Part shown: positions 1-36,119 of the stretch, one piece after another | Layout: every line of letters begins with the position of its first letter | Numbering within the stretch: the first letter of the stretch is position 1 | From: a virus | Reading direction: 5' to 3' (one strand) | Virus record (IMG/VR): IMGVR_UViG_3300017782_000079 | Coordinates: 1-36,119 of that record | DNA length: 36,119 nt | Notes under the pieces: generated by a model | The model's database searches: none | What the model saw: only the letters and a program-made list of their open reading frames with translations | What the model was told of the DNA's origin: nothing | Program-made: the position numbers and the translations under genes

Positions 1-2
1 AA

Positions 3-1259
3 GCAAGTTTGTCGTCTAATACAGTAGGACAGACATATTCTTTTTGGTGGAATACTACAAATACAGGAATTAATAATTGGATATTTGCACTAAAACAAGA
101 TTCTACTTATCGAGCAAGGTTTTATCAAGACTATGCATATCAATTTAGAATCGGTACTCAAGCTGATTCTAATTATGTTTATGCAGGAGCAAGTGGTAAC
201 TCTACAGGAGTATATAACAATGGTGTATGGCATCATATATTAGTATATATAGATAACACTATTGGAAGCTCTAAAGTATATGCAAATGGAGTTGCTTTAT
301 CAATGGGTTCAGGAAATGGTAGCTCTTCTGTAGGAACATCTAACACGCTTGTTATAGGAAATAAAGCGGGTAGTATCTCTCAATTTGCAGTTTGGAGCGG
401 TGATAAAACATCATCTGCATCTGGTATCTATGCTACAGGAGTTAATGGCAATTTAATAAATTCTTATAACACAGACTTAATTAGCTATTGGAAACTTGAT
501 ACTGCAAGTACAGATGCTAACGCAATAAAAGATTTAGTTGGTACTAATCATGGTACTGTAAATGGTAACCCTACACTTAACACAGGCAATACAGGCACAG
601 TTGCGGGTACACCAGACTCAATTACAATTCGTGAGGGATTAACCTCTAACAAAGATGGATTAGGATTTCCGTTAACAAATCCAAGTAGCAATGTGTTAAG
701 GTTAAACGGTGTTAGTGAATATCTCAATTTAGGCAGTCCAACATCATTAACAGATATTTGGCAAACTGGTGCTACAGTTGAAATGTGGTTAAAACCAGAA
801 GGTTCAACAGGAAATATGGGAATTATGCACAAGTCTGGTAATGGTAATCAAGGATGGCAAATTAAATGCGATTCATTTAGTGGCGGTAAGTGGCACATTA
901 GATTAGTTGGTGTTTTTAGTGGTGATAATTATGTGTGGCAAAAAAATGCATATTTAACACCAGATATTTGGTCTTATTGGGCAATTACTTGGACAAGCAT
1001 AGCAGGAGGTTCAGCAACTTGGTACTCAAGCAATGAAGCAGGAGTATTAAGTCAAATTACTTCACCAAATGTAGATAACACATCTACAGGAACATACACA
1101 TCTGACGATGGTTTTGATTTAATTATAGGCTCAAAAGAAAATAATAGTACAAAATGGAATGGTATGATGGATGAAATAATGATTTACAATCGAATTTTAA
1201 CGAGTGATGAAATAAGTAAAAACTTTAAATATTCCAAAGGAAAGCATAAAAATGACTAA
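3..1259 (+). CDS. LamG/concanavalin-like tail fibre or adhesin, 5' partial
   Basis: The reading frame is open to the left edge, so the true start lies outside the window; the TTG at 9 is internal. Two concanavalin A-like (LamG, Laminin_G_3) sandwiches are visible, one at about residues 1-165 and one at about 220-405. Each has the usual landmarks: a GVWHHI or WSYWAIT strand, a Gly/Ser/Thr-rich core, and a closing strand of the ISQFAVW or MDEIMIYNRIL type. The linker is Asn/Thr/Gly-rich. Such domains bind glycans or proteins and are common in phage fibres, so host-surface binding is inferred from family and from the position just before the lysis genes. The stop overlaps the next start by 8 bp. 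Confidence 0.85.
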   Translation, partial: ASLSSNTVGQTYSFWWNTTNTGINNWIFALKQDSTYRARFYQDYAYQFRIGTQADSNYVYAGASGNSTGVYNNGVWHHILVYIDNTIGSSKVYANGVALSMGSGNGSSSVGTSNTLVIGNKAGSISQFAVWSGDKTSSASGIYATGVNGNLINSYNTDLISYWKLDTASTDANAIKDLVGTNHGTVNGNPTLNTGNTGTVAGTPDSITIREGLTSNKDGLGFPLTNPSSNVLRLNGVSEYLNLGSPTSLTDIWQTGATVEMWLKPEGSTGNMGIMHKSGNGNQGWQIKCDSFSGGKWHIRLVGVFSGDNYVWQKNAYLTPDIWSYWAITWTSIAGGSATWYSSNEAGVLSQITSPNVDNTSTGTYTSDDGFDLIIGSKENNSTKWNGMMDEIMIYNRILTSDEISKNFKYSKGKHKND

Positions 1260-1794
1260 TACATATTTAATATTAACTAAAGCAGTGTATGAGGGTAAGC
1301 TACCAAGCAAACTAAAAACTGCGGATAGATTGTCTTGGAATGAGTACACTTATAAAGATGTAGAGAAGACTGCTACACGATCTGTAGACAAATATGATTA
1401 TTATCCTTCAAGTGATAACACAAAAGCAGAGATAAAGGCTTATATGGACGATTGTGACGTAGATTATTCTTCAAGCGATACCAAGGCAGAGTTATTAGAA
1501 AAACTCATGTCAGAGCCTCATTCTGTGCCTAAAAAAGATGAAGAGTATACGTATACAGAATCTGTAGTAGATAAAACCACATTACAAAACCCAAGTTGGC
1601 AAGAATGTGCATTTAAACAAGGCAAATTAGGCGCACCAAGATGGAATAAAGACAATACAAAGGTTCTTGTTAAATATGAGTTATCCATCGCTGATGGAAC
1701 TCTAGACCAAGTCAAGGGAGTTAGTGGCATTACTGCTTTATCTCACAGTGAATGTTTAGCTGAAATGAAAAAGGATGAATGGTCTGGTGAATGA
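1252..1794 (+). CDS. Hypothetical protein with HeH/LEM-like helices
   Basis: This 180-residue, highly charged protein overlaps the LamG gene by 8 bp and is preceded by an AAAGGAAAG ribosome site. Residues about 50-88 hold two tandem segments of the form S-S-D-(N/T)-T-K-A-E-(I/L), which resemble the HeH/LEM helix-extended-loop-helix motif used for DNA or protein contacts. The C-terminal 80 residues look like a separate small globular domain rich in aromatic residues and lysine (QNPSWQECAFKQGKL). I do not recognise the full-length family. Position suggests a late accessory or virion-associated role. Confidence 0.75.
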   Translation: MTNTYLILTKAVYEGKLPSKLKTADRLSWNEYTYKDVEKTATRSVDKYDYYPSSDNTKAEIKAYMDDCDVDYSSSDTKAELLEKLMSEPHSVPKKDEEYTYTESVVDKTTLQNPSWQECAFKQGKLGAPRWNKDNTKVLVKYELSIADGTLDQVKGVSGITALSHSECLAEMKKDEWSGE

Positions 1795-1906
1795 GGATTT
1801 GAAAGATTACTTAACGATAATAGCTTTTTTAGTTATAGTGCTTGGCGGGTTGGTTTTACTTGGAAGTTGTGATAGTGGATGGTCAGTGGTTGGTTATGAG
1901 GTATGA
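1787..1906 (+). CDS. Small one-helix membrane peptide, possibly lipoprotein-like
   Basis: A 39-residue frame starts at GTG 1787 inside the end of the preceding gene and ends in TGA overlapping the next ATG (ATGA overlap). The product has a short acidic N-terminus, a hydrophobic helix (IIAFLVIVLGGLVLLG) and then S-C-D-S. The LGSC sequence is a weak lipobox, so an Rz1-like spanin lipoprotein is conceivable, but the proline-rich periplasmic part expected of Rz1 is absent. The tight overlaps on both sides support translation. No homologue is recognised. Confidence 0.45.
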   Translation: MNEDLKDYLTIIAFLVIVLGGLVLLGSCDSGWSVVGYEV

Positions 1907-2226
1907 GTGATGAAAAAACGTACAGAAGTTATGGTGTCACTAAACTTGACGATAATATGCGGATTAGTCTTAACCTTAAGTGGCTTGGGCAAATTATTGT
2001 GGGAGTTGGTATCGTTGTCATGGGCTACTTACGTATTGAAAATCGGATTGGAGAACTTGAACGAAGAATGGAACTTGCTAATTCCAGAATTGAAGACCTT
2101 GTCAGCAAACATATAGCAGAAGAAGAAGTAAAAATAACACAAATGCAAGAACAATTAGAATGGTATCAAACAGAACTAAACTTAAATCCCTTATCGTGGG
2201 GAAAGAAAAAAAGAAGAAAAAAATAA
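1903..2226 (+). CDS. Membrane-anchored coiled-coil protein (lysis region)
   Basis: The 107-residue product has one transmembrane helix at about residues 28-45 (LGQIIVGVGIVVMGYL) followed by a heptad-patterned charged helix (ENRIGELERRMELANSRIEDL...) and a very basic C-terminus ending GKKKRRKK. This i-spanin-like or holin-accessory architecture, and the endolysin about 900 bp downstream, suggest a role in lysis or envelope anchoring. That is inference; no family signature was identified. An overlapping frame at 1907-2116 looks like a shadow. Confidence 0.75.
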   Translation: MSDEKTYRSYGVTKLDDNMRISLNLKWLGQIIVGVGIVVMGYLRIENRIGELERRMELANSRIEDLVSKHIAEEEVKITQMQEQLEWYQTELNLNPLSWGKKKRRKK

Positions 2227-2327
2227 TCCTACCAAATGATTGGTGGGTTTCTGATTTAAGCGTCGAATTAGATGATATTGAACATACATATTTTATTAAC
2301 AAAGAAATACGAAGAGTACGAGGTTGA
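2196..2327 (+). CDS. Possible small overlapping ORF, 43 residues
   Basis: A GTG-started frame overlaps the end of the preceding gene in a different frame and fills the otherwise empty gap before 2334. The product begins with a lysine cluster and continues NDWWVSDLSVELDDIEHT, with no membrane helix. Support is limited to the open frame, gap filling and plausible composition. There is no strong Shine-Dalgarno sequence, although the purine-rich AAAG upstream may serve. Function unknown. Confidence 0.3.
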   Translation: MGKEKKKKKIILPNDWWVSDLSVELDDIEHTYFINKEIRRVRG

Positions 2328-2333
2328 AAAAAA

Positions 2334-2651
2334 ATGGATTTTTTAGCGATTTACAGCGAAGCGGGTATGATAGGTGTCGTAGGGGCTTTACTAGTGTTTA
2401 TGGTCTTCTCTATGAACAAAAGAGGGTCTGCGCAGGAAGGGAGTTTGCAAGACCTAAAAACAGAAAACAGAGGACAAAGTGAAACACTTGAAAACATGGA
2501 AAGTATGGTTATTAAGCTTATTAACAGGTGGAATAAGAGTGACGACAAGCTTGACAGAAAATTTGATTTACTTACGAAGGAAATTAATGATTTGGACAAT
2601 CAAGTTTCGGAAATAAAAGGAATTATCTCAAGACTTAACGGAAAACACTAA
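2334..2651 (+). CDS. Small membrane protein with coiled coil, holin candidate
   Basis: The 105-residue product has an N-terminal hydrophobic helix at residues 8-26 (EAGMIGVVGALLVFMVFSM) and a long amphipathic helix from about 45 to 100. The stop overlaps the next ATG by one base (TAATG). One helix with a charged tail fits pinholin-like or holin-associated proteins found beside phage endolysins. The assignment rests on topology and neighbourhood only; several similar one-helix proteins lie here and I cannot tell which forms the lesion. Confidence 0.75.
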   Translation: MDFLAIYSEAGMIGVVGALLVFMVFSMNKRGSAQEGSLQDLKTENRGQSETLENMESMVIKLINRWNKSDDKLDRKFDLLTKEINDLDNQVSEIKGIISRLNGKH

Positions 2652-2887
2652 TGAAACTAAATACAAATATATCTATAGAAAACATTGTAACAATAATAGC
2701 CTTGATTTCTTCTATGATGCTAGCGTTTGGATTTATGCAATATGACATTGACGTAATGAAAAAAGATTTACAATTAAAAGCAGATAAAGCTGAATTAGGA
2801 GCTGATAGAAAATTAATTACTTATAAACTTGATGTAATTATGGAAGATATTGAAGAAATAAAACAAACACTAAAAGAAAGGAAATAG
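2651..2887 (+). CDS. Small membrane protein with short coiled coil
   Basis: This 78-residue protein has a transmembrane helix at about residues 11-30 (IVTIIALISSMMLAFGFMQY), then a charged helix with LKADKAELG and EDIEEIKQTL heptads. It overlaps the upstream gene by one base and is followed one base later by the next ATG, so the row is translationally coupled. The topology matches the preceding protein, possibly an old duplication, but the sequences are not alike enough by eye to prove that. Likely lysis or membrane accessory; unproven. Confidence 0.75.
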   Translation: MKLNTNISIENIVTIIALISSMMLAFGFMQYDIDVMKKDLQLKADKAELGADRKLITYKLDVIMEDIEEIKQTLKERK

Positions 2888-2888
2888 T

Positions 2889-3143
2889 ATGGATTTTATT
2901 AGCGATTGGATGAGTTGGAGTAACTTTTTTTATTTAATAGGTATAATACTTGCGGGTTATGCTACTGCTGTAACTGCAAAAAACAGAAATACATTTGTTC
3001 AAATACAAGAGCTTGTTGATGTGCTAGAAGAAGCAAACAAAGATAAAAAAATAACTGCTGCGGAAAAAAAGAAAATAATGAAAGAAGTTTTAGACATTGC
3101 CAAAGCTGTAATCCAAAGCAAATGGGCAATCTGGTCTAAATAA
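2889..3143 (+). CDS. Putative holin, one-helix membrane protein
   Basis: The 84-residue product has an aromatic N-terminus (MDFISDWMSWSNFFY), a transmembrane helix at about 13-30 ending TAVTA, and a lysine/glutamate-rich amphipathic helix in the C-terminal half. It overlaps the endolysin start by one base (TAATG). Adjacency to the endolysin makes it the best holin candidate in the cassette, but the class cannot be fixed from sequence alone. An AGGAAATAGT purine stretch precedes the start. Confidence 0.75.
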   Translation: MDFISDWMSWSNFFYLIGIILAGYATAVTAKNRNTFVQIQELVDVLEEANKDKKITAAEKKKIMKEVLDIAKAVIQSKWAIWSK

Positions 3144-3541
3144 TGGCAAGATTTGGAAAAAGGTCAAGAGAAAGACTAAGAGGGGTAGACCCTAGACTGG
3201 TTGTTGTTCTAGAACGAGTATGTAAACATTTTGATATAACAGTTATTGAAGGTTTACGTAGTCAAGAAAGGCAAAACGAATTAGTAGAGCAAGGGAAAAG
3301 TAAAACTAAGTTTGGTAAACATGTTCAAGGTAAAGCTGTGGATGTAGCACCTTACCCAATCGATTGGAACGCTAGAGACGATTTTCATTATTTAGGCGGG
3401 TTTGTTTTGGGTGTTGCTGCTAGCATGGGCGTAAAGCTGCGCTGGGGAGGAGACTGGAATGCTTCTAGCACGTTTCAAGGAAAAAGGACAACTAAAGATA
3501 ATAATTTTGATGATTTAGTTCATTTTGAAATTTTAGATTAA
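3143..3541 (+). CDS. Endolysin, peptidase M15 (L-Ala-D-Glu / VanY-like)
   Basis: This 132-residue protein matches compact phage M15 peptidases (T5 endolysin type) that cut peptide stems of peptidoglycan. The zinc site is clear: H60 and D67 in KHVQGKAVDVAP, and H127 in DDLVHFEI, with D124 as the probable catalytic acid. EGLRS at 36-40 is the usual substrate-side strand, and LRWGGDW at 99-105 is typical of the family. There is no signal peptide, so export depends on a holin, consistent with the membrane-protein genes just upstream. Confidence 0.93.
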   Translation: MARFGKRSRERLRGVDPRLVVVLERVCKHFDITVIEGLRSQERQNELVEQGKSKTKFGKHVQGKAVDVAPYPIDWNARDDFHYLGGFVLGVAASMGVKLRWGGDWNASSTFQGKRTTKDNNFDDLVHFEILD

Positions 3542-3543
3542 TT

Positions 3544-4623
3544 TTGCCAAAACAACCAAACGGAATAACTAAAAAACCAACTCAAGATGTTGATGGAAAT
3601 CTTGTTGGTTGCAAAGAATGCCCTAATGAAAACATTAGAAAAGATGGGTTTCAATATTGGGCAAACAATAAAAAAAGACAAAGATATTATTGTCCTCAAT
3701 GCGGTAAAAAAACATTAAATCCTAAAATATTAAAATATAGCGATTTTGCAGTCCAAGACTTACCAACAGAGGAAATGGACATTGAAGATATTATTGAATA
3801 TCGTAAAAAAAGATATTTAAAAAAATATGATGCTTATAAACAAAGACAATTAATTGATATAAAAATTAATACTATGGGCCCTGTTGGCATTTGCCATTTT
3901 GGAGACCCTCATGTAGACGACGACGGAACAGACCTTGCCGAAATATATTCTTTATGTAATTTAATAAGAAAAACAGATGGTTTACTTGCGGGTAATTTAG
4001 GAGACGTTCAAAATAATTGGATTGGAAGATTAATGGCCTTACATAGTCAGCAATCAACGACAGCTAAAGAATCTTGGATGATTACAGAGCATTTTTTAAA
4101 TAGTGTTGATTGGCTTTATTTAATAGCCGGGAACCATGATGTTTGGAGCGGTGATGGCGACCCTTTAGAGTTTATTATGAGAGATAAAAAAGCCTTGTAT
4201 AAACAACACGGTGCTAGAATGAACCTTAGATTTCCAAATGGAAAGTGCATTAGAGTAAATGCTAGACATCAATTTAAAGGTAACTCCATGTGGAATACTG
4301 CTCACTCTATAAGTAAAGCCGTTCAAATGGGTTGGAGAGACCATATTCTAACTGCCGGCCATACCCACGTTTCTGGTTATCAAGTTTTAAAAGACCCTGC
4401 TAGCGGACTTATAAGCCATGCTATACAAGTAGCTTCGTTTAAAAACATGGATGAATACGCTAATAAATTAGGCTTAGATGATAAAAATATATTTAATGCG
4501 CCGGTTACTGTTATTGACCCTCAATATGATGATAATGACAATAGATTAATTACTTTATTTTTTAATCCATACGAAGGCGCAGAATACTTAGCTTATAAAA
4601 GAAAAAAATATAAAAAAATCTAG
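3544..4623 (+). CDS. Zinc ribbon fused to calcineurin-like metallophosphoesterase
   Basis: The 359-residue product has two parts. Residues 23-53 form a treble-cysteine ribbon (C23-x2-C26, C50-x2-C53) with the QYWANNKKRQRYYC spacing seen in IS1/InsA-type DNA-binding ribbons. Residues about 110-345 carry all metallophosphoesterase motifs: D121-P-H123, G-D154, GNHD 196-199, H242, and GHTH 272-275. It should be a two-metal phosphoesterase targeted by the ribbon, possibly a DNA 3'-end or nucleotide hydrolase. The start is TTG two bases after the endolysin stop, with no good ribosome site, so reinitiation is likely; the next Met (about 78) would delete the ribbon. Confidence 0.85.
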   Translation: MPKQPNGITKKPTQDVDGNLVGCKECPNENIRKDGFQYWANNKKRQRYYCPQCGKKTLNPKILKYSDFAVQDLPTEEMDIEDIIEYRKKRYLKKYDAYKQRQLIDIKINTMGPVGICHFGDPHVDDDGTDLAEIYSLCNLIRKTDGLLAGNLGDVQNNWIGRLMALHSQQSTTAKESWMITEHFLNSVDWLYLIAGNHDVWSGDGDPLEFIMRDKKALYKQHGARMNLRFPNGKCIRVNARHQFKGNSMWNTAHSISKAVQMGWRDHILTAGHTHVSGYQVLKDPASGLISHAIQVASFKNMDEYANKLGLDDKNIFNAPVTVIDPQYDDNDNRLITLFFNPYEGAEYLAYKRKKYKKI

Positions 4624-4694
4624 TATTATAAATAATAAGTTTTTAACTTAAACTTCTTCAAACAAACACAAACAAGAATAAAAGGAGTAATAAG

Positions 4695-4886
4695 TTGCAA
4701 GATTTTTTAACTGTTTCACAAGTTGCTGATGAATTAAAAGTTTCAAAAGGTACTGTTAGGCAATATATACAGACTGGAAAATTAAAAGCTAGTAAACCAA
4801 ACGGTAAGAATTTTATTATCTTAAAAGCTGAATTATTTAATTTTGTAAATAAAACTGAATACAAACCGCTCCCTACTACTCTTTAA
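4695..4886 (+). CDS. Excisionase-type HTH DNA-binding protein
   Basis: This 63-residue protein is a nearly complete HTH_17/MerR-like winged helix: LTVSQVADELKVSKGTVRQY is the helix-turn-helix, and IQTGKLKASKPNGKNFIILK is the wing. The start is TTG behind AAAGGAG. Such proteins act as excisionases or small regulators. No integrase is visible in the window, so a regulatory role is at least as likely. A conserved-loop hairpin begins immediately at its stop codon. Confidence 0.85.
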   Translation: MQDFLTVSQVADELKVSKGTVRQYIQTGKLKASKPNGKNFIILKAELFNFVNKTEYKPLPTTL

Positions 4887-4923
4887 TTATTAGTTCTTGA
4901 ATGTATATGAAAGAACTAATAAT
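4886..4923 (+). promoter_or_regulatory. Intergenic hairpin with conserved loop (copy 1)
   Basis: A 13-bp perfect stem (4886-4898 with 4911-4923) encloses the 12-nt loop GAATGTATATGA. It starts at the last base of the upstream stop codon and lies 20 bases before the start at 4944, with AAAGGAG between. The loop nearly equals that of copy 5 at 15386-15431 (GAATGTAAATGA, other strand), although the stems are unrelated. It has no U-tract, so a simple terminator is unlikely. Confidence 0.7.
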
Positions 4924-4943
4924 AAAAGGAGTTAGTAAAAAAG

Positions 4944-5141
4944 ATGACGAAAACAGAATCGGTTGCTCGAAAAAAATGTGCCAATTATGATATTGGCAAG
5001 TGTTTAGGGATAATGTTTAGAAGGGAGAGCGGAAAGCTTTTTATGCAGTTAGACGGTAAATATGCCGGCAAAAAATGCAAAGTAGAGTGCGGTAATTGCA
5101 ATTATTTTAATCACATAGTTCTTGGCGGTAGTGGTGGTTAG
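4944..5141 (+). CDS. Small cysteine-rich protein, probable zinc binder
   Basis: The 65-residue product has cysteines at 12, 19, 45, 49 and 52 (C-x6-C and C-K-V-E-C-G-N-C), a likely single zinc-binding knuckle. The start follows AAAGGAGTTAG with slightly long spacing. It opens the replication/recombination cluster. No enzymatic motif is present; small zinc-knuckle proteins in phages often act as host-protein binders, but nothing specific can be claimed. Confidence 0.7.
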   Translation: MTKTESVARKKCANYDIGKCLGIMFRRESGKLFMQLDGKYAGKKCKVECGNCNYFNHIVLGGSGG

Positions 5142-5322
5142 CGAAGAAAATACATTGAGCCTAAAAGTTGAGAGAGGCGATAAAACAACGGCAAAAGATA
5201 TTCACAATTTTTATTACACAATATACAAAATGGCTGAAAATCTTGGATTTAAAGTTATTGTTCCAGAAAAAACCAACCGGCAATTAATGTTATTAACGGA
5301 GAAAAAAAATGAAAAAAAATAA
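5131..5322 (+). CDS. Small hypothetical protein
   Basis: This reading frame overlaps the end of the preceding gene. The start is uncertain: TTG 5122, GTG 5131 and GTG 5134 are in frame, and 5131 is chosen because GGCGG sits upstream. The product is about 63 residues, mixed alpha/beta in character (LSLKVERGDKTTAKDIHNFYYTIYKMAENLGFKVIV), with a charged tail that ends in the next gene's ribosome site. Family not recognised. Confidence 0.6.
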   Translation: MVVSEENTLSLKVERGDKTTAKDIHNFYYTIYKMAENLGFKVIVPEKTNRQLMLLTEKKNEKK

Positions 5323-5419
5323 AACTTACAAAATAAAACGAAATTATACATTTATGGACAAAGTTATTCGTGGGGCTTATAAGTTTTTTGAGTCACCATT
5401 TGAGAGGAGCATTAAATGA
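5309..5419 (+). CDS. Small basic peptide, 36 residues
   Basis: An ATG-started frame is placed well behind ACGGAG and overlaps both neighbours (14 bp into the preceding gene, 4 bp ATGA with the following one). The product is strongly basic with an aromatic centre (KIKRNYTFMDKVIRGAYKFF). Coupling on both sides and the good ribosome site make it a likely real gene despite its size. Function unknown. Confidence 0.55.
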   Translation: MKKNKTYKIKRNYTFMDKVIRGAYKFFESPFERSIK

Positions 5420-5934
5420 GTGAAGAATTAATTACTCTTGACGAACTTGAACTCGATGATAATACATATACCGTTAGCGATAATAAAGTAGAAATAAAAG
5501 ATGTTCACGCTGACCAATTATTGTGGAAAATAAAAAAACTTGAAAAAGATATTGAAAATTTAAAGGCGAGACAAGAAGAATCTGTAGAGTTTTACAACAG
5601 GAGAATAGACTCTGTGCTAAATCAAATACGATTTAGAGCAAATTTACTTGAAAGACATATGCAAGTAGAACTTGAGTCTTCCGGTACAAAAACAAACAAA
5701 CTCCCTAATGGAGTACTGAGGCTTACCACTCGTAAAAAAAAGACTTTTGGCGATGAAGATGCATTACTCAAATTTTCTTTTGAGAATAATATACCTACTA
5801 AAGTCGTCGAAAAACCCGATAAAAAAGCTATTTATGAGCATACAATAGTAATGGGAGATGCTCCCGATGTTTGCTCTGAGGAAGAAATAACTAGCTTTTC
5901 ATATCAAACAACCAACAACCTAATGGAGGAGTAA
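5416..5934 (+). CDS. Gam / Gp157-like protein
   Basis: The 172-residue product has a central coiled coil (about 33-95: DQLLWKIKKLEKDIENLKAR...), followed by TKTNKLPNGVLRLTTRKKK. That layout is typical of Mu Gam-like host-nuclease inhibitors and siphovirus Gp157 proteins (helical hairpin, then a TKT-x-K-x-P-x-G strand). Those proteins protect phage DNA ends from RecBCD or accompany recombination genes, which fits the annealing/SSB-like gene 2 bp downstream. The two families cannot be separated by eye. The start follows GAGAGGAGC. Confidence 0.6.
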   Translation: MSEELITLDELELDDNTYTVSDNKVEIKDVHADQLLWKIKKLEKDIENLKARQEESVEFYNRRIDSVLNQIRFRANLLERHMQVELESSGTKTNKLPNGVLRLTTRKKKTFGDEDALLKFSFENNIPTKVVEKPDKKAIYEHTIVMGDAPDVCSEEEITSFSYQTTNNLMEE

Positions 5935-5936
5935 AT

Positions 5937-6623
5937 ATGTCTGTAAAAATACATGGCAAAGAATACCGCACAGTAGCTGAAAGAGTTAATCTTTTTCACG
6001 AAGAACATAAAGATGCAGTTAGAAGCGTAAAAACAAAAATACTGCATAATGACGAGAGAATCGTTTTAATGAGAACCACTATAAAAGTTGGAGACTGCGT
6101 TTACCATGGTCATGCCGGAGAAGTATATGGCAGTAGTAACATTAATAAAACATCTGCTTTAGAAAACTGCGAGACATCTGCTATCGGTAGAGCATTAGCT
6201 AGTGCCGGATTTGGTGGAACTGAATTTGCATCTGCTGATGAAGTTGCTAATGCTATATCACAACAAAATAGTATAAATAAATCGCCCGCAGCTCAAAATG
6301 GTTCTAGCACAAATGGACAAGAAGAAAAAAATGAACCATATATCCATAGTGAGGAAATGAGAGATTCTACTATTGGATTCGGAAAACACAAAGGAATGCC
6401 TTGGAGAGAACTACCCAAAGACTATGTTACTTGGTTAAGTAATAACTCAGATAATGCTAAGTGGCAAATGATGGCTATGGGGGAGATTACCGCTAGAGCA
6501 TCTGATAGTCTCGGTTTAAATAAAAAAACAGATAAGCAAGAAGAAGAATCTATTCAACATGAGATGCAGTTAAGTGCTGAGCCTAATATTGAACAGGAGG
6601 AAGATGATGCCTTACCATTCTAA
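5937..6623 (+). CDS. ssDNA-annealing/SSB-like protein with ExoX-like C-terminal domain
   Basis: Residues about 1-110 contain the phage signature INKTSALENCETSAIGRALA followed by GFGGTEFASADE, typical of ERF/Rad52-neighbourhood annealing or ssDNA-binding proteins. Residues 144-171 (GFGKHKGMPWRELPKDYVTW) match the ExoX-like C-terminal or DUF3820 domain. The last six residues DDALPF mimic the SSB tail (DDDIPF) that recruits host replication and repair proteins. A Ser/Asn/Gln linker joins the parts. Role inferred: coats or anneals ssDNA and recruits host machinery. The start follows GGAGGAG. Confidence 0.65.
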   Translation: MSVKIHGKEYRTVAERVNLFHEEHKDAVRSVKTKILHNDERIVLMRTTIKVGDCVYHGHAGEVYGSSNINKTSALENCETSAIGRALASAGFGGTEFASADEVANAISQQNSINKSPAAQNGSSTNGQEEKNEPYIHSEEMRDSTIGFGKHKGMPWRELPKDYVTWLSNNSDNAKWQMMAMGEITARASDSLGLNKKTDKQEEESIQHEMQLSAEPNIEQEEDDALPF

Positions 6624-6870
6624 AGGACAGAAAGAAGTTGTGCTTAGTCATTTAAAAGATAATAAGACTATTACATCTTGGACTGCAATACAAGAATATG
6701 GGATAACAAGATTATCGGATGTGATATTAAGACTTAGAAGAGAAGGGCATAATATCATAACTAAAACACAGTCAGGAATTGATAGGCGAGGGAAAAGTAG
6801 CACATATGCTAAATATGTTTATCTTGAACAAATACCTACAGGAGATACGTACAGTCTTGAATTTGCATGA
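6604..6870 (+). CDS. HTH_39-type helix-turn-helix protein
   Basis: The start at ATG 6604 (or ATG 6607) is chosen because AGGAGG at 6594-6599 sits at ideal distance; an upstream frame-mate start at 6574 lacks a ribosome site. The 88-residue product matches small phage HTH proteins: KGQKEVVLSHLKDNKTITSW, then EYGITRLSDVILRLRREGHN (recognition helix and RREGH loop), then a strand with basic residues. It is probably a DNA-binding modulator, and is coupled to the SSB-tailed protein by overlap. Two hairpins follow. Confidence 0.8.
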   Translation: MMPYHSKGQKEVVLSHLKDNKTITSWTAIQEYGITRLSDVILRLRREGHNIITKTQSGIDRRGKSSTYAKYVYLEQIPTGDTYSLEFA

Positions 6871-6927
6871 TTTACCTTCTTGTTCATGCAATCACAGGGG
6901 GCAAGTCTTCGTCATGTACTTGCCCCC
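6863..6927 (+). terminator. Tandem hairpins, terminator-like
   Basis: Two adjacent stem-loops lie here: TTGCATGA/TCATGCAA (6863-6870 with 6884-6891), which includes the stop codon of the preceding gene, and a strong 10-bp GGGGGCAAGT/ACTTGCCCCC (6897-6906 with 6918-6927). No T-run follows the second; ATTATAGGAG leads straight into the next ribosome site. It may attenuate or stabilise the mRNA rather than stop it completely. Confidence 0.55.
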
Positions 6928-6943
6928 ATTATAGGAGTTTAAT

Positions 6944-7345
6944 ATGCCAAGTAGAAGTAAGCAAAAAGGAAATAGGTTTGAACGTGAGGTTGTTAATATA
7001 GCTAAAGAGCGCCAGATAGGAGCTGAAAGAGCTTATGCTAGCAATGGACTTTCGTTAGGCCATACTGAAGAAGTTGATGCCGTTCTAGATGGGAAAGACA
7101 AAGAATGGAGAGTTCAATGTAAAGTTAGAAAAAATATAGCAAAATGGATAAAGCCAAATACTAAAAATGTTGATGTGCAGGTTGTTAAAGAAGACAGGGG
7201 TACAATATATGCTATACTACCTTTTGAGGATTTTCTAGAACTCATTGAAGACCCGGATAAAACAAATTACAAAGAAGAAGAAAATAGACAGTTAGAATCA
7301 GAAAGGATGCAAGGAATTGGACAACGAATTCAAGAACTCTCTTAG
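6944..7345 (+). CDS. Hjc-like Holliday junction resolvase / PD-(D/E)XK nuclease
   Basis: The 133-residue product opens with KGNRFEREVV and carries an archaeal Hjc-like PD-(D/E)XK core: E13 in the first helix, D45 in EEVDAVL and Q58-C-K60 in WRVQCKV. These are the three catalytic positions of the fold. A Ser/Asn-rich loop (AYASNGLSLGH) sits where Hjc enzymes carry their conserved serine. Role inferred: resolving branched replication intermediates before packaging. AGGAG precedes the ATG. Confidence 0.8.
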   Translation: MPSRSKQKGNRFEREVVNIAKERQIGAERAYASNGLSLGHTEEVDAVLDGKDKEWRVQCKVRKNIAKWIKPNTKNVDVQVVKEDRGTIYAILPFEDFLELIEDPDKTNYKEEENRQLESERMQGIGQRIQELS

Positions 7346-7523
7346 CATAGGTGATACTGTTACTGCTAAAGTATTAGGTACTCATGGAGAAGAAGAATAC
7401 GTAAGTGGAGAAATTGCATCAATAAGCGAGGATTATGTTTTTATAGTAAGCAAATACCCTCGTAAAAAACACTACTCAATAAAAACCCAAAACATCATAG
7501 GAGGAGTTAATGGGCAAAAATAA
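7317..7523 (+). CDS. Small beta-rich hypothetical protein
   Basis: A TTG-started frame overlaps the end of the resolvase gene by 29 bp and the start of the replication gene by 14 bp. The 68-residue product reads like a small beta barrel (IGDTVTAKVLGTHGEEEYVS, GEIASISEDYVFIVSKY) with a basic stretch PRKKHYSIK. It may be a KOW/Tudor-like or DNA-associated accessory, but no family is recognised. Coupling to the replication initiator suggests a replication-related role. Confidence 0.65.
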   Translation: MDNEFKNSLSIGDTVTAKVLGTHGEEEYVSGEIASISEDYVFIVSKYPRKKHYSIKTQNIIGGVNGQK

Positions 7524-8511
7524 ATTAGGTAAAGCGCCGGCATTTCAGTTTTATGCTAGCGATTTTTTATCAGATATAAATGTAACCACAATGACAATGG
7601 CTCAAAGAGGTATGTATATAACCTTGCTAGCATTTGAATGGATTGAAGGGTCATTACCTACCGATATATTAAAACTAAGGATTTTATGTGGTAATCATCC
7701 TGATTTTGATAGCGATTGGCAAGTCGTTAGCAGTTGTTTTACTAATTCAGATGGAAAACTATACAACAACCGCTTAGAATCAGAGCGCAGTAATATGGTA
7801 GCGTATAGAGAAAGAATGAGCGCTAATGGACGAAAAGGGGCGGAGAGCAGATGGCAAGGCCATGGCAAGGCCATAGCTAAGCCATCCAATAAAGAAGTAG
7901 AAGAAGAAGTTGTAGTTAAAAGTAAAAGAACAAATGTAAAAAAACAATTTACAGATGAATTTTTAAATGAATTTTGGACATTATACCCACGTTCTGATAA
8001 TCGTAAAAGAGCGCTTGATAAATATGTACTGATTAGAAAAAGTGGAACCTCAAAAGAGAATATTATAGATGGTCTAAAAAATTATATGAAATATTGGAAA
8101 GCTAAAGGAACAGAGCCTCAATACATCCCTATGGCTAGCACTTGGTTAACTCAAGAGCTTTGGGGCGATGAATTAATGTTTAAAAATACCGGAGTACAGA
8201 ATATTAATGTACCTATAAAGCAAGATTGGATGTGCCTTGAATGTGGACACGAAAAAACTACTGACACTAAAGAACTTAATAAAGAAGAAAAGTTTTGTAG
8301 TGAATGTAAAGATGGTATTTACGAGACAAAAAGAATGGCTTTACTTGAGCGAAGATTAATAGAAGCTGATAGTGCTAGAAAGAAAAATACTGGACAGCAG
8401 GACATTCCTACTGGAAAGCTCAAGCTAGAACGCCAGACGCAGCCCAGAAATCAGGGAAGCAGCGACAATTCTAGCACGTTAGCAGATGTTCTGCAAAGTT
8501 TTGGGGCGTAG
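7510..8511 (+). CDS. DUF1376 replication initiator / DnaT-like protein with internal iterons
   Basis: Residues 8-105 match DUF1376 (AFQFYASDFLSDINVTTMTM, then RGMYITLLAFEWIEGSLPTD), a winged-helix domain of phage replication proteins. Residues about 150-225 form the second conserved region (FLNEFWTLYP, then YIPMASTWLTQELWGDE) seen in DnaT/DnaD-like helicase loaders. Residues about 235-265 hold a zinc ribbon (C-L-E-C ... C-S-E-C). The linker near residues 114-125 is encoded by three 11-bp iterons, the arrangement of lambda O, where the origin lies in the initiator gene. Likely role: origin recognition and loading of host helicase. GGAGGAG precedes the ATG. Confidence 0.8.
   Translation: MGKNKLGKAPAFQFYASDFLSDINVTTMTMAQRGMYITLLAFEWIEGSLPTDILKLRILCGNHPDFDSDWQVVSSCFTNSDGKLYNNRLESERSNMVAYRERMSANGRKGAESRWQGHGKAIAKPSNKEVEEEVVVKSKRTNVKKQFTDEFLNEFWTLYPRSDNRKRALDKYVLIRKSGTSKENIIDGLKNYMKYWKAKGTEPQYIPMASTWLTQELWGDELMFKNTGVQNINVPIKQDWMCLECGHEKTTDTKELNKEEKFCSECKDGIYETKRMALLERRLIEADSARKKNTGQQDIPTGKLKLERQTQPRNQGSSDNSSTLADVLQSFGA
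7851..7883 (+). repeat. Three 11-bp iterons inside the replication gene
   Basis: ATGGCAAGGCC occurs at 7851-7861 and exactly again at 7862-7872, followed in register by ATAGCTAAGCC at 7873-7883 (8 of 11 identical). The same family occurs inverted at 17372-17437. A purine-rich AAGAAGTAGAAG tract follows, as it does beside the other array. Candidate initiator-binding sites and origin element. Confidence 0.75.
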
Positions 8512-8598
8512 TCTTACTATGAATGGTTGGCGCCAAAGTAAAAAACGTCTCTTTCGACAAAGTTTTTTAAAATAGATTTTGAAATAAGAGGTTGATAT

Positions 8599-8808
8599 AT
8601 GGATGACTATGCCCCAATAAGAAGCAGAATAATAAACGTAGACATTGATGGTAGAAGAGCCGACGTAAATATTAAATATTGTAAATCGTGTAAAAAGACT
8701 TGGGAAAAACACAGAAAAACAAATGGAAAACATATCATACTGTTTTATGAGGAAGTACCTAGTTACGGTAAAGAAAAAATTATTTGTTACAGGTGTAAAG
8801 AAAAATGA
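8599..8808 (+). CDS. Small zinc-ribbon protein
   Basis: The 69-residue product has C-K-S-C (about 29-32) and C-Y-R-C (about 63-66), giving a four-cysteine ribbon around a basic centre (KKTWEKHRKTNGKH). AGAGG lies upstream of the ATG. The preceding 87-base gap holds only an 18-residue frame that I do not annotate. A role in nucleic-acid or protein binding is likely but not specified. Confidence 0.75.
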   Translation: MDDYAPIRSRIINVDIDGRRADVNIKYCKSCKKTWEKHRKTNGKHIILFYEEVPSYGKEKIICYRCKEK

Positions 8809-8882
8809 GAGCGTATCTGTCTAAAACTCCTCCGAGTTTCTCATATTGGACACGCTATAAGGTGCGCTCTCCTAATTATTAA
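8805..8882 (+). CDS. Possible 25-residue peptide or structured RNA
   Basis: An ATG overlapping the previous stop (ATGA) opens a 25-residue frame, aromatic and basic (SFSYWTRYKVRSPNY), ending just before the AAGGAG of the next gene. The same DNA can fold: GAGAGCG (8807-8813) pairs with CGCTCTC (8865-8871), enclosing AAACTC-CTCC-GAGTTT (8824-8839). Either reading is weak; they could coexist as an attenuator. Confidence 0.3.
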   Translation: MRAYLSKTPPSFSYWTRYKVRSPNY

Positions 8883-8896
8883 ATAAGGAGAATAAT

Positions 8897-9025
8897 ATGG
8901 TAATAGCAGAGTGGATTATTTATTTAATGATAACATGTTTTTGCGTTTTATCATTAGGAGTTGGTTCTGTTTTTTTTGTTATATCTATAAATGCTTTATC
9001 TGATAGAAAAGAGGTTAATAGATGA
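8897..9025 (+). CDS. Small membrane protein, 42 residues
   Basis: The start has an excellent AAGGAG ribosome site. The product is almost entirely one or two hydrophobic helices (IIYLMITCFCVLSLGVGSVF, FVISINAL) with a short charged tail SDRKEVNR. It overlaps the next tiny frame by ATGA. Function unknown; small early membrane peptides in phages often modify host envelope proteins or superinfection. Confidence 0.6.
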   Translation: MVIAEWIIYLMITCFCVLSLGVGSVFFVISINALSDRKEVNR

Positions 9026-9090
9026 TTTACGTATGTATGTATATTATTCTTTTTATCGCTTATTATGGATTGATTTTATATAATGAATAA
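9022..9090 (+). CDS. Tiny hydrophobic peptide, 22 residues
   Basis: This frame overlaps the stop of the upstream membrane gene (ATGA) and runs 8 bases into the next gene. The product is a single hydrophobic aromatic segment (MIYVCMYIILFIAYYGLILY). The main evidence is exact coupling on both sides and full use of an otherwise empty 57-base gap. Confidence 0.4.
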   Translation: MIYVCMYIILFIAYYGLILYNE

Positions 9091-9280
9091 AGACATTATA
9101 AAATTGCTCGAAGACAGGCTTGAAATTGGTAAACGCGAATATACTGAAGAGTTAGATGTAAATGACGGCAGAGATTGGCATTTAGAGGCCTTAGAAGAGT
9201 TATTAGATGGTTGTATATATCTAGCATCTGCAATATTAAAACTAAAACAAAGGAGAGATAGTGTTAAAAAAACATTATAA
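9083..9280 (+). CDS. MazG-like small helical phage protein
   Basis: The 65-residue product has a pattern common in phages, LLEDRLEIGKREYTEELDVN then RDWHLEALEELLDGCIYLA. The ALEELLD(x)3-YLA helix resembles the metal-binding EE..D helix of MazG-type nucleoside triphosphate pyrophosphohydrolases, but only half of a MazG core is present. It may act as a dimer or be a degenerate relative. The final residues overlap the start of the next gene by 20 bp. Confidence 0.65.
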   Translation: MNKDIIKLLEDRLEIGKREYTEELDVNDGRDWHLEALEELLDGCIYLASAILKLKQRRDSVKKTL

Positions 9281-9620
9281 AGAACAACGTGACCATCTAG
9301 GCGCGCATCTAAAAAATAGCGCTAGTAAAGTCTATCAAATAACCGACGGGATTATCCAAACCTGTAAGCTAGCACGAAATGGTAAGCTGGGAAAAGGAAG
9401 CGCGTTCAAACAAATAGAGAAGCTTGCGCTAGAACTGCGGGGATGGAATGATGTTCCCGCAAATGTTTCGTACAAGTATTCACCTTTGGGTGTTATGGAT
9501 AGTGAATCTGAATGGAAAAAAGAGAAAAAAGAACAAAATAAATTTATATTATCGCAAGAAGACGCGGACACGAAAATATATCCCACACAAGAAGATATTA
9601 AAAATGTTTTAGAAAGTTAG
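9261..9620 (+). CDS. Hypothetical protein, 119 residues
   Basis: The gene starts at GTG behind AAGGAG. The product is helical and basic in its N-terminal half (HYKEQRDHLGAHLKNSASKV, then KLARNGKLGKGSAFKQIEKL) and charged in the C-terminal half. I do not recognise the family. It is the last rightward gene of the replication cluster and faces the terminator shared with the leftward operon. Confidence 0.7.
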   Translation: MLKKHYKEQRDHLGAHLKNSASKVYQITDGIIQTCKLARNGKLGKGSAFKQIEKLALELRGWNDVPANVSYKYSPLGVMDSESEWKKEKKEQNKFILSQEDADTKIYPTQEDIKNVLES

Positions 9621-9702
9621 GGTTATTCTTAGTAAATTCTGTTAACAACACTCCAAAAACATGGTTTTTCTCCACGTATATGGTGTTAGTTGTTGGTTGT
9701 TG

Positions 9703-9726
9703 AAGGGGGGAGTGGTATTCCCCCTT
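9703..9726. terminator. Bidirectional hairpin terminator
   Basis: AAGGGGG (9703-9709) pairs with CCCCCTT (9720-9726) around a 10-nt loop, with a further G-T pair possible. It lies between convergent genes (stops at 9620 and 9738). The flanking A and T residues give weak U-tracts in both directions. An AAAAAC-ATG-GTTTTT hairpin lies upstream at about 9656-9670. Confidence 0.7.
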
Positions 9727-9737
9727 TCTGTTATATA

Positions 9738-9998
9738 TTAACTAAGCCTCGCCTTGTCTGTGCAAATAATCGCATCTCCTACAATAATATCGTACCATTC
9801 ATTGCGATTATCTCCTAGCCATAGTTTTGTAGCCTCAAAATTAGGCGATTTGCTTTTTAATTTACCTTCTTCATCAATCACAATATCAGCTTTACCATCT
9901 TTAGATGTAAGTACTTGTATATATCCGCCTACAAGTTCTTGCATTTCTTCTAGCGTAAGTTTTTTTTTATTGTGCTTATATATTTTAGGCTTGCTCAT
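9738..9998 (-). CDS. DUF3846 family protein
   Basis: The 86-residue product matches DUF3846: LTLEEMQELVGGYIQVLTSK, then IDEEGKLKSKSPNFEATKLW, ending with DIIVGDAIICTDKA. This family is found in plasmids and phages without a defined biochemical role. It is the last gene of the leftward operon. Its ATG overlaps the upstream stop (ATGA), showing tight coupling. Confidence 0.85.
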   Translation of the reverse strand: MSKPKIYKHNKKKLTLEEMQELVGGYIQVLTSKDGKADIVIDEEGKLKSKSPNFEATKLWLGDNRNEWYDIIVGDAIICTDKARLS

Positions 9999-10162
9999 AA
10001 TATTTCACTAAGTCTAGTGGGAATAACTATTTCAAGATTGCAATCATAGCAACAACGTCCATCATTAACAGGCTCAGCATTATTGCTTTCCTTGTCTAAA
10101 ATTTCTTTATCGCACAAACTACATTTAACTATTATAGTTTCTATGTCTGTGTTATTTTTCAT
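9995..10162 (-). CDS. Small zinc-ribbon protein, 55 residues
   Basis: An ATG frame behind GAGGAG encodes a protein with C-S-L-C at 14-17 and C-C-Y-D-C at 37-41, a likely four-cysteine ribbon. It overlaps both neighbours by 4 bp. This and the two genes upstream in the operon are each exactly 168 bp long. The proteins are not alike beyond the cysteine knuckles, so the shared length is probably chance. Confidence 0.75.
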   Translation of the reverse strand: MKNNTDIETIIVKCSLCDKEILDKESNNAEPVNDGRCCYDCNLEIVIPTRLSEIL

Positions 10163-10326
10163 TCTTTCTCCTCGTTATTTTCTTGTTCTTTAATATATTC
10201 AATACAATCATCACAATTATAACAACCATCTATTTCACTAGGAACATATCCAACATCTTCCATACAATACTCGCAAATTGTTTCATCAAAGAATTTTGAC
10301 GTACTTCTAAATGTGCTATGACCCAT
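10159..10326 (-). CDS. Small acidic zinc-ribbon protein, 55 residues
   Basis: The product has C-E-Y-C at 18-21 and C-Y-N-C-D-D-C at 35-41, with an acidic tail (EYIKEQENNEEKE). A GGGGGAGGG purine block lies upstream of the ATG, and the stop overlaps the next gene. It is one of several cysteine-knuckle proteins in this operon. Function unknown; protein-protein contact with host factors is plausible. Confidence 0.75.
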   Translation of the reverse strand: MGHSTFRSTSKFFDETICEYCMEDVGYVPSEIDGCYNCDDCIEYIKEQENNEEKE

Positions 10327-10345
10327 TTATCCCTCCCCCATTTTT

Positions 10346-10513
10346 TTATTCTACTTCATTAATCTCATTTATGTACGATTCTACACAAGTATTTTTTTTA
10401 AGCTTTATTTTATCACTATCGTAATATTTTTTTTCTGCTTGTTTTTTATTTTTTGCTTTTACTAAATAAACTCTAGCATAAGTTTCAGCTAATTGTATTT
10501 CATATTCTTTCAT
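10346..10513 (-). CDS. DpnD/PcfM-like small protein
   Basis: The 55-residue product begins YEIQLAETYARVYLVKAKNK then KQAEKKYY, the beta-beta-alpha pattern of the DpnD/PcfM-like family (strand, strand carrying V-x-A, then an EAE-type helix). It is preceded by AGGAGTGCTAGC directly before ATG, a 15-bp block repeated before the next gene upstream. Family members sit in mobile elements without a proven function. Confidence 0.75.
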   Translation of the reverse strand: MKEYEIQLAETYARVYLVKAKNKKQAEKKYYDSDKIKLKKNTCVESYINEINEVE

Positions 10514-10525
10514 GCTAGCACTCCT
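10511..10525 (-). repeat. Duplicated ribosome-site block (copy 1)
   Basis: On the minus strand AGGAGTGCTAGCATG joins the Shine-Dalgarno sequence, a GCTAGC palindrome and the start codon. The stop codon of the upstream gene (TAG, 10515-10517) lies inside the palindrome. An identical 15-bp copy is at 10866-10880. Confidence 0.8.
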
Positions 10526-10868
10526 TTTGTTGATTAGTTAAAATAATATCTAAATCTTTAGCAAGATGCGCTTTATATCCGAATCCTTTTAATAATCTAT
10601 TTAAATTATCCAAGTTCCATCTATCTACCCACTGAACTTCACCGTCTTCATTGTCTGTATTTGCTATTAAAATATTAATTAAATTCATGTCGTATGATAA
10701 ATTTCCCAATCTTTTTCCCCATTGACTTTTAGGGTCTTTCGGTTGGTCTCTTTTCTTTTTTTCTGTTACCACATCTTTATCTATTGCGATTCTAAGAATA
10801 AATGAGCCACTCATGCTACTCATTCCATATGATGTCACATAATCTATCTCAGCATTTATTTTATTCAT
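10515..10868 (-). CDS. Hypothetical protein, 117 residues
   Basis: The start at 10868 is chosen for the AGGAG seven bases upstream; a longer frame to 10907 has no ribosome site and would overlap the neighbouring gene. The protein is mixed alpha/beta (MNKINAEIDYVTSYGMSSMS, FILRIAIDKD), with a basic middle (KKKRDQPKDPKSQWGKRLG) and a C-terminal part ending DLDIILTNQQKEC. I do not recognise a family. Confidence 0.75.
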   Translation of the reverse strand: MNKINAEIDYVTSYGMSSMSGSFILRIAIDKDVVTEKKKRDQPKDPKSQWGKRLGNLSYDMNLINILIANTDNEDGEVQWVDRWNLDNLNRLLKGFGYKAHLAKDLDIILTNQQKEC

Positions 10869-10880
10869 GCTAGCACTCCT
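10866..10880 (-). repeat. Duplicated ribosome-site block (copy 2)
   Basis: Identical over 15 bp to 10511-10525: AGGAGTGCTAGCATG on the minus strand, overlapping the TAG stop of the gene at 10879-11178. Same geometry at both junctions, although the genes are unrelated. Confidence 0.8.
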
Positions 10881-11178
10881 ATTTCTGGTTAATAATACTA
10901 ATTGCATTCTCTATCATTTTATCAGCGTTTTTCATATCCTCCCTACGCTTTTTCAATGCTAAGTTAAAATTTTCGGTAAGCGCTTCCAATATTTTTCCAT
11001 ATTCTTTTCCTTTTGCTTCCTCGCCTAGCGCAGTTGTTGCAATATCTCCGACCATTCTACCAACCAAATCAACCCATTGTTTTTGTTCTTTTTTATTTTT
11101 TATAGTATCGGAAATAAAATTCCACATCATAAGATGAACATATGCTAATGATGTGTAAAATTGTGTTTTGCTTTTCAT
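10879..11178 (-). CDS. Hypothetical helical protein, 99 residues
   Basis: The product is predicted all-helical: SLAYVHLMMWNFISDTIKNK, then a central helix (KQWVDLVGRMVGDIATTALG) and a charged C-terminal helix. No membrane segment is clear. AGGAG precedes the ATG, itself preceded by the CAACCAACA leader motif and conserved-loop hairpin copy 2. Family not recognised. Confidence 0.75.
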   Translation of the reverse strand: MKSKTQFYTSLAYVHLMMWNFISDTIKNKKEQKQWVDLVGRMVGDIATTALGEEAKGKEYGKILEALTENFNLALKKRREDMKNADKMIENAISIINQK

Positions 11179-11204
11179 GTAATCTCCTGTTGGTTGTTAT
11201 TTTA

Positions 11205-11245
11205 ATTAATTATTACTTTCACTAAAGTTTCAAGTAATAATTAAT
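11205..11245 (-). promoter_or_regulatory. Intergenic hairpin with conserved loop (copy 2)
   Basis: A 14-bp perfect stem (11205-11218 with 11232-11245) has a 13-nt loop that reads GAAACTTTAGTGA on the transcribed-sense minus strand. It contains the stop codon of the upstream gene and lies about 25 bases before the ribosome site of the next. A 41-bp direct copy of 11201-11241 is at 12261-12301. A TTGAAA at the stem/loop boundary could alternatively be a -35 box. Confidence 0.75.
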
Positions 11246-11441
11246 AAACTATGTCTGAAAAGTCGCATTGGTCAGAGTGGAATCCACAATCATCGCATTT
11301 AACTAACTCGTGCATAGTTAATACAATTAAAATTATTCCACACTTTCCGCAATAGACTAGATTGTAATTAGTTTCGTTAACTATTTCTTGAAGTCTTTCT
11401 ATTTGACTTTCTTTATCTATATAATCTGTTGTTTCTTTCAT
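11241..11441 (-). CDS. Small zinc-ribbon protein, 66 residues
   Basis: The product has a charged N-terminal helix (DKESQIERLQEIVNETNY), then C-G-K-C and C-D-D-C knuckles separated by a hydrophobic stretch (GIILIVLTMHELVK), and a tail with a further Cys. The start follows a weak AAGG. A GC-rich hairpin lies between it and the upstream PC4-like gene. Likely nucleic-acid or protein-binding; not assigned. Confidence 0.7.
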   Translation of the reverse strand: MKETTDYIDKESQIERLQEIVNETNYNLVYCGKCGIILIVLTMHELVKCDDCGFHSDQCDFSDIVY

Positions 11442-11459
11442 TTTAAAACCTTGTTTTGT

Positions 11460-11486
11460 GGGGGCGGAAAACCATAAACCGCCCCC
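11460..11486 (-). terminator. GC-rich intergenic hairpin
   Basis: GGGGGCGG (11460-11467) pairs with CCGCCCCC (11479-11486) around an 11-nt loop. In the leftward direction it follows the PC4-like gene and is followed by ACAAAACAAGG rather than a U-run. It may be a partial terminator or an mRNA-stability element. Confidence 0.5.
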
Positions 11487-11508
11487 TTGGTACGTGATTT
11501 TTACTGCT

Positions 11509-11727
11509 CTATGATTCCGCCTTTTCGGTATCTGCTAGCACAAGTAAACCCTCGACAATCTTATCGGTTTTATCCAATGAGAACGCTATTCCCTTACGAG
11601 TCGGGATAAAATCGTCTGTGCCTTTTTTTCGTATCCAAGTACGAACTTGTCCAAAGGTTTTTCCATTTACAGTATCTCTAGATACTACTATTTGAGAATT
11701 GTCTGATACTTCGATTATCTTTTGCAT
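11509..11727 (-). CDS. PC4-like ssDNA-binding protein
   Basis: The 72-residue product carries a PC4/YdbC-like core: GQVRTWIRKKGTDDFIPTRK followed by GIAFSLDKTDKIVEGLLVL. In PC4 proteins a curved sheet with basic strands and a K-G-I-(S/A) turn leading into a helix binds single-stranded DNA as a dimer. Length fits a bacterial or phage minimal PC4. It probably regulates transcription or protects ssDNA. The start follows AAAGGAGC. Confidence 0.65.
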   Translation of the reverse strand: MQKIIEVSDNSQIVVSRDTVNGKTFGQVRTWIRKKGTDDFIPTRKGIAFSLDKTDKIVEGLLVLADTEKAES

Positions 11728-11752
11728 GTATTATGCTCCTTTTTTTGGTTGT

Positions 11753-12241
11753 TTAAGATTGGCCAACAATTTCGTCGGCATTGTAATTTTCTAGCGCATC
11801 ACTAATGTCTTTAGGCGCTCTTCTTCCTATGCTAACACCTATCTCTTGTCCTTCGTCTGTGATTCTGTGGGTAACTTGTATAGATTCATCGGGTTCTATT
11901 GCTTTAGCATCTCTCGCTACTCTGCTAGCATCAAATCGCCCTTTACTAACGTCCGCATTTCTAAGCTTTGCATGGATTGGCAAAACAAAATCCTCTAGGT
12001 CTGCCGTAAGCGTTGCTACAATGTGTATTTTAGCATCTCGGCTAATATCTTTTTTTGAAAGACCGCTCAGAACCTTGGTTATCGACCTTAATATTGCCGA
12101 TGTAGAATATGCTAGAATCTCATCACACGCTGATTTGTCTGTTATTGCATCACATATTCCTACCATTTCGTCTACGATTTTATCCTTTGCTTTTTTTGAA
12201 ACACCTAAACTTGTTTCTGTGTCGATTTTTTTGAAGCTCAT
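11753..12241 (-). CDS. Hypothetical helical protein, 162 residues
   Basis: The product is largely helical with many Asp/Lys/Ser residues: VSKKAKDKIVDEMVGICDAI at the N-terminus, a middle part KVLSGLSKKDISRDAKIHIV, and a less ordered C-terminus. No catalytic motif is seen. The ATG follows AGGGGG and the CCAACA leader element, with conserved-loop hairpin copy 3 upstream. Probable early accessory protein, function unknown. Confidence 0.75.
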   Translation of the reverse strand: MSFKKIDTETSLGVSKKAKDKIVDEMVGICDAITDKSACDEILAYSTSAILRSITKVLSGLSKKDISRDAKIHIVATLTADLEDFVLPIHAKLRNADVSKGRFDASRVARDAKAIEPDESIQVTHRITDEGQEIGVSIGRRAPKDISDALENYNADEIVGQS

Positions 12242-12261
12242 GTTGCCCCCTGTTGGTTTAT

Positions 12262-12308
12262 TTAATTAATTATTACTTTCACTAAAGTTTCAAGTAATAA
12301 TCAATTAA
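12262..12308 (-). promoter_or_regulatory. Intergenic hairpin with conserved loop (copy 3)
   Basis: The inner 10-bp stem (12269-12278 with 12292-12301), one A-C mismatch and a further 6-bp stem (12262-12267 with 12303-12308) enclose the 13-nt loop GAAACTTTAGTGA (minus strand). Positions 12261-12301 are identical to 11201-11241 over 41 bp. It overlaps the stop codon of the gene at 12301-12780. Confidence 0.75.
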
Positions 12309-12780
12309 TATGTGGTTGGAAAATGCTAGGAACTGCTCTGTCCGTCCATTTAGCGTTGTTTAATTTTGTACCTACGTAATAGTCTTGATAGGCTTTCGTA
12401 GCCTTAGTATTTTTATATTTGTCCGGCATAGCTTGAGCAAATGGAGTCAATTCGTAGGTAGGCATATTAACAAGCCACATGTTATCTATGCACCATTGTA
12501 TGACTGCTTGTGATTTGTGTGTTTTTTTGTATCTGTGGGTATATTCTTGTGCTAGCGCAATTCCATGCGCGGCCAGCCACTCGAAATTAGAATAAGAATT
12601 ACGTGCCCAAATTGTACAAGGGTGATTATAATGCGCTTTTTTGTAAGGCACATCATGTTTGTCTTGGTCGAATGCAGAACATAACATTTGCGCTGATTCT
12701 AGCACCATTTTTACAACATGTTTATCATGTTGCATTTGTGCTGATTTAGTTGGGCAAAGGTCTAATGCGAATATGTTCAT
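12301..12780 (-). CDS. Pyrimidine-dimer DNA glycosylase (T4 endonuclease V-like) family protein
   Basis: The 159-residue protein begins MNIFALDLCPTKSAQMQHDK and continues HVVKMVLESAQMLCSAF, then NHPCTIWARNSYSNFEWLAA and EYTHRYKKTHKS. This matches a phage family related to pyrimidine-dimer DNA glycosylase/AP lyase (PF03013-like), with the conserved DKHVVKM helix and the W-x-R-x-S-x2-N-x3-L block. Chemistry is inferred from family: base excision or another glycosylase action on DNA. Its ATG is one base past the upstream stop. Confidence 0.75.
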   Translation of the reverse strand: MNIFALDLCPTKSAQMQHDKHVVKMVLESAQMLCSAFDQDKHDVPYKKAHYNHPCTIWARNSYSNFEWLAAHGIALAQEYTHRYKKTHKSQAVIQWCIDNMWLVNMPTYELTPFAQAMPDKYKNTKATKAYQDYYVGTKLNNAKWTDRAVPSIFQPHIN

Positions 12781-12781
12781 A

Positions 12782-12916
12782 TTAATTGCCCTCTTTATTT
12801 TCTAATTCAATACATTTATTAAGATAAATTTCTTGCATTGAATCCCAATCATACACTTTAGTTCCATCTTCTTGTATTTGGTAATACAATGGTATTTCTA
12901 TTATTTCTTTTTCCAT
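12782..12916 (-). CDS. Small acidic protein, 44 residues
   Basis: The start at 12916 is chosen because AAGGAG lies about ten bases upstream; a longer frame to 12967 has none and would overlap the neighbour. The product is acidic and beta/alpha in character (IIEIPLYYQIQEDGTKVYDW). It is coupled to both neighbours by one-base gaps (TAA-T-ATG). Function unknown. Confidence 0.65.
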   Translation of the reverse strand: MEKEIIEIPLYYQIQEDGTKVYDWDSMQEIYLNKCIELENKEGN

Positions 12917-12917
12917 A

Positions 12918-13187
12918 TTATTTTTCTCCTTTTTTATTAGGGGCAATAGATTCATAGAGTAAATCAAGTGCCTTTTTTATGTTGTGTTTGCCATTTGTGT
13001 CAAACAACCCAAAATATTTTTTAACATTTTTTAATCGCCATTTTCTGTGTGGTGTTATACCCTTGCAAAATAGCGTTAAGTCTTTTTTGGATGTGATTAG
13101 ATTCCACATAGCAATATTTACACCGCTACTTTTAGTTTCTAAATCTTTTAAAAATTGGCAATTTTCGTCTATATTTATTGGATTCAT
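12918..13187 (-). CDS. Hypothetical protein, 89 residues
   Basis: The protein appears to be a small helical domain with a basic middle (NLITSKKDLTLFCKGITPHR, then KWRLKNVKKYFGLF). The pattern suggests a nucleic-acid-binding surface but no family is recognised. CAGGAG precedes the ATG, and conserved-loop hairpin copy 4 lies between this gene and the VWA-like gene. Confidence 0.7.
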   Translation of the reverse strand: MNPINIDENCQFLKDLETKSSGVNIAMWNLITSKKDLTLFCKGITPHRKWRLKNVKKYFGLFDTNGKHNIKKALDLLYESIAPNKKGEK

Positions 13188-13205
13188 GTATTACTCCTGT
13201 GTTTA

Positions 13206-13249
13206 TTAATTATTATTATTATCACTTACGTTTAAATAATAATAATTAA
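13206..13249 (-). promoter_or_regulatory. Intergenic hairpin with conserved loop (copy 4)
   Basis: A 15-bp perfect stem (13206-13220 with 13235-13249) has the 14-nt loop TAAACGTAAGTGAT on the minus strand. The loop core AAAC-(G/T)-T-(A/T)-AGTGA matches copies 2 and 3, while the stem is a different TTA/ATT-rich sequence. It overlaps the stop of the VWA-like gene (TAA at 13246-13248). Confidence 0.75.
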
Positions 13250-14124
13250 ACATGGTTGAACCACTTAGGTGGCTTTGCTATTGTTTGAAGTGCTTTTTCT
13301 AGTCCGTCGATAGTATCGGCATCGGTTTTGCAGAATCGTTGTTCTACTGCATGGATTAGATTTAATTCGCGCTTATATGTATCTGTGGTTTCTACTTGAT
13401 AACCTAGACTCCCATCAAACCCATACACTTTTTCCATGAGTCCGAACATAAAGTCGCGGAATAATCCGGGTAGGCCGGCAGTCATAAGCCTATGTACATC
13501 AAGCGGTTCGTTTGCTAGCTTAAATGGTATAGATATACCAAATCTATTCCAGTTTTTGCTACCACTATATCCGGCAAAATTGTAAGCAATAACCTCGACA
13601 CCGTAGCCAAGTTTTGTAATAACATCACAAATGCATGCTAGCGTAGCTCCAAGTCTTGCAAAATCTTTTTCCTTGTGACCACATGCTATTGCCATGTTCA
13701 TACCAATACGAACATTTGCACGCTTAGACTTGCGAATTGTAGTTTCCCAATATTGGTCGCTACCACCCATTAATCTCGACATACTTAAGTCGTCGCCGTC
13801 GTCTCTGCGAACTCGTTTACGCTTACATGACAAACCCATGCCGGCAAACTTAGATACGTCGAGTCTAGTGTCTATGCTAGAACGAAGTTTTTGGTATGTC
13901 TTCATCATAGCATCCGATGTTCTGCCGACCATCAAAGCGCGTTGAACATTTTCGCGCCCTACAACATGCTTGCCGTATTGCCATGTTTTTGTACGTTTAT
14001 GAGTGTACAAATCATTGTCGTCAATAATGTCTAGCATTGTTTTTACGTTGGGAATTTGCACTACGGCATGTTTACCTTCGTATTGGTCGTCGATAATTTT
14101 TGGTTCTAGAATTTGCATACTCAT
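13246..14124 (-). CDS. VWA-like (DUF7192-like) partner of the AAA+ ATPase
   Basis: The 292-residue protein has a basic loop (CKRKRVRRDDGDD, about 100-112), then strand-helix-strand ANVRIGMNMAIACG (136-149), FARLGATLACICDVI and GYGVEVIAYN (173-182). This is the alternation of a von Willebrand factor A domain, but the D-x-S-x-S metal site is replaced by N-M-A-I-A, as I recall in phage DUF7192 proteins. It starts one base after the AAA+ gene, with its ribosome site inside that gene. The MoxR-VWA pairing suggests an ATPase-driven remodelling complex; the target is unknown. Confidence 0.65.
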   Translation of the reverse strand: MSMQILEPKIIDDQYEGKHAVVQIPNVKTMLDIIDDNDLYTHKRTKTWQYGKHVVGRENVQRALMVGRTSDAMMKTYQKLRSSIDTRLDVSKFAGMGLSCKRKRVRRDDGDDLSMSRLMGGSDQYWETTIRKSKRANVRIGMNMAIACGHKEKDFARLGATLACICDVITKLGYGVEVIAYNFAGYSGSKNWNRFGISIPFKLANEPLDVHRLMTAGLPGLFRDFMFGLMEKVYGFDGSLGYQVETTDTYKRELNLIHAVEQRFCKTDADTIDGLEKALQTIAKPPKWFNHV

Positions 14125-14125
14125 A

Positions 14126-15331
14126 TTATTTACTCTCCTTTAATAATCCGTTAACATTAACTTTACTCAGTTCCTCTTTCGTCCACCCTGTAGTTACAAT
14201 GTCGAGAAACTGCTTATTTGATTTGCCTGCTAGCCTCCATGTTTGGCCGTCAAGAAACAACCTCGTGCTAATGGTACGTCTAACATGCTCACTCTTGCAT
14301 TGGTCTCGAAGTTTCCAGAGTACATTTGCCATGTCAGTAAAATCTCCGGCTAATGCACGTTCTACGTTTCTGTCGTAATCGACATGAACTTTGACTGCTT
14401 GCAGTCTGTCTAAGGTCGCTAGGTCTAGTTGACCTCTACCGGCGAACTCGAAGTCGTTGCCGTCACCCCATGTATTACTTGCTACTGCTACATGAAAGTC
14501 GTCGTGTTTCTTGGCTACCGGATTGTCCTTGTCGTTTGGAGTTGCTAGCACACCCTGATTGTCGAAGACACTATTAAACACTAGGCCACAATTAGCATCG
14601 AAGCCGTCAAACTCGTCGAGACATAGGAATGAACCATTCCTAAACGACCTTGCTACTGCGCCGTCAATAAACGTGCCGTCGAATGTCATTCGCCCTGTCA
14701 TATGTGATTCTGTGACTCCGGCGCTACCTTTGAGATATTCGTAGTTATCTTCGTCGGTATTAAAGCCTAGTGCATCAGCACATTGTTCGATGAGAAATGA
14801 TTTGCCGGTTCCACTTGGCCCACATAACCACACTCTCTTGAAATGCTTAAGGCATTCTAGCACAAATGGAAACTGCTTATGCTTTAAGCCATCGGTTTTT
14901 TTAACCTCGACGTCGTTAATCTTGACGTACACCGGGTTCTGTAATTCCTTTAGTTTGTCGTCAATTAACTGATTCATTTTGGTTGTTTCCTCGGCAACAC
15001 CCTCAATAAAAGTATCTCTGATACTCTCGGTTCGTTTGTAAATGTCGTCTCCAAGTTTCTCTGCTACCTTGTCAGCTAGCATGTCTTCTAGGCTACCACT
15101 TGGCGCCGTCTGTGGTTGCGGTTGCGGTGTTGGTGCTTCCGGTCTCCTCGGTGTAGTCTCTTCCGGCGGTGTTGGAACTCTGTTGTCGACTAGAAAGTCT
15201 ATCAGTTCGTACTGCTTAGCTGATTGTACCCAAGAACTAGCCTTGTCAAGTTGTCGACACTTAGTGATAGCTAGTGTTTTAATTCTGCTATGTTTCATAG
15301 CATCTAATTCCATTCTTGTATAGTTTCCCAT
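14126..15331 (-). CDS. MoxR-like AAA+ ATPase
   Basis: The 401-residue protein has a small N-terminal helical domain (residues 1-51), a Pro/Thr/Gln-rich linker (52-78), a predicted coiled region (80-132) and an AAA+ core. Walker A is GPSGTGKS (171-178), Walker B FLCLDEFD (235-242) and sensor 1 ASNTWGDG with N286. The GRGQLDLATLDRL region holds the arginine-finger candidate R309, and RRTISTR is a sensor-2 candidate. It resembles MoxR/CobS-type ATPases, which act with VWA proteins, here the next gene. AAGGAG precedes the ATG. Confidence 0.88.
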   Translation of the reverse strand: MGNYTRMELDAMKHSRIKTLAITKCRQLDKASSWVQSAKQYELIDFLVDNRVPTPPEETTPRRPEAPTPQPQPQTAPSGSLEDMLADKVAEKLGDDIYKRTESIRDTFIEGVAEETTKMNQLIDDKLKELQNPVYVKINDVEVKKTDGLKHKQFPFVLECLKHFKRVWLCGPSGTGKSFLIEQCADALGFNTDEDNYEYLKGSAGVTESHMTGRMTFDGTFIDGAVARSFRNGSFLCLDEFDGFDANCGLVFNSVFDNQGVLATPNDKDNPVAKKHDDFHVAVASNTWGDGNDFEFAGRGQLDLATLDRLQAVKVHVDYDRNVERALAGDFTDMANVLWKLRDQCKSEHVRRTISTRLFLDGQTWRLAGKSNKQFLDIVTTGWTKEELSKVNVNGLLKESK

Positions 15332-15385
15332 CTATAATCTCCTTGCCGTTTTCGGCGGTTGGTTTTGTTGTTGGTTGTATTGTTT

Positions 15386-15431
15386 TATTATTTCTAGCAT
15401 AATCATTTACATTCTTATGCTAGAAATAATA
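15386..15431 (-). promoter_or_regulatory. Intergenic hairpin with conserved loop (copy 5)
   Basis: A 17-bp perfect stem (15386-15402 with 15415-15431), whose sequence includes CTAGCATAA, encloses the 12-nt loop GAATGTAAATGA on the minus strand. The loop differs by one base from copy 1 on the other strand at 4899-4910. It begins at the stop of the small membrane gene and precedes two ACAACCAACA-type motifs and the AAA+ ribosome site. Confidence 0.75.
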
Positions 15432-15572
15432 TTAAAGGCCTCGTGTCCATAGTTCTATCAACGCGAAGAGCAATCCTAGTGACATCCACGCTATGAGTAT
15501 TTTTAAGCCCTGTGTATTATTGTCGATTAATAACCATTCGACGAAGTCCATTATTTCGTTAAATACCCTCAT
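15432..15572 (-). CDS. Small membrane protein, 46 residues
   Basis: An ATG overlapping the upstream stop (TAATG) opens a 46-residue frame with one clear transmembrane helix (LKILIAWMSLGLLFALIELW) and an acidic N-terminus (MRVFNEIMDFVEW). It lies directly before the AAA+ gene in the operon. One-base coupling and the clean helix support a real gene. It might anchor the AAA+/VWA pair at the membrane, but that is speculation. Confidence 0.6.
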   Translation of the reverse strand: MRVFNEIMDFVEWLLIDNNTQGLKILIAWMSLGLLFALIELWTRGL

Positions 15573-15910
15573 TATTTGCCCTCGCATTCTTTGCATATGT
15601 CATAGTCTTCGGTAAATTTCATTTCATGTCGTTTAAATCCACCGCCACAATTACCGCAATCATAATATCTCTCGGCATTATAATATATAACCTCGACTAT
15701 ACCCTCGATAACGTAGTATAATTCTCTAGCCGTTAATCTAGAGCGTGTTATTTCACGCGTTCCAAGGCTTTCGTTTACTATCATTTCTAGCTTGTAACCG
15801 CCGTACGCGCCGTCCAACTCGTAGCTACCTATTTCTTCGCGTTCTTTGCCGACTAATTGATTTAAATAATCAACTTTTTTACGTAGTGTTTTTATTGTTA
15901 TTCTCTGCAT
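15572..15910 (-). CDS. Widespread phage protein with C-terminal zinc ribbon
   Basis: The 112-residue product has a basic coiled start (ITIKTLRKKVDYLNQLVGKE), then SYELDGAYGGYKLEMIVN and the RLTARELYYVIEG helix. This is a layout I recall from many unrelated phages as a conserved hypothetical. A C-terminal ribbon follows (C-G-N-C ... C-K-E-C). AGGAG precedes the ATG. The function of the family is unknown to me. Confidence 0.8.
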   Translation of the reverse strand: MQRITIKTLRKKVDYLNQLVGKEREEIGSYELDGAYGGYKLEMIVNESLGTREITRSRLTARELYYVIEGIVEVIYYNAERYYDCGNCGGGFKRHEMKFTEDYDICKECEGK

Positions 15911-15941
15911 AGTTCTCTCCTATGGTTTATTGTTGGTTGTT

Positions 15942-15959
15942 CTAGAATTAAAATTCTAG
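15942..15959. repeat. CTAGAATT palindromic hairpin
   Basis: CTAGAATT (15942-15949) and AATTCTAG (15952-15959) form an 8-bp inverted repeat with two bases between. It covers the stop of the gene at 15956-16423 and is followed, leftward, by ACAACCAACA and the next ribosome site. It lacks the conserved loop of the other intergenic hairpins. Confidence 0.5.
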
Positions 15960-16423
15960 TTTTGGTTAAAGTTATATACCCATCTTAAAAATGGTCGGTC
16001 TTTAGTCCATGTATCTAAAACTATCAGTTGTTTTAAATCCCTGTTATTAATAAACCATCTACCAAGGGTAAATTCAATTTCTGCGTCTTCTAATTCAAAG
16101 CTACCGCTTTGCCATCTTTCAAATTGCTCAATACCTAGCCTATTTTCCATATCAGTCATATAATGGTCGGTTTCCTCGTCGTAATGATTCTCCCAATTAG
16201 TTCTTGCTATCTCTCTTAATAGGTCGACATTAAGCTTATTTTTCAGCGCCGTACTCGTTTCCATGTCTGTCCTAAAGCCGACGAGCTTTCTTTGCCATGT
16301 ATAGTCTCCATTTGTAATCTCGACAGAAACAACAGGGTGTTTCTCTTTGATATTGTAAAGATAATCCGAGGGGTTATCACTTTTAATATTGGGTGTTATT
16401 ATTGCTTCTATATTGTTCTTCAT
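15956..16423 (-). CDS. Hypothetical protein, 155 residues
   Basis: The protein is acidic and rich in Trp and aromatic residues, with probable beta strands (KHPVVSVEITNGDYTWQRKL) and helices (NVDLLREIARTNWENHYDEE). No catalytic signature is seen. GGAG lies eleven bases before the ATG, with a GGGTGTT repeat unit (reverse sense) between. It is the second gene of the leftward operon. Confidence 0.75.
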   Translation of the reverse strand: MKNNIEAIITPNIKSDNPSDYLYNIKEKHPVVSVEITNGDYTWQRKLVGFRTDMETSTALKNKLNVDLLREIARTNWENHYDEETDHYMTDMENRLGIEQFERWQSGSFELEDAEIEFTLGRWFINNRDLKQLIVLDTWTKDRPFLRWVYNFNQN

Positions 16424-16533
16424 AGGGTGTTTACTCCATTTGTAACGGCTATGGTTTTGGGTGTTCTTGCTGTTACACTCTATGCCGTCGTTATAGGGTG
16501 TTCTAGCACAATTTTTTGTCTTAGCTGGGTGTA
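16335..16533. repeat. GGGTGTT repeats, about 34-bp phased
   Basis: GGGTGTT occurs at 16335, 16391, 16425, 16459 and 16496, with GGGTGTA at 16527. Successive spacings are 56, 34, 34, 37 and 31 bp, the last five lying on one face at about three helical turns. They span the start of the leftward gene at 16423 and the non-coding region upstream. Candidate operator or iteron array. Confidence 0.5.
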
Positions 16534-16697
16534 ATACTACGTATTACTCCCATAGGTTGAAGTCGCTCGGATAGGTCGCATTTCGGTCTATGCCGAGGGT
16601 ATAGAAGCCTAGCTAGGAATCGAACCTAGCTATCCCAAAGGGATAGAGCCGTCTCTAGGCTTTGCCGGACTTGCCGGTGTATGAGTACGCGCCTTAT
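16424..16697. other. Non-coding, structured GC-rich region
   Basis: No convincing gene is present in these 274 bases. From left to right: repeat units, a strong hairpin (GTAATAC/GTATTAC, 16531-16547, extended by GGG/CCC), a second hairpin (CTCGG-ATAG / CTAT-G-CCGAG, 16566-16597), the tRNA-like element (16605-16662) and a TTGCCGG direct repeat. A 27-residue hydrophobic plus-strand frame (16451-16534) has no ribosome site. The region probably makes a structured leftward leader or small RNA. Confidence 0.6.
16605..16662 (-). ncRNA. D-armless tRNA-like structure
   Basis: On the minus strand AAGCCTAG (16662-16655) pairs with CTAGGCTT (16612-16605) as an 8-bp acceptor-like stem. Inside lies a T-arm with stem CTAGG/CCTAG and the canonical loop TTCGATT. 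A second hairpin, CTATCCC-TTT-GGGATAG, sits in the anticodon-arm place; drawn with a 7-nt loop it would show UUU but C at the U33 position. The D-arm is reduced to 8 bases and no CCA is encoded. It is therefore not a standard tRNA. Confidence 0.45.
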
Positions 16698-16946
16698 CTA
16701 TACGAACGCGTCCATAGGCATTTCGCCGTTCTCGTCGAGAAGTGCTAGCATTCCGTCTTGAGCGGTGAGCCATGCTTCCTCGCGTAGTTCAGCTTCGCGT
16801 TTCTTGGTGTACGTACACGTAGGAAAGTCAGCACGAAACTCTTCGTCGTAAGCTAGAAGAGCCTGTTCTTCGCGTGGTGTGCATACGTCTGTATGCTTGG
16901 GTGTCTGTGCGTTCTGGGTGTTCGAGTTTTGTATGATTGTTATCAT
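16698..16946 (-). CDS. Small acidic protein, first gene of the leftward operon
   Basis: The 82-residue product has a polar N-terminus (IQNSNTQNAQTPKHTDVCTP) and an acidic helical remainder (REEQALLAYDEEFRADF, then REAELREEAWLTAQDGMLAL). CAGGAG precedes the ATG. Base composition is markedly GC-richer than the structural genes. Acidic small early proteins may act as DNA mimics or host inhibitors, but nothing here proves that. Confidence 0.7.
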   Translation of the reverse strand: MITIIQNSNTQNAQTPKHTDVCTPREEQALLAYDEEFRADFPTCTYTKKREAELREEAWLTAQDGMLALLDENGEMPMDAFV

Positions 16947-17278
16947 GGTTTTTCTCCTGTTCTACGCATAGGGTGGTATCCTTACGCGTAAGTTCGTTAG
17001 TTTGAATCCGACTGAAACTGTCCGTCGGCGACATCCAAACTTAAGCATGAAAGCTAGGCAAAACCTAGCGAAACTTATATAACCGTCGGCTATAAGGCTC
17101 AAACGTAGGCAAAACTAGGGCAAATGGTCGCAAAGATATGAATGATTGCGCCTAGCGAGGAGAGAGCCAACGCGAAACGCGAACTCAACGAGAATCGAGT
17201 GAGTCGTCCGGGAAACGAGCCGGGTGTGCATACGTATATAACGTTCCACACATTTTTTACACAGTTTTTTAGTGCCTC

Positions 17279-17292
17279 ATAAACATGTTTAT
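17279..17292. promoter_or_regulatory. 14-bp perfect palindrome, operator-like
   Basis: ATAAACATGTTTAT is a perfect palindrome, flanked on both sides by T-runs and TTAGTG words (TTTTTAGTG left, TTTAGTG right). This is the size and symmetry of a dimeric repressor operator. It lies just upstream of the iteron arrays. No binding protein can be assigned; the HTH proteins at 4695 and 6604 are candidates. Confidence 0.5.
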
Positions 17293-17310
17293 TTAGTGTT
17301 TTTTTGCACA

Positions 17311-17340
17311 GGGAGTAGTTAGGGAGTAGGTTGGGAGTAG
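17311..17340 (+). repeat. Three GGGAGTAG repeats at 11-bp period
   Basis: GGGAGTAG begins at exactly 17311, 17322 and 17333, so all three sit on the same helical face. The spacing equals that of the unrelated iterons beginning at 17372. Candidate binding array for an origin or transcription factor. Confidence 0.7.
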
Positions 17341-17371
17341 GGTTTTATATCTAACAATACTAACACTTAAT

Positions 17372-17437
17372 AGCAATGCCATATTTATAAAATGGCTTTG
17401 CCATAGCTTTGCTATAGCTTAGCTATAGCCTTGCCAT
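17372..17437 (-). repeat. 11-bp iteron array matching those in the replication gene
   Basis: Read on the minus strand from 17437: ATGGCAAGGCT, ATAGCTAAGCT, ATAGCAAAGCT and ATGGCAAAGCC (17427, 17416, 17405, 17394 as left ends). Then comes an AT-rich unit and a degenerate ATGGCATTGCT at 17372-17382, still in 11-bp register. The consensus AT(G/A)GC(A/T)A(G/A)GC(C/T) is the same as the three iterons at 7851-7883. Confidence 0.8.
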
Positions 17438-17441
17438 GCAT

Positions 17442-17500
17442 ATAGAAGTAGAAGTAGAAGTATATAGTATTATATAATATATATAATTAATAAATATAAA
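17442..17500. other. Origin candidate: GAAGTA repeats and AT-only unwinding tract
   Basis: Directly after the iterons come three GAAGTA units (about 17445-17462) and then 40 bases (17461-17500) containing a single G or C. Iterons beside such a tract are the standard layout of a theta-type origin with a DNA unwinding element. The initiator would be the DUF1376 protein. Confidence 0.6.
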
Positions 17501-17524
17501 CCTTAGGTTTATAAACCTTAGGTT
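17495..17524 (+). repeat. Tandem 15-bp repeat
   Basis: TATAAACCTTAGGTT occurs twice head-to-tail (17495-17509 and 17510-17524). Each unit contains the near-palindrome AACCT-T-AGGTT. It lies about 100 bases upstream of the first packaging-side gene and is a plausible operator for that transcript. Confidence 0.75.
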
Positions 17525-17555
17525 GCAAAATCAACCATTTTTTACTTTTAACTAC

Positions 17556-17566
17556 TGTAACATTAT
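17556..17566 (+). promoter_or_regulatory. TGTAACATTAT motif, possible late promoter element
   Basis: TGTAACATTAT lies 56 bases before the start at 17622. The same 11 bases occur at 21447-21457, about 10 bases before the portal start, with a TGTAACATT half-copy at 21436. I found no further copies by reading. A phage-specific promoter or regulator site is possible. Confidence 0.35.
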
Positions 17567-17621
17567 CGTTATATTTATTCCGGGGCAAAAAATTATTTTT
17601 TAACCAAAATAGGAGCGTATA

Positions 17622-17819
17622 ATGGCTTACGAAGCAAAAGACAACACATTTAGTATGTTTGATAACGAGAATAAAACAAATGAAAACCAACCCGACTTTA
17701 CAGGTCAGGGCAAGATTGGTGGTAAGGAAGTAAAAGTTGCCGGATGGAAGAAGACATCAGCTAACGGCAAAGAGTACATTTCTTACAAGGTAGAAGAAAA
17801 AGGCGCTTACCTTGGCTAA
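17622..17819 (+). CDS. Small DUF736-like protein
   Basis: The 65-residue product has an acidic, Asn-rich N-terminus and a C-terminal beta segment, FTGQGKIGGKEVKVAGWKKT then NGKEYISYKVEE. This recalls DUF736-type phage and plasmid proteins (G-x-x-x-I-G-x-K, AGW-x-K, G-K-x-Y-I-S). AGGAG precedes the ATG. It heads the rightward packaging transcript; a ssDNA- or RNA-associated role is possible but unproven. Confidence 0.65.
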   Translation: MAYEAKDNTFSMFDNENKTNENQPDFTGQGKIGGKEVKVAGWKKTSANGKEYISYKVEEKGAYLG

Positions 17820-18129
17820 ACGCCTTAGAAAACGTAAAAACAAAAGCGCTGCTTGGACTAGAAAAGAGGGTAAGAACCCTAAAGGTGGTTTAAACGCTAA
17901 AGGGCGAGCTAGTTATAAAGCTCAAACCGGCGGAACACTTAAAGCTCCTGTTAAATCAGGCACAAATCCTCGTAGAGTATCATTTGCAGCGCGATTTGCA
18001 GGCATGAAAGGCCCGATGAAAGATTCAAAGGGTCGTCCAACTAGAAAAGCCCTTGCTTTAAAGGCTTGGGGCTTTGGTTCTGTTGATTCTGCTAGAAAAT
18101 TTGCTAACAACAACAAAAAAAAGGGATAA
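17812..18129 (+). CDS. DUF6321-like small basic protein
   Basis: The start is TTG, overlapping the previous gene by 8 bp. The 105-residue, strongly basic product reads SAAWTRKEGKNPKGGLNAKG, then SFAARFAGMKGPMKDSKGRP and TRKALALKAW. I recall this block as DUF6321, frequent in uncultured marine phages and placed near terminase. High Lys/Arg content suggests DNA or RNA contact, perhaps packaging-associated. Confidence 0.8.
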   Translation: MAKRLRKRKNKSAAWTRKEGKNPKGGLNAKGRASYKAQTGGTLKAPVKSGTNPRRVSFAARFAGMKGPMKDSKGRPTRKALALKAWGFGSVDSARKFANNNKKKG

Positions 18130-18131
18130 TT

Positions 18132-18239
18132 ATGCCAAAAGTAGGTAAAAAAAAGTTTCCTTACACTAAAAAAGGGAAAGAAGCTGCAAAAAAAGCGTCT
18201 AAAAAAACTGGAAAAAAGGTAAGACGAAGTGGCTACTAA
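18132..18239 (+). CDS. Small very basic protein, 35 residues
   Basis: The product reads MPKVGKKKFPYTKKGKEAAK and then more Lys/Ala, ending RRSGY. Short proteins beginning MPKVG(G/K)KKFPYT are common next to packaging genes in marine phages (from memory). It overlaps the next GTG start by 11 bp. GGGAT lies upstream. Likely nucleic-acid-associated. Confidence 0.75.
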   Translation: MPKVGKKKFPYTKKGKEAAKKASKKTGKKVRRSGY

Positions 18240-18420
18240 GAAAAAACCCGGTTTATATGCAAATATTCACGCTAAACGCAAAAGAATTGCTCAAGGTAGT
18301 GGTGAAAAAATGAGAAAAGTAGGTTCAGATGGCGCGCCGTCAAAGCAAGACTTTGCAGATTCAGCTAAAACAGCAAAAAAACCTAAAAGATTACGAGCTA
18401 GAAAAGCTAAAAAGAAATAA
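18229..18420 (+). CDS. Small basic phage protein, 63 residues
   Basis: A GTG-started protein contains KKPGLYANIHAKRKRIAQGS, then GSDGAPSKQDFADSAKTAKK and a Lys/Arg tail. The GLYANIHAKRxRI-x(n)-GAPS segment is a recurring phage block, usually beside the small basic protein above. It overlaps both neighbours (11 bp, then 1 bp with the terminase small subunit). No enzymatic function is expected. Confidence 0.75.
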   Translation: MATKKKPGLYANIHAKRKRIAQGSGEKMRKVGSDGAPSKQDFADSAKTAKKPKRLRARKAKKK

Positions 18421-19190
18421 TGAAAGTAGAATGCCGAGGTAAGCAGTTTGATGTTTACACTCCGGAAGAAGCTAGTAAATTAAAAATTTTTCCTGTTGAA
18501 AATTGGAGAGACGCTGAAGTAGGAGATTGGATACTTACTTCCGATAATAAAATAGTTCAATGTTTAAATAGGAAAGTCAAAAGATTCGCTAACACTAAAA
18601 AACCTTATATTTTTATTAGAACAGGTTATGGCGAGCGCGGATGTCACAAAAAACATTATTACGCTAAAAAACAACACGATTGGGATTTAGATAAAAGATA
18701 TGTTGGTGATTTAGTTAAGAATATAAGACCTACCGCTAAACAAAAAACATTTGTTGATTTTTTATTTTTACACGGAATGACAAATAAGCTTGGTATGTGG
18801 GATACTGAGTCTGTTGTTCTTGCTTACCAATCTGTTTATATGGACAATAATCCAGAACAGGCTCTTCGTAGAGGGTTGACGATATTAAAAAGAAAACATA
18901 TTAGGGAGTATATAGCTTTGAACATGAGAGATAAGTTAAGCGCATTAGGTCTTGATGATGATTATGTTGCAGATAGATACAGGGATATTATAGAAAATAC
19001 AGAAACTCCGGCAGCAACAAGATTAAATGCTTTAAACAGAGTGAGTGATATGTTAGGCCATCTTACTAAAGAGAAAAAAGAAGAAAGCGTTGAAGGTGTA
19101 TTTGCATTATCTGATGGGGATATTAAAAAATTGTCATCGGTACGAAAAACAATAGCAGAAACAACATATGGCCCGAGAAAAGACAATTAA
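18420..19190 (+). CDS. Terminase small subunit
   Basis: The 256-residue protein has a novel N-terminal beta-rich part (about 1-100, with WRDAEVGDWILTSDNKIVQC). The TerS-like helical core follows: PTAKQKTFVDFLFLHGMTNK, repeated helices around QALRRGLTILKRKHIREYI, then RYRDIIENTETPAATRLNAL. The core resembles Terminase_2/TerS DNA-binding proteins that choose packaging start sites. Position immediately before TerL supports it. The N-terminal extension is unusual for the family. Confidence 0.75.
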   Translation: MKVECRGKQFDVYTPEEASKLKIFPVENWRDAEVGDWILTSDNKIVQCLNRKVKRFANTKKPYIFIRTGYGERGCHKKHYYAKKQHDWDLDKRYVGDLVKNIRPTAKQKTFVDFLFLHGMTNKLGMWDTESVVLAYQSVYMDNNPEQALRRGLTILKRKHIREYIALNMRDKLSALGLDDDYVADRYRDIIENTETPAATRLNALNRVSDMLGHLTKEKKEESVEGVFALSDGDIKKLSSVRKTIAETTYGPRKDN

Positions 19191-19395
19191 AACAACAGGT
19201 TATGTAAGTCAACCTAAATCACAGAGTGGCGAAATAAATGTTAATGAATTAGCAATAATGAATATTGACAATGTTTATTATGAAATTGATGGGCATGTTG
19301 CAAAATTTATTCTTACCCTTATTGAAGATGTTGAGTCTTCAAACGAAAGAATGCATTTTTTAGAAACTATAATGGGTACAAATGGAGAAAGTTAA
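19168..19395 (+). CDS. Small protein between TerS and TerL
   Basis: The 75-residue product overlaps TerS by 23 bp and TerL by 14 bp. It has a basic N-terminus (MAREKTIKTTGYVSQPKSQS) and a helical C-terminal half (VAKFILTLIEDVESSNERMH). Such overlap within the terminase pair suggests a coupled accessory protein. Family not recognised. Confidence 0.7.
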   Translation: MAREKTIKTTGYVSQPKSQSGEINVNELAIMNIDNVYYEIDGHVAKFILTLIEDVESSNERMHFLETIMGTNGES

Positions 19396-21049
19396 AAAAC
19401 CGCTTACATCTCTTTCTGAAAAAAAGAAATCAGAAATGTTAAAAGCGATGTATTTAGATATTTTTACATTTGCTGAAATTTTATTTGGCGATAAAGAAAA
19501 CCCTATGCATTTTCATGTGCGCTCTAAATCGCCCGATTTTCACCGCGAAATAGCAAAAACCTTAATAGGTATGGCACCGGGTAGTAAACTAGCTGTAGTG
19601 GCCCCAAGAGACCACGCAAAATCGACGTTTATTAATCTTATCTACCCTTTACATCGCATATTGTTTGGTGAAGAGCGTTTTTTACTGCTTATATCAGAAT
19701 CTGAAATGCAATCTAAATACAACCTAGAAGCGATTGGAAATGAAATAGAGTTTAATCCTAAAGTCCATTATTTTTTTGGAGATAGAAAGGGTGCTGTTTG
19801 GGGTAAGGAAGAAAAAGAAGTTATTGGCGGGTTTGATAAATATGGAAAGCCAAATGTAATGTGTAAATGTTTAATTCGTGGTACTGGTCAAAAAGTTCGT
19901 GGATTAAAATATGGAGCATATAGACCAACACTCACAATAATTGATGATGGTGAAGGTGAAGCTAACAGTACTACCCCTACAGCTAGGGATAAATTTAGAA
20001 GATGGCTAAACGGTGCTGTTATTCCCGGCTCTGGAGATGCAAAATTAGTATTTATAGGCACAATCGTAGACACTTCTGCGTATTTAAATAGAATTGCAGG
20101 CCCATTAGCCTATGATAAAAACGGTAATTATAAAGTCAAGGGTTGGAAGTCTTTATTTTTTCAAGCAATTCCACAAAATATGCCAAATGGTAGGTTTGCT
20201 ACTTCTGGAAATGAGTTTAAAGATAAGAACGGAAAAATAAAAGTACTATGGGAAGATAGGAGACCTTATGATTGGTTGATAGCTGAAAGAGACAGACTTA
20301 AATCAGAGGGCGACATCGCATATTTTTATCAAGAGTATCAAAATATTCCGGTAGATGATAGTTTTAGAATTTTTAAAGAAAAAGATATGCGCTATTGGGA
20401 TGGTAGATATATTTATGAAGAAGGTCAAAGTTATATTTTCAGGACTGATGAAGATAGGCGAATGAAATTACCTGTAAATATATTTTTAGGTGTCGACCCC
20501 GCATCAAGCGAGAATGTTAAAGCAGACTATACTGTAATTATGGTAATAGCAGTAGATAAAGAGTATAATATTTATGTTTTAGATTATTTTAGAGGGCAAG
20601 TAGCTCCAATGGACGGAGCGGATAGATTGTTTGAGCTAGCAGATATGTACCACCCTAAAGATATTAAGATTGAAGAAACGGGACATGTTATGCTAGCAGA
20701 CTATGTTAGAAGGCATTCTAAGCTTACAGGAAGATTTTATAATATAAATACTCGAAAAGCAATTAAAGCAAAATATTATAGAATAAAACAAATGCAACCG
20801 CATTTTGCATCTCATTCGGTTTTTTTAAGAGATGAACATGAAGAGCTAGAGTCAGAATTATTAAATTTTAAAGAACATGGTACATTTAAAAAAGACACGT
20901 TAGACGCTTTAAGGTGGGCAATAGATGATGTATGGGCGCCTGATGTAGAACAAAATGAACAAGGAGATTGGACAGCTCCAGCTCCTATTTTAGAAGTAGA
21001 TTGGGAAACAGGCCAGAACTTTAGTGCTTCTGATTTCTACGAAGCATAA
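19382..21049 (+). CDS. Terminase large subunit
   Basis: The 555-residue protein has the two TerL domains. ATPase: Walker A-like APRDHAKST (74-82), Walker B TIIDDGEGE (185-193) and GTGQKVRGLKYG (167-178). RNase H-like nuclease: first Asp D372 in FLGVDPAS, a middle acid in IKIEETGH, and last Asp D508 in DTLDALRWA. It cuts concatemers and drives DNA into the capsid through the portal. The R-D-H-A-K-S-T Walker A variant is typical of Terminase_6-type proteins. The start follows GGAG. Confidence 0.95.
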   Translation: MEKVKKPLTSLSEKKKSEMLKAMYLDIFTFAEILFGDKENPMHFHVRSKSPDFHREIAKTLIGMAPGSKLAVVAPRDHAKSTFINLIYPLHRILFGEERFLLLISESEMQSKYNLEAIGNEIEFNPKVHYFFGDRKGAVWGKEEKEVIGGFDKYGKPNVMCKCLIRGTGQKVRGLKYGAYRPTLTIIDDGEGEANSTTPTARDKFRRWLNGAVIPGSGDAKLVFIGTIVDTSAYLNRIAGPLAYDKNGNYKVKGWKSLFFQAIPQNMPNGRFATSGNEFKDKNGKIKVLWEDRRPYDWLIAERDRLKSEGDIAYFYQEYQNIPVDDSFRIFKEKDMRYWDGRYIYEEGQSYIFRTDEDRRMKLPVNIFLGVDPASSENVKADYTVIMVIAVDKEYNIYVLDYFRGQVAPMDGADRLFELADMYHPKDIKIEETGHVMLADYVRRHSKLTGRFYNINTRKAIKAKYYRIKQMQPHFASHSVFLRDEHEELESELLNFKEHGTFKKDTLDALRWAIDDVWAPDVEQNEQGDWTAPAPILEVDWETGQNFSASDFYEA

Positions 21050-21429
21050 TGGGTAATTTTGATATTGATTTAGACTTTGGTCAAGTCTATGAGCAAAAAA
21101 TAAAAGACCTTTTTGAAGGCGATGGTTCAATCGAAGTTAAAACAGAACGCGACATATGGGCTGATACGGGAAATATGGCTATTGAAATACGCTCAAGAGG
21201 AAAACCTTCAGGTATATCAATAACTGAAGCTAAGTGGTGGGTTCATAATTTTACAGTTGACGGAGATATAAAATTTTCAATGTTGTTTAAAGTTGATAAA
21301 TTGCGTAAAGCAGTTAAATATATGTATTTAAACGAATTAGCTAGCATGGTCAAGGGTGGAGACGACTATACTAGTGATTTAATTTTAGCGCCAATTAGTA
21401 CTTTAATTTTATTAAACAAAAAATTTTGA
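21049..21429 (+). CDS. PD-(D/E)XK nuclease-like protein behind TerL
   Basis: It starts on the last base of TerL (TAATG). The 126-residue protein reads FGQVYEQKIKDLFEGDGSIE, V-K-T, then GNMAIEIRSRGKPSGI and AKWWVHNF. The E29-V-K31 and E46 pattern plus the SRGKPSGI motif fits small phage PD-(D/E)XK proteins. It may process packaging ends or junctions, but activity is inferred only from family. Confidence 0.7.
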   Translation: MGNFDIDLDFGQVYEQKIKDLFEGDGSIEVKTERDIWADTGNMAIEIRSRGKPSGISITEAKWWVHNFTVDGDIKFSMLFKVDKLRKAVKYMYLNELASMVKGGDDYTSDLILAPISTLILLNKKF

Positions 21430-21435
21430 ATTAAG

Positions 21436-21458
21436 TGTAACATTTTTGTAACATTATT
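21436..21458 (+). promoter_or_regulatory. Double TGTAACATT element before the portal gene
   Basis: TGTAACATT at 21436-21444 and TGTAACATTATT at 21447-21458 form an 11-bp-spaced direct repeat in the only gap of this gene row. The longer unit is shared with 17556-17566. Candidate promoter or regulator-binding site for portal and capsid genes. Confidence 0.4.
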
Positions 21459-21466
21459 CCAAACAT

Positions 21467-23473
21467 ATGTTAAACTTATCGAAGTTAGATACAAAAGAAA
21501 TTACAGCGGAAGAAGTTCGCTCGGACTATTTGCATTTTGAAAGTAGTTCTAGTGAGTATCGATACCAAATGGCTGAAGACCATGAGTTCTATCTTGGGAG
21601 CCAATTAACCAAGTCACAAAAGAACTACTTGCTCAGCGTGGGTCAACCCCCAGAAGCTAACAATAAAATACGCCCTTCCGTTGAGCAAGTATTGGCAAAC
21701 ATTGCAGCTTCTGCTCCAGAATGGGATGTTCATTCTGTTGGAAAAACAGACAATGATGTTGCCTATGTTTTTGACCAACTTTTAGATAAAATATGGTACG
21801 ACTCTGACGGAGATGTGCATTTTAGACAAGCTTGTAAAGATTTTATTGTAAAAGGAATTGCTTGCATGTATATCTATCCGGATTATAAAGCTGACGGTGG
21901 TTTAGGTACAATAAAAGTAAAAAGAATGCCACCTGAGTCAATTTTTGTTGACCCTAATAGTTCTAATCCAGATTTTTCAGATGCTAGCGCAATAATTTAT
22001 TCTGACATTCACACAAAAGAACATTTAAAAATATTATTTCCTCAATTTGAAAAAGAAATAGAAGAAGCAAAAGACGACGAAGATAGAAATGAAAAATCAT
22101 CTGGGAAATACTCTAGAGACCAAATAGATACAGCCGGAACACAATCTTTAGACCATCAAGGGCGAGTTCGTAAATATTGTTACTTTACAAAAGTAAATAT
22201 ACCTCATGCTTTAATTCTTGATACAAAAACAGGTAAAAATCAGCTTTATAATAAAGAAGAATACAAAGAATTAATAAAAGACAAGCAATATGAAGATTTT
22301 TTAAAGCAAGGAATAATTACTGAGCAGTTAACGTACATTACAAGAGTAAGAGAAGTATTTGTAGTGGGAGATACTGTTTTGTATGATGAAATATTGCCTG
22401 TTTCAGAATACCCTATTGCAGTAGCTTGTAACGAGCATGCGGGAAATCCTTTTCCTAGTGGAGATGTAAGACATTCAAAAACACCTCAAAGAATGTTAAA
22501 TAGAACAGAAGCATTGCTTATTTCACATACTAATGCTACAACAAATTTTAAGCTTGTTTATGAAGATGGCGCTATTGACGCTAGTGAAATTCAAAAATGG
22601 CACATTCCAAATGCTATTATTAGAGCTAATCCCGGTGCGCTTGCTTCTGGAAAAATAAAAGAATTTAGCCCGCCGTCAGTTTCTTCTGCTTTGTATAATG
22701 AAAAAGCAAGGTATGAAGTTGATATAGAAACAGTCTTTGGAGCGTACAAGTTTCTTCAAGGAAACTCTCAAGGTGCGCCGGGGACTGTTGGTGAAGCGCA
22801 AATAATGGATGAGTCTAGCTCAAGAAAACAAAATTGGAAAATATTGCCAATATATGACATGCTTACACGTTCAGCAAAAGTAATTGTAGAATGGCTGCCA
22901 AATATATATGACCAACAGAGAACATTGCGAATTGTTAGTCCAGAAGGCTCTGAAAGTGAAGTACAATTAAATATTCCTGTTATAGACGATAAAACAGGCG
23001 CAGTAAAAAGATTATACGATTTAACAACTGCTCAATTTGATGTAAGAGTAGTTGTGGGTTCTACAAGGTCTAAATCACCAATGGCAGAACTACAAAAAGA
23101 TTTAACACTCCTAAATGCAGGTATTTATGATAAGACGCAAGTAATTATGAATATGAAAGGCGACATAGATAAAGCAAGCCTTATGCAAAGAATGGGAGAA
23201 ATATCAAACTTGCAAGCTCAATTACAGCAAACGCAAGAAGAACTTAAGAAGATGCAAGGTGACTTGCAGACTCGAGAGCGCGAAGTGTTCCATGCTAATA
23301 TGCGCGCAGAAATTAGTGAGGCTACCAAACCTGTTTCAGAGGCGGTAAGCACCATTAAATCTAACGCTAAGCTAGAACAAGCGCGACAAAGAGATAAGAC
23401 TCGCATGGTCAGCGAAGACTTATCTGTCGCAAAGCAAGCGGTTAACTCAGAATCCAAAGCTTCGCTAGCATAG
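21467..23473 (+). CDS. Portal protein, P22-like
   Basis: The 668-residue protein fits the P22-type portal family. It has a long helical start with YQMAEDHEFYLGSQLTKSQK and NNKIRPSVEQVLANIAASAP, a wing with ESIFVDPNSSNPDFSDASAI, and YPIAVACNEHAGNPFPSGDV, where the core strands meet the tunnel region. The C-terminus (about 565-668) is a Gln/Glu-rich coiled coil like the portal barrel. Length is near P22 gp1 (725). It forms the dodecameric DNA channel and binds TerL and the neck proteins. It has a spacer of only 37 bases upstream. Confidence 0.88.
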   Translation: MLNLSKLDTKEITAEEVRSDYLHFESSSSEYRYQMAEDHEFYLGSQLTKSQKNYLLSVGQPPEANNKIRPSVEQVLANIAASAPEWDVHSVGKTDNDVAYVFDQLLDKIWYDSDGDVHFRQACKDFIVKGIACMYIYPDYKADGGLGTIKVKRMPPESIFVDPNSSNPDFSDASAIIYSDIHTKEHLKILFPQFEKEIEEAKDDEDRNEKSSGKYSRDQIDTAGTQSLDHQGRVRKYCYFTKVNIPHALILDTKTGKNQLYNKEEYKELIKDKQYEDFLKQGIITEQLTYITRVREVFVVGDTVLYDEILPVSEYPIAVACNEHAGNPFPSGDVRHSKTPQRMLNRTEALLISHTNATTNFKLVYEDGAIDASEIQKWHIPNAIIRANPGALASGKIKEFSPPSVSSALYNEKARYEVDIETVFGAYKFLQGNSQGAPGTVGEAQIMDESSSRKQNWKILPIYDMLTRSAKVIVEWLPNIYDQQRTLRIVSPEGSESEVQLNIPVIDDKTGAVKRLYDLTTAQFDVRVVVGSTRSKSPMAELQKDLTLLNAGIYDKTQVIMNMKGDIDKASLMQRMGEISNLQAQLQQTQEELKKMQGDLQTREREVFHANMRAEISEATKPVSEAVSTIKSNAKLEQARQRDKTRMVSEDLSVAKQAVNSESKASLA

Positions 23474-23498
23474 CGGATAACTTTAAAGGAGCATCGTA

Positions 23499-24407
23499 AT
23501 GACAAATGAAGACCAGAATAGTCAGGTAGAAGTAAAGAATGAAGATAACCTGTTAGCTGAATTGGAACAATTCAACTCAGGCTCTTTACCCGAAGTAGAA
23601 GAACCTCAAGAACAGAACGTTTCTGTTGCAGGGGAGAATGCGAAAGAAGTTCAAGAAACTACATCTGATGAGAAAGTAGATAAAGAACCAGAAACTAAAT
23701 CCGAGATTGAGCAATGGTTAATTGAGAATAAGTTTAAAAATGATGAGCAGGGAGTCCAAAAACTTGCTGACGCTTACAAACAGCTCCAATCAAAATCAGA
23801 TAAGGAAAAAAATGATTGGAACTCTCAAAAAGAGAAGTTTGATAAGCTAGCACAGTTAGACGATTACTTAGCTCAAAATCCTGATGTAGTTCAAAAACTC
23901 ACAGAATCAGTAAGTGAAAAACAACAGAATTTAAACTCTCCTCCGGTAAAGCCAGATGATTATGATATTCTTGATGAAAGCATTGATAACTCTAACTCCG
24001 CAAAATGGCGCGAACAACACAACGAATGGCTTATTCAACAAGGTGCTGTTCAAGCTATGCAAGAAGTTGAAAAGTTAAAGTCAGAGCTTAGTGAGTCTCA
24101 GGCATTTGACGCAGAAACTATAGAGTTGCAAAAAATAGGATTAAGCGATACTGAAATTGTTGAATATAGACAATTTATTGCTGACCCAAATAATGTAACT
24201 CAGGAGAACTTGGTTAATATATGGAAAACTTTATCTAATGGGCATAATTCTCAACCAAAAGTTGATATAGAAACTGTTCCTAAGGTAAAAAACAAGCAAA
24301 ATAGTGCTGCGTCCGTAAGTGGAAGCGCACCAAGTGCTATTGAACCAGAAGAAAAAGCTTTAGACGATTTTTGGAAAGGGATTATGGAATTTAATAATAA
24401 TACATAA
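23499..24407 (+). CDS. Capsid scaffolding protein
   Basis: The 302-residue protein is acidic, Gln/Glu/Lys-rich and mostly helical or disordered, with no globular core. It has an extended acidic start, helices around QKLADAYKQLQSKSDKEKND, and a C-terminus EPEEKALDDFWKGIMEFNNN resembling the coat-binding end of P22-like scaffolds. The position between portal and coat is the canonical one. It directs coat assembly and is lost before maturation. AAAGGAGC precedes the ATG. Confidence 0.85.
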   Translation: MTNEDQNSQVEVKNEDNLLAELEQFNSGSLPEVEEPQEQNVSVAGENAKEVQETTSDEKVDKEPETKSEIEQWLIENKFKNDEQGVQKLADAYKQLQSKSDKEKNDWNSQKEKFDKLAQLDDYLAQNPDVVQKLTESVSEKQQNLNSPPVKPDDYDILDESIDNSNSAKWREQHNEWLIQQGAVQAMQEVEKLKSELSESQAFDAETIELQKIGLSDTEIVEYRQFIADPNNVTQENLVNIWKTLSNGHNSQPKVDIETVPKVKNKQNSAASVSGSAPSAIEPEEKALDDFWKGIMEFNNNT

Positions 24408-24422
24408 TAATAGGAGTGCCTC

Positions 24423-25865
24423 ATGGCAAATACTACATATGGTAGTGGAACAGCTGTACAGTTTTCTGACGCGTCTCAAAGACAAGTTTTAGAGCTTGGC
24501 GAAAAAATCCATTACTACAACCCTAATGTTACTCCCATTTTCTCTCTGTTTGGAATGAAGTCAATGTTGACTCCAGTCCCTATCTTTGAGTGGATGGAAG
24601 ACGAGTACATGATTAAAAAAAGTGAAAAGTTCAACTTCAAAACTGCAAATGTAGCTGACACAGCAACAGGTGGAGCAAATGGCGCAAAGTCAATACTTAT
24701 AGCTGACCGTCAAGCTCAAATGGAAATGTTTGAGGTTGGTGCAATCTATAAAGCTACTGCTTCTGGCGGTAGTGCAGCCCTCGAAGCTGATGTTACGCAT
24801 CTTATTTGTATTGCAGTCGGGAAACAAGTAGACCATGCTAGTGCAAGTGATAAAATGGTTCAGTTTCTTGGTGCGCATGCTCATGCTAGCTTAGACGCTT
24901 ATAATGTTGAAGCTTCTGCTACAACCTTAAAAACTGCTGATGCTGCAGGTATCCTTACTTTAGAATATGTTGCAAACGCAGGTTTATTCTATGATAATAC
25001 TATAGCAACTGCTTTTAGTGGTTCTAATGTTTTTGGTAATGTCACTTTATCTGGCATTGCTGACGCTGATTATTTTATCCGCGAAAACGGCATTAGTGGA
25101 ATAGCTGAAGGTGCTGCTGTTGGTGCTGAAACTCGCAAAAAAGTTCGTAGGTTGAAAAACTGTACGCAAATTTTTCGTGAGCCATACACAATCACAAATA
25201 CTGCAAAAGCATCTAAGAACTATGGTGGTTCTGAAATGTCAAGATTACAAGCTAGAAAACTAGCTAAAATCAAAGGTGACATTGAGTGGTCTATTTTAAC
25301 TAATGGCGCTATTTCGCTTGATGCTAGCTCAGAAAATCCAAAAAGAAAATTTCAAGGTTTAGGTCTTGGAAGTTCTAATGGTTCTATTTCGTCCTTAAAT
25401 GGATTTGATGACGCTAGTTGTCGATGGGACTATAGTGCAGGATTAAATAATCTTGATGGAGTAGTTGAGCATGTATTTTCAGATATGATTTCTGGAGGCA
25501 TGAAAAAGACTGTTTTTGCATCTAATAAATGGATGGTTCAGCTTGCTGCTGCAACCAGAGCTTCTGATACTGGATTCTACGATACAGGAGAAACAACTAC
25601 ATCTGGCTTAAGAGTTCGCTCTTATGTTGGGCCAGTTGGTCAACTTGATTTTGTTGCTCATCCATATCTTAAAGGCGCTTACGAAGACTATGCTGTAGCG
25701 ATTGACCCGGCGAACTTCTCAGTTCGTCCATTGGTAGGTCGTGACATGCAACTTCGTTCGGACATTGTTAAAGATGGTCGTGATGGTCAAACTGATGAAT
25801 GGCTAATGGAAGTTGGTGTTGAGCTTAGAAATGAGCAAACACACGCTATACTTAAGCTTGTTTAA
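24423..25865 (+). CDS. Major capsid protein, SU10-like HK97 fold
   Basis: The 480-residue protein begins MANTTYGSGTAVQFSDASQR and has TPIFSLFGMKSMLTPVPIFE, GGSEMSRLQARKLAKIKGDI and a C-terminal GRDMQLRSDIVKDGRDGQTD then EWLMEVGVELRNEQTHAI. This order is typical of SU10/DUF5309-type coat proteins. Residues about 115-225 (ADVTHLICIAVGKQ to FIRENGISG) look like an inserted beta-rich domain that could decorate the capsid surface. Strong AGGAG ribosome site. A GNRA-type hairpin follows the stop. Confidence 0.88.
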   Translation: MANTTYGSGTAVQFSDASQRQVLELGEKIHYYNPNVTPIFSLFGMKSMLTPVPIFEWMEDEYMIKKSEKFNFKTANVADTATGGANGAKSILIADRQAQMEMFEVGAIYKATASGGSAALEADVTHLICIAVGKQVDHASASDKMVQFLGAHAHASLDAYNVEASATTLKTADAAGILTLEYVANAGLFYDNTIATAFSGSNVFGNVTLSGIADADYFIRENGISGIAEGAAVGAETRKKVRRLKNCTQIFREPYTITNTAKASKNYGGSEMSRLQARKLAKIKGDIEWSILTNGAISLDASSENPKRKFQGLGLGSSNGSISSLNGFDDASCRWDYSAGLNNLDGVVEHVFSDMISGGMKKTVFASNKWMVQLAAATRASDTGFYDTGETTTSGLRVRSYVGPVGQLDFVAHPYLKGAYEDYAVAIDPANFSVRPLVGRDMQLRSDIVKDGRDGQTDEWLMEVGVELRNEQTHAILKLV

Positions 25866-25878
25866 TCAGTAACTAATC

Positions 25879-25906
25879 GCTTGGGGGTAGGCAACTACCC
25901 TCAAGC
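25879..25906 (+). terminator. 12-bp hairpin with GCAA tetraloop after the coat gene
   Basis: Positions 25879-25890 pair with 25895-25906 over 12 bp (one G-U pair), closed by the GNRA-type tetraloop GCAA. No T-run follows and the next gene starts seven bases on, so it probably protects the 3' end of the abundant coat mRNA or partially terminates it. Confidence 0.65.
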
Positions 25907-25912
25907 ATTGTT

Positions 25913-26035
25913 ATGAATAATACAACATACGGCACAGGAGCGACAAGCTTTACAGATGGTTCTAGTAGGCTAGTTAGAACAATATCTAAAAAATCAAGAG
26001 TTCGCAAGAAATATAAAAAAAGGAAAAAGAAATAA
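25913..26035 (+). CDS. Coat-N-terminus-like small basic protein, 40 residues
   Basis: The product starts MNNTTYGTGATSFTDGSSRL and ends in a Lys/Arg tail. The first 24 residues share about 12 identities (one gap) with the coat protein start MANTTYGSGTAVQFSDASQR, including NTTYG, F-x-D and S-x-R. It overlaps the next gene by one base (TAATG). It looks like a duplicated coat N-arm fused to a basic tail, and might bind where the coat arm binds. Function unknown. Confidence 0.75.
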   Translation: MNNTTYGTGATSFTDGSSRLVRTISKKSRVRKKYKKRKKK

Positions 26036-26955
26036 TGCGTTATCAAGAAGCATACGAACTAATAGATGTAGGGGTTATTTCTGGTGGCGTTGAAATTCCA
26101 ATATCTGAAAATTTAAAAAGTATTTATTTTGACCAAGCAATAAACGAAATTGCAATGAGGTCGGTAAGAAAAAAGAACTCTCAATCTTTTACCACAAGTG
26201 GTAAAGAGTACATTTTTACAAACGAAGATTACTCTGGGCAAGTCTATAAAGTTGAGTTAGGACAAACAGACGTTCCTTTTGTTGATGAGTCAGCAATTAT
26301 ATCTAATGTAAATGATGATGATATATCTAAGATTGGTTACTATATAAAAACGGATGTGTCTCACGGAGAGATAGCTAACATAACAACGTCTAGTCCCTGT
26401 GTTGTTACTTCAGTTAAACATAGCCTATCAATAGGTGATTATCTTGTTTTTAGTGAAATAAAAGGACATGTAGTAACAGCAACAAACGTATCTTTTCTAA
26501 ATTCAAAAAGACTACCTATTGTAGGAGCTAATTTTTCTACTGATTCTTTTTCTGTTGGCGGTTCTGCTTCTGGAGTTTCAAGTTATTCAAGTGGTGGAAT
26601 TTGGCAAAAAGACAATCATAAAATTTATTTAACTAAAAACCCTGATAGTGGTAGTACTCTAAAAGTGTTTTATTATGCTAAACCGAAAACAAAAACAAGC
26701 ATAGTTAGTAGGATTGATTTACCTGACCAATTAATTCCTTCAGCAATACATCAAACTTTAGGTCATTTTTTAAACCTTGGAGGAAATCTTCAAGTAGGGA
26801 GTGGGCATTTAGGTTTAGCAAAAAAAATAGAGCAAGACTATATTGATACTTCTAGAGCAAAAGAACCAATGCCTCATTTAATTCCAAATCCAATGCAGTC
26901 ATTTGTTACTACTAGAAATGGTTCAATAGGAAATTTAACAGGAGCTGATGACTAA
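26035..26955 (+). CDS. Head-tail connector with inserted E1-FCCH-like domain
   Basis: The 306-residue protein has a helical adaptor-like frame: YFDQAINEIAMRSV near the start, LIPSAIHQTLGHFLNLGGNL near the end. About residues 118-195 interrupt it with a beta domain of the type PCVVTSVKHSLSIGDYLVFS, then FSTDSFSVGG and SSYSSGGIW. That pattern (G-HxLs-GD, FTV, Y-t-GG) recalls the FCCH-like domain seen in phage virion proteins. The likely role is a gp4-like ring below the portal, with the insert exposed. Coupled to both neighbours. Confidence 0.65.
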   Translation: MRYQEAYELIDVGVISGGVEIPISENLKSIYFDQAINEIAMRSVRKKNSQSFTTSGKEYIFTNEDYSGQVYKVELGQTDVPFVDESAIISNVNDDDISKIGYYIKTDVSHGEIANITTSSPCVVTSVKHSLSIGDYLVFSEIKGHVVTATNVSFLNSKRLPIVGANFSTDSFSVGGSASGVSSYSSGGIWQKDNHKIYLTKNPDSGSTLKVFYYAKPKTKTSIVSRIDLPDQLIPSAIHQTLGHFLNLGGNLQVGSGHLGLAKKIEQDYIDTSRAKEPMPHLIPNPMQSFVTTRNGSIGNLTGADD

Positions 26956-27605
26956 TGGCTACTTTTCAAGTTAGAATAGAAGATATTATTGGTGCAACAT
27001 CTAGTTTAGGTAGTGATAATTCAACTGCTAATGAGCAAGCAATTCAAGACGCTTTACAAGATACTGCTAGTGATATAATTAATAAAATAACGCCCGAAAT
27101 TCTTATACAATTTGCAACAAAGTCGTCAAATATAACATCTAACCCTGTTGTTAGTGATTTAGAAAATTCTAGAGTTTTAATGGTAGATAGAAAAAATTCT
27201 GACACTTTTTACATATCCTGTGTTTATATTAATTCAGATTTAGGTGGAAAAATACAAAATCCAGAAAGTATTTATTTTGCTACAGAAAAATCTCCAAATT
27301 GGACATTTAACGATAATGATGTATATGTATATCCTGCTCCTACGTCAGATTATCCTAGTAGGTGTTACACTATGGAGGCTCCAACAATAGAACATGACAG
27401 TAGTGCTATTCCAAAATTTCCAAATGAGTTAGAGCAAGCTGTAGTCATTGGCGCTTGCGCTAGATTAAAGCAAAGACAAATATCATTTTTTAATGAAGAT
27501 GAAGATTCTGAAATTGTTGCTCTTCATCGCGCTCAATATCAAGAGTTAGAACAAAAATATCAAGACGCGCTAGCACCTTTTCTAGCACAAGGCTCTGATG
27601 GCTAA
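26955..27605 (+). CDS. Neck / head-tail adaptor protein
   Basis: The 216-residue protein has an N-terminal helical region (QAIQDALQDTASDIINKITP), a beta-rich centre with IYFATEKSPNWTFNDNDVYV and YPAPTS, and C-terminal helices (FPNELEQAVVIGACARLKQR, then RAQYQELEQKYQDAL). The layout and position fit podovirus adaptor or neck proteins. It overlaps the connector by one base and the tail gene by 8 bp. Specific homology is not asserted. Confidence 0.65.
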   Translation: MATFQVRIEDIIGATSSLGSDNSTANEQAIQDALQDTASDIINKITPEILIQFATKSSNITSNPVVSDLENSRVLMVDRKNSDTFYISCVYINSDLGGKIQNPESIYFATEKSPNWTFNDNDVYVYPAPTSDYPSRCYTMEAPTIEHDSSAIPKFPNELEQAVVIGACARLKQRQISFFNEDEDSEIVALHRAQYQELEQKYQDALAPFLAQGSDG

Positions 27606-30471
27606 ACAAGTTTATAAAATTGACCAGTTTCACGGCGGTGTAAATAATAACGCAGACCCAAGAGATATTAAAGACCATGAATTTGTTGAATTAAGAGATA
27701 TAGTAATTAATAATATTGGTCAAATCAAAACAATGGGTAGGGGTGCGCTTTTAAATTATGTCTTTGAAACAGATTCTTTAACCAACTCTTATGGGTATGG
27801 CCTTTTTGCATTCAGCCATGATTATACGATGGCAGGTCATCACAGTCTTTTGCGAAACGGAATTACAAACCAAAATTCTGGTAGTATATGGACAGCTACT
27901 ACCAATGGTTTATATGGGTGGACAAAAAATAACGGGAATTTTACATATGCTGCTCAAGGCGATGTTGGTGTTATTTATCAAACAGCTAACAATAGGCAAG
28001 ATAGAGGCTTTAATTCGACTAATTATAAATTAACATATACAGTAGCCGGCTACTCAGAGTCAGGAGGCACTCCTGTTTTTAAAATAAAAGGAGGAAGCGG
28101 AGAATTTGCAAACACAGACCAAAACTTGACAAGAGCAAATGGAACGTATACAAAAACTTTTCTTTCTCACTCGAGTGCTAGGACTGGAAAATTTTCTATA
28201 CAAGCAAGTGGAAGTACAATGAATATAGTTTTAAGTAATTTAAAATTAGAACCTATTGCAGTAAATACTGGTGATAATTACTTATTTAATTATAGAGGGC
28301 CGGGCGCAAACAATGTTTTTGAAGATGTTATTTTTACATATTCTTTTAATCAAGGTACTTACGCTGTTCAAGAAAAACCTTCTTCTGATACATTGAATTT
28401 TTCTTTTCCAAGAGAGCAAGGAGCTACAATATATCCTCAATATAATTTAATCGATGGCAACATAAGGTTATCAGATAGAAAAAAAGGTGAATACAATATT
28501 TTAAAATGGTATGGGTATATCGAAAGAAATAGGTGGGGGACAACAAGTGTAAAGTGTAATAAGTGGATTTATACGGATGCTGAGCTTTTATCTCCTACAG
28601 ATACTAATATTGTTTTGTCCGGTTCGGGCAGTTCTTATAGTCCAGATGAAGGTAAGTTAGAAATATCGACTGACTACGGATTCAGCAATATGGTTGCAGA
28701 ATCGGGGAAATGGAATCCTAATGGTGTAGTTGGAACTTCTGCAAGCTCTGGAAACGCTTTAAGAAAACTTATATCTAATAGCGCTGTTTTTAGTTCTAAT
28801 ATGGTAGGCATGTCTGTAAAAATGGGTTCAAGCGTAAGTATTATTACAGGTTTTGAAAGTGAAACTATTGTTCACACAGAATCTATAACTTGGTCAGATA
28901 GTACAGCTTTTCAAGTCTACGATAGTTATGATTTAGGATTTACTTGGGTTTATGATGGTAATCAAGAAAGCTTAATACACAATAGGACTTCTATTGCTGA
29001 GCCCACCAAAAAAAACTTTAGTTTTTTTATACAAGACATTGCAGCCGGGCATGCTTGGGATACTAGCTTTACAGGTAGAATAACAGGCGCTAATATGTAT
29101 TATAGAAAAAATTCAGATACGTCAAAAACGTGGTATCATTTGTTAGAAATTGATTTAAATAAAGGATTAAGAAAATCTGACCAAGAAGACTTTACAACAA
29201 CTTGGACTCAAATAACATCAATAACAGAATACCACTTACAAGACACTTTTATATCTGAACCACCAACATTTGAAACATACGAAACAAGAAATGGTTTTAA
29301 AAACGACCCTACAGAACTTTTTAATATGAATAACGACGACCAAGTTGGAGTAGGTTATTCGACAGGAGTTTTTGCAAATCGTCAGTTTTATATTGGAAAT
29401 ATTAAAATGGCAAACAAAGATGGCATTTATAAAAATCATGGAGACATGATGTTAAAGTCTTTGCCAAATAAATTTGACCTTTTTCCTTTAAATAGAAAAG
29501 TAGAAGTAAGCGTTCAAGATGGAGATGAAATTGTTCATTTAGATACATATGCTGACAGATTGTTGCAGTATAAAAAAAATAAACTACATATTATAAACAT
29601 ATCTCAAGAAATAGAATTTTTAGAAGATACATATATGTATAAAGGGGTAAAAAATCCTTATGCAGTATGCCGAACAGATTATGGCATAGCTTGGGTAAAT
29701 GATTTAGGCTGTTACTTATATGATGGTAAGGAAGTAAGGAACTTATTAGAACATGAAGGTTTTTCTAGGTTTGATGTGCATATAAGAGATTTAGACAGTT
29801 CAAATGGTTGGTTTAACTATGATAATGATAATCCTTCTATTGGTTACTTACCAAATAAACGCCAATTAATTATTATGGCAGACCCAAAAGGTGAGCAACA
29901 TGATAATTCTATATACTTATATGATATGACAACAAAAAGTTGGACATATGGACTTAATAAAATAGACACCGATGAAGAATCGGGTAGTAGTTTGCCTGTT
30001 TCAAATTTTGTAAACGATTATAAAGGTAGGCTTGTTTGGTCTGCTGGAACTGAAAGTAGCGAATTAATGTACTGGACTGATACGCCAACTGCTTCTATAA
30101 CCGCAATTATAAAAACAAAAGATATTGATTTTAACGCTCCCGCAGTAAGAAAAAGAATTTATAAAGTAAGAATTTCATATAAAGGCGATGCTGATACTTT
30201 AACTTTTCAGTATTCTGTAAATGGAGACAATAATACTTTTTATAATTTTGAAGGAACATCTTTAGGTAAGCCAACAGGAAGTGCAGACACAACTCCATTA
30301 GAAGATACTAACGCAGACGACACTTACTGGTATCATGCTGAATTAAAACCTGCGACAACATCTGAAGCAAATAATATTTACAGCTTTCAACTGCATATGA
30401 GTGGAACAGTATTAAGCTCATTTGCTATAAATGATATATCAATAATATATAGAATTAAAACAGTTAAATAA
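27598..30471 (+). CDS. Large tail / stabilisation protein, gp10-like
   Basis: The 957-residue protein begins VYKIDQFHGGVNNNADPRDI, then VELRDIVINNIGQIKTMGRG. This is the typical opening of large podovirus tail hub or DNA-stabilisation proteins. Later repeats such as DTYADRLLQYKKNKLHIINI, YGIAWVNDLGCYLYDGKEVR and NKRQLIIMADPKGEQHDNSI, YLYDMTTKSW look like beta-propeller blades. The first half (about 150-520) is a Ser/Gly/Thr-rich beta region with carbohydrate-binding-like modules. It likely plugs the portal and carries receptor-binding parts. Confidence 0.75.
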   Translation: MAKQVYKIDQFHGGVNNNADPRDIKDHEFVELRDIVINNIGQIKTMGRGALLNYVFETDSLTNSYGYGLFAFSHDYTMAGHHSLLRNGITNQNSGSIWTATTNGLYGWTKNNGNFTYAAQGDVGVIYQTANNRQDRGFNSTNYKLTYTVAGYSESGGTPVFKIKGGSGEFANTDQNLTRANGTYTKTFLSHSSARTGKFSIQASGSTMNIVLSNLKLEPIAVNTGDNYLFNYRGPGANNVFEDVIFTYSFNQGTYAVQEKPSSDTLNFSFPREQGATIYPQYNLIDGNIRLSDRKKGEYNILKWYGYIERNRWGTTSVKCNKWIYTDAELLSPTDTNIVLSGSGSSYSPDEGKLEISTDYGFSNMVAESGKWNPNGVVGTSASSGNALRKLISNSAVFSSNMVGMSVKMGSSVSIITGFESETIVHTESITWSDSTAFQVYDSYDLGFTWVYDGNQESLIHNRTSIAEPTKKNFSFFIQDIAAGHAWDTSFTGRITGANMYYRKNSDTSKTWYHLLEIDLNKGLRKSDQEDFTTTWTQITSITEYHLQDTFISEPPTFETYETRNGFKNDPTELFNMNNDDQVGVGYSTGVFANRQFYIGNIKMANKDGIYKNHGDMMLKSLPNKFDLFPLNRKVEVSVQDGDEIVHLDTYADRLLQYKKNKLHIINISQEIEFLEDTYMYKGVKNPYAVCRTDYGIAWVNDLGCYLYDGKEVRNLLEHEGFSRFDVHIRDLDSSNGWFNYDNDNPSIGYLPNKRQLIIMADPKGEQHDNSIYLYDMTTKSWTYGLNKIDTDEESGSSLPVSNFVNDYKGRLVWSAGTESSELMYWTDTPTASITAIIKTKDIDFNAPAVRKRIYKVRISYKGDADTLTFQYSVNGDNNTFYNFEGTSLGKPTGSADTTPLEDTNADDTYWYHAELKPATTSEANNIYSFQLHMSGTVLSSFAINDISIIYRIKTVK

Positions 30472-30659
30472 TGAGCATGACTAGACAAGAAAGAATTTCT
30501 TTACATAAAAAGCAAGAAAGATTGCAAATAAAAAAAGGAATACCTGTTGCATCAGAACTTACTGAAGGAGTCCCTGTAATTAGAGAAACATCTGAAGGTC
30601 TGGTAGAATATCATCGCAAAGGTTCAATATTATATAAAAAAGTATTAGATAGGGCATAA
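30471..30659 (+). CDS. Small basic protein, 62 residues
   Basis: It overlaps the tail gene by one base (TAATG). The product is basic (RQERISLHKKQERLQIKKGI) with a C-terminal VPVIRETSEGLVEYHRKGSI. The second part resembles a short beta segment repeated as EGVPVIRET/EGLVEYHRK. Possibly a minor virion component; not recognised. Confidence 0.7.
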   Translation: MSMTRQERISLHKKQERLQIKKGIPVASELTEGVPVIRETSEGLVEYHRKGSILYKKVLDRA

Positions 30660-30661
30660 TT

Positions 30662-31612
30662 ATGGCAACAATAGAAGAAATAATAGGATTAGAAGGAGAC
30701 TCCAGACGTAGCTCTCAGGAAGTCCAAAGATTAATTCAAGAAATAAGAAGCGATTTACAACAAGCTCAACAAACTGATAAGCAAAATCTTAAAAACATTA
30801 GTAGCGCAGGGGAAACAGGCTTAAAAGCTCTAAAAACTAGAAAAGATTTTTTACTTGCAAAAAGAGCAAGACCAGACCTTTCTTTTAAAGATTTTTTATT
30901 AAACGATAAGCTATCAGCAGAATACATGAGACAAGGGGTAAAAAACGTCGTTGATAAAACAAGAAAACCTATAACATTAAAAGAGACTCTCGGTTTTGAT
31001 AAATACAGATTTCAAGGTAATCCTATGGAAACAAAAAAAGAGTTTAATGAAAAAATGCAAATAGCCCCTGTAAGCACTATGCAAGAAGGAATAGTGAGAG
31101 ACCAACCGTTAGAAGCTTTAGAGTTCGCTGATTATAAAGACGCTGAATATATTCCAATAGCAAAATCTAAACCTACGTTAGAAGAAATAATGCAAGGTGT
31201 AAAACCGCCTCAAACTATTTTACAACAAAAAATGGATTTACAAAATAATTTATTAACTAGCCCAACTAATAGTCAGATGTTTGAAGCTCAAGGAGTTTTG
31301 CCTGAGGGGGTAAACAAACTAAATGCTAGCACAGCTTCTCAAGCTCAAATTGACGAAGCTATGTCTGCTGCAAGCGAAAGACTAGGAAACACTAGCACAA
31401 CATCTAGCACAGCTTCTAGCGCACTAGGAACAGCAGGTACAGCATTAGGAGCAGTAAGCGCTTTAAAAGATTTAAGTACAAAAGGATTTACGCCTACTAC
31501 AGCCTTAGATACAGTAGGAACCGGATTGCAATTAACAGGTTTTGGCGCTGTGCCGGGTACAATTTTAAAGGGAATAAGTAGTTTACTTAAGGGAACTACT
31601 AGAAATAATTAA
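30662..31612 (+). CDS. Putative internal (ejection) virion protein, 316 residues
   Basis: The N-terminal half is helical and charged (SSQEVQRLIQEIRSDLQQAQ). The C-terminal 100 residues are Ala/Ser/Thr/Gly-rich and amphipathic (TSSTASSALGTAGTALGAVS, then VGTGLQLTGFGAVPGTILKG). Such membrane-active C-termini are common in ejection proteins of P22/T7-like phages. That role is inferred from composition and position before the lysozyme-like giant protein. Confidence 0.6.
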   Translation: MATIEEIIGLEGDSRRSSQEVQRLIQEIRSDLQQAQQTDKQNLKNISSAGETGLKALKTRKDFLLAKRARPDLSFKDFLLNDKLSAEYMRQGVKNVVDKTRKPITLKETLGFDKYRFQGNPMETKKEFNEKMQIAPVSTMQEGIVRDQPLEALEFADYKDAEYIPIAKSKPTLEEIMQGVKPPQTILQQKMDLQNNLLTSPTNSQMFEAQGVLPEGVNKLNASTASQAQIDEAMSAASERLGNTSTTSSTASSALGTAGTALGAVSALKDLSTKGFTPTTALDTVGTGLQLTGFGAVPGTILKGISSLLKGTTRNN

Positions 31613-31623
31613 GGAATATTATT

Positions 31624-32085
31624 ATGGGAACTAAATGGCATCCGGCATCAGGAAAATGGGGGATACTTGGAGAAACTCAAGGTTCTAAACAAGCTAAAAG
31701 TAATAAAGCTAAAATTGATGATATGACTCAAACTATTGAGCAAAGAAGACCTCAAATAAGCCAATTCTATTCTGAAATAGGTGGCATAAATAAAAATATT
31801 AGAGAGAATAAAAGATTATCAGAGTTAGATAAATTTTTAAACTCCTCATACAATATTAAAAGTGAATCAGAAAGTAAAGTTGCTAGAACAAATTTAGCGA
31901 CAGTTACAGACATTGCTTCTGAAAGAAAAAAAGATATGATGAATAGACAGAAAGCACGAAATGATGAAATGTTTGGACTACAAGCTACCCTTGATGAAAT
32001 TAATCTAGGAAGAAAAGAACAAACAGAATTAAACACTCTTGATGATTTATTAAACCAATTAAGAATTGAAAGGGGGAGGTATTAA
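31624..32085 (+). CDS. Coiled-coil virion-region protein, 153 residues
   Basis: The product begins GTKWHPASGKWGILGETQGS and is then almost entirely a charged coiled coil (TQTIEQRRPQISQFYSEIGG, QATLDEINLGRKEQTELNTL). GGAATATT lies upstream. The gene sits in the tail or internal-protein block and is probably a minor structural protein. Family not recognised. Confidence 0.65.
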   Translation: MGTKWHPASGKWGILGETQGSKQAKSNKAKIDDMTQTIEQRRPQISQFYSEIGGINKNIRENKRLSELDKFLNSSYNIKSESESKVARTNLATVTDIASERKKDMMNRQKARNDEMFGLQATLDEINLGRKEQTELNTLDDLLNQLRIERGRY

Positions 32086-32087
32086 TC

Positions 32088-32843
32088 ATGGCATATAGAG
32101 AACCGACATTTAACGCAAACATACTTACAGACCTTTTAAGTACGTATTTAGACCAAAAGTCAAGCGAACGAGAAAAGTATTACAAAGCTGCTGAAAAAGC
32201 TAGCACGCCTAAATATCAAACTGTAGGTGGTAATATTGTTAAAATAAAACAAGATGGCTCTACTGAAACTGTTTTTGAAGGCCCAAAAAAAGAACCTAAG
32301 TTTGAAGATTTTCCTCAAGTTGATGAAGAAGGTATTCCAACAGGAGTATCTGTAAAAGGTATGTACACAGGTACAAATAAACCCACTAAAGGATTGCCTT
32401 CTGGTTTTGAAAATGTAGGAGCAAAATATCAAAGAACACCAGATGATAAATCAGGTGACTTAATAAAAGAAACTAGGTCTTTTTCTAGAGATAGAGTAAA
32501 AAGTCTAAAAAGATTAAAAGAAGGTAGATTAAGCCCAAAAGACGCAATATATATTAATCAAGGATTATTACCTGCAAAATGGTCTGATAACCTTCAAGAT
32601 GAGTTAGATTATTACAATAAAGTTCTTGGGAATACAAGAAAATATTTACCAAAAGGAAATGCAGGAATCCCTACATATGAATATTTTTTAGGTGCAGAAA
32701 ATCAAAATTTACAAAATCAATATAATAAGTTGAGAAATGCTCCTATTCAAATGCTTGAAGCAGATGATATAAAAGACCAAAAATTAGAAGATTTAGATGT
32801 GGGTAATAATATTCCTAAAAAATCTGGAAGTTTTTGGAAATAA
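32088..32843 (+). CDS. Hypothetical virion-region protein, 251 residues
   Basis: The protein has a helical start (ILTDLLSTYLDQKSSEREKY), a beta-like segment (YQTVGGNIVKIKQDGSTETV, FEGPKKEP) and a Lys/Pro-rich polar remainder. AGGGGGAGG precedes the ATG at good distance. Low-complexity polar composition is like podovirus internal proteins. No enzymatic motif seen. Confidence 0.65.
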   Translation: MAYREPTFNANILTDLLSTYLDQKSSEREKYYKAAEKASTPKYQTVGGNIVKIKQDGSTETVFEGPKKEPKFEDFPQVDEEGIPTGVSVKGMYTGTNKPTKGLPSGFENVGAKYQRTPDDKSGDLIKETRSFSRDRVKSLKRLKEGRLSPKDAIYINQGLLPAKWSDNLQDELDYYNKVLGNTRKYLPKGNAGIPTYEYFLGAENQNLQNQYNKLRNAPIQMLEADDIKDQKLEDLDVGNNIPKKSGSFWK

Positions 32844-32855
32844 GGATAAATAATT

Positions 32856-35800
32856 ATGTCTCAAGTAGAAAAATTATTTAATTATCTTCAAGAAAATGAT
32901 TCTAATCCAACGCAATTTGGTGATTTAGAACAATTTTCAGAAGAAATAAAAAACCCTAATCAAGCAGAATTACTAAGACAGTATTTAAACAATGACCAAT
33001 TTGGTGATTCAACAATGTTTTATAATGAGTTAAATAAAGATTTTGCTCCAGAAATAGAAAGCCCCACACAAGAAAACATTAAAGCTCCATTAGAAGAAAA
33101 CCTTATATCTTTAAGTACAACTGAAGGCCCTAATGATATTTTACATAATGAATTAAATAATCCCGGTTCTAGCTTAGATACATTAGCTAGCATAGCAAGT
33201 CCTAATTATGAATCTAATCAAAAAATCAGTAGCTCTGATTACGGACTATTTCAAATTAATGACAAATATTGGTCAGATACTTCTAATCAGCTTTTTAATA
33301 AAAGCATAGCAGACCAAAGCATTGAAGAGAATATTGAAATGGCTGCTTATATAGCTAAAAACGACCCAAGGGGATGGAATAACTGGGTAGCATACAATAA
33401 ACAAAAACATAAAGAATTTGATGGTATTACAGACGAAGAAATAGTAAATCAATATGGAGTTTCTCCAGAAGCTGTTCAATTAATAAACGAATCGTTTGAT
33501 GACCCGCAAACTGCAAAACAAGTTATGCTAGCAGAGTCTGGTGGTAAACAAGATGCTATTAATGTTAATTATACACCGCAGTCAGAAGGGAATGAAGAAA
33601 TATCTTCAGCTATACAAAATCAAAGTCAAGGCATAATAAGTCAAACACAACAAAGATTTCCACAAATGGAAACAGCACAGCCAAGCTCTACTGATTTTGT
33701 AAGTGATGAAGAACAAGCAATGTATCCTACATTTAAACTAGGAGGAACTGATATTGCAGGAACATTAAAAAAAGCAACAGAATCGTATCTTGCATTAGAA
33801 AGCCCTAATTGGGAAACTATGCCTTTTAAAGATTTAAAACCTATTGCTCAGTTCGGGGTAAATGTTTTAAGTCATATAGCAGAAGTACCCGGATTAGCTA
33901 TTGATATACCTACTCAGTTAGCAGCAAATCCAGAAGAAACTCTTTATGGGTTAATATCTTTTTTTCCAGAAGAATTTAATAAACTAATAATGGCATCTGG
34001 TATATATGATGTTACTAACCCTATTGCCGGTCTTGTTGGTTTAGATATTTCTAAAGAAGAACTTGCAAGTATGAGAAAAAAAGCTCAAAAGCATATATAT
34101 GATACCGGCGGAGTATATACTTTTATGTCAGCTCATGGATTAACTAATCTTGGTGTTAAAACAAGAAAAATAGCTGAAAAAAATGCAGAATTTAGAGATG
34201 TAGTCAAAGATGCTAATGGTGAAACTCCTAGTAAACCTCTTTCAAAAGAAGGCCAAAAAGCATCAGATGCTTTAAAAAAGAATCCAGAGTTAAATGAAAA
34301 AGCAAAGCAAGCGGTAGGGGAACAGTTAGAGCTTGATTTAATTGAACCAAAAAAAGTAGAACAAATCTTAGAAAAAGCAGAAAAACAAACTAGCACAGAA
34401 GTTAATTTAGATAGAGATGTTCCAGATGTTGTGTTAGATAAAAAAAATAGCGTTGCAAAAAAATTAAAAAAAGTAGAAAAAAAAGTTAAAAAAATAACTG
34501 AAAAAGTAAAAAAAGAAAAAGCTAAAAAAACTTTACAAGAATCAATAAAAAAACAATTCCAAAAAAAATCACAAAAAAAACAAGGAGTATTGCAAGAACA
34601 AAAAATTACTAAATCTTCTGACTTTAAAATAGGAGATGGTTTTGAAGCTATAAAAGGAGAGCCTACGCGAAGATATAAAAGTTTAGATGGGATAAAAGAA
34701 TATGTAGCTTCTAAACTACCAGAATATGTAGGTGAAAATGTAATTGCTACATACGCAAAAACAACTAAGGGTGATTATTTAGTTAGAATACTAAAAGTTC
34801 AAAAAGACGCGCCTAAAGAAATTATTGGAGCAAAATATGGTCAGAAAAAAATAGGGCCAGAACCCGCACCAGAACGAGTGACTTCAATGAGAGACCCTAG
34901 AACAGGAAAAAGAAGAATACAAAATAGAGAAGTATTGTTAGAAAAATACGAAGCTGAAATAGGAGAACTTGGAAGAAATTTAGAAAAAACGATTAATGAA
35001 GTTTCTAAACTAGAAAAACAAACATTAGAAACTGGCGTACAGTCTCCTAGAGTTGAATTGCTTAAAAATTCTATAGACTCAATTAATAATACTATTGCTA
35101 AGTCTCAAAATAATATTAGACAAATAATGACATCTAAGCAGTTAGTGGCTAGAATTACAAGCAATATTGGTAAAAAAACTACAAGCGGTCAAATAGGCGG
35201 AAATGCTAAAAAGTCTAAAAAACAAAAACAAAGAGATGCAGAAATATCAGCAGATATACGGCAATTATGGGAGAATGGTAAGACAGGTCTTAAAATAACA
35301 AAAAAGAACTTAATTAATTATTTAAGAGAAATTGGCGCTTCAAAAGATTTTATTAAATACGCTAATAAAAATTACAAAAGGCTTGCAGATGAAGCATTGT
35401 TTGAAAATGCTAAAAAACTAGCAAATGAAATAGACTCTGAATACTCTTCTAGAAAAGACCCGGTTAAAGGAACTAGAACTAAGTATAGAAAGCCAGATGA
35501 ATATATTGGTAATATGCGAGTTGATATTTTAGGCGGTGACAAACCTAGTAATTATAATATAGCTCAAGTAGATATTTTAAATGAAATTGTAAAAAAAATA
35601 GGCGGAGAAAAAGTATCTAAGGCTCAAGGCACAACAACATTAAAAGCGATTGAAAGAGATGCAAATAGTCAAAAAATAATGGGTGAAATGATACATGAGG
35701 TTTTTCATAAAAGTGAAATAACTTTAAATAATTTACCTGCAAAAACAGCAAGTTTAGTCAACATGCTTTCTACGCTATTAACTGATTTTGCAAAAACAAA

Positions 35801-36119
35801 TAATACTGATTATAGGCCGTTAATAGAAAAAGCTGCGCTAGCATATCAAGAAATTGCAAGTCAGTTTGGTAGAACTGGTAGAGTAATTCGAGATTTAAAA
35901 GCAAAAGAAATAACTGATTGGAAAGTTTTTGAAGATATGTTTGCCGGAGATGTTAGTCTTGTTGAAATATTAAAAGACATAACTTCAAATAAAGAATTAA
36001 CAAGAAGTAGGTTGTTTAAGCTTGCAGAATGGGGTAGAAACGCTAAGCTTGCTACAGGTTCTTCTATTGTAAGAAGTTCTGCAGGTAACTCATTTAGCTC
36101 TGTAGATGCTTTTGGAAGA
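32856..36119 (+). CDS. Giant virion protein with lysozyme-like domain, 3' partial
   Basis: The frame is open from ATG 32856 to the right edge (1088 codons), so the C-terminus is missing. Residues about 108-185 resemble a lytic transglycosylase or lysozyme: E119 in NYESNQ is the probable catalytic acid, followed by SSSDYGLFQINDKYW (126-139) and GWNNWVAYN (173-181). A hydrophobic stretch lies at about 330-390 and a Lys-rich coiled region at about 525-585. A possible zinc-protease motif HEVFH is at 947-951. This fits an ejected gp16-like internal protein that locally opens the cell wall. Confidence 0.85.
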   Translation, partial: MSQVEKLFNYLQENDSNPTQFGDLEQFSEEIKNPNQAELLRQYLNNDQFGDSTMFYNELNKDFAPEIESPTQENIKAPLEENLISLSTTEGPNDILHNELNNPGSSLDTLASIASPNYESNQKISSSDYGLFQINDKYWSDTSNQLFNKSIADQSIEENIEMAAYIAKNDPRGWNNWVAYNKQKHKEFDGITDEEIVNQYGVSPEAVQLINESFDDPQTAKQVMLAESGGKQDAINVNYTPQSEGNEEISSAIQNQSQGIISQTQQRFPQMETAQPSSTDFVSDEEQAMYPTFKLGGTDIAGTLKKATESYLALESPNWETMPFKDLKPIAQFGVNVLSHIAEVPGLAIDIPTQLAANPEETLYGLISFFPEEFNKLIMASGIYDVTNPIAGLVGLDISKEELASMRKKAQKHIYDTGGVYTFMSAHGLTNLGVKTRKIAEKNAEFRDVVKDANGETPSKPLSKEGQKASDALKKNPELNEKAKQAVGEQLELDLIEPKKVEQILEKAEKQTSTEVNLDRDVPDVVLDKKNSVAKKLKKVEKKVKKITEKVKKEKAKKTLQESIKKQFQKKSQKKQGVLQEQKITKSSDFKIGDGFEAIKGEPTRRYKSLDGIKEYVASKLPEYVGENVIATYAKTTKGDYLVRILKVQKDAPKEIIGAKYGQKKIGPEPAPERVTSMRDPRTGKRRIQNREVLLEKYEAEIGELGRNLEKTINEVSKLEKQTLETGVQSPRVELLKNSIDSINNTIAKSQNNIRQIMTSKQLVARITSNIGKKTTSGQIGGNAKKSKKQKQRDAEISADIRQLWENGKTGLKITKKNLINYLREIGASKDFIKYANKNYKRLADEALFENAKKLANEIDSEYSSRKDPVKGTRTKYRKPDEYIGNMRVDILGGDKPSNYNIAQVDILNEIVKKIGGEKVSKAQGTTTLKAIERDANSQKIMGEMIHEVFHKSEITLNNLPAKTASLVNMLSTLLTDFAKTNNTDYRPLIEKAALAYQEIASQFGRTGRVIRDLKAKEITDWKVFEDMFAGDVSLVEILKDITSNKELTRSRLFKLAEWGRNAKLATGSSIVRSSAGNSFSSVDAFGR

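Follow-up and report, generated by a model that had tools for sequence, protein, structure and literature searches.

The 36,119-base linear virus record IMGVR_UViG_3300017782_000079 from IMG/VR (positions 1–36,119), referred to here as the window, is DNA of a tailed phage from a marine phage group. It encodes a terminase (19382–21049), a portal protein (21467–23473), and an endolysin (3143–3541), together with a plus-strand Mu Gam-like DNA-end protection protein (5416–5934), a RusA-like resolvase (6944–7345), a primosomal protein (7510–8511), and a pyrimidine-dimer glycosylase (12301–12780). The minus strand carries a DUF7192 protein (13246–14124), the model of which resembles VWA domains of the CobT/NorD-like type, and its partner, a CobS/MoxR-like AAA+ ATPase (14126–15331). 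A predicted DNA-binding protein of 63 residues from the HTH_17 (MerR/excisionase-like) family (Pfam HTH_17, E 4.3e-11) is encoded on the plus strand at positions 4695–4886 and has a TTG start. The proteins examined included no noticeable integrase or repressor cassette. A search of annotated phages identified remote relatives only, none of them close to the window phage; relatives are numerous in IMG/VR. The clade analyzed here comprises 11 genomes: the window, G003–G010, G016, and G017.

The hexamer GCTAGC has 33 exact matches in the window, the number given in the original prediction. The sites extend from position 2719 to 35842, and their first bases are 2719, 3419, 4399, 7037, 7555, 7626, 8134, 9368, 10514, 10869, 11534, 11924, 12551, 13514, 13637, 14229, 14544, 15075, 16744, 20635, 20692, 21340, 21983, 23464, 23846, 24885, 25323, 27569, 31325, 32199, 33186, 33527, and 35837. 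Two of the coordinates quoted earlier were slightly displaced (8144 instead of 8134, and 33528 instead of 33527). The expected number of sites is 3.6, 6.4, 7.7, and 12.1 for Markov models of order 0, 1, 2, and 3, respectively, and the third-order model thus fails to predict the observed count (Poisson P = 5.5e-7). The order-4 model expects 28.9, chiefly as a result of the sites themselves raising the counts of GCTAG and CTAGC. The word CTAGCAC and its complement GTGCTAG, previously estimated at about 25, have 26 exact matches between positions 3021 and 34396 (20 on the plus strand and 6 on the minus strand), which partly overlap the GCTAGC sites. The tetramer CTAG is not rare in the window (165 occurrences compared to 117 expected). 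The extended site TGCTAGCA is present 12 times between positions 3418 and 33533, compared to 0.9 expected, with first bases 3418, 7036, 7625, 10513, 10868, 11533, 11923, 14543, 16743, 20691, 31324, and 33526.

In every one of the 11 clade genomes, GCTAGC ranks first in over-representation among palindromic hexamers. Each genome contains 24 to 47 copies (413 in the clade compared to 85 expected), and the density of the word in the clade is approximately 1 per kb. The strong enrichment extends to all close relatives and is absent only in more distant lineages; it is a property of the phage clade and not of a single contig. Searches of the literature yielded nothing relevant on GCTAGC as an iterated or phage word. 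When IMG/VR was scanned for other viruses with three close GCTAGC sites, 74 of the matches listed were usable, and these were background-like except for one 5.4-kb contig with 4 further sites.

The flanks of the clade sites define the extended consensus RTGCTAGCAY, with T and almost never G at position −1 and a purine at position −2, which can be read as two overlapping RTGCTA half-sites. The outer base is the position at which departures from the word are mostly tolerated. In the four genomes that contain GCCGGC, where CCGG is tolerated, this variant is enriched as well (22 compared to 3.2 expected). In the sister lineage G011, RTGCTA occurs 131 times compared to 53 expected, with the palindrome at expectation, and G266 contains 65 half-sites compared to 28 expected without palindrome enrichment. 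In G012, which avoids CTAG, TGCTAA (71 compared to 26) and RTGCTA (69 compared to 36) are enriched, and the palindrome is not. Ten more distant records have no clear half-site excess (z below 2).

Within the genes of the 11 clade genomes, 386 GCTAGC sites are present, of which synonymous codon shuffling leaves 70 ± 7. As had been claimed, the sites occur in genes of both orientations and in both codon phases: 192 are in the GCT-AGC (Ala-Ser) phase, compared to 50 expected (3.8-fold), and 194 are in the nnG-CTA-GCn phase, compared to 19 (10-fold). CTA before GCn is favored 4.5-fold after G and 1.4-fold otherwise, and since the preference is far higher after G, it is the whole hexamer that counts. 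The outcome of the shuffling and the need for the whole hexamer led us to reject a codon preference or codon-pair effect, which the original prediction had also considered insufficient. The intergenic density of 0.60 sites per kb is lower than the genic density of 0.89–1.66 per kb, and the spacing of the sites is as random as that of independent placement. Regular spacing or operator-like placement was rejected because of this random spacing and the lack of an intergenic excess. The enrichment depends on neither codon use, gene direction, nor intergenic position.

In alignments of orthologues from close pairs of genomes, CTA is retained in 73 of 79 cases inside the sites and in 177 of 273 cases elsewhere (P = 4.5e-7). 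AGC is kept better after GCT than in other contexts (P = 0.01), and the retention of GCT within sites has the same direction without reaching significance. A mutation bias that only created sites would not reduce their loss, and selection is therefore the likelier reading of the retention, although biased repair could also cut the loss. We read GCTAGC as a DNA-level signal that is actively maintained at a density near one copy per kb.

The claim that sites occur in ribosome-site regions holds for two of them, 10514 and 10869, located in translation-start leaders. The first separates the ATG of ORF 10346–10513 from a Shine-Dalgarno-like AGGAG, in the leader AGGAGTGCTAGCATG (10508–10525, minus strand), and an identical leader is located at approximately 10866–10880 on the same strand; both were read directly from the sequence. 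The leader, within 10505–10530 and 10860–10885, is common to two adjacent minus-strand genes, and the real start of ORF 10515–10907 may therefore be 10868. In addition, TTAATTAATTATTACTTTCACTAAAGTTTCAAGTAATAA is repeated between genes of the minus-strand region, at 11200–11235 and 12258–12300, and is possibly a terminator or promoter element.

The HTH_17 gene is present in all ten palindrome-enriched genomes in which the early region is covered, and in about 50 further contigs of the phage family (L188–L238), which also have a GCTAGC excess. It was not found in G011–G015; G011 lacks it yet contains its neighbors, namely the 3544 and 4944 homologues, Gam, and a 5937 homologue. A small G011 protein that by eye resembles AbrB/SpoVT-type DNA-binding proteins is encoded adjacent to the Gam gene (L183, 765–977, minus strand), close to where G011 lacks the HTH_17 gene that the window's clade carries. 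None of the GCTAGC sites falls within the leader of the HTH_17 gene. The association of this gene with the palindrome is a lead that a small number of evolutionary events supports, with the host and co-inherited genes such as 9261–9620 as confounders. Neither the HTH_17 gene nor the 119-residue gene 9261–9620 has a match in G011 or G012, both of which are half-site-enriched, and each was rejected as the sole reader of the half-site. The DUF7192/CobS pair co-occurs with half-site enrichment in every record checked, a pattern that requires just two changes on the portal and terminase trees. The DUF7192 model resembles CobT/NorD-like VWA domains in a weak match (to that of NorD), which does not point to a DNA reader. 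Tailed viruses widely carry cobST pairs (PMC8651126), and with only two changes needed on the trees, the pair was rejected as the reader. The HTH_17 and DUF7192/CobS associations are leads and not evidence of mechanism.

Judging from these sequence patterns, the most likely use of the word is as a putative protein-binding site distributed over the whole genome, to which we assign a probability of about 0.4. GCTAGC would be the visible core of a family-specific signal, RTGCTAGCAY, repeated about once per kb genome-wide, and selection would maintain the sites as targets of a sequence-specific DNA-handling protein. The binder may act along the whole molecule, organizing, protecting, or recombining the phage DNA, and not at individual promoters. 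A symmetric dimer would occupy the palindrome in the window's clade, and the best candidate reader of this palindromic form is the 63-residue HTH_17 protein. The symmetric flank preference, together with the enrichment of GCCGGC, fits a protein reading a 10-bp palindrome with some freedom in the core. Since the half-site lineages lack the HTH_17 gene, the ancestral reader would be another protein, encoded by the phage or the host. A more specific version, which we consider doubtful, is that RTGCTA constitutes a phage-specific, genome-wide recognition code, turned into a palindrome in the lineage with HTH_17, by which the virus labels its DNA for packing, protection, or recombination by a phage protein. 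Given that synonymous positions within sites have been preserved, standard DNA-affinity methods should be able to identify the reader.

The portal protein of the window family was found in cellular genomes in only two Marinimicrobia (SAR406) MAGs, with sequence identities of 63% and 52%. This suggests SAR406-like hosts for the phage family, although the contigs may be mis-binned, and those two belong to other clades. The Marinimicrobia MAG UBA7303 includes two different contigs with the family portal, L123 (DKQR01000160.1) and L124 (DKQR01000028.1), two related phages having thus been binned with one genome. In 245 SAR406 genomes, TGCTAGCA reaches at most roughly 30 copies per Mb, compared to about 330 per Mb in the phage, and RTGCTAR at most roughly 650 per Mb, compared to about 1,900 per Mb (70 in genes alone). 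Neither the hexamer nor the half-site is enriched in SAR406 DNA relative to expectation beyond small fluctuations. In this comparison with candidate hosts, 0 of the 245 SAR406 genomes reach the phage density; a host-wide word in SAR406 was rejected, with the clade's own host not established.

Ranked next after protein binding along the phage genome is a Chi-like use by the host, which we regard as unlikely. RTGCTA(R) would be read by a RecBCD/AddAB-type host nuclease, and by accumulating the word the phages would withstand end processing and fuel recombination; read in either direction, the palindrome would be active. Such a use agrees with the non-palindromic nature of the shared half-site, a genome-wide frequency of about 1 per kb, and the recombination proteins encoded by the phages. 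The GTGCTAG word also has a weak strand preference, independent of gene direction (129:72, P = 1e-4, a statistic on related genomes), but the half-site preference is slight in G011, G012, and G266. Furthermore, the window's clade encodes a Gam-like protein, which should reduce the need for Chi, and Chi is enriched in host genomes, whereas no SAR406 genome shows such an enrichment, the true host not being established.

Less probable again is a HIP-type origin, in which GCTAGC is the target of a host methyltransferase and the palindrome is generated and maintained by mismatch repair linked to methylation, as was proposed for HIP1 (PMC4390886). The originally noted likeness to highly iterated palindromes stands insofar as GCTAGC is a GC-ended palindrome present about once per kb beyond composition and codon use, with gains plus reduced losses of sites and deviations tolerated mainly at the outer base. 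It does not extend to a HIP in the known sense. Methyltransferases of the families PF00145, PF01555, and PF02086 had no match in the ten clade phages, G011, and G012, a motif search of the phages provided no credible match, and a phage-encoded methyltransferase was rejected. The phage density of GCTAGC is common to no SAR406 genome (0 of 245 enriched), and sister lineages have an excess of the asymmetric half-site but not of the palindrome. Because a cognate methyltransferase is the rule for HIP1 (PMC4390886), the lack of these enzymes in the phages is evidence against a HIP1-like element, and a HIP of the cyanobacterial type is unlikely.

A transcription-related function, in which a phage repressor would bind the sites as stoperators or an operator array, is quite improbable. 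In a stoperator array, the sites lie mainly outside genes and follow the direction of transcription. The many copies in one phage genome, the presence of a phage HTH protein, and the two sites in translation-start leaders are compatible with such an array, but the intergenic density is below the genic one, the palindrome is directionless and occurs on both gene orientations, and the proteins examined revealed no integrase or repressor cassette.

Separate from GCTAGC, GATC is almost completely lost, with one copy in the window (at 1379) compared to about 80 expected, and 2 compared to 994 in the 11 clade genomes, a loss of the restriction-avoidance kind (compare PMC6286503). AGATCT, CAATTG, TTCGAA, GAATTC, and CCAGG are avoided too, as expected under several host restriction systems; the palindromes ACTAGT, TCTAGA, and CCTAGG are likewise avoided in the phages, and GACC is in excess. 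The sister lineages G013, G263, and G265 (L120, L110, L108, and relatives), the portals of which are about 62% identical, are a mirror image of the window's clade, with almost no CTAG (1 compared to about 100 expected in G013) and GATC kept. That GCTAGC is a by-product left over when GATC, ACTAGT, TCTAGA, CCTAGG, and CAATTG are forbidden would fit these depletions and the GACC excess as GATC replacement, but it is very improbable and largely refuted, because the alternatives to GCT-AGC and to CTA in context are mostly depressed instead of a few being forbidden, GATC is avoided to the same extent in G012 and G014, where GCTAGC is not enriched, and the half-site is left unexplained.

Iterated words are familiar from cellular genomes, where they include HIP1, Chi, and uptake sequences, and their purpose is often disputed. 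Chi sites, such as that of Pseudomonas (PMC5959072), are read by RecBCD/AddAB and enriched in the host genome with a strand skew. Like them, the RTGCTA half-site is short, asymmetric, and over-represented genome-wide; unlike Chi, the word is palindromic in the window's clade, has a weak strand preference, is not enriched in the sampled SAR406 genomes, and occurs in a phage that encodes a Gam-like protein. HIP1 (GCGATCGC) and the alternate cyanobacterial HIPs resemble GCTAGC as GC-ended palindromes with a density of about 1 per kb, and HIP1, too, is genic as well as extragenic beyond codon effects (Elhai 2015, PMC4390886). In contrast to HIP1, GCTAGC was found in a phage clade, the phages yielded no methyltransferase, the enrichment is lacking in the one host group with a link to the phage family, and the palindrome evolves from or into an asymmetric half-site. 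The stoperators of cluster A mycobacteriophages (PMC9283540, PMC6550527), which are binding sites for a phage DNA-binding protein, are similarly present in many copies across the phage genome, but are asymmetric and tied to transcription, whereas GCTAGC is palindromic and located mostly inside genes of both orientations. Within one phage family, the word takes a different form in different lineages (the half-site, the half-site followed by A, or the full palindrome) against a background of gains and losses of early genes, and these changes provide natural experiments on the purpose of iterated words.

Follow-up and report, generated by a model that had tools for sequence, protein, structure and literature searches.

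A DUF1376 protein and two matched 11-bp iteron arrays suggest a putative paired origin system in a group of phages

What function could account for two matching sets of 11-bp repeats in one phage genome, one inside a putative replication initiator gene and the other in intergenic DNA about 9.5 kb away? The genome is an IMG/VR virus record of 36,119 bp, the whole of which was analysed (hereafter the window), and it contains a P22-like portal gene. A preliminary description made from the sequence alone had reported the repeats and compared the gene with those of lambda-type phages. The existence of two separate arrays at this distance was confirmed, their synteny being conserved in relatives, and the repeat unit can be written as the near-palindrome GCYATRGC followed by a 3-nt spacer, giving a repeat period of 11 bp. 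The principal features are as follows.

7510..8511, plus strand: putative initiator gene (333 aa), assigned from Pfam and PHROG matches and AlphaFold2 models
7851..7885, plus strand: array 1, three 11-bp iterons in end-of-domain and linker codons, with constrained silent sites
17370..17437, no strand assigned: array 2, intergenic and conserved in relatives, with four exact iterons (17394-17437) and a detached degenerate unit (17370-17380)
17622..17819, plus strand: DUF736-like gene, the marker of the array-2 position in all relatives

The three units of array 1 (ATGGCAAGGCC at 7851-7861 and again at 7862-7872, ATAGCTAAGCC at 7873-7883) fall within the open reading frame at 7510-8511, exactly where they were first described and in the same 11-bp register. 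Array 2, for which four to five units had been proposed, comprises four exact units read on the minus strand and the detached copy, which carries one mismatch; its earlier description as inverted means little, because the near-palindromic unit matches both strands at the same sites. A search of the window with a two-unit pattern (ATRGCNNNGCYATRGC, one mismatch allowed) returned 10 matches, all of them exact and all inside arrays 1 and 2, against 0.17 in dinucleotide-preserving shuffles, so that genome-wide no copies of the array motif are found beyond the two sites. A search of phage DNA with the array-2 region as query yielded nothing informative, an Rfam search around array 2 found nothing, and the cumulative GC skew tracks the direction of transcription and did not locate an origin.

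Other elements were seen in the vicinity of array 2. Tandem 11-bp GGGAGTAGTTA/GGGAGTAGGTT repeats (17311-17343) lie just ahead of it and recur in close relatives and once in L240, and an upstream block conserved in relatives, GGGTGTGCATACGTATA...CATTTTTTACACAGTTTTT (17220-17270), is possibly a leftward promoter. At 16600-16640 on the minus strand, CCTAGCTAGGA-TCGAACCTAGCTATCCC resembles a tRNA 3' end and is also present in L294, L007 and L042; it was not matched by ARAGORN or Rfam over the window, and in several relatives it lies near the extra array.

The two sites share a second element which the preliminary description had overlooked. The sequence GAAGWAGAAGWAGAAG occurs only twice in the window (0.05 expected), at 7894-7909 and 17445-17460, in both cases on the plus strand and 7-8 bp past the final unit of an array, an arrangement indicative of two matched modules in the same orientation. 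The corresponding tracts and the adjoining unstable DNA are listed below.

7894..7917, plus strand: triplet/hexamer tract GAAGTAGAAGAAGAAGTTGTAGTT after array 1
17445..17460, plus strand: tract GAAGTAGAAGTAGAAG after array 2, variable in length in relatives
17449..17555, no strand assigned: AT-rich stretch and candidate unwinding element, containing the 50-bp and 100-bp windows of lowest stability in the record

In the whole record the least stable 50-bp window starts at 17449 and the least stable 100-bp window at 17455, and duplex stability near array 1 is only in the lowest 2-11%. The unstable DNA beside array 2 is kept in the nearest relatives and is absent from the L023/L066 clade. Triplet-periodic DNA just past initiator sites and ahead of easily melted DNA recalls the DnaA-trio, an unwinding element made of 3'-(G/A)AT-5' repeats (PMC10797057). 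We did not adopt that label for the tract, as only alternate triplets fit (TAG AAG TAG AAG) and the GAAGAT repeats of other clades do not.

Array 1 appears to be maintained as DNA. Comparison of seven diverged relatives at positions encoding a shared amino acid found the same codon in 83% of cases for the iterons and 90% for the tract, against 52% and 58%, respectively, predicted from those amino acids in the rest of the gene; the observed identities were reached in 0 of 20,000 resamplings. This synonymous-codon test points to constraint as DNA beyond the protein, as would be expected of an intragenic iteron origin. As the 11-bp period is out of frame, no protein repeat accounts for the array.

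Profile matches and structure prediction divide the encoded protein into the following regions.

aa 16-116 (approximate): DUF1376 domain, predicted winged helix
aa 119-138: disordered linker
aa 143-214: three-helix domain
aa 238-273: C-terminal Cys4 zinc-ribbon-like region

The DUF1376 (PF07120) profile score of 25.3 bits does not reach the curated Pfam cut-off of 30.1, and the assignment is based on homology over the whole domain through a graded series of relatives, including 62-63% identity to L208/L228, which itself scores 45.1 bits for DUF1376. The PHROG families matched by the protein are described as primosomal or replication initiation protein, and its C-terminal part matches replication-initiation PHROGs. 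An AlphaFold2 model of DUF1376 (pLDDT 89.6) predicts a winged helix that leads into a long helix, and on the model of the whole protein the codons of iterons and tract map to the end of this helix and to the disordered linker. Foldseek returned weak matches, none with E below 0.1, with RepA_N plasmid initiators among the top 12, and a sequence search of the PDB found no relative. Tandem sites thus lie between the N- and C-terminal domains of an initiator-like gene, as in an intragenic iteron origin, and the original placement of the iterons between the DNA-binding and C-terminal domains of their own initiator is well supported by the model, the silent-site constraint and the 11-bp arrays found across the family.

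A scan of viral contigs for three array units, made without reference to proteins, identified 76 stretches, 74 of them in new loci. DUF1376 is present at 38 of the 74; among the remaining 36, a DUF736-like gene marks 24 as the array-2 position and two have DUF1376 elsewhere on the record, so that 64 of the 74 lead to DUF1376 genes or to the syntenic second site and 10 are left unexplained. A permuted motif of the same composition was found at nine loci, against 76 stretches for the true motif, and five of the nine again fell in DUF1376 genes, with GCATATGC-type repeats, showing that the iterons differ between DUF1376 genes. A 12-bp-period control gave at least 120 loci, seven with DUF1376, and a 12-bp array inside five of these seven genes indicates that 11 bp is the main but not the sole spacing. 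On bacterial genome contigs DUF1376 accompanied only 2 of 37 motif loci, most of the matches being unrelated repeats (Aequorivita, coding repeats), and the motif by itself is therefore not diagnostic. In the Aequorivita genomes the GCTATGGCTTT arrays are scattered between genes, have conserved flanks and are not accompanied by DUF1376; they form an unrelated chromosomal repeat family (L308-L310, L321, L325, L328-L333, L336, L340, L341, L343, L344).

The family was also sampled by protein similarity, giving 57 nonredundant DUF1376 genes that were scored against same-locus controls at a 99th percentile cut-off. Period-11 self-matches exceeded the cut-off in 16 of the 57 linkers (~0.3 expected), compared with at most six for each of the periods 10, 13, 14, 16 and 22, and the other 41 linkers did not pass this strict test. 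Short tandem tracts of period 3-6 are present in 34 of the 57 linkers and in 2% of controls; looser tract measures were used here in place of a strict pyrimidine-triplet regex, which missed most tracts. Throughout, the control windows mix coding and noncoding DNA and the related sequences lack phylogenetic independence. The arrays in DUF1376 linkers fall into several sequence classes, and between clades the style of the tract is common while the iteron sequences are different.

Two gene layouts occur in the family. Proteins of 217-337 aa as a rule have the array in linker codons, ~310-360 nt from the start, with the exception of L026, whose units are immediately upstream of a 290-aa gene. DUF1376-only genes (120-143 aa), which have no linker, are preceded by a noncoding array ~170-660 nt from the start at 19 of 19 loci, in nearly all cases with a tract such as CTTCATCTTCACC behind it. 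The array therefore tracks the DUF1376 domain and not the C-terminal part. One DUF1376-only locus continues with a RepB-type primase and a helicase, the same order is found slightly further downstream of the DUF1376 gene in the cultured Pelagibacter phage Baldr, and in other named phages the gene is directly before DnaC-like or DnaB genes. In the linker of ydaU of Escherichia coli K-12 (L292 3620-4477), TGTTYRAACA-like repeats stand at offsets 392, 425, 437 and 448 of the gene, with AAAGATACAGATAAAGAT behind them, in the same place as the iterons of other DUF1376 genes. An active origin, oriJ, has been attributed to the Rac prophage (PMC3945230), and these repeats are a candidate for it by sequence.

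All 10 related records contain the two-unit motif both within the DUF1376 linker and at one or two distant clusters, and a reversed control pattern had zero matches in the same ten. The distant cluster is 7.5-11 kb from the linker array, except in G037, where the ~29 kb of the record as written is probably due to permutation, and the distant site lies ~200 bp upstream of the DUF736-like gene. In L235, L237 and L240 the orthologous intergenic site lacks a GCYATRGC array and is instead similar to the altered array in that genome's own linker, and by local alignment the best match of each of these linkers is the second site of its own genome. Own-genome matching of linker and second site as strong as that observed arose in 11 of 20,000 permutations over all lineages and in 3 of 720 when restricted to six distinct lineages; within the GCYATRGC clade a linker does not rank the second site of its own genome first, as expected where one motif is common to all. 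Local alignment replaced a 14-mer second-array finder that had fired on 27 of 312 controls against 3 of 57 linkers. Other DUF1376 families have no clear second array within 10 kb. One subgroup (L016, L025, L042, L047, L048 and L077) has two noncoding arrays ~870-880 bp apart at the distant site, as well as the initiator-gene array where the record extends to the gene.

Lambdoid phages, including lambda and Stx phages, have iterons and AT-rich DNA midway along their initiator gene O (PMC7466680). The locus shares intragenic iterons with lambda O/ori, and several DUF1376 phages also encode a helicase loader immediately after the gene, but it differs in the DUF1376 domain, the 11-bp iterons, the triplet/hexamer tract and the second matched module ~9.5 kb away. 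The earlier lambda-type label thus holds as an analogy and fails as an identity, the DUF1376 domain differing from that of lambda O and the weak fold matches including RepA_N. In the RepA_N protein of pSK41, the winged-helix N-terminal domain binds Rep boxes central in its own gene, and the linker is dispensable (PMC5703833). The general layout is similar, and RepA_N structures 5kbj, 4pta, 4pt7 and 4pql are among the top weak fold matches, but the Cys4 C-terminal region, the phage context and the second module are unlike RepA_N; RepA_N (PF06970) gave no Pfam hit, and the best Foldseek E to a RepA_N structure was 0.21. One initiator acting on iterons at two or more separated, cooperating sites is found in phage P4 (ori1/crr) and plasmid R6K (alpha/beta/gamma). 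Both the initiator and the repeats in the present phage differ from those of P4 and R6K.

These observations lead us to regard it as likely that DUF1376 is an iteron-binding domain, that the protein is a replication initiator and that the phage carries two matched modules for it. The chief competing account is that array 1 is the origin and array 2 an enhancer, a titration or handcuffing site, or an operator for divergent early and late operons. It is plausible, although we lean slightly against it: DUF1376 genes usually have their array in the linker, most DUF1376 families are without a second array within 10 kb, and array 2 sits between leftward and rightward genes among conserved promoter-like blocks. 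On the other hand, array 2 surpasses array 1 in number of units, is followed by a tract of its own and adjoins DNA less stable than any other in the record; in this combination it resembles a complete origin module, not a bare operator. Its position between divergent operons could also accommodate a purely regulatory role. In another reading DUF1376 would be a transcription regulator with no direct part in an origin, and both arrays would be operators. The upstream arrays of DUF1376-only genes do resemble autoregulation, but we consider this reading unlikely, given that the DUF1376 gene is placed where an initiator would be, with DnaC-like, DnaB or primase genes after it, that the array is intragenic in many families and that the C-terminal part has replication-initiation PHROG matches.

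Array 2 might instead serve packaging (pac/cos) or partition, since a large terminase gene lies ~2 kb downstream of it. We judge this very improbable, as the initiator gene contains the same motif, which accompanies DUF1376 from phage to phage, also where the gene has no linker and lies beside primase and helicase genes. Almost negligible, in our view, is the idea that the array and tract merely encode a low-complexity linker, with array 2 a chance or mobile-repeat copy. DUF1376 linkers are indeed of low complexity (Ser, Pro-Thr and Glu-Val runs) and similar motifs form unrelated chromosomal repeats in Aequorivita, but the out-of-frame period, the constrained silent sites, the co-occurrence of array and tract in noncoding DNA as well, and the concerted change of linker and distant sites all argue against it.

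Under the preferred reading of DUF1376 as an iteron-binding initiator domain, what the sequence itself holds (arrays, tract, association with DUF1376, DNA-level constraint, synteny and concerted change) can be placed in a mechanism in which we infer the binding, the unwinding, the helicase loading and the choice of firing site. The DUF1376 winged helix would bind the 11-bp iterons (GCYATRGC-N3) of two modules, one in the linker codons of the initiator and the other ahead of the DUF736-like gene at a distance of ~9.5 kb, each ordered as iterons, then triplet/hexamer tract, then easily melted DNA. The 11-bp period sets neighbouring sites about one helical turn apart, and protein stacked at this spacing may strain the adjacent tract and AT-rich DNA, which would together form the strand-opening part, while the C-terminal region would recruit the helicase or its loader. 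We are very confident that DUF1376 reads both arrays, and nearly as confident that the system acts in replication rather than in transcription only. Array 2, with more iterons, a tract and the least stable DNA, would be the likelier main origin, a proposal on which we remain evenly divided, and for array 1, placed as is usual in the family, we envisage the role of a second origin or partner site.

DUF1376 appears in no title or abstract of the literature searched, and its text mentions are limited to a single one in each of five papers. The present analysis supports the earlier interpretation in kind and broadens it from a single gene to a domain family, the new elements being the role given to DUF1376, the common tract and the concerted change of the paired modules. 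This would give DUF1376, a widespread domain so far lacking a known function that also occurs in YdaU of the E. coli Rac prophage, a testable job in binding the iterons of phage origins; with arrays placed either in the linker or ahead of the gene, origins may be predictable from sequence in many uncultured phages. Our best reading is that this phage group has two co-evolving origin-type modules. More tentatively, and with some doubt, DUF1376 may define a large, previously unassigned class of iteron-binding initiators with the triplet/hexamer tract as a second, conserved and strand-opening origin part, one phage group of which would possess two complete origins 8-11 kb apart, matched through iteron drift and acting together. 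The co-changing modules offer a natural system in which to study how a single initiator maintains the match among several sites, and whether there is cooperation between two phage origins.

Follow-up and report, generated by a model that had tools for sequence, protein, structure and literature searches.

The mascRNA and menRNA of animals, small tRNA-like RNAs at the 3' ends of lncRNAs of the MALAT1/NEAT1 type, are excised by RNase P and RNase Z, and their fold rests on a T stem-loop together with two guanines of the D-loop (PMC11693755). They are further distinguished by a long anticodon-like stem with a compact loop and by the absence of the linkers of the tRNA junction (PMC11693755). In MALAT1 the upstream RNA acquires its 3' end through the RNase P cut at the tRNA-like structure (PMC11693755; PMC4919922), and mascRNA has, in addition, a trans-acting role in animal cells (PMC9976931). 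In the literature searched, which was covered in part, the mascRNA-type fold has so far been described only in animals, and no phage or bacterial mascRNA-like RNA is described.

The CI RNA of phage P4 is a leader RNA processed by RNase P. Further phage RNAs that serve as RNase P substrates are the C4 antisense RNA of P1 and P7, the M3 RNA and the gene 32 mRNA of T4 (PMC11143913).

Here we describe a tRNA-like element from an uncultured virus, encoded in a DNA stretch of 36,119 nucleotides that constitutes the IMG/VR record IMGVR_UViG_3300017782_000079 (hereafter the window). The window codes for a P22-like portal, an SU10-like capsid protein and a phage terminase, and no close cultured phage relative was found for it.

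The tRNA-like element and its arms

The first-pass annotation of the window had described a D-armless element of 58 nt, with an 8-bp acceptor-like helix, a 7-bp hairpin, a TTCGATT T-arm and eight bases in the place of the D-arm, and this description was confirmed on the minus strand at 16662-16605 (Table 1). The minus strand reads AAGCCTAG-AGACGGCT-CTATCCC-TTT-GGGATAG-CTAGG-TTCGATT-CCTAG-CTAGGCTT, and its arms are an 8-bp acceptor-like stem, an 8-nt linker (AGACGGCT), a 7-bp hairpin and a canonical T-arm of 5 bp and 7 nt, with no variable loop.

Table 1. Features of the leftward operon and of the tRNA-like element (positions are those of the window).
Feature	Position	Strand	Remarks
Conserved leader, ~320 nt, upstream of ORF1	16947..17268	-	blocks AAAACTGTGTAAAAAATG and GTTGAGTTCGCGTTTCGCGTT
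ORF1, first gene of the leftward operon	16698..16946	-	conserved small acidic protein, 82 aa, pI 4.3
ATACAC motif in the spacer from ORF1 stop to element	16677..16682	-	found before the element in each relative examined
Whole tRNA-like element	16605..16662	-	sequence, folding, conservation in relatives
Acceptor-like stem, 5' strand, AAGCCTAG	16655..16662	-	pairs with 16605-16612; 98.9% of cells paired; double changes at 4/8 pairs
Linker AGACGGCT replacing the D-arm	16647..16654	-	GG in every relative, elbow G18G19-like
Middle anticodon-arm-like 7-bp hairpin, CTATCCC-TTT-GGGATAG	16630..16646	-	stem covaries, loop unconserved
T-arm, CTAGG-TTCGATT-CCTAG	16613..16629	-	loop TTCGANT invariant, stem covaries
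Acceptor-like stem, 3' strand, CTAGGCTT	16605..16612	-	covariation alignment
3' trailer C-W-A-T, directly past the acceptor stem	16601..16604	-	conserved; CCA not encoded
AAA_5 ATPase, same operon, downstream	14126..15331	-	syntenic anchor for relatives

The minimum free energy fold of the window element is close to the described cloverleaf, and at -23.9 kcal/mol, against -16.9 +/- 3.1 for shuffled sequences (z -2.2), its fold energy alone is only moderately unusual. A descriptor that combined a TTCRA loop, a T-stem with 5/5 pairs, an acceptor with 7/7 pairs and a 6-bp middle hairpin matched the window at exactly one place; at least one match was obtained in 2 of 400 dinucleotide-shuffled windows. 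Neither in the window nor in 21 related loci did ARAGORN predict a tRNA, and a search of Rfam at curated cut-offs returned no match in the window. The features of a functional tRNA that are absent are the D-arm and a 7-nt anticodon loop with U33, the window element having a C at the U33 position.

Location of the element within a conserved operon

The annotation had placed the element in a leftward leader. As a refinement, it lies outside the 5' leader itself, downstream of ORF1, and begins 36 nt past the ORF1 stop codon. In every relative examined it is situated 17-47 nt past the ORF1 stop and upstream of the AAA_5 ATPase gene, with the genes between the element and the ATPase varying from phage to phage. 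Given this fixed position and the differing downstream genes, the leader, ORF1 and the element form a constant module whose followers are exchanged. The leader co-occurs with the element in those relatives whose contigs cover both.

The interval from ORF1 to the element has no predicted promoter-like or terminator-like site on the minus strand, and the element should therefore belong to the ORF1 mRNA. The ATACAC motif was considered as a promoter and found wanting, as it is accompanied by no sigma-70-like site and its spacing to the element ranges from 3 to 26 nt.

ORF1 itself belongs to no Pfam family and its PHROG matches are weak, at chance level; we regard it as a candidate early host-takeover protein. 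In the relatives it is preceded by a strong Shine-Dalgarno site. Further downstream, a DUF7192 protein (13246-14124, minus strand) adjoins the AAA_5 ATPase, and both are conserved downstream of the element. Distant relatives of the ATPase occur in Staphylococcus, Listeria and Mycobacterium phages, where some are annotated as 'porphyrin biosynthesis'.

Conservation and covariation in related viruses

Relatives were collected by two scans anchored on the AAA_5 ATPase, which yielded 30 and 37 loci from largely the same contigs, and further contigs entered the count of elements through pattern scans. The same element was recovered in about 40 related uncultured viral contigs, representing 28 distinct sequences of 55-64 nt, and an equivalent element in the same orientation is present in every related locus that reaches far enough upstream of the ATPase. 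When 24 whole records were searched with a covariance model, 19 contained exactly one copy in the sense orientation. The remaining five comprised three contigs that end near the ATPase, locus L062, which encodes an ATPase homologue of 37% identity and is without the element, and locus L028, with an element that diverges too far for the model and that was located by hand. Weak matches also appeared on the opposite strand at the sites of the elements, as a consequence of the self-complementarity of their stems.

The main alignment comprised 23 distinct elements fitted to the covariance model, and leans towards the structure of the model. The annotation had held that absence of conserved pairing in related phages would speak against the element, and the opposite was found: standard pairs occupy 99.3% of the pair cells, and 12 of the 20 pairs display changes on both sides. 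All three stems covary: the alignment scores 0.319 for covariation, compared with 0.092 +/- 0.012 when shuffled and no more than 0.060 when the pairings are slid, and RNAalifold, unaided, predicts the identical 20 pairs. A second alignment, which includes the most divergent elements and was made by hand, a procedure that favours pairing, had 188/192 paired cells in the acceptor, 163/163 in the middle hairpin and 120/120 in the T-stem, the best of 1000 shuffles reaching 173, 136 and 107 respectively. The T-stem, for instance, occurs as CUAGG/CCUAG, GUAGG/CCUAC, AGGGG/CCCCU, GCAAG/CUUGC, AGCAG/CUGCU and GC(U)AGG/CCUGC. A covariance model trained on only 14 similar elements recovered divergent ones at the syntenic place (L017 at 1e-10, L048 at 9e-7, L060 at 1e-5, L019 at 0.0015 and L029 at 0.003). 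By these sequence comparisons, conservation among relatives is what carries the element far beyond chance, and it is clearly kept by selection on RNA structure.

Constraint is distributed unevenly over the element. The T-loop is UUCGANU in all elements and is closed by a G-C pair, and the linker, 5-10 nt in length, always includes GG. The trailer reads C-[U/A]-A-U in most of the 28 distinct elements (C in 26/28, W in 26/28, A in 22/28 and T in 25/28). The hairpin abuts the T-arm with a gap of 0 nt in most elements (4 nt in L019 and 1 nt in L029). The loop of the middle hairpin drifts freely through UUU, UUC, UAAA, AAA, GUA, GUC, GAC, GCUUAG and others, and, because this loop is not conserved, both decoding and a function as a decoy for anticodon nucleases are unlikely.

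Pattern scans for CCCTTTGGG followed by the T-arm recovered, besides members of the family, almost only ordinary tRNA genes, many of them with long variable arms; among the matches listed for ATACACA followed by the T-arm there were likewise almost only ordinary tRNA genes besides the family members.

Relationship to known tRNA-like RNAs

When Rfam was searched at lax thresholds, the best match to the window was the mascRNA-menRNA family, RF01684, over its full length (24.9 bits, E=0.01), followed by tRNA-Sec with 17.2 bits. The same family matched the L048 element best, again over the full length (37.3 bits, E=1.4e-6), and that of L026 with 25.5 bits; all three scores lie below the curated gathering cut-off of 42.5 bits. 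Judged by shape as read from the sequences, mascRNA and menRNA, which are cut from the MALAT1 and MEN beta/NEAT1 transcripts and then receive a CCA, are the closest known relatives of the phage element. The shared features are: 1) a length of about 57 nt. 2) A 7-bp acceptor stacked on a 5-bp T-stem with a canonical 7-nt T-loop. 3) A reduced D region with two guanines, represented at the level of sequence by the GG of every phage linker. 4) A long anticodon-like stem, of 7 bp in the phage element, with a compact loop, mostly of 3 nt and often UUU. 5) The absence, in most elements, of the linkers of the four-way junction. 6) A position at the 3' side of another transcript unit.

Unlike the animal RNAs, the element resides in a phage operon, after a protein-coding ORF rather than at the 3' end of an lncRNA of the MALAT1/NEAT1 type; its linker shrinks to as few as 5 nt, so that there is often no D-stem, and it has an extra A-U pair in the acceptor. 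No U-rich tracts that could correspond to the ENE/triple-helix partner of MALAT1 were seen, by eye, upstream of the element. The scores below the cut-off, the phage operon context and the lack of indications of common descent place the element outside the family, as a mascRNA-like architecture, and it appears to constitute a new RNA family. An element of this kind, present in phages as a single copy and conserved with covariation, would show an independent origin of the minimal tRNA shape.

Other described RNAs resemble the element in part. With the D-armless mitochondrial tRNAs it shares the acceptor, an anticodon-like arm, the T-arm and the missing D-arm (PMC7609411); those tRNAs, however, decode and have a conserved anticodon loop, whereas the loop of the element varies, mostly comprises 3 nt on a 7-bp stem, and is accompanied by no variable loop. 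With bacterial tRNA-Sec (RF01852), the second-best Rfam match to the elements at 17-29 bits (cut-off 47 bits), it shares an 8-bp acceptor and a 5-bp T-stem that form a stack of 13 bp, but it is without the D-arm, the long variable arm and the anticodon of that tRNA. The C4 and M3 RNAs and the T4 gene 32 mRNA are, like the element, RNA elements inside phage transcripts, and host RNase P cuts them (PMC11143913). C4, by contrast, is an antisense regulator that works by base pairing, whereas the phage element has an overt tRNA-type T-arm, and the Rfam library, which includes the c4 family, gave no c4 match to the element.

Potential functions of the element

Among the roles suggested by the annotation, a transcript cleaved by RNase P or RNase Z offers the best fit to the intercistronic position, to the acceptor/T-stem stack with its elbow GG, and to the absence of predicted promoters and terminators. 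We give slightly better than even chances to the proposal that host RNase P, and then RNase Z or exonucleases, excise the element and so separate the ORF1 mRNA from the downstream message. We infer the transcription of the element, its cleavage, the enzymes acting on it and the effect on expression as follows. The element would be transcribed leftwards within a polycistronic phage mRNA, just after its first cistron, ORF1. Its acceptor stem would stack on the T-arm, and the invariant UUCGA loop, together with the linker GG, would form an elbow, the whole presenting host RNase P with a substrate resembling pre-tRNA. A cut at, or one nucleotide before, 16661/16662 would form the 3' end of the ORF1 mRNA and detach it from the downstream genes. 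Trimming of the 3' side near 16605 by RNase Z or exonucleases would release a tRNA-like RNA of 57-58 nt and supply the downstream genes with a new 5' end.

RNase P gauges its substrates along the acceptor/T-stem stack, starting from the elbow. The T-loop, T-stem, acceptor stem and GG, which RNase P and RNase Z measure, as does the CCA enzyme, are the conserved parts of the element. The D-loop seems dispensable for RNase P and the T-loop or a similar loop is required (reviewed in PMC4919913). In sequence and structure the element has the form of a bacterial RNase P substrate, with the acceptor/T-stem stack, the T-loop and a single-stranded 5' leader resembling ATACACAACCAA. It is these parts, shared with mascRNA and menRNA and needed by RNase P, that make excision by RNase P and RNase Z the most likely role. 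Against processing stand two features: CCA is not encoded (position 73 is a U, followed by C-U/A-A), bacterial RNase P often preferring a 3' RCCA, and the extra A-U pair results in an 8-bp acceptor, which could shift or slow cleavage. The conserved features of the T-loop would also serve other proteins that bind tRNA, such as TruB, TrmA, EF-Tu or the CCA enzyme, and processing is thus not their sole reading.

The annotation had also proposed a viral tRNA mimic, for which the shape holds up well (covarying stems, invariant T-loop and GG), the variability of the anticodon-like loop having weakened the part of the proposal that invoked a decoy for tRNA-cleaving enzymes of the anticodon type. An excised RNA might act in trans by binding, as a decoy or inhibitor, a host protein that reads the acceptor stem and T-arm, such as a tRNA-modifying enzyme, the CCA enzyme, EF-Tu or a defence nuclease engaging the acceptor end. 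The conserved features are those read by such proteins; the element is the sole tRNA-like gene found in loci where ARAGORN predicted no tRNAs; its early-operon position is usual for host takeover; a defence nuclease that engages the acceptor stem and T-arm exists in Cas12a3 (PMC12851939); and a role in trans has a precedent in the mascRNA of animal cells (PMC9976931). Strict coupling to the 3' end of ORF1, however, is not what is expected of a free-standing gene, and the lack of a predicted promoter or terminator of its own and of an encoded CCA argues in the same direction, leaving a role in trans unlikely overall. The more specific proposal of a free, CCA-tailed small RNA, generated by host RNase P and RNase Z and acting in trans on host translation or tRNA-based immunity as a convergent counterpart of mascRNA, strikes us as rather doubtful. 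Were the RNA stable and trans-acting, it would represent a phage tRNA mimic that tRNA-finding programs have missed.

We consider it similarly unlikely that the element regulates in cis without cleavage, its fold in the nascent transcript controlling pausing, anti-termination or Rho access, or blocking 3' exonucleases on behalf of the ORF1 mRNA. The start of the operon is indeed heavily structured, with the conserved leader and other small hairpins, and a strongly enriched AACACCC motif lies nearby, but a stable hairpin alone needs neither an invariant UUCGANU loop and GG nor a stack of 7/8+5 bp with nothing between the arms, and no terminator-like site occurs at the element. A DNA-level signal (a cruciform, a replication origin or a packaging site) that resembles a tRNA by accident would suit the raised GC content of the region (0.49) and its many small palindromes; it is nevertheless highly improbable, as it is only when read in the direction of transcription that the letters of the T-loop, the GG and the lengths of the arms are under constraint, and G-U pairs, which are mismatches on the other strand, number 5 on the minus-strand RNA against 2 the other way, in what is a small sample. 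The annotation's further suggestion of an attachment-site relic in the 3' end of a host tRNA, which we consider together with a decayed tRNA gene, draws on the use by integrases of the T-arm and acceptor 3' half of tRNA genes and on the canonical T-loop, and it can be practically discarded, because the scanned window proteins include no integrase (Pfam, PHROGs), selection preserves the pairing while the sequence drifts, every relative carries the element once and at the same place, and a scan of about 85,000 species genomes (GTDB) found neither an ATPase relative nor a match to one exact element pattern, divergent copies being outside the reach of that pattern.

If the element is indeed cut in vivo by the tRNA-processing enzymes, as in the favoured excision by host RNase P, the phage would be borrowing tRNA processing as an mRNA-cutting device. 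The conserved phage elements would also offer a small natural set of substrates for finding the minimum of tRNA features required by bacterial RNase P and RNase Z.

Other conserved features of the locus

Several further features were observed around the element. The leader at 16947-17268 contains hairpins and near-invariant blocks (TGTGCAAAAAATGGATGG, GTTGAGTACGCGTTTCGCGTT, GGTAAATTTGG and CGCCGACGG); an Rfam search of it returned no match, and it may hold a promoter and/or a second structured RNA. Before the leader, at 17368-17440 of the window, lies an array of short palindromes made of TATAGC/GCTATA and TGGCAA/TTGCCA units, which is present in most relatives.

The AACACCC motif occurs in six copies on the minus strand of the window at 16335-16922. 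Around the element in 21 loci it is enriched about 83-fold: 74 copies were counted where 0.9 would be expected, with the motif oriented along transcription. It often sits between a GGAG and a start codon, and occurs within ORF1 as well; a translation-initiation site, an RNA-protein site and a DNA site are candidates for its role.

Five contigs (L315, L317, L319, L323 and L325) end within about 420-680 nt downstream of the leader motif, at or just before the element, possibly because assembly broke off at a site that is variable or repetitive. In four loci (L020, L023, L043 and L095) a second hairpin resembling the middle hairpin (e.g. CTATCCCTTTAGGGATAGACC) is found within about 10-20 nt downstream of the element, and a kissing interaction or alternative pairing is possible.

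Follow-up and report, generated by a model that had tools for sequence, protein, structure and literature searches.

Does the cluster of repeats at 17.3-17.5 kb in this virus mark an origin of replication, and if so, which protein would recognize it? To approach these questions, we analyzed the 36,119-nt window, which is the whole IMG/VR virus record, together with siblings gathered by protein, by iteron pattern, and by protein profile (62 loci). Our reading is that the region is probably an initiator-dependent, theta-type origin bound by a DUF1376 protein, with a second module inside the DUF1376 gene.

The repeat cluster is real and well above chance (Table 1). Its parts are those listed in the original prediction: three GGGAGTAG units at an exact 11-bp period (starting at 17311, 17322, and 17333); iterons of the ATGGCAAGGC type at the same period, ATGGCAAGGC being the minus strand of the 17.4-kb array; GAAGTA repeats, present as the (TAGAAG) repeat; a tract with a single G/C, in a record that has no other 40-bp stretch with one G/C or fewer; and a tandem 15-mer in two identical copies. 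The 11-bp iteron pattern ATRGCWWNGCY matches the window 16 times against 1.24 expected (0 of 100 shuffles reached 16), and the matches cluster at two places, 17370-17437 and 7851-7885. Within 17311-17437, the autocorrelation has its peaks at 11 and 22 bp. Units of the main array have palindromic GCYATRGC cores and 3-bp spacers, and the site reads as four iterons, then 5-7 bp, then TAGAAGTAGAAGTAGAAG. The outlying copy starts 22 bp, or two turns, ahead of the array, and copies related to it also occur in L009 and L020. A pattern match in L005, in what appears to be a GC-rich stretch, was taken as chance or unrelated.

Table 1. Positions of the features in the window, with strand and basis of assignment
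Feature	Position	Strand	Basis
DUF1376 initiator gene	7510..8511	+	Pfam, PHROGs, AlphaFold2
In-gene iterons, 3 units, encode QGHGKAIAKP	7851..7885	+	iteron scan
In-gene triplet-phased element GAAGTAGAAGAAGAAGTTGTAG, encodes EVEEEVV	7893..7915	+	conserved in relatives
DnaA-box-like TTTTACACA (consensus TTWTNCACA)	17255..17263	+	sequence
DnaA-box-like TTTTGCACA	17302..17310	+	sequence
Three GGGAGTAG units, 11-bp period	17311..17340	+	pattern scan
Outlying iteron copy ATAGCAATGCCAT	17370..17382	+	iteron scan
Iteron array, four 11-bp units	17392..17437	+	orthologous arrays in siblings
Triplet-phased element (TAGAAG)3	17443..17462	+	kept in sibling origins
AT tract, putative DNA unwinding element	17461..17500	.	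stability and composition scan
Tandem 15-mers TATAAACCTTAGGTT, palindromic CCTTAGG core, 100% identical	17495..17524	+	
SSB-like gene (DUF736 / PHROG single-strand DNA binding protein)	17622..17819	+	homology scan

Duplex stability and phasing both support the origin-like character proposed for this module. The record's least stable 60-, 80-, 100-, and 150-bp segments all begin at 17440-17461, which puts the weakest helix of the whole record at the AT tract. The intergenic site is also the locus stability minimum in many siblings, and in several it is not (ranks 4 to 168). The modules of siblings precede an SSB-like gene and hold arrays of 3 to 6 units; their 11-bp phasing, the loss of which in close relatives had been named in advance as evidence against an origin, is conserved. 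Sibling origins also keep the triplet element as TAGAAG-, TAGCAG-, or TAGAAA-type repeats, and ACCTWAGRT elements lie 20-102 bp past its start in most siblings. The pattern TTWTNCACA has three plus-strand matches in the whole window, two of them at 17255 and 17302, and most sibling origins (not all) keep TTTTGCACA about 100-205 bp from the triplet element; as DnaA boxes, these two 9-mers are suggestive only.

The side-by-side arrays had been taken to suggest two proteins binding on one helix face, an idea that comparison across clades does not support. The GGGAGTAG array itself is real: it comprises exactly three occurrences in the window (shuffle mean, 0.28; 0 of 100 shuffles reached 3), and no 8-mer occurred three times at period 11 in any of 30 Markov-shuffled windows. 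Its position is lineage specific, as adjacency to the iterons is confined to the window's own clade. In other clades it is missing at that spot and lies about 0.9-1.05 kb off, or else beyond the neighboring small gene, 40-51 bp from an additional cluster of iterons. We rejected it as a second conserved initiator array because its position is not conserved between clades. The extra cluster was seen in L008 (150-258) and L177 (2000-2085), 40-51 bp from the GGGAGTAG array and separated from the main origin by about 850 bp that include a small leftward gene; ARAGORN finds no tRNA in the tRNA-like stretch beside it in either locus. Record G011 has two intergenic arrays, at 29161 and 29943.

The second place where iterons cluster is within the DUF1376 gene, where three iterons are followed, after an 8-bp gap, by GAAGTAGAAGAAGAAG. 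Iterons with a triplet element thus occur at 7851-7915 and again at 17.4 kb, making one two-part module present twice in the record, 9.5 kb apart. In every close relative of the gene, the in-gene iterons and triplet element are found at the same codons of the linker. We compared 15 sequences (98 pairs below 75% identity) for the use of identical codons at conserved residues. Over the whole gene, same-codon use is 0.558 against 0.494 expected; the ten windows of greatest excess all fall at aa 115-135, with approximately 0.80-0.97 observed against 0.41-0.54 expected. The in-gene copy is under selection at the DNA level. It encodes the end of the last helix of a winged-helix domain and the low-confidence linker behind it. 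Since the AlphaFold2 linker is of low confidence and lies between domains, the origin-like DNA occupies a part of the gene whose product can accommodate it, as is the case for lambda O.

Each related record that was found to cover the two sites (about 20 records) carries both copies. They are 7.4-11.3 kb apart, a distance that holds for G007 and G013 only when the record is taken as circular. In records with a diverged iteron or hexamer, the copies have changed jointly, in G031 and G032 and partly in G007, G029, and G033. The iteron of G031, the record of L074, is AAACGCTWAGC, which at up to one mismatch is confined in this 26.8-kb record to two places, the DUF1376 gene and the intergenic region ahead of the SSB-like gene; the L074 initiator is about 40% identical by tblastn and 34% over the alignment. 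In G032 (L076), an iteron GCCATCGCA and a hexamer CAGTAG, rather than TAGAAG, are altered at both places, G033 (L077) has CTAGGTTA and TATAACTCTTC in common between its two sites, and L068 and L069 have GC-rich spacers common to both. Own site pairs are more alike than swapped pairs (p 0.00005-0.0003 for k = 7 to 9, 13 clade representatives) in a permutation test that treats lineages as independent, ignoring kinship, and that rests mainly on the most divergent lineages; when relatives are close, an own pair does not come out as the best match, and the test fails to distinguish own from foreign sites. Joint change, with the peak of synonymous constraint at the in-gene module, links the DUF1376 protein to the intergenic array. 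That this protein binds the iterons is probable, given the same iterons in its own gene, the co-change of both copies, and the constrained synonymous codons.

An arrangement of this kind could also serve transcription, the 17.4-kb region being a divergent promoter/operator at which DUF1376 or another regulator binds the repeats and no replication starts. The region does lie between divergent transcription units, and phased operators on one helix face are frequent in phage control regions. The original prediction had placed it between leftward early genes and rightward late genes. The divergence stands, with a leftward gene starting at 16946 on one side and the rightward SSB-like gene (17622) on the other; one correction is that the RusA-like and DUF1376 replication genes are on the plus strand at 6.9-8.5 kb, outside the leftward block. 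Against an operator, the same module recurs within a coding region 7-11 kb off, with triplet element and synonymous constraint, and the record-wide stability minimum lies at 17.4 kb. Further, the iteron and triplet module of L174 is inverted relative to the SSB-like gene, making promoter elements unlikely. We regard a purely transcriptional role as improbable. We set aside GC skew as origin evidence, as its switch at 17 kb tracks gene direction and so gives no independent support.

What kind of protein is the DUF1376 product? PHROGs annotates it as a primosomal or replication initiation protein. Its match to Pfam DUF1376 (PF07120) scores 25.3 bits (E 2e-5), below the curated cut-off of 30.1, but the divergent homologues L074, L076, and L078 reach 36.5-42.2 bits, over the cut-off; another weak Pfam match is to Rep_Org_C. 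The AlphaFold2 model has a winged helix at aa 16-116 and a helical domain at 143-214, with a disordered linker at about 117-142 (low-confidence part, 125-138), and a zinc ribbon is also present. Foldseek alone gave no significant structural match to the model, and a PDB profile search with the protein found nothing. The top four chains by VIA-align (4pql, 5kbj, 4pt7, and 4pta) are initiator-type N-domains at Z 5.8-6.3, for a RepA-like N-domain under the level that excludes a common arrangement; a DnaD N-domain ranked seventh (Z 5.2). PHROGs, Pfam, and VIA-align are consistent, not conclusive, as to an initiator.

Iteron plasmids (RK2, P1, R6K, and staphylococcal RepA plasmids) likewise have iterons and DUE repeats, and solved initiator N-domains appear similar in fold to the modeled N-domain of the window protein. 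Here, in contrast, the setting is a phage genome with two distant sites, and no sequence homology was detected. Winged-helix Rep proteins of plasmids bind one strand of the DUE in addition to iteron dsDNA (PMC4081077), and we consider this the most likely mechanism here. We infer DUF1376 binding, unwinding, initiation, and a role for the triplet element. The N-terminal winged helix would bind the 11-bp-phased iterons at 17370-17437, and binding would strain and open the adjoining AT tract. The strand-asymmetric (TAGAAG)3 that lies between them may then be read in single-stranded form, whether by the phage's own initiator or by an initiator or helicase loader of the host, a reading that would fix the place and strand of helicase loading. 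The in-gene module would be bound by the same protein and may act as a second, early or regulatory, origin site, like oriL and oriR of SPP1.

In SPP1, oriL lies within gene 38 and oriR is intergenic, both with direct repeats and an AT-rich DUE and both bound by gp38 (PMC6316719). The window resembles SPP1 in having repeat sites in the initiator gene and between genes, about 13 kb apart in SPP1 and 9.5 kb here; as sequence repeats, the same direct repeats are found in the initiator gene and at the distant intergenic site. By this analogy, the two-site layout is one already known, that of oriL/oriR. In comparison to SPP1 as published, the initiator here is of the DUF1376 type and the phages are marine, and in the window a conserved triplet element of period 6 separates the iterons from the AT tract. 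The SPP1 two-origin design would thereby gain a second example, apparently an independent one. The system also provides a testable pairing of the widespread, uncharacterized DUF1376 initiator family with a DNA target, reached by natural joint change rather than by analogy.

Lambda is the other model, as its origin lies within gene O (PMC6022878). In both lambda and the window, iterons in the initiator gene are followed on the same strand by a purine-rich asymmetric segment, and the in-gene iterons of the window lie between the DNA-binding and C-terminal domains. Lambda differs in its 18-bp iterons at 20-24 bp spacing and in an A-rich segment with no regular hexamer; no second iteron copy is annotated in the region examined. 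On the coding strand of the lambda origin (L192:435-567), iterons precede the purine-rich run AAAAGAAAAAAGAAAAGA, the same polarity as that of the in-gene triplet element of the window.

As in lambda, the in-gene site at 7.9 kb could be the real start and the 17.4-kb array auxiliary, as a fork block, an enhancer, or a site of handcuffing or titration. The in-gene site is the more widespread, because cultured phages with related initiators (Rousseau, PfAn1, Mwe-JY08, Lbo-JY16, and Pkon1) have in-gene repeats and no distal iteron copy was found in them. Replication of SPP1 has been proposed to stall at gp38-bound oriR (PMC6316719), which also counts toward such a role. Set against this, iterons are more numerous at the intergenic site, no duplex in the record is nearly as weak, and the site keeps its own triplet element, not obviously needed by an enhancer or block. 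The in-gene site is only moderately unstable, its best rank being 542 among 36,058 60-bp windows. A start at 7.9 kb, with 17.4 kb as accessory, is in our judgment unlikely, if less so than an operator, and we continue to favor the intergenic region as an origin. DNA of the intergenic region gave only chance-level matches to cultured phages. In the cultured Pelagibacter phage EXVC032P Baldr (L198:32312-32425, OQ414636), ATAGC-type 11-bp iterons followed by CTTCATCTTCACCTTCAACTGC triplets mark the beginning of a small gene, downstream of which is a short DUF1376 gene.

The triplet-phased element extends beyond the siblings. A period-6 run (at least 17/24) is present in 23 of 31 distinct DUF1376-type genes, which include cultured phages of Brevibacterium, Pseudomonas, Microcystis, and Leptolyngbya, as opposed to 35 of 439 other ORFs of similar length from the same set of loci (Fisher p 6e-17), a count that does not represent 31 independent events, since the genes are homologous. 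The runs are nearly always within the linker. The dipeptides that they encode vary (NQ, TA, ET, TD, ST, EV, VS, and PN), as does the strand. A YAG-at-period-6 consensus across distant relatives is only weakly enriched (9/31 versus 44/439, p 0.004), and we draw nothing from it. Compared to the tandem 3'-(G/A)AT-5' trinucleotides of the DnaA-trio, the phage element does show TAG and AAG triplets, yet alternate triplets are frequently off pattern, and G032 has CAG and TAG in turn.

Such runs could be by-products of a low-complexity linker (EVEEE), their likeness to the intergenic repeat being coincidental. E/K/V-rich linkers are frequent in AT-rich genomes, and period-6 runs do occur in the control ORFs noted above. 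Yet the intergenic copy is noncoding, the synonymous codons of the in-gene copy are constrained, the runs are concentrated in DUF1376 genes, and in L076 and L078 the in-gene repeat is on the opposite strand and encodes TATATA or STSTST. Coincidence seems to us quite improbable.

The closest published element is the DnaA-trio, with consensus 3'-GAT-5' beside DnaA boxes, and DnaD binds TnnT pairs on the other strand (PMC10201434, PMC10797057). Like it, the window has repeated NAG-type trinucleotides beside initiator sites and AT-rich DNA, and the complement of the triplets reads TnnTnnT, similar to the DnaD recognition element (PMC10201434). Unlike it, the phage element has no adjacent DnaA box, is of mixed polarity between lineages, and has a period mostly of 6, not 3. 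We rejected membership in the DnaA-trio class, as the closest TTWTNCACA match begins 136 bp ahead of the triplet element, on the other side of the iterons, and polarity is not fixed: relative to the iterons, it differs between the window and L174 and even within G032. More tentatively, the period-6 element may be to phages what the DnaA-trio is to bacteria, a strand-specific code in ssDNA that initiators of the DUF1376 type read and that is general to the class, with dipeptide-repeat linkers (EV, ST, TD, ET, NQ, VS, and PN) mere translations of it; we hold this as a possibility short of even chances. Many phage initiator genes could then hide a triplet-phased unwinding signal in linker codons.

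The surroundings of the intergenic site bear on one further explanation, in which the iterons serve partition or packaging instead of forming an origin. Direct-repeat arrays also act as centromeres and pac sites, and a large terminase gene lies 2 kb to the right. Partition and pac sites are not characterized by a DUE beside them, by a copy within the initiator gene, or by joint change with that copy, and no ParA/ParB-like gene was recognized among the proteins scanned, which were part of the window's proteins; we give this explanation very little credence. An SSB-like gene adjoins the distal site in L174, L074, L176, L177, L188, and L077 and comes after the putative origin in siblings.

A GCGWACTCAAC-type element flanks the region on both sides, at 17171-17196 (upstream form, ACGCGAACTCAACG) and at 17524-17541 (downstream form, GCGAACTCAACC, ahead of a T run). 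It is the same in L007, L010, L014, and L016 and conserved across clades, and these elements are possibly promoters or transcript start elements. Farther to the left, a CobS-like AAA ATPase gene stands beside a DUF7192 gene on the minus strand (13246-15331), and the leftward block also holds a pyrimidine dimer DNA glycosylase-like gene (12301-12780).
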